Shown one piece after another: positions 1 through 64,000 of a DNA stretch of 64,000 bases (position 1 is the stretch's first letter; every line of letters starts with the position of its first letter). Source of the stretch: Apteryx mantelli (Eukaryota > Chordata > Aves > Apterygiformes > Apterygidae); assembly GCF_036417845.1 (NCBI RefSeq), contig NC_090011.1, positions 2,252,726-2,316,725 on the forward strand. Direction: 5' to 3'. The notes under the pieces are model-generated. The model worked only from the letters and a program-made list of their open reading frames with translations, was not told the DNA's origin and ran no database searches. The translations under genes were made by a program, and so were the position numbers.

Positions 1-3000
1 GATGTTGCGGATGGTCTCGTAGTCGTACTGCTCCGCCGGCACCTCGTCCGCCCTGCGGCCCCGCGACCGTCGCTGCGGCGTCTGGGCGCCCGGAGCCCCC
101 CCCACGCCCCCCAGGTAACCCCCGCTGTGCCCCACTCCCTCCCCCGGATCCCCCCGGGACCCAGGCGCCCCCAATTCCCCCCTCCCAGACCCACAGACCC
201 ACCGGGACCCAGGCGCCCCCAATTCCCCCCTCCCAGACCCACAGACCCCCAGGGACCCAGGTGTCCGGGGCCCCCAATTCCCCCCCTCCCAGACCCACAG
301 ACCCCCCCAGGGACCCAGGTGTCCGGGGGCCCCCAATTCCCCCCCCCCCAGACCCACAGCCCCCAAGGGACCCAGGCGTCTGGTTGCCACCCCCCCCCCC
401 AGGAGGGGCCCAGGCGTCCGGGTGCCCCACTCCCACCCCCCACAAACCCCCAGGGGCCCAGGTGTCCGGGTGCCCCCCACTCCCGCCCCCCTCAGACCCA
501 CAGTCCCCAGGGACCCAGGCGTCCGGGGGCCCCCAATTCCCACCCCCCTCAGACCCACAGCCCCCAGGGACCCAGGCGTCCGGTTGCCGCCCCCAGGAGG
601 GGCCCAGGCGTCCGGGTGCCCCATTCCCACCCCCCACAGTCCCACAGACCCCCAGGGGCCCAGGTGTCCGGGTGCCCCCCACTCCCGCCCCCCTCAGACC
701 CACAGTCCCCAGGGACCCAGGCGTCCGGTTGCCGCCCCCAGGAGGGGCCCAGGCGTCCGGGTGCCCCATTCCCACCCCCCTCAGACCCACAGCCCCCAGG
801 GACCCAGGCGTCCGGTTGCCGCCCCCAGGAGGGGCCCAGGTGTCCGGGTGCCCCCCACTCCCGCCCCCCTCAGACCCACAGCCCCCAGGGACCCAGGCGT
901 CCGGTTGCCGCCCCCAGGAGGGGCCCAGGCGTCCGGGTGCCCCATTCCCACCCCCCACAGTCCCACAGCCCCAAGGGACCCAGGCGTCCGGTTGCCCCCT
1001 CCTCCCCCCGCCCCCGGGAGGGGCCCCGGCGTCCGGTTGCCCCCCATTCCCACACCCCGGGAGGGGCCCCGGCGCCCGGGCACCTGCGGGGGCGGCGGTA
1101 GGGGGCGGAGGGCCCCATGCCGGGGCGGGGGCGGGCGGCGGGCGGGTAGGCACCGAAGGCGGCGGCGAGGCAGGCGGCCTCGGCGCCCAGCCAGGCCACG
1201 TAGAAGCGCATGCGGAAGGCGAAGAAGACGGGCGCCATGTAGAAGAGGCGCAGCGGCAGCGGGCGGGCGCCGAACGCCGGGCTCCGCACGGCGCCCAGCG
1301 GGAAGAGCCGCGCCGCCGCCTCGCCCAGCGCCCCCAGCGCCGGCGCCGCCCGCACCCGCCCCAGCACCCGCCGCCACGACGCCGCCGGCACCGGCCCCCG
1401 CACCCAGTCCCGGTGCGTCCCGAAGCGGTAGAAGGGGCCTGCCGGGAGCGGCGGCAACGCGGTCGGCTCGGGAGCGACCCGGGCGCCCGGCAGCCTCAGC
1501 CCCGCCATGGAGGGGCCCAGGCGTCCGGGAGGGACCCATGCCACCCCCGAGGGACCCAGGCGTCCAGGGGATTCCTACACCACCCCGGAGGGACCCAGGC
1601 GTCCGGGAGCCTCAGCCCCACCACAAAGGGACCCAGGCGTCCGGGGCTCCACCATGCCCCCACCCTTACTGCCCCCAGAGGACCCAGGCATCCTGGGAGG
1701 GGCCCAGGTGTCCAGGGAGGGGCCCAGGTATCCGGGAGGGGCCCAGGCATCCGGGTAGGGGCCCAGGTGTCCGGGAGGGGCCCAGGCATCCTGGGAGGGG
1801 CCCAGGTGTCCGGGAGGGGCCCAGGTGTCCCAGGAGGGGCCCAGGCGTCCCAGGAGGGGCCCACGTGTCTGGGAGGGGCCCAGGTGTCCCAGGAGGGACC
1901 CAGGTGTCTGGGAGGGACCCAGGTGTCCGGGAAGGGGCCCAGGCGTCCCAGGAGGGGCCCACGTGTCTGGGAGGGACCCAGGTGTCCGGGAGGGACCCAG
2001 GTGTCTGGGAGGGGCCCAGGTGTCCCAGGAGGGGCCCAGGTGTCCCAGGAGGGGCCCAGGCGTCCGGGAGGGGCCCAGGTGTCCAGGGAGGGGCCCAGGT
2101 GTCCGGGAGGGGCCCTGGTGTCTGGGAGGGGCCCAGGTGTCCGGGAGGGGCCCAGGCATCTGGGGAGGGGCCCAGGTGTCCCGGGAGGGGCCCAGGCGTC
2201 CGGGAGGGGCCCTGGTGTCTGGGAGGGACCCAGGTGTCCGGGAGGGGCCCAGGCATCTGGGGAGGGGCCCAGGTGTCCCGGGAGGGGCCCAGGTGTCCGG
2301 GAGGGGCCCTGGTGTCTGGGAGGGACCCAGGTGTCTGGGAGGGGCCCAGGTGTCTGGGAGGGACCCAGGTGTCCATGAGGGACCCAGGTGTCCAGGAGGG
2401 GCCCAGGTGTCCGGGAAGGGACCCAGGTGTCTGGGAGGGGCCCAGGTGTCCGGGAGGGGCCCTGGTGTCTGGGAGGGACCCAGGTGTCCGGGAGGGGCCC
2501 AGGCATCTGGGGAGGGGCCCAGGTGTCCCGGGAGGGGCCCAGGCGTCCGGGCGCACCTGTCAGCAGCCCCAGGTAGCAGTAGCTGTAGCACAGGATCTCC
2601 AGCAGCCCCGGACAGGCCTCGAGGGAGCCAATGGGGGGCTCCGGCCGGCCCGATGTCACTTCCTGCGGCGGGGGCGGCGCCTCGCTCAGCTCCTGCACGT
2701 CACTGGCCAGGCTCACCATCTGGGGGGGCGGGGCCAAGCGGGGTGAGTCCTGCTGGCCCCACCCCTTATCGCAGCTGCACCCTTGCTAGCCCCGCCCCAA
2801 GCAAACCAGCCCTGCCCCCTGCCTGTTGGCCACACCCCCAGCCACACCCATTCCCATGGCCCTGCCCCCAACATGGCCTCCCCCCGCTGGCCCCACCCCC
2901 AGGGCCTGCTGGCCCCTCCCCCAGGGCCCCACCCTGCCCCAGGGCCTCCCCCTCCCCATGCCCCCAGCCTGGTTACTGCCCCCCCCCCCCCGAGCTGCCC

Positions 3001-5511
3001 CGCTGCCCCCAGCCCCCCCGATGCCCCTGGCGCCCCCCCCCCAGATCCCCCCAATGCCCCTGCCCCTCCCCAATGCCCCTGGCTCCCCTTGATGCCCCTC
3101 TCCCCCCCCCCCACAAGCTCGTGCCCCCCCCCGATGTCCCTGTCCCCCTGATGTCCCCCCCCCCCCAGACGCCCCCCCACCTTGAGGGTGAGCAGCAGCT
3201 GCAGGGCGTTGGCGTAGGGCGGCGGCTCCGGCAGCCCCCAGGCCGCGGCCGTGCGGAAGAGCAGCAGGTACCCGAAGGTCCAGGCCATGGCGGCCGCCCT
3301 GCACCGCCTGGGGGGGGGGGGGAGAAATGGGACACTGCCCACAATGCACTGGGGCAATGGGACCAATCCCACAATGCAGCGGGGCACCCACTGGTGCCAA
3401 CCTACTGTGTGCGGGGGGGGGGGGGACCAATCCCACCATGCACTGGGGCACCTGCCCACACCGCCCCCAAAATGCACTGGGGCACCTAAAGCAATCCCAT
3501 GATGCACCAGGGCAACTGAACCACTCCCACCATGCACTGGGGCACCCGCTCATGCCAACCCATGATGCACCAGGGTGACCAAACTGATCCCATGATGCAC
3601 TGGGGCAGCCAAAGCAATCCCACCATGCACTGGGGCACCCACTCATGCCAACCCACAATGCACTGGGGCACCTAAAGCAATCCCATGATGCACCAGGGCA
3701 ACTGAACCACTCCCACCATGCACTGGGGCACCCGCTCATGCCAACCCACAATGCACTGCGGTGGCCAAACTGATCCCATGATGCACTGGGGCAGCCAAAG
3801 CAATCCCACCATGCACTGGGGCACCCATTCATGCCAACCCACAATGCACTGGGGCACCTAAAGCAATCCCATGATGCACTGGGGTGACCAAACCAATCCC
3901 ACAATGCAGTGGGGTGCCCCAGCTAGGCCCATGATGCACTGGGGGGGAACCAAGCCAATCCCATAGTGCACTGGGGCACCTGTTCTCACCAAGCCACAGT
4001 GCACTGGGGCATCCTAACCAATCCCACAATGCACTGGGGCATCTGAACCATCCCAGAATGCACTGGGGCACCCTAAGCAATTCCAGAATACACTGGGGCA
4101 CCCCCTGCCCTGCATTCCCCCCCCTCCAATCCCACAATGCCCTGCAGGCAGCACTCATGCCAACTCCCAGAGTGCATTGCGCCATCCCCACGCCTCCCCC
4201 GCCCCCCAGGAACTCCCATAATGCCTCACTGCCCCCCCCAACTTCCCATATGGCTTCCACCAGCCCCCCCCGTTCCCCCCCCCCCCCATCCGGGCCATGG
4301 CGCAATAACGAGCCTGGCCGGCTTGACGAGCCCTGAACCCCCCCCTTGACCCACAGGAGGGGACCCCAGTGTCCGAGCGCGGAGCCAGGCGCCCCCCCGG
4401 GGCCCAGGTGTCCCCCCCCCCCCCCGTTGGGGGCCCAGGCGTCCGGCGCACCTGGGGGCGAGGTGCAGCAGGACCCAGGTGCCCAGCACGGTGAGCAGCG
4501 AGTGCAGCACGTGGGGGCCGCAGGTGACCAGCGCCAGGACCAGCCCCGCCGCCGCCCCCCCCAGCTGCCGGGCCCGGGGGCCTGGGGAGGTAAATTGGGG
4601 GGGGGGGGGGTTTAGCACTTGGGGGGGGGGGCATGATCCCCAACCTGCCCCCCCCCCAAAACCCCTCACTGCCCCATGGCAGCCCCAGACCCCCCAAGGG
4701 GCTCAAGAACCCCCTAAGACCCCCCCATACTGCCCCATAGCGTGACCCTTCCCTCGTTATTACCCTCCCAGATACCCCCGTGACCCCAATATTGCCCCAT
4801 AGCATGATTCTCTCCTCATTATTGCCCCCAAATACCCCCACAGCCCCCTATATCACCCCATAGCATGAACCTCTCCTCATTATTTCTCTCCAGATACCCC
4901 CCTATAGCTTCCCATACTGCCCCATAGCATGTGCCCCCCCATTTTACCCCCCAGATACCCCCCACATACTGCCCCATAACATGATCATGCCCTCATTATT
5001 GCCCCCCAGATACCCCCGTGACCCCCATATTGCCCCATAGCGTGACCCTCCCCTCATTATTTCTCTCCAGGTGCCCCCTATAGCCCCTATACTGCCCCAT
5101 AGCATGCGCCCCCCCCCATTATTACTCCTGATCCCCCCATAGCCCTACATATTGCCCTGTAGCATGATTTTTCCTTCATTATTGCCCCCCAGATTCCCCA
5201 TATATTGCCTGTAGCATTAGCCCCCCCCCTTTATTGCCCCCCCAGATAGCCCCCCCACAGTCCCACAGCATGAGCCCCCCCCACAACTGCCCCACATATT
5301 GCCCCACAGCATAAGCCCTGCCCGTTATTGCCCTCCCAGATATTCCCACCCCCCGTAGCCCCACATTTTGCCCCATAGCATCCCCCCCATCAATTGCCCC
5401 ACATATTGCCCCCCCCCCCTTCCAGCCCCGCTCACCGCGGCCCTTGAAGGCGAAGCCGAGCGGGATGGAGCCCAGCAGCACGGCCAGGTACGTGAGCTCC
5501 TCCGGGGTCAT
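1..5511 (-). CDS. MBOAT7: MBOAT7 (lysophosphatidylinositol acyltransferase 1), 5' part, exons 1-6
   Basis: Multipass ER enzyme of the MBOAT family that transfers arachidonoyl from acyl-CoA to lysophosphatidylinositol. Exons by splice sites and phase: 5436-5511 (ATG 5509-5511; begins MTPEELTYLAVLLGSIPLGF), 4452-4581 (LVTCGPHVLHSLLTVLGTW), 3181-3307 (AWTFGYLLLFR, ANALQLLLTLK), 2557-2719 (VSLASDVQEL, LCYSYCYLGLLTG), 1084-1438 (GPFYRFGTHRDWV, RLFYMAPVFFAFRMRFYVAW) and 1-52 (EQYDYETIRNI). The six exons join in phase without a stop, giving about 301 residues, collinear with human MBOAT7 (about 472 aa). The catalytic Asn/His region lies beyond the left edge. Introns 1, 2, 4 and 5 are minisatellites. 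TSEN34 lies head to head, as in human. Identity is very secure; the exon 6 acceptor was chosen because only it keeps phase. Confidence 0.96.
113..1080. repeat. MBOAT7 intron 5 minisatellite
   Basis: Degenerate tandem array whose core is CCCAGGCGTCCGG followed by a C-rich stretch with 'cagacccacagcccc'. Unit boundaries vary, roughly 55-120 bp. Long open frames here are low-complexity artefacts of a stop-poor repeat. Confidence 0.85.
1510..2550. repeat. MBOAT7 intron 4 minisatellite, about 19-bp unit
   Basis: Around fifty head-to-tail copies of a unit close to GGGAGGGGCCCAGGTGTCC, sharing the GGCCCAGG(C/T)GTCC core with the intron 5 array. The array runs nearly to the exon 4 donor at 2556. Confidence 0.9.
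2740..3180. other. MBOAT7 intron 3
   Basis: C-rich intron sequence with short runs of 'ccccagggcc' and 'gatgcccctg'. I see no gene and no long regular array. Confidence 0.6.
3320..4140. repeat. MBOAT7 intron 2 minisatellite
   Basis: Tandem units of about 30-35 bp around the core ATGCACTGGGGCA. Higher-order copies of roughly 185 bp are visible between about 3480 and 3860, where a run of several units is repeated almost unchanged. Confidence 0.85.
4680..5400. repeat. MBOAT7 intron 1 minisatellite
   Basis: Units of roughly 60 bp containing 'ccccatagcatga', 'cctcattattgcccc' and 'cagatacccc'. It is more AT-rich than most of the window. Confidence 0.8.
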
Positions 5512-6654
5512 GGCGCCGCCGGACGCCTGGGCCCTCCCCACGGGGGGGTCCCGGACGCCTGGGTCCCCTGCAGCGGCCTGGGGGGGGGTCACCGGGGTCC
5601 CGGACGCCTGGGTCCCCCCCCGGCAGCGCGCACCCGGCAGCGGCAGCGGCGCTTTGGTGCCTGCGGGGGAGGAGTGGGCCCTGGGCGGGGCTTTGCCTCC
5701 GAGGGGGCGGAGCTACAACGAAACCCCGCCCATCGGGGGGAAGGAGCTGGGGGGGGGCGGCAACGAGAGGCGCGTGGGACCGGCCGCAGCCACCGGGCCA
5801 TGGGGGACCCCGAGGTACCGGGGCCGGGGGGGCTCGGGGGAGGGGGGGGCGCTTTAATGGTTTTTTTTGGGGGGGGGGAAATGTCTTTAAAAGGAGTCAC
5901 GAGATCTTTAAAGGGGGGCGTGGCGCGGATTTCGGGGGTGCTTTGATGGATGGTTGCTTAAAAGGGGAGCGGGGTGCGGGAGGGGTCTTTAAAGAAGTAT
6001 CGATGGGGGGGGCTTTAAGAAGAGACAGACTGACTCCTTTAAGGCTTTTTTTTCTGGGGGGGGGGGGACTGATTTAATACGAGAGGGGGCGCGGCTCCTT
6101 TAAGAGGTCGTCGGGGGGGGGCGTGTCTCTTCAGCGCTGCATGGGGCGGCCCTTTTAAAGGGTTTTGGAGAAGGAGGCATTTAATATGAAGGGTGTGCGG
6201 CTCCTTTAAGAAGCCGCGTTGAGGGGCTCCCTGCAACACGGGACGGTGCGGCCCCTTTAAGAGGTTGTGGGCGTGGCGTGGCCTCTTTAAAGGGTTTGAG
6301 AGGGTGGGGCCCACTTAACATGGGGCGCGGCGCCTTTACGAGGCCTCTAGAGCAAGCAGTGGGCCACCCTTGTGGCAACCCCGTGCGGGGGCAGTACCCC
6401 TTTAAGGGGCACTTTCCCATCATCCTCCGGGGAGGCGGGAAACGAGGGTTTAAAAGGGGGGCGTGGCCGCCTAAAAGGGGCGGAGCCCCGCCAGCCCTCG
6501 CGCGGGGGACGGAGGGAAGGGTGGAGCCTTGCGGCGCGGGGCCCCGCCCCTCCTGGAGGACCGTCCCATAGTGCCCCGCGGCGCGCGTGCGCGGTGTGCG
6601 TGTGCGTTGGCTCCCAGAAGCCTGCGCGGCGGCGGCGGCGGGAAGGGGCTCAAA
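5512..6654. promoter_or_regulatory. Bidirectional MBOAT7/TSEN34 promoter region
   Basis: The start codons of MBOAT7 (minus, 5511) and TSEN34 (plus, 6655) face away from each other across 1.14 kb. From about 5880 to 6480 the spacer holds a dozen or so spaced copies of a TTTAAA or TTTAAG core in G-rich context, such as 'ccctttaaag' and 'cctttaagagg'. The interval 6480-6654 is CpG-dense. Human MBOAT7 and TSEN34 are also divergent neighbours. No TATA box with correct spacing is obvious for either gene. Confidence 0.7.
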
Positions 6655-9600
6655 ATGGCGGCGGGGGAGCGGGACGGCGGCGCCGCGCGCTCCGCGGGGC
6701 CCCCTCGGAGCCCCCCGGAGCCTCCGCTGTGCCCGGGGGGGGGCGGTGAGAGTCCTCCGTGACCCCCCCGGCCCCCCTTGATGCCGCCGTTGCTCCCCCC
6801 AGACCGCCCCGGAGCCGCCGCCGCTGGTGCTGGCGTTGCAGCGCGGCCGGGTGCTGGTGTGGGGGGCGGCGGCGGCGCGGGCGCTGCGGGAGCGGCACCG
6901 CGTCTCGGGGGTGCTGGTGGGGACCCCCCCGCGGCGCGGCGGCGCCCGCGGCCCCCGCCTGCCCCTGCAGCTGCTGCCGGAGGAAGCCCGGCTGCTGGCC
7001 GAGACCGGCGCCGCCGTCCTCGTGCCCCCCCCGGACCCCGGCGAGGGGCCCCCCCCGGTAAGGGGCGGGGCGGGGGCTATGGGGCACCAAGGGGGCCCTG
7101 AGGGAGGTGGGGGGCTCTGACGTGTCACGGGAAGCGATAAGGGAGTGTAGGCGCAATGGGGGGGCTGTGGGGCAACCATGGGGCAGTGGGAGGGCGCGGG
7201 GGGGGGCTGCAGGGCGTCAAGGAGGCATTAAAGGCTTTGGGGGAGCAACAGGGGTTGGGGGGAGCTGTGGGGCATCGGGGGGGCTGATGGGGGCAAGTGG
7301 AGCTGGGGAGGGGGGGGCTGTCCTGCCCCACAGCATGGTGTGGGGGGGAGGATCCCATGGGGCTGCAGTGTTGTTCTATGGGGTGTGGGGATAGCGGGGG
7401 GGGCTGCTGTGTGGTGGGGCAGATCTGTGGGGCAGGAGCCACGTGCAGGGCTGTGGGGCAGCGCTGTGGGGCAGGATCCATAGGCAGAGCACAGAGCAGG
7501 CTATAGGGCAGGGATGTAGGGCAAAGCCGTGGGGCAGAACTGGGCCTAGGCAGCGGGGCAGGATGAGGGTGGGCTGTGGGGCGGCCGTGGGGCAGCTGTG
7601 GGGCAGCGCTACCCCCCGCAGGCGGCGGAGGCCGCGCGCTACGCGGCTGAGCTGGCCCGGAGCTTCGCGGAGCAGCAGGAAGCGGCCGAGGGGCAGCGGC
7701 AGGCCCAGCTCCAGTGCCTGCCCCCCAACCAGCGCCCCACAGGTGGGGGGGGGGCGGAGGGGACTGGGTGCTGTGGGGCTGGGGGGAGGGGGGTGCTGTG
7801 GGGCTGGTGTTGTGGGGCTCTGTGCTCAGGAGTTTGGGTGCTGTGGGGAGCGTTATGGGGCTGGGGGGGGGGGTGCTATTGGGTTGGGTGCCATGGGGCT
7901 GGGGTAGGGGGCAGCTATGGGGCTGGCAGAGGGACTGTGGGGAAGATATCAGGGTGTCTGGGGGTGCCATGGGGCTGGGTGCTGGGTGGGGGAGCTGTGG
8001 GGCTGGGGGAGGAGCTATGGGGCAGATATCAGGGTGTCCATGTGCGCTATGGGGCTGGGTGGTGCAGCAGGGCAGTATCATGGGGGGGATGCTATGGGGC
8101 TGGGGGCTATAGGGTGAGGGGGGTGCTATGGGGCTGACGTAGGGGTGGCTGTGGGGGCTTTGGGGCTGGGTGCCATGGGGCTGGGTGCTGGCTGGGGGAG
8201 CTGTGGGCCTGGGAGGTGCTGTGGGGCAGGGTGTTGGGGGAGCTATGGGGCTGGGTGCTGTGGGGCTGGGTGCTATGGGGCTGGGTGGGCACCGTGGGGC
8301 TGGTTCCTGGGGGAGCTATGGGGCTGGGTGCCGTGGGGCTGGGTGCTGGGGGGGAGCTATGGGCTTGGGCGGGCGCCGTGGGGCTGGGCGGGCGCCGTGG
8401 GGCGCCCCACACGCCGCTCCCCGCCCCGCAGGCGCCCCCGCCGCGGCGCTGCCCCCCCGGGCGCTGCTGGTGCAGCTCCCCACGGCGCGGGGGGCCCCCC
8501 CGGCGCCGCCCCCCGGCCCCCCGGACTGGGGCCGCCCCGCGCCCCACTGGCCCCACGGCGGCCGCCCCCGGCACGAGCGCCGCTACCGCGTCTACCGCGA
8601 CCTCTGGGCCCGCGGCTTCCACCTCACCGGCGGCGCCAAGTTCGGCGGCGACTTCCTCGTCTACCCCGGTGAGCCGCCGGGGGGCGGGGAGGGGGCAGGC
8701 TGCCGTGGGGCGGGAGGGGGGCAGGCTGCCGTGGGGCAGGGAGGGGGCAGGTCGCCGGGGGGCGGGGAAGGAAGGGGGCGGCCGTGGGGCGGGGAAGGAA
8801 GGGGGCTGCTGTGGGGCAGGGAGGGGAACAGGTTGTTGTGGGGCGGGGGGGGGGTGGGCTGCTGTGGGGCAGAAGGGGGTGCCATGGGACAGGGAAGGAA
8901 GGGGGCTGCTGTGGGGTGGGAGGGGGCAGGTCACCGTGGGGCAGGAGGGGGCTGCTGCCGTGGGGCAGGAAATGAAGGGGGTGGCTGTGGGGCAGGAGGG
9001 GGCAGGTCGCCGTGGGGTGGGGAGGGTGCCATGGGGCAGGGAAGGAAGAGGGCTGCTGTGGGGCAGGGAGGGGGACAGGTTGCTGTGGGGCAGGGAGGGA
9101 GGAGTGGGCCGCTGTGGGGCAGAAGGGGGTGCCATGGGGCAGGGAAGGAAGGGAGCGGCTGTGCGGCAGGAGGGGAGTGGGCTGCCGTGGGGCAGGGATG
9201 TGTGGGGTGGGCTAACAGGCAGGGGGAGATGAAGGGAGACGGGAGGATGTGGGGCGGGAGCAGCTGAAGGGCGTCAGGGTGATGGGGGGCAGCAGCGCGT
9301 GGGGCAGAAGACGCCGCTGTGGGGCAGGGGGAGGCAGGATGCTGGGGGGCAGGAGGAGGTGGGGGGGGCAGGACGTGGGGGGGGAGTGGTTCTGTTGGGG
9401 GGCGGCCGTGGGGCGCTGGGGGGCAGAGGGGGCTGTAGGGGAGGCCCTGGGGCAGTATGGGGTGTCTGTGGGGCGGGGGGGGCCGGGGGGCAGTTGGGGG
9501 GCGCTAGGGGGCAGCCTCGACCCCCCCCAGGCCCCCCGGAGCGGTTCCACGCGGCGGCCGTGGGAAGGGGGCAGTAGGGTGCTATGGGGCGGCTGTAGGG

Positions 9601-10240
9601 CAGGGAGGGGCGCTATGGGGCAGCCGTGGGGTGCCGTGGGGCAGAGCTGACCCCCCCCCGCCCCCCCCCCAGAGCGGTTCCACGCGGCGGCCGTGGGAAG
9701 GGGGCAGTAGGGTGCTATGGGGCGGCTGTAGGGCAGGGAGGGGCGCTGTGGGGCAGCCGTGGGGCAGAGCTGACCCCCCCCGCCCCCCCCAGGCCCCCCG
9801 GAGCGGTTCCACGCGGCGGCCGTGGGAAGGGGGCAGTAGGGTGCTATGGGGCGGCTGTAGAGCAGGGAGGGGCGCTATGGGGCAGCCGTGGGGTGCCGTG
9901 GGGCAGAGCTGACCCCCCCCCCCGCCCCCCCCCAGAGCGGTTCCACGCGGCGGCCGTGGGAAGGGGGCAGTAGGGTGCTATGGGGCGGCTGTAGGGCAGG
10001 GAGGGGCGCTATGGGGCAGCCGTGGGGCAGAGCTGACCCCCCCCGCCCCCCCCAGGCCCCCCGGAGCGGTTCCACGCGGCGGCCGTGGCCCTGTGCCCCC
10101 CCCCGGGGGCCCCCCTGGCGCTGGGGGCCCTGGTGGCGGCCGCCCGGCTCGGCACCCACGTGCGCAAGACGCTGCTGCTGTGCGCCGCCCCCGCGGGGGG
10201 GGCCCCGGCCTACACCTCCCTGCAGTGGGGCCCGCCCTGA
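6655..10240 (+). CDS. TSEN34: TSEN34 (tRNA-splicing endonuclease catalytic subunit)
   Basis: Nuclear subunit of the TSEN complex that cuts the 3' splice site of intron-containing pre-tRNAs. Exons: 6655-6745 (start MAAGERDGG, least certain), 6803-7057 (LQRGRVLVWG, LLPEEARLLAETGA), 7622-7742 (acidic/Gln linker), 8432-8668 (RALLVQLPTAR, DLWARGFHLTGGAKFGGDF) and 10056-10240 (RFHAAAV, GTHVRKTLLLC, YTSLQWGP, stop 10238-10240). The expected catalytic triad is visible: Tyr in FLVYPG at the end of exon 4, His in RFHA and Lys in VRKTLLL in exon 5. Exons 2-5 join cleanly (265 aa). Exon 1 meets exon 2 one base out of phase inside a run of G, so the N terminus is unreliable. Exon 5 is preceded by four truncated copies of its own 5' end. 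Confidence 0.93.
7130..8420. repeat. TSEN34 introns 2 and 3, simple G-rich repeats
   Basis: On either side of exon 3 the introns are loose repeats of 'tgtggggctggg' and 'tgtggggcag'. No additional exon is seen. Confidence 0.75.
8690..9190. repeat. TSEN34 intron 4 minisatellite
   Basis: Tandem units of about 35 bp with 'ggggcagggaaggaaggggg' and 'ctgctgtggggcagg'. The following 9190-9520 is G-rich without a regular unit. Confidence 0.8.
9525..10055 (+). repeat. TSEN34 exon 5 acceptor array (4 truncated copies, alternating types)
   Basis: Four copies, starting near 9531, 9673, 9793 and 9936, each hold a pyrimidine tract, an AG and the first 20-30 bases of exon 5 (through 'cacgcggcggccgtgg'), then diverge into intron sequence. 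Copies 1 and 3 have 'aggccccccggagcgg' like the true exon at 10056. Copies 2 and 4 lack 'gccccccg' and read 'ccagagcgg'. Units alternate between about 140 and 120 bp, so the array including the real exon is ABABA. Confidence 0.92.
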
Positions 10241-10299
10241 CCCACGGCGACACCGACCCACGGCGACCCACGGAGGCACCGCGACCCACAGCACTCACG

Positions 10300-10515
10300 C
10301 GTGCAGGACGCTGCTGCTCTGTGCCACCCCCGCGGGGGGGGGGGGGGGGGGGAGCCTGCACCTCCCTGCAATGGGGCCTCTCCTGACCCACAGCCCCGAC
10401 CCACAGCGACACCGACCCACAGTGACCCACAGCACTCACATGTGCAGGACGCTGCTGCTCTGCACCACCCTCGACTTCCCCCCCCTCCCCCCGCAGTAGG
10501 GCCCGCCCTGACCCA
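10300..10515 (+). repeat. Two copies of the TSEN34 exon 5 3' end in its 3' UTR
   Basis: After the stop at 10240, the segment 'acgctgctgctctg' to 'tgacccacag' recurs at about 10308-10390 and 10447-10515. These are degenerate copies of the last coding stretch, stop codon and adjacent UTR. Confidence 0.85.
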
Positions 10516-10834
10516 CAGCAGCTCTGGACCTGCAGCACCGTGACCCACGGCGGCCCTGACCCACGGCGACCTGACACACTCGATGGGGGGTTGTTGTCAC
10601 CTACAGCCCCCTCCAGTATGTGTGTGGGGTGTGTGTGTGTGTCTGCCTTGACCCACGGGGGGCCCCCCCCCCCCCCCCAACATCTGGACCCACAGTGCTA
10701 TAACGCACAGCACATCCTGCCCCCCCCCCCACCAGGCCCAGCCTGCACTGCCAGGGCCCCACAGCCATGGGGCAGCTCCCCCCCCCCCAAGCTATGGGGC
10801 AGGAACTGGAACCCCCCCAGTTTCATCTCTTCTT

Positions 10835-10840
10835 TTTAAT
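10835..10840 (-). terminator. GRWD1 poly(A) signal ATTAAA
   Basis: On the minus strand the same patch reads ATTAAA, the common variant signal, about 400 bases after the GRWD1 stop. It overlaps the plus-strand signal by three bases. Confidence 0.6.
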
Positions 10841-10843
10841 AAA
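10838..10843 (+). terminator. TSEN34 poly(A) signal AATAAA
   Basis: Canonical AATAAA about 600 bases after the TSEN34 stop, in the only A/T-rich patch of the intergenic region. Confidence 0.8.
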
Positions 10844-11240
10844 AACTTTACTGAGACAAAAACAAATTGGGGGGGGGGGTCAGTGCCCCCCCCATGGGAA
10901 ACCCCATCACTTTGGGGGGGGTCACCGCGAGCAACCAACTGCCCCTTGGGGAGCAGGAGGCCTGTGCCCCCAACACCCTCCCGGGGGGGGGGGGGGGTCA
11001 CACCCCATTGACCCCCCCCAAGGGGATGGACCAGCCCATCTGGACTGGAGGGGGGGGTTGGGCACCCCCAATTCCACCCCCCAATAGCAGCCATTTGTGG
11101 GGGGGGGGAAGAGAAACCCCCTGATACCCCCCCCCCCCAAAAACAGGGGAGGTGTGTCCAGCCATGGAGGGCCTCAATGGAGGGGAATCCCCACCCCAGA
11201 GCCCCCATTTGGGGCCCCCCCATGCTCCCCCCCCAGCCCC

Positions 11241-14200
11241 TCAGACGCTGATGGTGCGGAAGACGGTGAAGCCGGAGAGCGCGGTGGTGAGCAGCAGCCC
11301 GGGGCACTGCGGGTGCCAGTGCAGCTCCTTGAGCTCCGTCTCGCCCTGGTGCACGAAGAGCAGCTGCGGGGGCAGCGCCGCCAGCGCCGCCGCGTCCTCC
11401 TTGTCCTCGTCACCGTCACCGTCGTCCCCCCCGGCGGCCTCGGGGTCCCGCTCCACCGCCAGGTCCCACTGCGTCACCTGGTTGTCGGCGCCCGCCGCTG
11501 CCAGCACCCCGCTCTCCGTGGGGTGCCACTCCACCGAGGTGATGGGCCCCGAGTGCTGCTTGAAGGTGGCCACGCTGGAGCCCGTCTGGGGGGCGAGGGA
11601 GCAGGGGGGGCGTCAGTGGGGCTCTGTGGGGCTGGGGGGGGTCCTATGGGGCTCAAAGGGGGCCCTGTGTGTGGGGGTGTCTCTGTGGGGCCATGGGGGC
11701 AGGGAGGTGCCTCACTGTGCTCTGGGGGGGGCCCATGGGGAGGGGCTCTGTGGGGCAGGGCTGCCGCTGTGGGGCAGCCATAGGGCCAGACCCACCTCCA
11801 TGGGGCACCGCGGGGCAGCCGGACACACCCGGAAGAGGTTGGAGGTTCCAGAGGCGCAGGGCGCCGTGGGGCAGCAGGGAGGAGTCCGTGGGGTGGCCGT
11901 GGGGCAGCTGGACCCATGGGGGGAGCTCCGTGGGGCAGGGGGACGCACCCGGAAGAGGCGGAGGTCCCAGAGGCGCAGGGCGCCGTCGTCGCCGCCGCTG
12001 ACCACGAAGGGGTCGTGGCGGCTCCAGCTGATGACGTTGACGTCGACGGCGGCGCCGTGGGCCGCGGCGGCCGTGAGCATGCAGGAGCGGCCTGGCGGCG
12101 CCCGCACGTCCCACACGCGCAGCGAGGCGTCCGCCGAGCACGAGCAGAACACCTGCGGGGCGGGGACACGGGGGGGGGGGACACGGGGACACCGGGGATA
12201 GGGACATGGGGGGGGGACACGGGGACACGCAAGGGATTGGGACACGGCAGGGAGGAAATGCAGAGGGAAACCAGGGATGAGGATGTGGGGAGGAACATGG
12301 GGGGCGGGGGGGGAGACCAGAGACAGGTACATGGTAGGGGGGGACATGGGGGGGGATGACAGGGACATGGAGGACAAGGACACGGGGACACCAGGGATGG
12401 GGACACAGGGGACATGGGGGGGTGACACAAGAAATGGGGGGGACGCAGGAGGAATGTGAGAAGAGGGAACAAAACGGGACGTGAGAAATGAGACAGAAAA
12501 CAAGAGGGACCGAGGGGAGACGAGGGACAAGGACACGAGAGGCCACCAGGGATGGGGACACATGAAGGACACGGGGGGACACAAGGGATGGGGACACACG
12601 GACACAGGGGACACAGGAGGGACACAAGAGACAAGGACATGTGGACACAGGAGCCGCAAGAAGGGTTGTAAGAGATGGGATGCAACAGGGGACACAAGAT
12701 CACGTGAGCCACGGCCCAGGAGCCCCCATCTGCCCCCCAGCCGCCCCCAGCCCCACGGCCGCCCCCCACGGCGCCCCCAGCCCCACGGCCGCCCCACAGC
12801 CACGGCCACCCCCAGCCCCACGGCCGCCCCCCGGCCGCCCCGCGCACCGAGGGCTCGTTGGGCGACCACTGCAGATCCTCCACGGAGGCCGCGTGGCCCC
12901 GCAGCGGCCGCTGGTCCACGGCCCAGGAGCCTCCGTCCCGCGGCTCCCACAGGTGGATGCGGCTCCGGCAGTCGCCCGACAGCAGCCGGCCTGGGGGGGG
13001 GGCAAAGGGGGAGGGAAGTGACCCACAGCGCAGCCCCCCAACCCCCCCTCCAGCCCCCCCGGGGGCCCCACAGCCCCCTAACGCCCCCCCCCCCAGCATT
13101 CCACTGCCCCCCAACCCTCCCCACAGCCCCCCCCGGTGCCCCATAGCACCCCCACAACCCCCCCAGCACCCCAAAAGCTCCCCAATCTCTCCCCCAGGCC
13201 CCTTGTTTGCCCCACAGAGCCCTGAACACCCATAGAACCCTCCCGATGGCACCCTTGGGTGCCCCCCAGCTCCCTCATCACCCCCCCCAGCACCCCCCAA
13301 GCTCCTCCCCCAGCCCCCCAACCCCCCCCATAGCCCCCCAACAGCCCCCTTGGGTGCCCCACAACACCCCCACAGTAGCCTTAGGTGCCCCATAGGCCCC
13401 CCCAGGCCCCTTGTTTGCCCCACAGAGCCCCAAACCCCCACAGCACCCCCCCGACAGCACCCTCAGGTGCCCCCCAGCTCCCTCATCACCCCCCAGCAGC
13501 CCCCCAAGTCGCCCCCCGGGGCGCTGACCGGGGACGGTGGGGGACCAGTCGAGCGCGAAGCCCTCGGCCATGTGGCCGGCGAAGGCGAAGAGCGGGGCGA
13601 GGGGGGGCTGCTGCCGCGGGGGGGGGGCGCCCCCGGGCCGGGGCTGCGCCAGCGTCGCCAGCGGCCGCCGCAGGTCGAACAGCTCCACCTGCCCCTTCTC
13701 CGACCAGGCCGCCGCCACCGGCGCCTCCCCCAGCTCCGTCGCCTGCGGGGACGCGGCACCGTCGCCCACGGCGGGGGTACAGGGAGGCTGGGGGGGTACG
13801 GGGGGCACGAGGGGGAAATAGGGGTCCCGGGGGGGATATGGGGGCCCAGGGCAGGGGTATGGGGGGGTTGGGGGGAAATAGGGGTCCCGGGGGGAAATAG
13901 GAGTCCCGGGGGGGGATATGGGGGGGCCTGGGGGCCCCGTGGCAGGGGTACAGGGGGGCTGGGGGGGAAATAGGGGTCCCAGGGGGGATACAGGGGTCTG
14001 GTGGGGGGGGAGAGGGGAACACAAGACCATCCCAAAGGGTCCTAGGGCAGATATGGGGGCCCGGGGGGGGAATAGGGGGGTCCAGGGGGGACACAAGACC
14101 GTCCCAAGGGGTCCCAAGGGGGATGCGGGAGGCCTGGGGGGGAGATTTGGGGGTCTTGGGTGGGATGGGGGGGGGCCAGGGGACAGAAAACTGTTGCCAA

Positions 14201-15924
14201 GGGGGTCCTGGGGCAGATGTGGGGGTCCTGGGGGGGATATTGGGGGCTGGGGGGACACAAGACCCTCACCCAGGGGGTCCTGGGGCGGATACGGTGCTTG
14301 TAGGGGGGGTACAGGGCTCCTGAGGGGGAGATTTGGGGTCCTGGGTGGGATTGGGGGGGCCCACGGGACACAAGACCACTGGCAAAGGGGTCCTGGGGGG
14401 GAAATGGGGGTCGGGGGGGGGATATGGGGGTCCAGGAGACGCTGGGCAGCCCCCGAGGGGGCCACAGGGCCACCCCACGGGGTATTTGGGGGGGGTCCGG
14501 GGCTACAGAGCCCCCCCCAGAGGCCCCAAGGGGGCTCTGAGGGGACGCGGGGGGGGATATGAAGGGTCCTGGGGGGCAAAAGGGGCTCACGGGGGGGCTG
14601 GGAGAGAGGGGGGGGTCCTGGGGGGGATATGGGGCAGATAGAGGGGAGTCTCCTGGAGGCCCTGGGGGGAATTGGGGGTCGCGGGGGGGCCGCACCCGGA
14701 CGCGGTTGATGCCGCCGTAGTGGGGCACCATGGCGAGGTGGAGCTGGGGCTGCGTCGCCTCGTCCTCATCCTCCTCGTCCTCGTCCTCCTCGTCGCTGCT
14801 GGAGCTGCCGCCGCCCCGGCGGGTCCCGTGCAGGTTCAGCATCTTCATCACCAGCAGCCTGGGGGGGGAGCGGGGGGGGGCAGCACTGAGGGGCTGCCCC
14901 ACGGCGCGGGGGGACCCCGTGGGGCGCCGTGGAGCAGCTGTGGGGAGCCCCGTGGGGTGCTGCTGTGCAGCCATGGGGGGCCTGTGGGGTGCAGGGGGGG
15001 CTGTGGGGCACCATAAGGTGCAGGGGGGGCCCGTGGGGACCTGCCGGGCAGCTGTGGGGCGCTGTCGGTTGCCATGGGGCGCGGGGGGAGCCCGTGGGGC
15101 GTCCGTGGGGCACTGCAGGGACCCCATGGGGCACCGCGGGGTGCACGGGGAGCCCTGGGGCGCCTGTGAGGCACCATAGGGACTCTGTGGGGCAGCCACG
15201 GGGTGCGGGGGAGCCTGTGGGTGCCGTGGGGCACCTGTGAGGCACTGCAGGGAGACTGTGGGGCAGCCGTGGGGTGCAAGGGCAGCCCGTGGGGCACCCT
15301 GGGACCCCGTGAGCACCGTGGGGCAGCCGTGGGGAGCAGGGGGAGCCCATAGGGCGCCTGTGGGGTGCAGGGAGGAGCCGCGGGGCACCGAGGGGAGCCC
15401 GTAGGGCAGCTATAGGGCACCATGGGACGCCATGGGGCACTGGGGGGAGCCTATAGGGCACTATAGGGACCCCGTGAGCACCGTGGGGCAGCCGTGGGGC
15501 GCGGGGGGAGCCCGTGGGGCAGCGGGGCGTCGCCGTGGGGCACCGGGGGGGGGGGCCGCCGCGGGGCCTCACCGGTTGGCCTGGGCGGTCTCGGCCTGGG
15601 TCCCGGCGCAGAGCAGCAGCGAGAGCGGCGGCTCCACGCGGCCTTCGCCCAGGTCGTCGCGCAGCACCGCGAAGCTGAGGCAGGGCGCGCCTTGGGGGGG
15701 GGGGGCGGGGGTCAGACCCACCGGGAGGCGGCGGCGGCCCCATCCCCGTCCCCCCCGGCCGCGGTACCGGTGCCGGCGCGGTGGTAGAGCACGTAGGCCT
15801 CCTCGTCCATGACAAGCTCCTCGCCGGGGGCGGGCGGGGGGCCGCGGCCCGGCACGTAGACGCGTCCCGGGGCCTCCTCCGCCTCCCGCCGCGCTCCGCC
15901 GCGCCGCCGCCGCGCCGCCGCCAT
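11241..15924 (-). CDS. GRWD1: GRWD1 (glutamate-rich WD repeat protein 1), complete
   Basis: WD40 beta-propeller protein of the nucleolus, implicated in ribosome biogenesis and as a histone-binding factor. Seven exons: 15768-15924 ([28 protein letters not shown]), 15573-15690 ([12 protein letters not shown]), 14696-14858 (acidic [28 protein letters not shown]), 13529-13742 ([32 protein letters not shown]), 12848-12990 ([25 protein letters not shown]), 11949-12152 ([38 protein letters not shown]) and 11241-11585 ([18 protein letters not shown], ends [10 protein letters not shown], stop 11241-11243). All junctions keep phase, for 447 residues against 446 in human. It is convergent with TSEN34 and lies directly downstream of GRIN2D, as in human. 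A degenerate copy of the exon 6 donor end lies at 11816-11865. Confidence 0.97.
11586..11948 (-). repeat. GRWD1 intron 6 with a copy of the exon 6 donor end
   Basis: At 11816-11865 a degenerate copy of the exon 6 3' end is present: 'cacccggaagaggttggag', then 'aggcgcagggcgccgt'. It corresponds to 'cacccggaagaggcggagg' at the true donor (11945-11963). The rest is G-rich simple sequence. Confidence 0.8.
12153..12847. repeat. GRWD1 intron 5 minisatellite
   Basis: Purine-rich repeats of 'ggggacacagggacat' over 12160-12700, then a C-rich stretch with 'agccccacggccgcc'. No exon is seen. Confidence 0.75.
12991..13528. repeat. GRWD1 intron 4 repeats
   Basis: C-rich intron with a roughly 220-bp segment present twice (about 13140-13290 and 13360-13500), each holding 'aggccccttgtttgccccac'. 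Confidence 0.7.
13780..14690. repeat. GRWD1 intron 3 G-rich repeats
   Basis: Irregular units with 'gggggggatatgggggtcc' and 'ggggacacaagacc', roughly 50-90 bp apart. Long open frames on both strands are low complexity and are not called as genes. Confidence 0.75.
14860..15572. repeat. GRWD1 intron 2 repeats
   Basis: Tandem variations on 'gtggggcagccgtggggtgc' and 'aggggagcccgtggggc', unit about 60 bp with higher-order copies. Confidence 0.75.
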
Positions 15925-16230
15925 CTTGGCCCCTCGCGCTCGCCTCGCTACGCACTTCCGGCCGTCGCCGCTCGGCCCCGCCCCGCGTCTCTACGCGCTT
16001 CCGGCCGGCGTCGCCGCTCGGCCCCGCCCCGCCCCGTGCCAACGTCACCGCCCGGCCCCGCCCCCCTGTGCCGCCATCTTGGCCGGGGGGCCGCTCGCCC
16101 GTCGCTATGGCGACGGGAAAATGGCTGCCTCTTCCCTCACCCCCTCCCTCGACGGGCCGCCTGGAGACGGCTAACGAGGGGCGGTGACGTCACCTCCCGC
16201 GTGGTGACGTCATCAGTGCCGCGGGGGAAG
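15925..16230 (-). promoter_or_regulatory. GRWD1 promoter with ETS, YY1 and CRE motifs
   Basis: CpG island. Two ETS/GABP-type cores (CCGGAAG on the minus strand, in 'cgcacttccggccg' near 15953 and 'gcgcttccggccgg' near 15999) lie in a segment duplicated in tandem at about 45 bp. YY1-like GCCGCCATCTTGG motifs lie over the start codon and at 16070-16082. Two perfect TGACGTCA elements lie at 16185-16192 and 16205-16212. It looks like a TATA-less housekeeping promoter. Confidence 0.7.
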
Positions 16231-16433
16231 GGGTGCAGGGGGGCCCCCCTCCCCCTCCCTCCGGATCCTTCCTTTCTCCTCCTTCTCCATCTTCTTCCCT
16301 CTTCCATCTCCCTTCTCCTCCCCCCGCCAGGCCCAGCCCCCCCGTCCCCCCTCTCCCGGACGCCTGGGCCCCCCCGGCCCCCCCCCCCGGCGCAGGCGGC
16401 GAGGCCGAGGCCGCCGCGGGACTACAAAAGCTG

Positions 16434-16439
16434 TTTATT
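16434..16439 (-). terminator. GRIN2D poly(A) signal AATAAA
   Basis: AATAAA on the minus strand ('ctgtttattcc'), about 2.3 kb after the GRIN2D stop and 500 bases before the GRWD1 start. It is the first good signal downstream of GRIN2D and would define a minisatellite-rich 3' UTR. Confidence 0.6.
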
Positions 16440-16449
16440 CCGGGGCGCC

Positions 16450-16830
16450 GCCGTGGCAGGTGGCAGCGGGGGACACGGGGGGGACACGGGGGGTTGGCAG
16501 GGACAGAGGCCATGGCAGGGGACACGGGGCAGTGACAAGGGGGTGGCTGGGGCCCCAGGGGTGGCCGGGGGCTGCGGCGGGTCGCAGGGGCACACAGTGG
16601 CAGGGGGACACAGGAGGTGGCACAGGGCCATGGGGCCGGTGGCAGGGGGCCGTGGTTGTGGCAGGGAGCCATGGGGACAGTGGCAGGGGGTGGCAGGGGA
16701 CCACGGGGACAGTGGCAGGGGGCCGGTGGCGGTGGCAGGGAGCCGTGGGGATGGTGGCAGGGGGCCGTGGCTGTGGCAGGGGGCCGTGGGGACAGTGGCA
16801 GGGGGCCGGTGGCGGTGGCCGCCCCGGGAT
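16450..16830. repeat. Minisatellite in the distal GRIN2D 3' UTR
   Basis: Units of about 20-40 bp with 'gtggcagggggccgtggggac'-type sequence, many copies. Confidence 0.8.
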
Positions 16831-17039
16831 CACAGTTGCGCTTGCGCGGTGGCCGCGGTCACTCACAGTTTCGTCTCCCCCCCTCCCTCCCCCCCTCCCC
16901 CCCCCGCAAAAAATTACCTAACGAGTTAAAAAGTCGTCAGCAGCCGGCGGTGGCGCCGGGGGGGCGGGTGGCCGCGGGGCGCCGGGACGGTGCCAGCCGT
17001 CCCCTCCGCCAGCCGCGTCCCCGCGGTGGCCGCGAGGTC

Positions 17040-18770
17040 GCCCTCGGGGACGGTGGCGTCCTCGGCGGCCGTGACACCCCCCGGGGACAGCGAGGTCGCC
17101 CTTGGGGACCTGTGTCTGTCCTCGGTGGCCACGATGTCACCCTTGGGGGCGACTGTGTCCTCGGTGGCCACGATGTCACCCTCGGGGACCCATGCCTGCC
17201 CTCGGTGGCCACAAGGTCACCCTCGGGGACCTGTTTCTGTCCTCCGTGGCTGTGACGTCACCCTTGGGGACCTGTTTTTGTCCTTGGTGGCCGTGACCAC
17301 AACGTCACCCTTGGTGACGGCTGTGTCCTCCATGGTCATGGCCATGATGTCACCCTCAGGGACCTGTTCCTGTTCTCCATGGCCACGATGTCACCCTTGG
17401 GCACCTGTTTCTGTCCTCCGTGGCTGTGACGTCACCCTCGGGGACCTGTTTTTGTCCTTGGTGGCCATGGCCACAATGTCACCCTTGGGGACCCGGCTTT
17501 GTCCTCCGTGGTCGTGACACCACCCTTGGGGACCTGTTCCTGTCCTCCGTGGCCACAATGTCACCCTCAGGGACTCGTTTTTGTTCTCCAAGGCCGTGAC
17601 GTCACCCTCAGACACCCGCTTTTGTCCTCCGTGGCTGTGGCTGTGGTGTCACCCTCGGGGACCCGGTTGTTCCTCTGCAGCAGCAGCCGTGACGGGGCCC
17701 TTGGGGCCACTTGTCCGCGGTGGCGGTGACCATGGTGGCGTCACCCTTGGGGACCGGGAGACCCGCTGTTGTCCTCTGGGGCCATGGTGGTGGCGCTGGT
17801 GACACCCTCGAAGGCCAGGGGACCTGGTGTTGTCCTTGGTGGCCGTGGCACGGCCCTTGGGGACAAGGGGACCCGATATTGTCCTCAGTGGCCACGGCGG
17901 TGGCTGCGGTGTCACCATTCAAAGCAAGGGGACCCAGCCATGTCCTTGGTGGCCGTGGCATCGCTCGGCTTTGTCCTTGGTGGCCACGGTGGTGGCTTCA
18001 GCATCACCCTTGAAGGCGAGGGGACCTGGCCGCGTCCTCGGTGGCCGCAGGGGTGGCCGTGGCCTCGCTCTTGAAGGTGAGGGTGCCACCGAAACCGGGC
18101 CTTTGGTAACAAGGGGACCTGGCTGCGTCGTGGTGATGTCCCTAGCGTCCCCCTCGAAGGCGAAGGGACCCGGCCGTGTCCTCGGTGTCGTGGTGACATC
18201 CGTGGCCTCACCTGCAAAAGGCGAGGGGCCACGGCCGTGTCCGTGGCGTCCCCCTTGAAGGCGAGGGGCTGCGTCCACATCCTCAGCGTCCATGGCGTCA
18301 CCCTTGAAGGCGAGGCGCCACGTCCACGTCCCTGGTGTCCCCATCAAGGTGAAAGACCACGCCGTGTCCTCAGTGTTCATGGTGTCACCCCTGAAGGCGA
18401 GAGATCGTGTCCGTGTCCTCGTCGTCCACGCTGTCACCTGCGAAGATGAGGGCACCCGGCCGCGTCCTTGGTGTCCCCCAAGAAGGCGAGATGCCATGTC
18501 CATGTCCTTGGTGTCCACAGTGTCACCTGCGAAGACGAGGGCACCTGACCGTGTCCTCGGTGTCCATGGTGTCCCCCAAGAAAGCGAGACGCCATGTCCA
18601 TGTCCTCGGTGCCCACGGCGTCCCCGTGAAGGTGCCACGTCCGTGTCCTTGGCGTCCACGGTGTCCCCCATGAAGGCGAGGCGCCGCGTCCACGTCCTCG
18701 CCGTCCGCAGCATCCCCCGCGAAGGCCAGGTCCTCGGTGACACCGCGGGCGCCCGGCGGCGTCCCCGCGC
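17040..18770. repeat. Minisatellite filling the proximal GRIN2D 3' UTR
   Basis: About 1.7 kb of degenerate units of roughly 45-60 bp containing 'gtcctcggtggccacg', 'atgtcacccttggggac' and, towards 18780, 'cgaaggcgagg'. It starts within about 10 bases of the GRIN2D stop. Short open frames inside it are not genes. Confidence 0.85.
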
Positions 18771-18779
18771 CCCGGCGGG

Positions 18780-29809
<11,030 letters not shown>

Positions 29810-30700
29810 CTCGCAGCCGCTGCGCGCGCCGCCTGCGCCGCCGCCACCGCCGCCACCGCGGGAGACAGCGTCAGCGCCCGGCCCCGGGCCCTGCCCGCGC
29901 CCCCCAGGGCCCCCCAGCTCCCTCCTGCTCCCCCCAGCTCCCCCCAGTGCTTCCTGTCTCCCCCCAGTCTCCCCATCTGCCCCAGTTCTCCCAGTCCTCC
30001 CAGTTCCCCCCTATGCCCTCCCAGTCCCCCCATCTCCCCCCATCTCCCCCCATCTCCTCCTGGTCTCCCCAGTCCTCCCAGTTCACCCCAGTCCTCCCAG
30101 TTCACCCCCGCCCCCCCCTCCCCTCCCTGGGCGCGGGGCGGGGGCAGGGCCGCGGGGCCTCGTTACTGAAGGGGCTCGTTAACCCGGAATAGAAACACTC
30201 GAGCGCCGAGAGCCGAAGCCGCCCGCCCCGAGCCCTGCACACGCCAGGACACGCCAGGACATGCCAACACACGCCAGGACATGCCGGCACACGCCAGGAC
30301 ACGCCAGCACACGCTAGCACAGACCAGCACACGCTGGTGCACATCAGAACACGCCAGCAGTCTGGCACACGCTGGCACACGCCAGGACACGCTAACACAG
30401 ACCGGCACATGCCACAACACGCCACAACACGCCAGCGCACGTCCCCACGGCCCCCCCGCGGCAGGGACGGGACCCGGGCGTCCCCCGCTCTCCCCCCGCC
30501 CCCGCGGGAGGGGACCCAGGCGTCCGGGCCCCCCCCCCCCCGGCACCGGTGCCACCGCCGCCGCCGCCTCCCGCCGCGGCGCTTTGTCCTTTTCTCTTTC
30601 GTTTCTCCCCGTCTCGTTCCGGCGCTCGCCGGCGGCCGGCGGGGGGACGTGGTTGGCGCACAGGCTGGGGGCTACAGGCGCACGGGGGGGGGGAGGCAGC
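29810..30700 (-). promoter_or_regulatory. Region upstream of the GRIN2D start, probable 5' UTR or promoter
   Basis: Directly upstream of the ATG is a CGG-rich stretch (29811-29880), then 'cagtcctcccagttc' repeats (29900-30110), an array of 'cacgccaggacatgc' units (30230-30440) and a CpG-dense block at 30540-30660 with a purine-rich minus strand ('gagaaacgaaagagaaaag'). GRIN2 genes usually have non-coding 5' exons, so this may hold one, but I cannot place it. Confidence 0.4.
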
Positions 30701-32600
30701 GGGCAAAGCAACAGGCGGAGGCAGGCGGGGGGAGAGAAGCGGCCAGGAGACAGGCAGGGAGATCAACAGGCGGAGGCAGGCGGGGGGAGAGGGGCCGGCA
30801 GGGCACAGGTGGACGAGGCAACAGGCGGAGGCAGGCAGGGAGGAGAAAGAGCAGGCAGGGAACAGGCGGCCAGACCAACAGGCAGGGGAGAGAAGGACAG
30901 GCAGGGCACAGGCGGCGAGGCTGGTTGTGGCGGCTGCGGTGGCGTTGGGCCAGGAGCAGGCGGGTGGGTGAAGCGTGCGGAGAGGAGGGACAGTCGGAGC
31001 AGGCAGCAGGGATGGGGACAGGCAGATAGCAGCGGGGTGTTGGGGGGCTCTGCTGGGTGGGGAACACAGTGTGGCAGCGGGTGTTGGGGCAGCGTGTGAG
31101 GGCGGCGGTGACAAGCGTCCCTCGCGCCTGCCACCCTCCGATGGGGACGGCTGTCCCCGTCTGGCAGTGCAGAAGAGGTAGCACTGGGGATGCGCACGGT
31201 CCCACCACCCTGCAGGTGCTACAGCCGGGGGGGGGACAGCGGGAAGGGACCGGGGTACCTGCTCCCAGACAGCTGGGGAGGGTGTGCGACCACGCGAGGC
31301 TGGTTGTGAGCGGGTGCGGGCACAGACGGGGAGGCTTGTGCGCGGGCACCACCGGCAACTCCTGATGGCACGCACACCGCGACCGGAGAGTGCAGGGGAC
31401 GCGAGCAGCCGCCAGACAAGGATGTGCAGGTACAACCGGAGCGTACCGGGTGCAGGTGGCAGCTACGACTGGCTGCCACATGGCAGCCTGAAAGTCTGCT
31501 TCCAGGTGTAGCCGTGTTGAACACCATCCTGTCTCAGTGTAGCACTACAGACACCCTCAGTGCAGCGGGCAGCAGAAGGCACTGCAGGCAGCACGGGGTC
31601 GCTGTACCCACACGTGTTGTGAGGCACAAACACCGAGCAGGCCCTTAGATACAGGCGGCTCCGACTGACGCTGACCTGCACTTTGCCGCACACACAATCC
31701 TTTGCACCCGCTTGTTGGCCCAGCGCGATCCTTGCAGGCGGTGCACTGCAGGAGTGAGGCGCGGGCGGTTCTCACTGACATACAGGCGGATGAGGAGGAC
31801 TACAGGCACCCCGGAGCTGCAGTGTCCCACCGGGGAGGTGCACAGGGCGGCTGCGCTGGTGGGGAGACCCACAGCGCCGGCTGCGTGGGCGCCTGTGCCT
31901 GCAGCGGGTGTAATGTCACCCGCCTCCACACCCACGTGGCCTCCTGGACACCGGGGCTGATGGTGGGGGGCAGAGGAGGGTCCGGGAGCCCCACTGGGGG
32001 GTCAATCCGACCAGCCCGGGTGTCCGGGAGGAGGGTGACCTTGGAGACAAGCGCGGGAGAGGCTGCAGGACCCAGGCGTCCGGGTGACTGCGGAGCGCGG
32101 CGGGGAGGGAGGGAGCGGCGGGGCAGCCCCGGGGGTCCCGCACCGGCGGCCGCAGGCAACCCCCCGCCGCGCCGCAGCCTGACAAAGCCTCCGGCAGGCG
32201 CAGCCCAGACAGGCGGGGGCGCGCACAACGCCACGGGCGCCCGGACCCGCGGCCAGACCCCACCGGCGCCGCCTGACACAGACGCCCCAGACGGATCCAG
32301 CAGGGACAGGCAGAGACGCCGCGCGCGCCGCGAGCAGGGGGGTGCCGAGGGGCGCGGGAGGCTGTCCGCACAGCCGGACCGGCACAACACCGCGCAGCTG
32401 GACCGGCGCACACCTGCACCGGCGTGCCGCTGCCCGCGCCAGGGGGCGAACGCCCCGCACAGCCGGACACCCGCATCCGCGCGCCCCGGCACAAGCCCGC
32501 AGGGAGGGCTTCCCGCACAGCCGGCAGCCACACCGCGCTGCAGCAAGGGGGAAAGGTGACACGGAGGGAGGGGAGCCCGGACGCCTGGGTTCCCTCCCGG
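30690..32600. other. Intergenic or 5' intron sequence, no gene recognised
   Basis: 30690-30940 repeats 'aggcggaggcagg'. 31000-32000 is the least GC-biased stretch and shows no coding exon I can recognise. 32050-32600 is CpG-rich with scattered CCCAGGCGTCCGG cores. Confidence 0.5.
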
Positions 32601-32739
32601 GGGACGCCTGGGTCCCCTGCCCGGCTCCGGCTGTAGCGTTAGGGCGGGGGGGCGCCGGCAGCCCGGACGCCCGGGTCCTTCCCCAGCCCGTTGGTGACCT
32701 TGAACAAGTCCCTTCTCGCCGTGACTCAGTGTTTGCCGG

Positions 32740-33770
32740 GTGACGCGGGAACGGGGCAGCGCGCCCACCCCGGCGGGTGACAAACCCCGCGTCCCCCGGC
32801 CCGGCCGCACCCCGCGCCCCAGCGGCGGGTGACAAACCCCTGTCCCACATCTGGCAGCACCCCGCGCTCGCCCCGGCGGGCGACAACCCCGCGTCCCCCG
32901 GCCCGGCTGCACCCCACACCCCAGCGGCGGGTGACAACCCCGCGTCCCCCGGCCCGGCTGCACCCTGCACCCCGGCAGCAGGTGACAACCCCGCGTCCCC
33001 CCCCGCGGGACCCACCTCGGCCGCGCTCTGCTCCCGGGGGCCCTGCCTCATCTCGGCCCCGGCTGCGCGGCGGCTGCCGGCCCCGGCGGGCGACGGGGGC
33101 GGCCCCGGCACGGGGGTCCCGGCCGAGCGGAGCGGGGGGACGGGGAGGGACGCGGCGAGGGAGGGCGAGGGGCTGGCGGGACGGAGAGAGGGGGGACAGA
33201 GGGACGGAGGGAGGACGCAGGACGGAGGGACGGCAGGAAGGAGGTTTGGGGGACGGGGAAGGAGAGGGAGCAGTGAGGATGGACGGACAGATGGACGGAG
33301 GGAGAGAAGCGACGGGGGGACGTGGGGACGGGGGGCAGCAGGGGGTCGGGGGGATGGCAGGGGACAGAGAGGGGGATGGGGGGCAGCAGGGGGATGCGGG
33401 GAGGACGGGGGGACAACGGGGGGACAACAGGGGTGATGCAGGAATGGTGGGGGACGGCAGGGGAGAGCGGGGAACGACGGGGGATAGCAAGAGACAGCAG
33501 GGGACCGTGGGGGGACACGGGGACGGCGGGGGATAGCAGGGGACAGCAGGGGACGGTGGGGGACGGCAGGGGACGGCAGGGGACAGCGGGGGACAGCGGG
33601 CGATAGCGGGGGGTAAATGGGGACGGTGGCGGATGGCAGGGGAAGGCAGGGAACGGCGGGGGATGGCAGGGGGGACACGGGGACGGTGGCAGATGGCAGG
33701 GGACGGCGGGGGAAGGCAGGGGACGGCAGGGGACAGCAGGGGACGGCGGGGGACGGCGGGGACGCGGGCG
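32740..33770. repeat. Tandem repeats upstream of GRIN2D
   Basis: 32760-33000 holds four units of roughly 55-60 bp with 'ggcgggtgacaaccccgcg' and 'tcccccggcccggc'. 33180-33770 is a purine-rich array of 'gggggacggcaggggacag', unit 10-20 bp. Confidence 0.8.
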
Positions 33771-33849
33771 CGGGGATGAGTAGACAGAAACAGGCCGCCG
33801 GCCGGGGCAGACGACGGAGGCGGCTGGAGGTCGCCGGGCCGGGCTGCAC
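33016..33849 (-). other. Candidate exon edges on the minus strand, gene unknown
   Basis: A pyrimidine-tract acceptor (CCCCCAG before GTGCAGCC) at 33850-33851 opens a non-repetitive CpG-rich block to about 33770. A donor-like CCGAG/GTGGGT at 33014-33018 closes another CpG-rich block (33016-33160). They could be 5' non-coding exons of GRIN2D or part of an unrecognised gene. Confidence 0.25.
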
Positions 33850-33899
33850 CTGGGGGGGGGGGGGAGAGAGCGTGAGGGGGGGCCGGACCCCAGCGCCCC

Positions 33900-34470
33900 C
33901 CAGTGCCCCCAGGGTCTCCCAGTGCCCCCCAGGGTCCCCAACGCTCCCAGGATCTCCAGTGCTCCCAGCTCCCCAACACGCCCCCTTTGGGCAACAAGGA
34001 CCCCCCAGGCCCCTCCCAGCACCCCCAGTTCCCCCCCAGCACCCCCAATCCCATCCAAGTGCTCCCAGTCCCCTCCCAGCACCACCAGTCCCGTCCCAGC
34101 ACCCCCAGTCCCCTCCCAGCACCCCCAGTCGGGTCCCAGCACCACCAGTCCCGTCCCAACACCCCCCGCTCCCCCCCAGCACTCCCAGTCCTGTCCCAGT
34201 GCTCTCAGTCCCGTCCCAACACCCCCAGTTGGGTCCCAGCACCCCCAGCTCCCCCCCAGCACCCCCAGTCCCCACCCAGCACTCCCAGTCCTGTCCCAGT
34301 GCTCTCAGTCCCAGCCCAGCCCCCCCAGTTCCCTCCCAGCACCCCCAGTCGGGTCCCAGCACCCCCAGCTCCCCCCCAGCACCCCCAGTTCCCCCCCAGC
34401 CCCCCCAGCCGGGTCCCAGCCCCCCCCAGCGCCGTCCCAGCGCTCCCAGTCCCTCCCCGCTGCCCCCCGC
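33900..34470. repeat. Minisatellite of about 20-33 bp units
   Basis: Repeats of 'cccagcacccccagtcccct' with 'gggtcccagcacc' variants. Several 130-bp blocks recur. Confidence 0.85.
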
Positions 34471-34472
34471 AC

Positions 34473-34502
34473 CCTGCAGCACCCGGCGCCGCTTGCAGAA
34501 TA
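34473..34502 (-). other. Candidate 30-nt microexon
   Basis: Minus strand CCATTAG/TATTCTGC ... TGCAGG/GTGCGG delimits exactly 30 bases. An upstream CpG-rich block ends with a good donor, GAGCAG/GTGAGC, at 34800, preceded by an acidic Gly/Asp/Ser-rich frame (GDGDSDGDGDGEQ). The pair could splice in frame. I recognise no gene. Confidence 0.25.
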
Positions 34503-34563
34503 CTAATGGGGCCGGAGCGCCCGGGCGGGCGAGTGTGCGAGAGCCGGGGTGTGCGGCTGTGCG

Positions 34564-34566
<3 letters not shown>

Positions 34567-34600
<34 letters not shown>
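34567..34600. repeat. (GT)n microsatellite
   Basis: Uninterrupted GT dinucleotide run of about 14 units. Confidence 0.9.
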
Positions 34601-34803
34601 CTGTGCGTGCAACTGGGAGCGCGTGTGCGCCCACGCGTGTCCCGCGTGTCCCCCGCCGCCTGTCCCGGGGCTCCCCGCGGGCGTCCGCCGCGCGTCCGCC
34701 TGTCCCGGTCCGGCGGTGCTGGGGGGGGGGGGGGGGGTGTCGCGGCGGGGGGGTCCCCGCGCGGGCGGGTTGTGCGTGTCCGCGTGTCGCGCCGCTCACC
34801 TGC

Positions 34804-34835
<32 letters not shown>

Positions 34836-34964
34836 CCCGCTGCAGCCGCCGCCGCCGGGCGCCCCGGACAGCGGCACCGGCGCCGCCCCCCGCCCCGGCA
34901 CCGCCCCCGGGGCCGCCCCCGGCAGCGGGACCCCCCCCCCCCCCGGCACCCGCGACACCCCCCG

Positions 34965-35540
34965 GCACTAGGACCCCCCCCCGGCACAGGCACCGCGACA
35001 CCCCCCGGTACCAGCACCGACCCCCCCCGGGACCGAGACTGGGACCCCCCCCCCCGGCACCGGGATCGGCACAGGGACCCCCCCCCGGCACCGGCACCAG
35101 CATCCCCCCCCGGCACCAGTAGCCCCCGGCAATGGCACTGGGGCCCCCCCCCCAGCACCAGCACTGACCCCCCCCAGCAGTGGGACTGGGATCGGGACCC
35201 CCCCGGCACTGGGACCAGCACCAGGGCCCCCCCCAGCACTGACACCAGCCCCCAGCAGCGCTGGGATCGGGACCCCCCCCCCCGGCACCAGGACCAGGAT
35301 TGGGACCCCCCCGGCACTGGGACCAGCAGCAGGATTGGTACCACCCCCCCCAGCACCGGACCGGGATTGGGGCCCCCCCCCAGCACCGGGACCGGGACTG
35401 GGATTGGGAACCCCCCCGCACTGGGACACCCCCCCCCCCCGGCACCGGGACTGGGATCGGGACCCCCCCGCACTGGGACACCCCCCCCCGGCACCCGGAT
35501 TGGGAGCGGGCCCCCCCCGGGATCGGGCCCCCCCCACCCC
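34965..35540. repeat. Minisatellite with unit 'ggcaccgggactgggatcgg'
   Basis: Units of about 25-45 bp, alternating C homopolymer runs with 'ggcactgggaccagcac'. No coding evidence. Confidence 0.8.
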
Positions 35541-35679
35541 CCGGCGGCAGCGGGGGGCCGGCGCGACACCCCGGCGCACAGGGGCCCCCCCGCGCCGCTC
35601 GCACAGGTCATTAAGATTCACGGCGGATCGCTACAGCCAGACAGACGCGCACACCCGGCGCGCCACGCACCCCCTGCGC

Positions 35680-36015
35680 ACACTCACACACACACACACG
35701 CACCCCCTGCGCACACTCACACACACACGCACACGCACCCCCTGTGCACACTCACACACCCCGCACACACACCCTGCACACACTCACACTCACACACGCC
35801 CTGTGCGCACACACACACACCCTGCGCACACACCCTCCCTCTGTGCACACACACGCACACCTCCTATGCACACACCTTCTGCGTGCAAGCACACATCTTT
35901 GCACACGCACACACACACCCTCTGCACACACACCCCCACAGCCTGCACACCCCCCCACCCCCCCTGCACACGCACACACGCACACCCCTTGCACAGACAT
36001 ACACACGCGCGCGCA

Positions 36016-36053
<38 letters not shown>

Positions 36054-36055
36054 CC
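35680..36055. repeat. CA-rich microsatellite/minisatellite
   Basis: Long stretch of 'acacacac' with 'cctgcgcacactcacac' units, ending in an uninterrupted (CA)n run at about 36020-36048. Confidence 0.9.
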
Positions 36056-36151
36056 AGCGTGACGTGGGGCCGGTGGGGCTACCCGTGCCTGCAGCGGGGG
36101 CTCCCTCCGCCCCACAGCCCCCACGGACCCCCCCCAGCACAGCGACCCCCA

Positions 36152-36351
36152 NNNNNNNNNNNNNNNNNNNNNNNNNNNNNNNNNNNNNNNNNNNNNNNNN
36201 NNNNNNNNNNNNNNNNNNNNNNNNNNNNNNNNNNNNNNNNNNNNNNNNNNNNNNNNNNNNNNNNNNNNNNNNNNNNNNNNNNNNNNNNNNNNNNNNNNNN
36301 NNNNNNNNNNNNNNNNNNNNNNNNNNNNNNNNNNNNNNNNNNNNNNNNNNN
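36152..36351. other. Assembly gap, 200 N
   Basis: Exactly 200 N, a conventional filler length, so the true distance is unknown. It interrupts PRMT1 within or just after the start of exon 4. Confidence 0.99.
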
Positions 36352-38830
<2,479 letters not shown>

Positions 38831-39240
38831 CTTGTGAGCGACGCCGAGCGCGAGCGAAGAAGCCCCCCCCGCCTCCCGCCCCGCCTGGCGGCGGGACCCC
38901 GCCTTTTATAGCGGGGGCGGGGCGGGACCCGCCTCCCCGGCGTTCCATTGGCCGCCGCCCCCCGGCCGCGGCGGGCGATTGGGCGGCGCGGCCGCCGCTC
39001 GGCCACCTCCTTCACCCCCCCCGTCCCCCGGCATGCTCGCGCGCGGCCCCGGAGGGGGCGGGGCCTCGGCGGGGTCGGAGGGATACGATTGGGCAGTGCG
39101 GCGTTCAATCAGCCGCCTCCGCGGCGGGCACCGCCTCCGCGGCGGGGGCAGCCCCGCCCTCCCGCGTGCCCATAGGCGGGCGGCCACGCCAGTCACGGCT
39201 GGCCCCGCCCACGCGCCGCCGCGGCCACTCCCCCCGTCCC
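38831..39240 (-). promoter_or_regulatory. PRMT1 promoter with TATA box and CCAAT motifs
   Basis: On the minus strand TATAAAA lies at 38904-38910, about 75 bp upstream of the ATG. CCAAT-type sites are in 'ccattggcc' (about 38945) and 'gattgggcgg' (about 38978 and 39086). A YY1-like motif overlaps the start codon (CAAGATGGCGGAGG). CpG island. From 39240 to 39500 follow 'cccagttaccccc' repeats, roughly 25-30 bp. Confidence 0.7.
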
Positions 39241-39564
39241 AGTTGCCCCCCCAGACCCCTCCCAGTTACCCCTCCGGTCCCAGTTACCCCCCAGGTCCCA
39301 GTCTATCCCATAGACCCACCCAGTTACCCCCACTGGTTCCAGTTACCACCTAGACCCCCCCCAGTTGCCCCCCTGGGTCCCAGTTGCCCCCTAAAGCCCC
39401 CCATTTCCCCCACTGGTCCCAGTTACCCCCTAGACCCCCCCAGTTACCCCACTGGGTCCCAGTCGCCCCCTAGACCCCCCCCCCCAAGCAACCCCCAGAC
39501 CCTCCCAGGGGACCCAGGCATTCGCACCCCCCACAATTTCTCCATTCTTGTCTCTTTTGCCCAT

Positions 39565-39570
39565 TTTATT
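39565..39570 (-). terminator. SPIB poly(A) signal AATAAA
   Basis: AATAAA on the minus strand in an A/T-rich patch (39541-39590), about 380 bases past the predicted SPIB stop and about 730 bases upstream of the PRMT1 start. Confidence 0.75.
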
Positions 39571-39699
39571 GAGAATTTATAAATTTTTCAGCCACCTCCA
39601 CCTGGGGGGGGCTATAAATACAGAGGGCCCAGGCGTCCGGGCCCCACCCCACCCCAGGTGGGCGGGGGTCAGTGCAGTGAGGGGGGGCACTAGGGGGGC

Positions 39700-40590
39700 A
39701 GGGGGATGCCTATGGGGCACCCCATGGGGCTCACCAGGTCACCAGGGCCACCAATGGGGCACCCCATGGGGCTCACAGGGCCACCGGGCCACCAGGGCCA
39801 CCTATGGGGCACCCCATGGGGCTCACAGGGCCACCGGGCACCAGGGCCACCTATGGGGCACCCCATGGGGCTCACCAGGTCACCGGGGTCACCAGGGCTA
39901 CCTATGGGGCATCCCATGGGGCTCATGGGACCACCGGGGCCATCAGGGCTACCTATGGGGCACCCCATGGGGCTCATGGGGCCACCAGGGCCCACCTATG
40001 GGGCATCCCATGGCGCTCACAGGGCCACCAGGGTCACCAGGGCTACCTATGGGGCACCCCATGGGGCTCACGGGGCCACCAGGGCCACCTGTGGGGCACC
40101 CTATAGGGCTGACAGAGCCACCAGGGCCACCCAAGGGACACCCCGCATGGGGCACATGAGCCCTGGGGCCACCCATGGGACACCCCATGGAGCTCACGGT
40201 GCCACCGGGGCCACATGTGGGACCTCCTCTAGGGTTCATGATGCCACCAGGGCCACCCAGGGGACCTCCTATGGGGTTGACGATGCCACCAGGGCCACCT
40301 ATGAGACCTCCTATGAGGCTGACGATGCCGCCAGGGCCACCCGCGAGACCTCCCACGGCGTTGACGGTGCCACCAGGGCCACCCAGTGGACCTCCTATGG
40401 GGTTCCCGGTGCCACCAGCGCCACCCGTGAGACCTGCCACGGGGCCGACGGTGGCAGCGGGACCTCCTACAGGCCGGATGGCGTCACCAGGATCTCCTGT
40501 GAGACCTCCTAGGGGGTCGACGGTGCCACCAGGGCTACCCGTGAGACCTGCCACGGGGCCGACGGTGGCAGCGGGACCTCCCGCGGGGTT
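39700..40590 (-). repeat. Minisatellite spanning the SPIB 3' coding end and UTR
   Basis: Units of roughly 40-65 bp with 'caccccatggggctcac' and 'gccaccagggccacc' towards 39700, grading into 'gacctcctatggggttgacg' towards 40500. On the SPIB strand the frame after the ETS domain stays open through most of the array. Confidence 0.9.
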
Positions 40591-43316
40591 GCCGGTGCCA
40601 GCAGGGCCGCGCGGGGCGGGGGGCAGCAGCGCGGGGCCGAAGCGGTAGGTGAGCTTGCGGCGCACCTTGCGCACCTCGCCGGTGCGGGCGTAGGTGCGCA
40701 GGGCGCGCGCCAGCTTGGGGTAGGTCATGGCGCGCCGGTTGCCCTTGCGGCGGCCCCAGGCCCGCGCCAGCGTCTCCTTGTGGCGCGAGCTGAACTGGAA
40801 GACGCCGGCGTCGCGCTGCACCCACCACACGCACTGCGGCAGCTCGCCCCGCTCCAGCACGCCCAGCAGGAACTGGAAGAGGCGCTCGCGGCCGCGGGGA
40901 CCTGCGCGGGCACACGGGCACCTCGTGGGGACGTCGTCGCGGGGACGCCACAGAGGCACCGTGGGGGCACCACGGGGACATAGGGACACCATGGGGACAT
41001 GGGACACCATGGGGACACCATGAGGACACCATGGGGACATGGGGACACCATGGGGACATGGGGGCACCATGAGGAGACCATGAGGACACCATGGGGACAT
41101 AGGGACACCATGGGGACACCATGAGGAGACCATGAGGACACCATGGGGACATAGGGACACCATGGGGACACCATGAGGACACCATGGGGACACCATGGGG
41201 ACATGGGGACACCATGGGGACACTGTGGGACACCGTGGGGACACCATGGGGACATCATGGGACACAGAGACACCATGGGGACATGGGGGCACCATGAGGA
41301 GACCATGAGGACACCATGGGGACATAGGGACACCATGGGGACACCTGAGGAGACCATGAGGACACCATGGGGACATAGGGACACCATGGGGACACCATGA
41401 GGACACCATGGGGACATAGAGACACCAAGGAGACACCATGGGAGATCATGGGGACACCGTGGGACACCATGGGGACATGAAGACACCATGGGAACATGGG
41501 GACACCATGGGAACACCATGGGGACACCAGGGGGACACCAGGGGGACACCGTGGGGACACCAGGGGGACTCACCGGGGCCGGGGGACATCCCCGGGGTCG
41601 CAGCATCGTCCGATTCCGAGTCAGAGCTGTTGGGGGCCGGAGCCGCCGGGGGGGGGCAGGGCTGGGGGCCGGGGTCAGCGGGGTCACGCCGGGGACCCAG
41701 GCGTCCGGGCCCTGCCCTGTCCCCAGCCCCCACCCCCAGGGGCCCAGGCGTCCGGGTGCCCCCCCCCCACCCCTCAGGGGCCCAGGCGTCTGGGTGCCCC
41801 CCCCCCCAACCCCCAGGGCCCAGGCGTCCAGGTGCCCCCCCCACCTCCAGGGGCCCAGGCGTCCGGGTGCCCCCCACCCCCACCCCGCAGGGCCCAGGCG
41901 TCCAGGCGCCCCCCACCCCCACCCTGCGGGGCCAGGCGTCCGGGCGCTCACCGGTGGGGGGGGCCCCCCCACCCCGCCGGGGGGGGCCGCGCAGGCTCCC
42001 AGCTCAAAGGCCTCGAAGGCGTCGGGCAGCAGCGGCCAATCGGGGCAGGGCTCTGCGGGCGAGGGCCCAGGCGTCCGGGCGGCCCCACGTCACCCCCAAC
42101 CCCCCCCACACCCAGGGGCCCAGGCGTCCAGGCGGCCCCGCGTCACCCCCAACCCCCCCCACACCCAGGGGCCCAGGCGTCCGGGCGGCCCCACGTCACC
42201 CCCAACCCCCCCCACACCCAGGGGCCCAGGTGTCCGGGCGGCCCCGCGTCACCCCCAACCCCCCCCACACCCAGGGGCCCAGGTGTCCGGGCGGCCCCAG
42301 CGTCACCCCCAACCCCCCCCACACCCAGGGGCCCAGGCGTCCGGGCGGCCCCGCGTCACCCCCAACACCCCCCACACCCAGGGGCCCAGGCGTCCGGGCG
42401 GCCCCACGTCACCCCCAACAGCCCCCACACCCAGGGGCCCAGGCATCCAGGTGCTCTCCCCCCCCGGGACCCAGGTGTCCGGGCGCCCTTCCCCCCCCCG
42501 GGGGCCCAGGCGTCCGGGCCAGCCCCGCCCCCCCCCCGGGAACACAAGGGCTCCACAGTCCCCGGCCCCCCCCCTCCCCCCCCCGGGAAAGAACCCAGGC
42601 GTCCGGGGCGGGGGCGGGGCCGGGCGCGGCTGCCGCATGCAAATCGCGGCGCTCATTTGCATGCCGGCCCCGCCCCCTTCCCGTGACGTCAGCACCACCC
42701 ACCTGCGAGGGGGTCGGGGACGCCGGGGCCCAGCGGGGGGGGGCAGGAGTCGAGGTCGCAGAAGGAGCCGGAGGGGACCTGGGGGGGGGAGGGGGGTCAG
42801 GAGCAGCCGTGGGCCCAGGCGTCCGGGCAGCCCCATCCCCCCCACACACACAGGGGACCCAGGTGTCCAGGTCACAAACCCCACCCCCCAGGGGGCCCAG
42901 GCGTCCGGGTGCCCCCCCTCAAAGGGGCCCAGGCATCCAGGTGACCCCATCACCCCCCGCCAGGGGGCCCAGGCGTCCGGGTGCCCCCCAAAAGGGGCCC
43001 AGGTGTCCGGGGTGTCCTACCCCATAGCTGTACTGGGAGCCATCAAACCTGTGGGGACAAAGTGTGTGGGGGGGTCAGTGTGTCCCCGGCCCCCCCCCCG
43101 AGTGATGTCCCCACATCCGTCCGTCCCCCGTCTGTCCCCTCCGTCCGTCCCCCCCCCGTGTCCCCCCCCATGGGCCGATGCAAATGGCCCCCATTTGCAT
43201 AACGAGGAGAGCAAACGAGGGGGGGGGGACACAGACGAGGCCGGGTTCCACCCCCCCGTGTCCGTCCGTCGTCCCCCCCAGCGCCCCACTCACGGGGACG
43301 CGTCCAGGGTCAGCAT
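39949..43316 (-). CDS. SPIB: SPIB (Spi-B ETS transcription factor) with a repeat-encoded C-terminal tail
   Basis: Lymphoid ETS factor of the SPI1/SPIB/SPIC class that binds GGAA in B-cell and dendritic-cell enhancers. Exons: 43294-43316 (MLTLDASP), 43021-43048 (FDGSQYSYG), 42703-42778 ([15 protein letters not shown]), 41952-42052 ([19 protein letters not shown]), 41574-41661 ([15 protein letters not shown], acidic) and 39949-40901. Exon 6 holds the ETS domain: [59 protein letters not shown] and [12 protein letters not shown]. Human SPIB stops about seven residues later (262 aa). Here the frame runs on about 215 residues of Gly/Pro-rich repeat to a stop at 39949-39951, predicting about 420 aa. 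Exons join in phase. Identity is secure; whether the tail is real is open. Confidence 0.93.
40940..41565. repeat. SPIB intron 5 minisatellite
   Basis: About fifty units of 12-15 bp, 'caccatggggaca' with 'tagggacaccatgagg' variants. Blocks of about 78 bp are repeated several times between 41050 and 41410. Confidence 0.92.
41665..41950. repeat. SPIB intron 4 core repeats
   Basis: Seven units of 40-45 bp, each with the CCCAGGCGTCCGG-type core followed by a C homopolymer. Confidence 0.85.
42060..42620. repeat. SPIB intron 3 minisatellite, 60-bp unit
   Basis: Seven nearly identical 60-bp units between 42065 and 42445 (core 'ggggcccaggcgtccgggcg' followed by 'gccccgcgtcacccccaac'), then three shorter diverged units. 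Confidence 0.93.
42637..42691. promoter_or_regulatory. Inverted octamer pair plus CRE in SPIB intron 3
   Basis: ATGCAAAT at 42637-42644 faces ATTTGCAT at 42655-42662 (10-bp spacing). A perfect CRE, TGACGTCA, lies at 42684-42691, twelve bases from exon 3. It stands out as non-repetitive sequence beside the minisatellite. Confidence 0.7.
43178..43200. promoter_or_regulatory. Second inverted octamer pair, SPIB intron 1
   Basis: ATGCAAAT at 43178-43185 faces ATTTGCAT at 43193-43200, 7 bp apart, about 115 bp downstream of the SPIB start codon. Confidence 0.7.
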
Positions 43317-43640
43317 GGCGCCGCGGCGGCGGAGAGACTCGCGCGGGATCCGTGCGGGATCCGTGCGGGATCTGTACGAGGGCGGTGCGGGATCCGTGCA
43401 GGATCCGTGCGGGATGTGTGCAGGAGCCGTGCAGGATCCGTGCGGGATCCGTGCGGGATCCGTACGGGATCCGTGCGGGATGGGTGCAGGAGCCGTGCGG
43501 GATCTGTGCGGGATGGGTGCGGGATCCGTGCAGGATCAGTGCGGGATCCGTGCAGGATCGCTGTGGGATCCGTGCGGGAGCGGTGCGGGATCCGGGCGAG
43601 GGCCTCGCGCGCCGCCCGTTTATAGCCCCCGCGGGGAGGG
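43317..43640 (-). promoter_or_regulatory. SPIB promoter and 5' UTR with TATA box and 11-bp array
   Basis: TATAAA on the minus strand at 43619-43624. Between it and the ATG lie about twenty units of an 11-bp repeat, 'ggatccgtgcg', which would be transcribed as most of the 5' UTR. The POLD1 poly(A) signal is only about 250 bp upstream of this TATA box. Confidence 0.7.
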
Positions 43641-43877
43641 GACGGGGCCGAGCTGCCGGCGAAATTCCCCGCGCGCGCGAGGCGGGGCCCAGGCGTCCGG
43701 GATACTCCCTCCGGCCGCCCGGGGCCCAGGTGTCCGGGATCCCCCCTGCGCCGGTCGAGAGCGGGCCAGGTGTCCGGGCTCCGACCTCAAGTCCCGGCTC
43801 CCCTCGCTGGGGGGCCCAGGCGTCCGGGACCCCCCACCTCCCCCCCCCCACACGCACGTCCAGGTGTAAAAATAAGC

Positions 43878-43883
43878 TTTTAT
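43878..43883 (-). terminator. POLD1 poly(A) signal AATAAA
   Basis: AATAAA on the minus strand ('aataagcttttattcacc' on plus), about 125 bases after the expected POLD1 stop, giving a very short 3' UTR. Confidence 0.85.
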
Positions 43884-44007
43884 TCACCGTAGAAAAGCAC
43901 AAAACGGCCCCGACGGCCGCCCGGGGCGGGGGGGGGGAGGGGGAGGGGCGGGGGCCCAGGCGTCCGGGGGCCCAGGCGTCCGGGGGGCCCCGGCGTCCGG
44001 GGCGCCG

Positions 44008-47000
44008 TCACCAGCTCGGGGGCCCGAACCGAGCCACCAGCGCTCCTGGTCGTCCAGGTCCTTCTGCACCTTCTTGCGCATGTAGAAAATGGGGCAGTCG
44101 CGGCTGCGGGGGCCGGCGGGACAGGGACGGCGTCAGGGGGCCGGCGGGGACATCGGGGATGGCGTCAGGGGATGTCGGGGACGTCAGGACATCAGGGACA
44201 GCGTTGGGGACATTGGGGATGGGGATGGCGTCGGGGGGACGTTGGGACATCAGGGCCAGCGTTGGGGACACTGGGGACAGCATCGGGGGACATTGAGGAC
44301 ATCAAGGATAGCATCAGGGGGATGTTGGGGATGGGGACGGTGTCGGGGGACGTTGGGGACATCAGGGACAGCGTTGGGGACACTGGGGACAGCATCAGGG
44401 GACTTGGGACATCAGGGACAGCATCAGGGGGATGTTGGGGACAGGGACGGCATCACGGGGATGTGGGGACATCAGGGACAGCACTGGGGACATCAGGGAT
44501 ATTGGGGACGTTGGGGACAGTGTCGGGGATGTTGGGGACACCAGGGACATGGGACATTGGGGAGAGCAGCGGGGGTGCTGGGGACATCGGGAACGGCATC
44601 GGGGGACATCGGGGACATTGGGGACGCGGGAGGCGCCTCGGGGACGCGGTCCCAGGCCCGGGGACGCGGCGGTGACAGGGCGGCGGCGGCGGCGGCGGTG
44701 GCAGCGGAAGATTTATGGGGCCCTAAAGCGGCTCGGGCGGCTCCCGGGCGGCGGCGGCGGCGGCTGCGATCCCGTGGGAACCGCGCGGGGACGCGGCGGG
44801 GGGGGGGGGGTGACACGGGGGGGGACACGGGGTGACACGGGGGGGGGGACGCGCCCACCTGGTGCACAGCACGTCCTCGTGCAGGGAGCCCTGGCAGCGC
44901 TGGCACTGCGTCCACAGCCGCGAGAACTTCTCCTCCAGCGCCGCCAGGTGCGAGATCTGCCGCCCCCCCCCCCCCCCGCGCCGCCTCAGCACGGGGCCCA
45001 GGCGTCCGGGGGGGCCTCCCCTCCCCCCCCCCTCGCCGAGGGGCCCAGGCGTCCGGTGGGGACATTCCCCCTCCCCCCCAAGGGGCCCAGGCATCCGGGG
45101 GCACTTCCCCTCCTCCCCCCGCCGAGGGGCCCAGGCGTCCGGGTTCCCCCCCTTGCCACCAGTTCCCAGGGGACCCAAGTGTCCGGGGGGACCCTCCCCT
45201 CCCCCCTCGCCGAGGGGCCCAGGCGTCCGGGGGGACCCTCCCTCCCCCCTCCCTCCCAAGGGGCCCAGACGTCCAAAGGGGGCCCAGGCGTCCGGGTCCC
45301 CCATCCCCAACCCCCCTCCAGACACCTGGTTTTACCCCCAGGGGGCCCAGGCGTCCGGGGGGGGGGGCCTCCCCTCCCCCCCCCTCTCCCAAGGGTCCCA
45401 GACGTCCGGGGGGGCCTCCCTTCCCTCCCCTCCCCCCCCCAAGGGGCCCAGGCGTCCGGGGGGGGGGCCTCCCCTCCCCCCCTCTCCCAAGGGGCCCAGG
45501 CGTCCGGGGGGGCCTCCCTTCCCTCCCCTCCCCCCCCCCCAAGGGGCCCAGGCGTCCGGGCCCCCCCCACCTCTTTCTGGTAGAGCTCCGACTCGCGCTG
45601 CCGGCAGAAGTCGCACACGGCTCCTGGGGGGGGGGAATTGGGGGCAATTGGGGGCCTCATCCTGCCCCGGGGGGGGCAGATCCTGCCCCAGGGAGCCCCC
45701 CCCGATCCTGCCCCGTGCGGAGGGGGGGGCAGCGGTGCTCTGGGGGTCCCCGGGGGGGGTCGGGGTAGCCGGGGGGGTCGGGAGGGATCCCCAGGGGGGT
45801 CCCGGGGGCTCTGGGGACCTCGGGGGGGTCCCTGGGGGGGGGCTGGGGGCTTCCCGGGGGGTTTCAGGGTCCCCCCGTGTTTTTGGGGTCCCCCGGGGGG
45901 TGTTGGGTCCCCCCCGTGTTTTTGGGGTCCCCCCGTGTTTTGGGGGCCCCCGCTCACCGTCGCGGGGCAGCAGGGCCCAGGCTGGGCAGGGATCCCTGGG
46001 GGGGGCTCCCAGGGGGGGTTAGGGTCCCTGGGGGGTTTTTGGGGTGCCCAAGGGGGGTGTTGGGGTCCCCCGTGTTTTTGGGGCCCCCCCGTGTTTTGGG
46101 GGCCCCCGCTCACCGTCGCGGGGCAGCAGGGCCCAGGTTGGGCAGGGATCCCTGGGGGGGCTCCCGGGGGTTTGGGGTCCCCCCATGTTTTTGGGGTTCC
46201 CCGAGGGGGGTGTTGGGGTCCCCCCTGTGTTTTTGGGGCCCCCCCGTGTTTTGGGGGCCCCCGCTCACCGTCGCGGGGCAGCAGGGCCCAGGCTGGGCAG
46301 GGATCCCTGGGGGGGGCTCCTGGGGGTTTGGGTCCCCCCATGTTTTTGGGGTTCCCCGAGGGGGGTGTTGGGGCCCCCCCGTGTTTTGGGGGCCCCCGCT
46401 CACCGTCGCAGGGCAGCAGGGCCCAGGCTGGGCAGGGATCCCTGGGGGGGCTCCCGGGGGTTTGGGGTCCCCCCATGTTTTTGGGGTCCCCCCCGTGTTT
46501 TTGGGGCCCCCCCGTGTTTTGGGGGCCCCCGCTCACCGTCGCGGGGCAGCAGGGCCCGGCAGCCCACGCAGGTGCTGCGCTTGGTGGCGAAGGCCATGAG
46601 CCCCCCCACCTTGGCCGTCAGCACCGTCTTGCAGCGCGTGTGCTCCCCCCCTGCGGGAGACGGGGGGGGGTCAGGGGGACCCCCAAAACCCGGGGGGCCC
46701 CAAAACCCCCGGGGGGCCCCCAAAACCCCCGGGACCCCCCCAAACCCCTCCCATGTCCCCCCAACCCACTGCCATCCCAGGGCACCCGCTGCCCAAGCTG
46801 GTGGGTCCTCGGGGGGGGTTCAAGGGGGCTTGGGGGGGTCCCGGGGGATTTGGGGGATCCCGGGGGGTTTTGGGGGCTCCAGAGGATTTGGGGGGATCCC
46901 GGGGGGGGTTTGGGGGGGTCCTGGAGGATTTTGGGGGGTCCCGGGGGGGGGTCGCTCACGCAGCAGGACACTCTCAGCCTCGCCCGGGACGGGGCTGGCG

Positions 47001-50000
47001 GGTGCCGGGGGCGGATTTGGGGGGTTCCCAGAGGTTTTGGGGGGGATTTGGGGGGGGCAAAGAGATTGGGGGGGTCCCCGGGGGGGTTGGGGGGGCCCTG
47101 GAGGATTTTGGGGGGTCCCGGGGGGGGGGGGGGGGTCGCTCACGCAGCAGGACGCCCTCGGCTTTGCCCTGGACGGGGCTGGCGGGTGCCGGGGGGTGGC
47201 GGGTGCCGGGGAGGTTTGCGGGGTCCCCGGGGGGTTTTGGGGTGCCGGGGGGGGTTGGGGGGGTCCCGGGGGGGTCAGGGGGGTCCGGGGGGGTCCCGGG
47301 GGGGTCCCGGGGGGGTCGCTCACGCAGCAGGACGCTCTCGGCCTTGCCCTCGCCCAGGATGGGCTCGAAGATGCGCAGCAGGGGCTTGGCCAGCTGCTGC
47401 TCCAGGTAGTACTGGGTGTCGATGGGCAGGTTGTTCTCCAGCGCGTAGATGGGGTCCTGGGGGGACGCGGGGGGACGCGGGGGGACACCGGCGTCGGGGA
47501 GCGGCCGCGCCACTGCCCTCCGTCCCCTCCGCGGCCCCCCGCTCCCTCCTTGTCCCCCCCGTGTCCCCTCATGTCCCCTTGGTGTCCCCACAAGCCCCCC
47601 AGTGTCCCTGCTGCCCCCCGGTGTCCCCGGTGTCCCAGGGTCCCCCCATGTCCCCGGGGTCCCCTCAGTGTCCCTGCTGCCCCCCCCAGTGTCCTCAGGG
47701 TCCCCCCCATGACCCCAGTGTCCCCCCAGTGTCCCCTGCTGCCCCCCCTGTGTCCCTCCATGTCCCCAGCGTCCCCAGGGTCCCCCCATGTCCCTGGGGT
47801 CCTCCAGTGTCCCCAAAAGCCCCCCCAGTGTCCCCTCATGTCCCCTTGATGTCCCCACAAGCCCCCCCAGTGTCCCTGCTGCCCCCATGTGTCCCCCATG
47901 TCCCCAGGGTCCCCCCAGTGTCCCTGCTGCCCCACCAGTGTCCCCCCAGTGTCCCCCCAGTGTCCCCAAAAGCTCCCCTGTGTCCCCTCATGTCCTCCTG
48001 GTGTCCCCACAAGCCCCCCAGTGCCCCTGCTGCCCCCCCCGGTGTCCCCAGTGTCCCCCCTGTGTCTCTGATGTCCCCCCGTCATCCCTGATGCCCCCCG
48101 TCCCCCCCCCGGTGTCCCCCCGTGTCCCCAGGGTCCCCCCCGGGCCCCCCCTCACCTCAGACTTCATGTAGGCGGCCACCCCCTTGGCGCCGGTGACGAT
48201 GACGTAGGGGACGCGGTCGCCCAGGCCGGGGCGCTGCCGGGGTCGCGGCGCCGCATCCTGGGGGGGGTTGGGGTGGGGGGCTTGTTTTGGGGGGCCCCAG
48301 TTTGGGGGGCCCCTTCTAGGCGCCCTTTCTGCGGGGGCCCTTTTGCAGGTGCTATTTTAGGGGTCTGTTTTGGGGGTCCCCGTTTTTGGGTGCCCATTTT
48401 GGGTGCCTGGTTTTGGGGTGCCCATTTTGGGGTCCCCATTTCGGGGTGCTCATTGCGGGGGTGTCACCTCTCGGCCAGCTCCACGTGGGCCTGGAGGCCG
48501 GTGTAGGCGGTCGGGGGGGGCCTGTTTTCGGGTGCCTGGTTTTGGGTGCCCGTTTGGGGTCCCCGTTTTTGGGTCCCCATTTTTGGGTCCCCGTTTTTGG
48601 GGTCCCCGTTTCGGGGTCCCCGTTTGGGGGTGCCCGTTCGGGGGTGTCACCTCTCGGCCAGCTCCACGTGGGCCTGGTGGCCCGTGTAGGCGGCGGCCGC
48701 CCGCGTCAGCTCCTTGGTGATGACGAGCTGCGAGATGTCGACCCGGTTGCAGAGCAGGTCCGAGATGACGTCCTGCGCGTGGGCCACCGCCCCCGCCGGG
48801 TCCCTGGGGGGGGGACGGGGGGGGACACGGGGTCGGGGGGGTCAGGGACCCCCCCACTGCCCCGCCGGATCCGTGGCGGGGGGGGACACAGGGTCGGGGG
48901 GGTGAGGGGACTCCCCCCCAGCCGCTGTGTCCCCCCCCCAGCCACCATGACCCCCCCCCTCCCAGACACCAGGGTCCCCCCCTGGCCGCCGTGGCCCCCT
49001 TCCCGGACGCTGGGGCCTCCCCGGACCCCCCCCGTGCCCCCCCCGTGCCCCCCCCGGACGCTGCACCCACCGGTCGACGAGGAGGCGGCGCAGGCAGGTG
49101 GCGACCCCCAGGCACCACGACCCCCCTCTTGGACGCCGTGACACCCCTCTCCCGGACACCGGGGCCCCCTTCCCGGACGCCCCCGTGCCCCCCCCGCGCC
49201 CCCCCCGGGGCGGCACCTCACCCACCGGTCGACGAGGAGACGGCGCAGGCAGGTGGCGACCCCCAGGCACCACGACCCCCCTCTTGGACGCCGTGACACC
49301 CCTCTCCCGGACACCGGGGCCCCCTTCCCGGACCCCCCCGTGCCCCCCCCGCGCCCCCCCCCGGGGCGGCACCACCCACCGGTCGACGAGGAGGCGGCGC
49401 AGGCAGGTGGCGAGCAGGCTGGCGACGAGGGGGCAGTTGTCGCGCCGCACGGCCTCCAGCCCCTTGCACTCGACCCGGCCGGGCGCCTCGGGCCGCGCCG
49501 CGAACTGCAGCCCCGCGTAGCGCTTCTTGCTGATCAGCAGGTAGGGCCAGTACACCTGGGGGGGGGGGCACGCGTGGGAGACCCCCCCGGGACCCCCCCG
49601 GGACCCCCCAGACCCCCCCGGGACCCCCAAACCCCCCCCGGCAGCCACGCCGCGAACTGCAGCCCCGCGTAGCGCTTCTTGCTGATCAGCAGGTAGGGCC
49701 AGTACACCTGGGGGGGGGGGGCACGCGTGGGAGACCCCCCCGGGACCCCCCCAAACCCCCCGGGACCCCTGGCACCCCCCAAGACCCCCTGGGACCCCTG
49801 GCACCCCCCAGCACCCATAGGACCCCCCCCAGCACCTCCCAGCACCCCCAGATCCCCACCACCCCCCATGGGACCCCCCCCCCCGACACCTGTGGGACAC
49901 TGCGGGGGCCCCACTGGGGATGCGGGGACACGGTGGGGGACGCGGGGACGCCGCGGGGCACCGTTGGGGACACGGGGACGCATCAGGAACGCTGTCGGGG

Positions 50001-53000
50001 ACGCCGTAGGGACCCCACTAGGGACGTGGGGATGCGGCAGGGGACACGGGGACCCCGTTGGGGATGCAGGGATGCGTTGGGGACACCGTTGAGGACACAT
50101 TGGGGACGCAGTGACACATTGGGGACACGGGGGACACGTTGGGACACCGTTGGGGACACGTTGGGGATGCAGTGACACATTGGGGACACGTTGGGGACAC
50201 CGTTGGGGACACATTGGGGATGCAGTGACATGTTGGGGACACGCTGGGGACACGCTGGGGACATCCCCCCCCACCTTCTCGAACTCCAGCTTGATGGGGG
50301 GCGGGAAGTGGCCGGAGACCCAGTCGGCGGCCTGGTGCCCCAGGGCCATCGCCTCGGCCACCGAGGCCACCCCCAGGCGGCACATCACCGAGTCCGTGTC
50401 CCCGTACACCACCTGCGCCGTGGGGGGGGGCACGGGGGGGGCACGGGGGGGTCAGGGGCGCCCCAAAACCCCCGGGACCCCCCCAAAACCCCGGGACCCC
50501 CCAAAACCCCCCAGGATCCCCCAAAACCCCCGGGATCCCCCCAGCCCCCCCAGGCGGCACATCACCGAGTCCGTGTCCCCGTACACCACCTGCGCCGTGG
50601 GGGGGGGGGGGACACGGGGGGGTCAGGGGCACCCCAAGACCCCCGGGACCCCCCCAAAACCCCAGGGCCCCCCCAAGACCCCCCAGACCCCTCCAGGGCC
50701 CCCCCAAAGCCCCCAGACCCCCCCAGGGACCCCCCTGATGCCCCAGAGACCCCCCAGGAGACCCGAGAGCTCCCCAGGGACCCCCAAGACCCCTCCCTGA
50801 CACCCCGGGGCCCCCCCAATCCCCTTGGGGACCCCCCCAAAACCCCAGGGCCCCCCCCCAGACCCCCCGGCCCCCCCCCGGGCCCCCCCCGCGGCACCTT
50901 GGCGTCGGCAGGGAAGCCGTTGGCCAGGCAGTAGTGGCTCTCGATGAGCTGCTTCGTGCGCTCGATCATCTGCCGCCCGAAGCCCGTCACGCTCTGCGGG
51001 GGGACGGGGCGCCGTGGGGGGAGCCGTGGGGCGCCGGGGGGTGCCGTGGGGTGCTATGGGGTGCCATGGGGAGCCGGGGGGGCCGCCGGGGGGCAGGGAC
51101 CCCCCCCCTCCCCGGCTCGGGCGCCCCGGGAAGCCCCAGGGTCTGGCCCAGAAAGTCCCGGCGGGGGGGAGTCCCGGGGCAGGAGGGGGCGGAAAGCCCC
51201 GGCGGCGCCGTGGGGGCAGGGCCGGGGGGCAGGGCGGGGGGGCTGCACCAGGGGGCAGGGCCGTGCCATGGGGCGGCCGTGGGGCAGCCATGGGGCAGGA
51301 CCAGGCCATGGGGCGGCCGTGGGGCAGCCACAGGGCAGCCATGGGGCAGAGCTGCACCATGGGGCAGCCGTGGGGCAGGACCATGAGGCAAAGCTGCGCC
51401 ATGGGGCAGTCACAGGACGGCCGTGGGGCAGGCCCAGGCCGTGGGGCAGTGCCGTGGGGCAGCCGCACCGTGGGGCAGCCATGGGGCCGCCCCGCTGCAG
51501 GGCCGCGCCGTGGGGCAGCTGTGGGGCAGGTCCATGCCGTGGGGCCGTGCTGTGGGGCTGCCCCGCCGTGGGGCAGCTGTGGGGCAGCCGTGGGGCAGCC
51601 GTGGGGCTCACCTAGGAGATGGCGAGGCAGGGCAGGCGCCCGGCCTGGGCGCCGGTGCAGCCGCACTGCGCAGGACAGCTGCACCACGGGGGGGCGGCAG
51701 CGCCGTGGGGCCGCGCCGTGGGGCCGCCCTGCCGTGGGCGCCGTGGGGCAGCCGTGGGGCAGCCGTGGGGCTCACCTGGGAGATGGCGAGGCAGGGCAGG
51801 CGCCCGGCGTGGGCCCCAGAGCAGCTGCACCGCGCAGGACGGCCGTGCCATGGGGGGCGGCAGCGCCGTGAGGCCACGCCATGGGGCAGCCCTGCCGTGG
51901 GGCAGCGCCGTGGGGCAGCCGTGGGGCGCTGTGGGGCTCACCTGGGAGATGGCGAGGCAGGGCAGGCGCCCGGCCCGGGCCCCGGTGCAGCCGCACCGTG
52001 CAGGACGGCCGCGCCGCGGGGGCAGCAGCGCCGTGGGGCAGCGCCGTGGGGCAGCCCTGCCATGGGGCACCGTGGGGCGCAGCGCCGTGGGGCAGCCGTG
52101 GGGCAGCCGTGGGGCTCACCTGGGAGATGGCGAGGCAGGGCAGGCGCCCGGCCCGGGCCCCGGTGCAGCCCCACTGCGCAGGACAGCTGCGCCGCGGGGG
52201 GCAGCAGCGCCGTGGGGCAGCGCCGTGGGGCAGCCCTGCCGTGGGGCAGCGCCGTGGGGCAGCCGTGGGGCTCACCTGGGAGATGGCGAGGCAGGGCAGG
52301 CGCCCGGCCCGGGCCCCGGTGCAGCCGCACCGTGCAGGACGGCCGCGCCGCGGGGGGCAGCAGCGCCGTGGGGCAGCGCCGTGGGGCAGCCCTGCCATGG
52401 GGCACCGTGGGGCAGCGCCGTGGGGCAGCCGTGGGGCAGCCGTGGGGCTCACCTGGGAGATGGCGAGGCAGGGCAGGCGCCCGGCCCGGGCCCCGGTGCA
52501 GCCCCACTGCGCAGGACAGCTGCGCCGCGGGGGGCAGCAGCGCCGTGGGGCAGCGCCGTGGGGCAGCCCTGCCGTGGGGCACCGTGGGGCAGCCGTGGGG
52601 CAGCCGTGGGGCAGCCGTGGGGCTCACCTGGAGATGGCGAGGCAGGGCAGGCGCCCGGCCTGGGCGCCGGTGAAGCCGTACACCGAGTTGGCGCTGACCT
52701 TGAGCGCCTGCTGCCGCCCGTCCAGCACCTGGCGCCGGAAGGGGTCGCGCTCCTGCGCCAGCTCCGCCTTGGCCCTGCGCACCGGACCCACGGCTGCCCC
52801 ACGGCGACGCCGCCCCACGGCGCTGCCGCCCCACGGCGACGCCCCACGGCGACGCCGCCCCACGGAACAGCCCCGCTCCTGGGCATCCCGCAAACGCCCC
52901 CGTGGACCTGCCCCACGGGGACCTCGCTGCTGCCCCATAGGGTCCCACTGCCCCATAGGGAACTTCTCCTGCCCCATAGGGACCCCACGGCCCCATAGGG

Positions 53001-56000
53001 ACCCCCAACTCACCCCAAACCCACCCCGCGGGGACCCCAACACCTCCCTGGAGACCCCAAACCCACCCCACAGCGCCCCCAGACCCCCCTGGGACCCCCA
53101 AACCTGCCCATGGCGCCCCCAGACCCCCCTGGGACCCCCAAACCTGCCCCACAGGGACCCCAAACCCACTGGGGACCCCGAACCTGCCCCACGACGCCCC
53201 CCACACCCCCCTGGGACCCCCCAAACCCACCCCACGGCACCCCGAGAGCCCCCGGGACGTGCAAACCTGCCACCACAGGGACCCCAAACCCACCCCAAAC
53301 CTGCCCCGTGGGACCTCCAAACCCGCCCCACGGCCCCCCACACACTCCCAGGACCCCCCGAACCCGCCCCATGGCGCCCCGGGACCCCCCCACGCCCCCC
53401 CCCACGCCCCGTGGGGCAGCCCCACCTCTTGCGGGCGGCCAGCAGCCCCTCGAGCACCTCGGGCAGCAGCGCCTGGCGCAGCCGGGACCCCCCCGGGGAC
53501 CCCCCGAACCTGCCCCACGGCGCCCCACGCCCCCCGGGACCCCCCCACGCCCCCCCCCCCGGGCCCCGTGGGGCAGCCCCACCTCTTGCGGGCGGCCAGC
53601 AGCCCCTCGAGCACCTCGGGCAGCAGCCCCTTGCGCACCGAGGCCTTGACGAAGAGGTCGCCCGTGGGCGTGCGGATGAAGTCGTCGGGGCCCAGGCTGG
53701 GGGGGGTCGGGGGGGCCACGGTGACCCACGGCGCCCCCTAACTGCCCCCCGCTGGCCCCACGGCGCCCCCCGAGTGCCCCCCGCCGGCCCCACAGCGCCC
53801 CCCGAGTGCCCCCTGCCAGCCCCACGGCGCCCCCTAACTGCCCCCCGCCGGCCCCACAGCGCCCCCCGAGTGCCCCCTGCCAGCCCCACGGCGCCCCCTA
53901 ACTGCCCCCCGCCGGCCCCACAGTGCCCCCCGAGTGCCCCCCGTCGGCCCCACGGCGCCCCCCGAGTGCCCCCTGCCAGCCCCACGGCGCCCCCCTAACT
54001 GCCCCCCGCCGGCCCCACGGTGCCCCCCGAGTGCCCCCCGCCAGCCCCACGGCGCCCCCCAAGTGCCCCCCGCCAGCCCCACGGCCCCCCGAATTCCCCC
54101 CCCAAGCGCCCCAGGGCTTCCCCCAGTGCCCCCAGGTTCACCCCAGTCCCTCCCAGTGCCTCCCAGTACCCCCCCAGTGTCCCCTGGTCCCCCCCCAGCC
54201 CTGCCCCAGTGCCCCCCAGTCCCTCCCCGTATTCCCCAGCACCCCCCAGTCACCACTCTGGTGTCCCCTGGTCCCCCCCAGTCCCTCCCAGTGCCCCCCA
54301 GTTCCTCCAGTGCTTCCCAGTCACCACCCCAGTCTCCCCCAGTGCCCCCCAGTTCCTCCCAGTGACCACCCAGTCTCCCCCGGTCCCTTCCAGTGCCCCC
54401 CAGTGCTTCCCAGTTACCACCCCAGTGCTCCCCGGTCCCTCCCCATATTCCCCAGTCTCCCCCAGTTCCTCCCAGTGCCCCCCAGTGCTTCCCAGGCACC
54501 ACCCCCAGTGCCCCCCAGTGCCCCCCAGCGCCCGCCGTGCGCAACCCGTAGCGCTCGGGGCCGCCGGGCGGCAGCAGGGTGGTGTAGCAGAGGTTGTGCG
54601 CCATCATGATGGAGGGGTACAGCGAGGAGAAGTCCAGCGTCACGATGGGGGGTGTCGTAGTACCTGGGGGCGCGGGGACGTCACCGGGGGGGGGGGCGCG
54701 GGGGGACGGGGGGGACACGGGGACGGGACGCCAGGGCCCCCGCTCACCCCTTGAGCGGCTCGATGACGGTGGCCCCCTCGTAGTCCTCGCCGCCCTCCGG
54801 CTTCACCACGGGCATCACCAGGTCCTGCTTCATGGCCTGCGGGGCGGCGGGGGTGGGCGCGGGGCGTCCCCGAGGTCCCTTGCGGTGGCCCCGGCACCGG
54901 CCCCGGGCCCCCAGGCCCCTTGCGGTGGCCCCGCGGCCCCGTCTCCATGTCCCTGTTCCTCCAGGTCCCTCCTGGTGGCCCCACGGCCCCGTCTCCACGT
55001 CCCTGTTCCTCCAGGTCCCTCCTGGTGGCCCCACGGCCCCGTCTCCACGTCCCTGTTCTCCAGGTCCCTCCTGGTGGCCCTGTATCCCCATCCCCATGTC
55101 CCTGTTCCTCCAGGTCCCTCCTGGTGGCTCTGTATCTCCATCCTCACATCCCTGTTCCTCCAGGTCCCCATCTCCACGCCCCTGTTCCTCCAGGTCCCTC
55201 CTGGTGGCCCCACGGCCCCATCTCCACGCCCCTGTTCCTCCAGGTCCCCGTCCCCACGTCCCCACGTCCCCGGCTGACCTGGCGCAGGAGCTGGGAGACC
55301 ACCTTGACCTGCTGCCCCCGGGCCAGCAGGTAGCCGAGGGGGACGCCGGTGACGCGCGCCATCTCCACGTAGTTCACCACGCACATGAGCTTCTCCAGGA
55401 GCCGCAGCGGCAGGAAGGCGTCCTTGAGGCAGTAGACGGCCAGGCGGCGCCGCGTCTGCTCCGAGCCGTTCTGGGGACGCGTTTCGGGGGGGGACGGGGG
55501 ACGGACGTCAGGGAGGCGGCGGGGGGGGACACGTGGGACCCCCCAGGACCCCCCCGGCCGGACGCCGGGGCCCACCTGCAGGTCGGTGATGATGGAGTGC
55601 TGCACGTCCTCCTTCTGCTCCTGCAGGAAGTGGTAGCTGACGGCGTTGAGCGTGTAGGAGCGCAGCTTGTGCTCCCGCAGCAGCACCTGCGCCAGCGGGG
55701 GGGGGGAGGGGGGACACGGGGACAGTCACCGTGGCCCCCCCGCCTCAGTCTGTCCCCCCCCCGTGTCACCACCAAGTCCCCCCCGATACCTGGAGGAGGT
55801 CGAAGCGGAGCGGTTCAACCGAAGGGGGGTTGAAATGCCCTTGCGTGGGGACCCCCCGTGTCCGTGTCCCCCCCCCCGTGTCTGTGTCCCCCCCGTGTCC
55901 ATGTCCCCCCCATGTCTGTGTCCTCCCCCATGTCCGTGTCCCCCCCGTATCTGTGTCCCCACCGTGTCTGTGTCCCCGCTGTATCTGTGTCCCCCCATGT

Positions 56001-59000
56001 CCGTGTCCCCGCCGTGTCCGTGTCCCCCCGTGTCCGTGTCCCCGCCGTGTCCGTGTCCCTGCCGTGTCCGTCTCCCCCCGTGTCCGTGTGCCCCCCGTGT
56101 CCGTGTCCGTACCTGGAGGAGGTCGAACTGCACGCGCCCCTCCATGGTGACCACGCGGTTCTCGCGCCGGCCCAGCTGCCGCGACTGGAAGGAGGCGTCG
56201 CGCAGCACCGAGCGCCGGCCCCGCACCCGCCCCAGCAGTGCGAACGACTCCACCTGGGGGGGGGGGGGGGCGAGAGATGGGGGCGCCGGGGCAGGAACCG
56301 CCCCGACGGGGGGCAGGAACCGCCCCGGGGGGGGCTGGGGGGGCGCCGGGGCAGGAACCGCCCCGACGGGGGGCAGGAACCGCCCCGGGGGGGGCGAGAG
56401 ATGGGGGGCGCCGGGGCAGGAACCGCCCCGGGGGGGGCTGGGGGGGTGCCGGGGCAGGAACCGCCCCAATGGGGGGCAGGAACCGGCCCCGGGGGGGGCG
56501 CCGGGGCAGGAACCGCCCCAACGGGGGGCAGGAACCGGCCCCAGTGGGGGCAAAAGGGCCCAAGGACTCTGCCTAGGGGCCTGTGGGGCGGCCGTGGGGC
56601 AGGTTGGGCGGCCGTGGGGCTGTGAGGGCCAGGGGTTGGCCGTGGGGCGGGCGCGGGGGCTATGGGGAGGCTATGGGGGGGGTAAGGGGCCGTGGGGCGG
56701 CCGTGGGGCGGCCGTGGGGCGGGCACGGGGGCCGTGGGGCGGCCGTGGGGCAGGGTACCTTGAGCACCTGGGCGCGCTGCATCAGGTAGGGCAGGCGGCG
56801 GGGGCGGGGGGGCGGCGGGGCGCTGCGGGGGCGCCATGGGGCGGGCACGGGGGCCGTGGGGGGGCCGTGGGGGGGCCGTGGGGTGCCGTGGGGCAGCCGT
56901 GGGGCGGCCGTGGGGCGGCCGTGGGGCAGGGTACCTTGAGGACCTGGGCGCGCTGCAGCAGGTAGGGCAGGTCGAAGTTCTGGATGTTGTAGCCCGTGAC
57001 GATGTCGGGGTCCACGACGCGCACGAACTCGGCCCAGGCCTGGGGGGGGGTCGGGGGGGGTCAGGGGGTGCTGGGGACCCCCCAGGGACCCCCCCGAAAC
57101 CTCCAGGGACCCCCCCTGCCCCCCCAGGGCACCCAAAGACCCCCAGGGACTCCCCAAAACCCCCAGGGACCCCCACAGCCCCCCCAGGGCACCCAAAGAC
57201 CCCCAGGGACCCCCCAAAACCCCCAGGGACCCCCCCAGCCCCCCCAGGGCACCCAAAGACCCCCAGGGACCCCCCAAAACCCCCAGGGACCCCCACAGCC
57301 CCCCCAGGGCACCCAAAGACCCCCAGGGAACCCCCAAAACCCCCAGGGACACCCACAGCCCCCCCAGGGCACCCAAAGATCCCCAGGGCCCCCCTCAGGG
57401 TTCATCCCAGGCCCCCCTGGAGCCCCCCCCCCGTGTCCCCCAGACCCCCCTGAGCCCCCCCAGGGCCCCCCCCAGGCCCTCAGGCCCCCCCAGGACCCCC
57501 CCAGAGCCCCCCAGAGCCCCCCAGGACCCCCCCAGCCCCCCCAGGGACCCCCCAGAGCCCCCCCGGGACCCCCCCGGCCCCCCCGGGCACCTGGAGCAGC
57601 TCCTCCTCGCGCTGGAAGCAGAGCACCTGGGAGCCCAGGATGGGGGCGCAGGTGCCCAGGGCGAAGACGGCGCGGATGAAGGGCTCGCGCTCGCCCTGCC
57701 GCAGCACCACGCCGGCCACCTGGATCACCGGGTCCTGCTCGGGCTCCGGGAACACGCCTGCGGGCGGCACGGTGAGGACCGGATCCCACCGGATCCCACC
57801 GGATCCCGCCAGATCCCCCTGGACCCCCCCAGACCCCCCAGGCCGCAGCACCACGCCGGCCACCTGGATCACCGGGTCCTGCTCGGGCTCCGGGAACACG
57901 CCTGCGGGCGGCACGGTGAGGAACGGATCCCACCGGATCCCACCGGATCCCGCCAGATCCCCCTGGACCCCCCCAGACCCCCCAGGCCGCAGCACCACGC
58001 CGGCCACCTGGATCACCGGGTCCTGCTCGGGCTCCGGGAACACGCCTGCGGGCGGCACGGTGAGGACCGGATCCCACCGGATCCCACCGGATCCCGCCAG
58101 ACCCCCCCGGAGCCCCCCAGATCCCCCAGGCCGCAGCACCACGCCGGCCACCTGGATCACCGGGTCCTGCTCGGGCTCCGGGAACACGCCTGCGGGCGGC
58201 ACGGTGAGGAACGGATCCCACCAGATCCCACCGGATCCCGCCAGATCCCCCTGGACCCCCCCAGACCCCCCAGGCCGCAGCACCACGCCGGCCACCTGGA
58301 TCACCGGGTCCTGCTCGGGCTCCGGGAACACGCCTGCGGGCGGCACGGTGAGGACCGGATCCCACCGGATCCCACCGGATCCCGCCAGATCCCCCTGGAC
58401 CCCCCCAGACCCCCCAGGCCGCAGCACCACGCCGGCCACCTGGATCACCGGGTCCTGCTCGGGCTCCGGGAACACGCCTGCGGGCGGCACGGTGAGGACC
58501 GGATCCCACCGGATCCCACCGGATCCCGCCAGATCCCCCTGGACCCCCCCAGACCCCCCAGGCCGCAGCACCACGCCGGCCACCTGGATCACCGGGTCCT
58601 GCTCGGGCTCCGGGAACACGCCTGCGGGCGGCACGGTGAGGAACGGATCCCACCGGATCCCACCGGATCCCGCCAGATCCCCCTGGACCCCCCCAGACCC
58701 CCCAGGCCGCAGCACCACGCCGGCCACCTGGATCACCGGGTCCTGCTCGGGCTCCGGGAACACGCCTGCGGGCGGCACGGTGAGGACCGGATCCCACCGG
58801 ATCCCACCGGATCCCGCCAGACCCCCCCGGAGCCCCCCAGATCCCCCAGGCCGCAGCACCACGCCGGCCACCTGGATCACCGGGTCCTGCTCGGGCTCCG
58901 GGAACACGCCTGCGGGCGGCACGGTGAGGAACGGATCCCACCAGATCCCACCGGATCCCGCCAGATCCCCTGGACCCCCCCAGACCCCCCAGGCCGCAGC

Positions 59001-62000
59001 ACCACGCCGGCCACCTGGATCACCGGGTCCTGCTCGGGCTCCGGGAACACGCCTGCGGGCGGCACGGTGAGGACCGGATCCCACCGGATCCCACCGGATC
59101 CCGCCAGATCCCCCTGGACCCCCCCAGACCCCCCAGGCCGCAGCACCACGCCGGCCACCTGGATCACCGGGTCCTGCTCGGGCTCCGGGAACACGCCTGC
59201 GGGCGGCACGGTGAGGACCGGATCCCACCGGATCCCACCGGACTTCCCCGGATTCCCCCCAGAGCTCCCCTGGATCCCGCCGGACCCCCTTGGAGTCGTC
59301 CGACCCCCCCCCACCGCCCTCCTGCCCCCCGAAAGCCTCCTGAGCCCCTAAACTGCCCCAGCTTCCTCCTGCTCCAATTACCCCCCTCCAGGCCCCCTTC
59401 TTGCCCCCTTCCTGCCCCCCCAGCCCCCCTCCTACTCTATTGCCCCCCTCCTGCCCCCCATTGCCCGTTCTGCCCCTCTCCTGCCCCCATTGCCCCCTTC
59501 CTGCCCCTTATTGCCCCCCTTGCTCCCCATTACCCTCCCCAGCCCCAAAGTGCCCCTGCTGCCCCCCATTGCCCCCTTCCTGCCCCCCTCTCACTCCTAT
59601 TGCCCCCTTCCTGCCCCTGTTTGCCCCCCGGCCCCCGTTTACCCTCCTTGGCCCCTGTTTGCCCCTCTCCTGCTCCCCATTTCCCCCCCCGGCCCTGTTC
59701 GCCCCCTTCCTGCACCTGTTGCTCCCCCCTGGCCCCCGTCTGCCCCCTTCCTGCCCCTATTTACCCCTCCTGCTCCCCCCTGTTCGCCCCCCCCAGCCCC
59801 ATTTGCCCCCCCCCCAGCGCCGTACCCTTGCGGCCGGCGCACTCGATGTCGAAGCTGAGCAGGCGCAGGGGGGCCAGGCGCTGCCAGGCGCCCTCGGGGG
59901 GGGGGGGCTGCCGAATGCCCCCCCAGCCCCCCTGTTTGCCCCCCCGGCCCCGTTTGCCCCCCCCCCCGGCGCCGTACCCTTGCGGCCGGCGCACTCGATG
60001 TCGAAGCTGAGCAGGCGCAGGGGGGCCAGGCGCTGCCAGGCGCCCTCCGGGGGGGGGGGGGGTGGCTGCCGAATGCCCCCCCAGCCCCCCTGTTTGCCCC
60101 CCCCGGCCCCGTTTGCCCCCCCCAGCCCCGTTTGCCCCCCCCCCCCGGCGCCGTACCCTTGCGGCCGGCGCACTCGATGTCGAAGCTGAGCAGGCGCAGG
60201 GGGGCCAGGCGCTGCCAGGCGCCCTCGGGGGGGGGGGTGGCTGCCGAATGCCCCCCCCCAGCCCCCCTGTTTGCCCCCCCCGGCCCCCCCGTTTGCCCCC
60301 CCCGGCCCCGTTTGCCCCCCCCCGGCGCCGTACCCTTGCGGCCGGCGCACTCGATGTCGAAGCTGAGCAGGCGCAGGGGGGCCAGGCGCTGCCAGGCGCC
60401 CTCGGGGGGGGGGGGGCTGCCGAATGCCCCCCCAGCCCCCCTGTTTGCCCCCCCCGGCCCCGTTTGCCCCCCCCCGGCCCCGTTTGCCCCCCCCCGGCGC
60501 CGTACCCTTGCGGCCGGCGCACTCGATGTCGAAGCTGAGCAGGCGCAGGGGGGCCAGGCGCTGCCAGGCGCCCTCGGGGGGGGGGGCTGCCGAATGCCCC
60601 CCCAGCCCCCCTGTTTGCCCCCCCCGGCCCCCCTGTTTGCCCCCCCCGGCCCCGTTTGCCCCCCCCCGGCGCCGTACCCTTGCGGCCGGCGCACTCGATG
60701 TCGAAGCTGAGCAGGCGCAGGGGGGCCAGGCGCTGCCAGGCGCCCTCGGGGGGGGGGGGCTGCCGAATGCCCCCCCGGCCCCCCTGTTTGCCCCCCCAGC
60801 CCCCCTGTTTGCCCCTCCCAGCCCCGTTTGCCCCCCCCGGCCCCGTTTGCCCCCCCCCGGCGCCGTACCCTTGCGGCCGGCGCACTCGATGTCGAAGCTG
60901 AGCAGGCGCAGGGGGGCCAGGCGCTGCCAGGCGCCCTCGGGGGGGGGGGGGCTGCCGAATGCCCCCCCAGCCCCCCTGTTTGCCCCCCCGGCCCGTTTGC
61001 CCCCCCCCCCGGCGCCGTACCCTTGCGGCCGGCGCACTCGATGTCGAAGCTGAGCAGGCGCAGGGGGGCCAGGCGCTGCAGGCGCCCTCCGGGGGGGGGG
61101 GGGTGGCTGCCGAATGCCCCCCCAGCCCCCCTGTTTGCCCCCCCGGCCCCGTTTGCCCCCCCAGCCCCGTTTGCCCCCCCCCGGCGCCGTACCCTTGCGG
61201 CCGGCGCACTCGATGTCGAAGCTGAGCAGGCGCAGGGGGGCCAGGCGCTGCCAGGCGCCCTCGGGGGGGGGGGTGGCTGCCGAATGCCCCCCCCCAGCCC
61301 CCCTGTTTGCCCCCCCCGGCCCCCCCGTTTGCCCCCCCCGGCCCCGTTTGCCCCCCCCCGGCGCCGTACCCTTGCGGCCGGCGCACTCGATGTCGAAGCT
61401 GAGCAGGCGCAGGGGGGCCAGGCGCTGCCAGGCGCCCTCGGGGGGGGGGGGCTGCCGAATGCCCCCCCAGCCCCCCTGTTTGCCCCCCCCGGCCCCGTTT
61501 GCCCCCCCCCCGGCCCCGTTTGCCCCCCCCCGGCGCCGTACCCTTGCGGCCGGCGCACTCGATGTCGAAGCTGAGCAGGCGCAGGGGGGCCAGGCGCTGC
61601 CAGGCGCCCTCGGGGGGGGGGGGCTGCCGAATGCCCCCCCAGCCCCCCTGTTTGCCCCCCCCGGCCCCCCTGTTTGCCCCCCCCGGCCCCGTTTGCCCCC
61701 CCCCGGCGCCGTACCCTTGCGGCCGGCGCACTCGATGTCGAAGCTGAGCAGGCGCAGGGGGGCCAGGCGCTGCCAGGCGCCCTCGGGGGGGGGGGGCTGC
61801 CGAATGCCCCCCCGGCCCCCCTGTTTGCCCCCCCAGCCCCCCTGTTTGCCCCCCCCAGCCCCGTTTGCCCCCCCCGGCGCCGTACCCTTGCGGCCGGCGC
61901 ACTCGATGTCGAAGCTGAGCAGGCGCAGGGGGGCCAGGCGCTGCCAGGCGCCCTCGGGGGGGCGGCTCTCGAACGCCGTCCAGGCCACGTCGGCCTCCAG

Positions 62001-64000
62001 CTGGCAGAGGGTGGCGCGGGGGGCCCCGCGGGGGGGGCCCCGCCGCCGCCGCCCCCCCGTCCCCCCCCCGCAGCCGGTACTGCCCCGCCGGCAGCTCCAC
62101 CCAGCTGCAGCCCACCACCTCGCGGTCCACCATGAACCTGGCGCCGGAGAGCGGCGGCGTGGGGGCGCGGAGCCGGGGGGCGGCGCGGCGGCGTGGGGGG
62201 CAGGAGCGGGGGGATGGGGGGGGCGGGGGGGACGGGGGGCAGGAGCAGCAGGATGTGGGGAGCAGGAGGGGGGGGACAGGGGCAGAACCGGGGGGCAGAA
62301 CCGGGGAATGTGGGGGTCGGGGGGGGCAGGGGGGGCAGGACTGGGGGGCAGGAGCAGGCAGCGCGGCAGGGTGGGGGGCAGGAGCAGGGGGGACGGGGGG
62401 CACCGCGAGGGGGACGGGGGGCAGAATCAGGGGGGCAGGAGAAGCACGATGGGGGGGTCGGGGGGGTCGGGGGGCAGGAGCAGGGGGCAGGAGCGGGGGG
62501 GACGGGGGGCAGGAGCTGGAGAGGCCCTGGGGGTGGATGGGGGGGGCCCTGGGGGTTAGTTTGGGCCCTGAAAGGTGCAGTTTGGCCCCGGGGGGGCAGT
62601 TTAGGGGCCCAGAGCAGTTTGGGAACCCTGGGGGGGGCAGTTGAGACCCTCGGGGGGCAGTTTGGGGACCCTGGGGGCAATTTTGGGCCCCGAGGGGGGG
62701 CGCTTGGGGGGGCAGGGGCAGTTCAGGGATCCCAGGGGGCATCTGGGACCTGGGGCAGGGAGCAGTTTGGACCCCAGGGGAGGGCAGGGGGGGCAGTTTA
62801 GACCCCAGGGGGGCAGTTTGGGACCCCGGGGGGGGGGCAGGGGGCAGTTTGGGACCCCGGGGGCGGGGGGGGGGGGCAGTTTGGGACCCCAGGGCAGGCG
62901 GGGCAGTTTGGGACCCCAGGGGAGGGCAGAGGGGGCAGTTTAGACCCCAGGGGGGGCAGTTTGGGACCCCGGGGGAGGAGGGGGGGCAGTTTGGGACCCC
63001 GGGGAGGGGTGGGGCAGTTTGGGACCCCGGGGCAGAGCGGGGGGGGGCAGCGCGGGGGCCCCCACCTGATCTCGAAGTCGATGTTGGCCTCGAAGGGGGG
63101 GGCGGGCTGCACCCCCAGCGCCCCCCAGCGCAGCCCCTGCTCCAGCAGCCGCCGCGCCGGCGCCACGAGCCGCGGCAGCGCCAGCAGCACCCGCACGAAG
63201 GCGCCGCGCCGCTGCCCCCGGTACCCCAGCATGCCTGGGGGGGGCAGAACGGCGTGGGGGGGGCAAAAACGGCGTGGGGGGGGGGCAACACGGCTCCGGG
63301 GGGGGCAAAAACGGCGGGGGGGGGGCGAAAACGGCGCCACGAGCCGCGGCAGCGCGCAGCAGCACCCGCACGAAGGCGCCGCGCCGCTGCCCCCGGTACC
63401 CCAGCATGCCTGGGGGGGGGCAGAACGGCGTGGGGGGGGGGCAACACGGCGTGGGGGGGGGCAAAAACGGCAGGGGGGGCAAAAAACGGCGGGGGGGGGC
63501 GAAAACGGCGCCACGAGCCGCGGCAGCGCCAGCAGCACCCGCACGAAGGCGCCGCGCCGCTGCCCCCGGTACCCCAGCATGCCTGGGGGGGGGCAACACG
63601 GCGTGGGGGGGGGGGGCAACACGGCGTGGGGGGGGGCAACACGGCTCGGGGGGGGCAAAAACGGCGGGGGGGGGCAAAAAAACGGCGCCACGAGCCGCGG
63701 CAGCGCCAGCAGCACCTGCACGAAGGCGCCGCGCCGCTGCCCCCGGTACCCCAGCATGCCTGGGGGGGGGGGCAGAACGGCGTGGGGGGGGGGCAGAACG
63801 GCGTGGGGGGGGGGGCAGAACGGCGTGGGGGGGCAACACGGCTCGGGGGGGGGGGCAAAAAACGGCGTGGGGGGGGCGAAAACGGCGCCACGAGCCGCGG
63901 CAGCGCCAGCAGCACCCGCACGAAGGCGCCGCGCCGCTGCCCCCGGTACCCCAGCATGCCTGGGGGGGGCAACACGGCGTGGGGGGGGGGCAACACGGCG
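44008..64000 (-). CDS. POLD1: POLD1 (DNA polymerase delta catalytic subunit), all but the first exons
   Basis: B-family replicative polymerase with proofreading exonuclease, the catalytic core of Pol delta on PCNA. Twenty-one exons are visible, from 63066-63234 (human residues about 190 onward) to 44008-44103. All landmarks appear in order: Exo I FDIEC, Exo [11 protein letters not shown], Exo III YCLKDAF, Pol motif [12 protein letters not shown], motif [13 protein letters not shown], motif C YGDTDS, CysA (CVGC, CDFC) and CysB (CQRC, CTSRDC). Five exons (61886-62137, 54546-54663, 52628-52774, 48156-48257, 44008-44103) are each one base out of the frame set by their neighbours. Most introns carry minisatellites or copies of the adjacent exon edge. 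The N-terminal exons lie right of the window. SPIB follows on the same strand, as in human. Confidence 0.96.
44110..44650. repeat. POLD1 last-intron minisatellite
   Basis: Units of 12-30 bp, 'gacatcagggacagcgttgg' and 'cgggggatgttggggac', about twenty copies. Confidence 0.88.
44990..45565. repeat. POLD1 intron with CCCAGGCGTCCGG core repeats
   Basis: About thirteen units of 40-65 bp, each 'aggggcccaggcgtccgggg' plus a C/T-rich spacer. Confidence 0.88.
45625..46536 (-). repeat. Copies of the POLD1 CysA-exon donor end (four extra)
   Basis: The 3' end of exon 46537-46650 with its donor ('gctcaccgtcgcggggcagc') recurs at about 45953, 46109, 46264 and 46399. Each is followed by 'agggcccaggctgggcaggg' and a G-rich spacer with 'gtttttggggtcccccc'. 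Unit about 135-155 bp. 45625-45950 is a G-rich lead-in. Confidence 0.92.
46780..47323 (-). repeat. Copies of the POLD1 exon 47324-47456 donor end (two extra)
   Basis: 'gtcgctcacgcagcaggac' plus about 35 bases of exon sequence recurs at about 46950-47000 and 47135-47190. Unit about 185 bp with spacer 'ggggggtcccgggggg'. Confidence 0.9.
47540..48130. repeat. POLD1 intron minisatellite
   Basis: Short units such as 'gtgtccccagggtcccccca' and 'cagtgtccctgctgcccccc', 12-45 bp, with higher-order blocks of about 180 bp. Confidence 0.85.
48280..48650 (-). repeat. Copy of the POLD1 exon 48651-48803 donor end
   Basis: A second copy of 'ggggtgtcacctctcggcca' with the next 35 bases of exon lies at about 48460-48515. 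The interval is filled with 'tttttgggtccccgttt' units. Confidence 0.88.
48840..49379 (-). repeat. Two copies of the POLD1 exon 49380-49555 donor end
   Basis: 'caccggtcgacgaggaggcg' continuing to 'caggcaggtggcga' recurs at about 49068-49105 and 49221-49260. The two spacers ('ccccaggcaccacgaccccc') are nearly identical. Unit about 155 bp. Confidence 0.92.
49560..49735 (-). repeat. Copy of the POLD1 exon 49380-49555 acceptor end
   Basis: The first roughly 62 bases of the exon with its acceptor ([20 protein letters not shown]) recur at about 49647-49710. The exon therefore has junction copies on both sides. Confidence 0.93.
49740..50274. repeat. POLD1 intron repeats
   Basis: C-rich to 49880, then units of 'ggggacacgttggggacacc' and 'gatgcagtgacacattgggg' to 50270. 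Confidence 0.85.
50414..50897 (-). repeat. Copy of the POLD1 motif C exon acceptor end
   Basis: At about 50549-50595 the acceptor and first roughly 40 bases of exon 50275-50412 recur, encoding [13 protein letters not shown], including both catalytic aspartates. Spacer repeats are 'ccccccaaaacccccggga'. Unit about 183 bp. Confidence 0.92.
51000..51612. repeat. POLD1 intron repeats
   Basis: Units of 'ccgtggggcagccatggggc', about 12-25 bp, from about 51260. The first part is ordinary GC-rich intron. Confidence 0.8.
51613..52627 (-). repeat. Copies of the POLD1 motif B exon donor end (six extra, XYXY order)
   Basis: The donor and last roughly 50-60 bases of exon 52628-52774 recur with starts near 51608, 51772, 51938, 52115, 52272 and 52448. 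Unit about 157-177 bp. The copies at 51938 and 52272 share 'ccgcaccgtgcaggacggcc'; those at 52115 and 52448 share 'ccccactgcgcaggacagct', giving XYXY. Five of the six copies read ATCTCCCAG before the donor, the expected I-S-Q end, whereas the full exon reads ATCTCCAG. Confidence 0.93.
52780..53560 (-). repeat. POLD1 intron with a copy of exon 53583-53696's donor end
   Basis: 52980-53420 is C-rich with 'cccccctgggacccccaaac' units. At 53425-53480 'cacctcttgcgggcggccag' to 'cctcgggcagcagcg' copies the donor end of the exon. Unit about 155 bp. Confidence 0.88.
53730..54545. repeat. Two adjoining POLD1 intron minisatellites
   Basis: 53730-54090: units of about 43 bp, 'ccccacggcgccccccgagt' and 'gccccccgccggccc'. 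54110-54540: units of about 20 bp, 'cccagtgccccccagttcct'. Confidence 0.88.
54890..55278. repeat. POLD1 intron minisatellite, about 62 bp
   Basis: Seven units with 'ccctgttcctccaggtccct' and 'cctggtggccccacggcccc'. Confidence 0.88.
55700..56112. repeat. POLD1 intron repeats with a partial exon-end copy
   Basis: 'acctggaggaggtcgaa' at about 55789-55806 copies the donor end of exon 56113-56253. 55860-56110 is a 12-18-bp array of 'ccgtgtccgtgtccccc'. Confidence 0.8.
56270..56934 (-). repeat. POLD1 intron repeats with a copy of exon 56935-57039's donor end
   Basis: 56275-56540: 'gcaggaaccgccccgacggg' units. At about 56752-56795 'gggtaccttgagcacctggg' and the next 20 bases copy the donor end of the Exo II exon, about 180 bp from the true donor. 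The rest is 'gccgtggggcgg'. Confidence 0.85.
57050..57415. repeat. POLD1 intron minisatellite, 60-bp unit
   Basis: Five almost identical 60-bp units: 'gggcacccaaagacccccag', 'aaaacccccagggaccccc'. It is followed by C-rich sequence to 57590. Confidence 0.9.
57758..59230 (-). repeat. POLD1 exon-acceptor array (ten extra copies), ABCDA higher-order repeat
   Basis: The acceptor and first roughly 62 bases of exon 57591-57757 ([18 protein letters not shown]) recur ten times to about 59204, mean unit 144.7 bp. Spacer types read from the true exon outwards are A, B, C, D, A, A, B, C, D, A plus an edge unit. A has 'gaggaccgg'; B and D have 'gaggaacgg'; D also has 'ccaccagatccc'; C has 'cagacccccccggagccccc'. 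So a five-monomer block of about 725 bp is duplicated. Confidence 0.95.
59240..59815. repeat. POLD1 intron C-rich repeats between two exon arrays
   Basis: Loose units of 'cccccttcctgcccccattg', 15-30 bp. No exon is seen. Confidence 0.75.
59820..61885 (-). repeat. POLD1 Exo I exon array (twelve extra copies) with six-monomer higher-order repeat
   Basis: The last roughly 72 bases of exon 61886-62137 with its donor recur twelve times, each encoding [20 protein letters not shown] and AGRKG. 'actcgatg' starts at 59843, 59993, 60172, 60349, 60521, 60693, 60884, 61036, 61208, 61385, 61557 and 61730; the true exon is at 61903. Spacings run 150,179,177,172,172,191 then 152,172,177,172,173,173. Units 2 and 8 share 'cctccggggg'; units 3 and 9 share 'gggtggctgccgaatgcccc'. 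Two six-monomer blocks of about 1.03 kb are implied. Confidence 0.95.
62150..63065. repeat. POLD1 intron G-rich repeats
   Basis: 62150-62520: 'ggggggcaggagcagg' units. 62560-63050: units of about 28-35 bp, 'gggcagtttgggaccccggg'. Confidence 0.85.
63235..64000 (-). repeat. POLD1 exon-acceptor array (four extra copies), continues off the right edge
   Basis: The acceptor and first roughly 73 bases of exon 63066-63234 ([25 protein letters not shown]) recur near 63340-63410, 63510-63583, 63686-63760 and 63888-63961. Unit about 176 bp, spacers 'ggggggcaacacggcgtggg' and 'ggggcgaaaacggcg'. The array is still running at the window edge. Confidence 0.93.

Follow-up and report, generated by a model that had tools for sequence, protein, structure and literature searches.

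Exon stuttering on a dot-like chromosome of another bird genome, with exon edges that look like bystanders of intron instability

Tandem repetition in and around genes is familiar in several forms. Minisatellites (VNTRs) are GC-rich arrays arranged head to tail, in which units tens to hundreds of bases long have variants in common, and in tandem exon duplication it is coding exons that are duplicated in tandem. The closest described system is exon stuttering, or sequence stuttering, a class named in chicken dot chromosomes (Hron et al. 2026, Genome Biol Evol, PMC12954441). According to the main text of that article, exon stuttering in chicken concerns 115 genes and 236 introns, 190 of these introns being on dot chromosomes; more than 90% of the sources lie at most 1 base from an exon border, length varies between individuals, and expansions are seen in some other birds too. 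Replication stress in GC-rich DNA and meiotic recombination are both raised there as possible triggers. Among the titles and abstract openings listed by our literature searches, we found no description of exon stuttering predating this article.

The stretch of DNA analysed here (64,000 bases, hereafter the window) corresponds to positions 2252726-2316725 of contig C34 (NC_090011.1), which has 2,665,363 bases and belongs to an assembly of 1.504 Gb in 408 contigs. The avian origin of this assembly is supported by two globin exons, an alpha exon on C16 and a beta exon on C1, which match solved hemoglobins; the best single-chain entries (3a59, from ostrich, 1a4f and 3wr1 for alpha, 3eok and 3a59 for beta) are hemoglobins of birds, although for alpha six entries with two matched stretches score higher. 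A sequence-only reading of the window had reported tandem arrays made of exon-intron junctions and knew of no named class of this kind in birds; such a class, exon stuttering, was named in 2026 (PMC12954441). Compared with the main text of that article, the window matches each testable defining feature of exon stuttering; the kind is already known, and the window is a further case of it, in another bird genome. As in chicken, partial exon copies with their splice sites are found in tandem in the adjacent intron, the source abutting the exon border; the introns are repeat-rich and the chromosome is small and GC-rich, C34 being dot-like by its size and by the GC content and repeats of the window; and copies are absent from paralogues on other chromosomes (here 0/18 GRIN2 loci and 0/8 loci of the PRMT1 paralogue). 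The exon part of the copies measures 20-187 bp in chicken and 21-77 here, and the copies number 1-44 and 1-12, respectively. The two cases differ in that another bird is concerned, unless this assembly was among those examined by the authors of the chicken study, and in that a comparison of exon edges with introns is added here. Stuttering is also denser here, in 14 out of 38 introns as against 190 out of 5,572 annotated dot-chromosome introns in chicken, the two sets differing in annotation and in the choice of genes. Neither POLD1, GRIN2D nor PRMT1 is mentioned in the main text of the chicken article. With minisatellites, the present arrays share a head-to-tail arrangement, GC richness and variants common between units, but their units are partly coding, carry a splice site and adjoin a live exon, and the distance from copy to copy in the exon-edge arrays, 119-268 bases, is longer than usual. 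As for tandem exon duplication, coding exons are involved in both cases, but here one edge is copied and no whole exon (15 cases).

The GC content varies from 0.64 to 0.80 along the window (2-kb bins), and tandem repeats make up 57% of it. Searches by tblastn with human proteins placed TSEN34 on the plus strand and the other genes on the minus strand, namely GRWD1, GRIN2D, PRMT1 (by its 5′ end) and POLD1, the last of which continues beyond the right end of the window. The exon models comprise 21 exons for the part of POLD1 in the window, 11 for GRIN2D, 7 for GRWD1 and 2 of the exons of TSEN34. Splice junctions were scored by a script and then completed by hand, and rival splice choices were dropped before counting. 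Eight of the 21 POLD1 junctions were set by hand, one of them by merging two matches in different frames into one exon, as were the acceptor of the first in-window POLD1 exon, the GRIN2D acceptor at 22739 and the first GRWD1 junction. In TSEN34, the start of the exon that ends at 8668 is uncertain and was left out as an edge. In POLD1, a G run takes the place of the pyrimidine tract ahead of the acceptor of exon 44859-44956 (44957-44985, minus strand).

To inventory the copies, exons were compared with introns by blastn-short, on the same strand only, with the published cut-off (at least 42.1 bits over a length of at least 20). This strict screen of POLD1, GRIN2D, GRWD1 and TSEN34 gave 50 partial exon copies, derived from 15 exon edges (9 donors and 6 acceptors) and located in 14 of the 38 introns. 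All 50 sit in the intron adjoining their source exon, with no match in non-adjacent introns of the same gene, and nothing exceeded the cut-off in five shuffles of the introns, where the best score was 34.2 bits as against 42.1. The exons and their copies are as follows.

63066..64000, minus strand: POLD1 exon 63066-63234 with 4 upstream copies (acceptor and 77 exon bases); array 63158-64000, unit about 175-200
59826..61962, minus strand: donor edge of POLD1 exon 61886-62137 with 12 copies (last 77 bases and donor); unit about 172, exon parts 97-100% identical
57591..59242, minus strand: POLD1 exon 57591-57757 with 10 upstream copies (acceptor and first 60 bases); unit 144, exon part 100% identical
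56759..56971, minus strand: donor edge of POLD1 exon 56935-57039 with 1 copy (last 37 bases and donor)
53426..53637, minus strand: donor edge of POLD1 exon 53583-53696 with 1 copy (last 55 bases and donor)
51615..52676, minus strand: donor edge of POLD1 exon 52628-52774 with 6 copies (last 48 or so bases and donor)
50370..50589, minus strand: acceptor edge of POLD1 exon 50275-50412 with 1 copy (first 43 bases and acceptor)
49071..49707, minus strand: POLD1 exon 49380-49555 with copies on both sides, 1 of the acceptor (60 bases, 49648-49707) and 2 of the donor (34 bases, 49071-49259)
48468..48693, minus strand: donor edge of POLD1 exon 48651-48803 with 1 copy (last 43 bases and donor)
45958..46557, minus strand: donor edge of POLD1 exon 46537-46650 with 3 copies (last 21 bases and donor)
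23333..23537, minus strand: donor edge of GRIN2D exon 23506-23735 with 1 copy (last 32 bases and donor)
21511..21991, minus strand: GRIN2D exon 21511-21698 with 2 upstream copies (acceptor and first 49 bases)
11830..11986, minus strand: donor edge of GRWD1 exon 11949-12152 with 1 copy (last 38 bases and donor)
9521..10228, plus strand: last exon of TSEN34 (from 10056) with 4 upstream copies (acceptor and about 33 bases); array 9521-10088, unit 129/263

The arrays are head-to-tail, with 1-12 copies per edge, and in each of the 15 cases of the strict screen one edge alone is copied and never a whole exon. The copied source lies at most 1 base from the exon border in 14 of the 15 edges; for the remaining one, that of POLD1 exon 52628-52774, the match stops 2 bases short of the edge, at a place where 5 of the 6 copies differ by one base. 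The exon part has a median of 43 bases over the 15 edges, and its range, like that of the spacer (74-137 bases in 8 arrays, the first interval in the array at 45958-46557, of 247 bases, being set aside), is close to the 20-80 exon and 70-120 intron bases given by the sequence-only reading. That reading had also counted at least seventeen junctions, donors and acceptors alike, and both points stand: a test with 80-base junction-centred windows finds 17 in-window edges with copies (12 in POLD1, 3 in GRIN2D, 1 in GRWD1 and 1 in TSEN34), whereas the strict screen retains 15, of both types. Copies on both sides had been announced for several exons; POLD1 exon 49380-49555 is such an exon, and the strict screen gives no second one. 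Likewise, out of at least five genes announced, four are found strictly in the window (POLD1, GRIN2D, GRWD1 and TSEN34), and the fifth, PRMT1, counts through its full gene, outside the window. Since several genes are affected, the proposal that recurrence across unrelated genes reflects a regional process, and not a single accident, is borne out.

It had further been proposed that a local mechanism repeatedly uses exon edges as one boundary of the unit, and that the edges of tandem repeats should coincide with exon edges in excess. The data go the other way on both points. The units cross the edge, which lies within them, and their breakpoints fall inside the intron on one side and 21-77 bases into the exon on the other. 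A tandem duplication that crosses one edge keeps the exon whole and leaves the fragment in the intron, and for this reason the coding part of any copy ends at the exon edge. When points were scored for a copy within 2.5 kb (34 matches out of 40), 13 of 75 edges (0.17) had one, as against 0.42 for intron-interior and 0.05 for exon-interior points (3,000 of each) and 0/400 shuffled controls; the order of edges, introns and exons is the same at match thresholds from 30 to 38. In 30-base windows, the repeat share goes from 0/33 at 80 bases inside the exon to 0.19 at the edge, and on the intron side it is 0.13 ten bases in and 0.40-0.49 from 60 bases on, so that this distance profile across exon edges has no peak at the edge. 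Matching that is sensitive to gaps next to C and G tracts, or a better retention of exon bases, would fit the small dip at ten intron bases. With gap-tolerant 80-base windows and the five genes taken together, 20 of the 92 edges are crossed, where 50.0 would be expected from intron points of the same genes: a deficit of edge-crossing repeats of about 2.5-fold, and not an excess. By gene, the counts are 12/41 for POLD1 (intron rate 0.67, p 7e-7), 3/20 for GRIN2D (0.49, p 0.002) and 3/17 for the full PRMT1 locus (0.55, p 0.002); taken alone, GRWD1 (1/12, intron rate 0.16, p 0.40) and TSEN34 (1/2, intron rate 0.67, p 0.56) have no significant deficit. Over GRWD1, GRIN2D, PRMT1 and POLD1, edge matches rise with the repeat density of the introns, the edges of TSEN34 being too few for such a comparison. 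We also simulated random duplications barred from falling inside or covering an exon. The ratio of edge to intron-point crossing per simulated event was 0.83 for POLD1, 0.96 for GRIN2D and 0.94 for GRWD1, and the observed ratio, 0.4, is far below these values, even if a ratio per event is not strictly the same quantity as a counted one. The point test, the distance profile and the 80-base-window count being all against it, targeting of edges is rejected for these genes, and exon edges look like bystanders of intron instability, not its target.

Another claim was that the copies keep the splice site and the exon edge far better than the spacer. Pairwise identity is 0.94-1.00 for exon parts and 0.88-0.99 for spacers, with the exon part higher in 6 of 8 arrays; it falls below the spacer in the donor array of POLD1 exon 49380-49555 and in TSEN34. 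With gaps and homopolymers removed, the 7 arrays of a column count have 5 variable exon columns out of 257 and 28 variable spacer columns out of 215 (Fisher p about 2e-6, the columns being non-independent); one of the 7 arrays has the opposite direction, one is tied at zero, and two supply 22 of the 28 variable spacer columns. Arrays with fewer than three copies were left out of both comparisons, and TSEN34 is in the pairwise comparison and absent from the column count; for the array at 45958-46557, the first interval was omitted from spacer identity and the source copy from the column count. The choice of arrays rested on exon similarity, and simple repeats make up many of the spacers, a bias that inflates the contrast between exon and spacer. 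The difference in variable columns thus agrees with the claim, which is weakened by this detection bias and by the two arrays going the opposite way, and the proposal that selection or gene conversion preserves the edges is suggestive only. A canonical splice dinucleotide is present in 46/46 copies of the 14 edges outside TSEN34, with a lenient check for donors, and in TSEN34 2 of the 4 copies have no AG at the home position. By eye, the copies carry some amino-acid-changing substitutions.

The 144-bp array of POLD1 deserves separate description. Its 10 copies of the 60-base part of exon 57591-57757 are identical to the live exon, and among 8 units compared (out of 10 copies and the source) none of the 60 exon columns and 6 of the 84 intron columns vary. 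Units 1 and 6 of these 8 have four variants in common, a pattern that block duplication or conversion would produce. The array appears to be young or to have been homogenised recently; its 600 copied exon bases show zero differences, and if the neutral rate is taken as 2e-9 per site per year, it would be younger than about 2.5 million years. The unit equals 48 codons and is stop-free in the frame of the exon (57480-59507, minus strand). This frame is open upstream through the acceptor array, with a shift of one base in the two outermost copies. If a decoy acceptor of this array were used, the protein could become longer in frame.

Elsewhere in the genome, we screened exon loci of paralogues together with 1.5 kb on each side; the names of the paralogues are those suggested by the matches. 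Matches outnumbered loci in these searches (37, 38 and 24 matches). For GRIN2, 24 of 30 loci were screened, 6 weaker matches on other chromosomes being left out, and for PRMT 19 of 20, the one omitted being the PRMT1 fragment of the window itself. On C34, adjoining copies are found at 2/6 GRIN2D loci and 2/5 PRMT1 loci. Copies were found at 0/18 exon loci of three GRIN2 paralogues (C1, C16 and C19), at 0/8 exon loci of a PRMT8-like paralogue of PRMT1 on C1, at 0/6 other methyltransferase loci (C4, C36 and C44), at 0/29 glycogen-phosphorylase exon loci on C3 and C4 and at 0/1 PYGM-like exon locus on C188, PYGM being taken as a further gene of dot chromosomes. One C4 locus reaches a GC content of 0.72 without copies, with flanks poor in tandem repeats; therefore, high GC alone is insufficient.

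PRMT1 itself is present in the window as a fragment only.

36353..37666, minus strand: 5′ fragment of PRMT1 with two exons, next to a stretch of 200 N; in inverted orientation, 96.7% identical to the 5′ region of the full gene

This fragment of 1.3 kb matches C34:2340.5-2341.8 kb, within the full PRMT1 locus, and the full gene (C34:2340.5-2346.5 kb, on the opposite strand) is about 50 kb away from it. The N run and the fragment together span 36152-37666. Either a false duplication or join error or a genuine inverted duplication may lie behind the fragment. No high-identity second copy is seen for the neighbouring sequence, 37700-39200, and the two exons of the fragment have no further copies above 35 bits within 33000-40000. 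The segment 36698-36740 matches the acceptor edge of exon 3 of the full gene at 93%, exon 3 itself being absent there. By the strict screen, the full gene has two edges with copies, and for one of these the score just equals the cut-off. Frame breaks are seen in POLD1 exons, in or near homopolymer runs, at 62018-62068, 54620-54663, 52625-52640 and 48156-48257, and at the donor of POLD1 exon 52628-52774 the live exon differs by one base from 5 of the 6 intronic copies. These frame breaks and this one-base difference are probably consensus errors. Together, the POLD1 frame breaks and the PRMT1 fragment beside the N run suggest that the assembly is imperfect at the level of bases and of joins.

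The explanation that we hold to be likely, with good confidence, is that introns on an avian dot-like chromosome are regionally unstable and that the copies form the fringe of this instability that overlaps exons. Units tens to a few hundred bases long would be duplicated in tandem at positions that ignore gene structure, and the arrays would then grow, shrink and homogenise by slippage, unequal exchange or conversion. From the geometry of the copies, a unit straddling one edge would keep the exon whole and leave a splice site and an exon end in the intron, where they could be tolerated and amplified, while selection would remove duplications that fall within an exon or span a whole one. The deficit at edges would probably mean either that decoy splice sites are mildly harmful or that duplication starts preferentially in low-complexity intron sequence. 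Some observations speak against such a fringe. Exon columns vary less than spacer columns (5/257 versus 28/215), unlike what simple neutral decay would give, although detection bias and simple-repeat spacers may explain this; the profile is not perfectly smooth, with 0.19 at the edge versus 0.13 ten intron bases in; and neither GRWD1 nor TSEN34 has a significant deficit of its own. A plain trigger by G4 structures was also considered within the window and is unsupported, the density of G4 motifs having a median of 10.7 per kb in introns with stuttering and in those without. An edge-directed mechanism, in which splice-site-linked R-loops, nucleosome edges or transcription-coupled repair, for example, would repeatedly duplicate exon edges, could account for the recurrence in several genes, at donors and acceptors alike, and for a copied part that reaches to within 2 bases of the edge in 15/15 cases. 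But tandem duplication imposes this abutment by its geometry, the exon stretch that is copied ranges from 21 to 77 bases, no peak is seen at the edge, and repeats cross intron points 2.5 times as often as edges; we count such a mechanism as already refuted for the five genes together and regard it as extremely improbable.

Compared with this fringe of intron instability, it is unlikely that selection or conversion keeps the copied edges, either by maintaining decoy splice sites or through repeated conversion of the copies by the live exon. The lower variability of exon columns and the canonical dinucleotides in all 46 copies outside TSEN34 (leniently checked for donors) are what this would predict, but the copies were found through exon similarity and are a biased sample, two arrays supply most of the variable spacer columns, the trend is reversed in the POLD1 49380-49555 donor array and in TSEN34, amino-acid-changing substitutions occur among the copies, and AG is missing at the home position in half of those of TSEN34. 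A more specific version, in which the copied edges are unusually intact since the live, selected exon keeps converting the copies, or the copies keep reseeding the exon, is quite doubtful; if true, the arrays would be local reservoirs of splice sites and exon ends, both repairing and disturbing the gene. Finally, an assembler could have made or miscounted tandem copies in GC-rich sequence. The N run with the inverted near-copy of PRMT1 5′ sequence and the apparent frame breaks at homopolymers in POLD1 exons point in that direction. The arrays are confirmed as present in the assembly, in many separate introns, with copies that have diverged in several arrays and with distinct variants common to array units, and the same pattern in chicken PHF8 was checked against raw nanopore reads, according to the main text of the chicken article (PMC12954441). 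An artefact is on these grounds very unlikely, but copy numbers in the arrays may be wrong.

The window supports the occurrence of exon stuttering beyond chicken; POLD1 is among the essential genes concerned, and paralogues within the same genome serve as a control. That edges are under-hit relative to their own introns is a point that we have not found in PMC12954441; therefore ‘exon’ stuttering is probably a spill-over of intron instability filtered by selection and not a process aimed at exons. The comparison of edge with intron crossing is a simple count, applicable to any complete bird genome.

Two minor observations may be added. An array with a 93/186-bp unit lies at 3428-4103, upstream of TSEN34. 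In the search of phosphorylase genes, the N-terminal part only of a PYGM-like gene (query positions 1-81) was found, at C188:76182-76425, and the rest of this gene on C188 may be missing from the assembly; for two other phosphorylase genes, on C3 and C4, most of the length was recovered.
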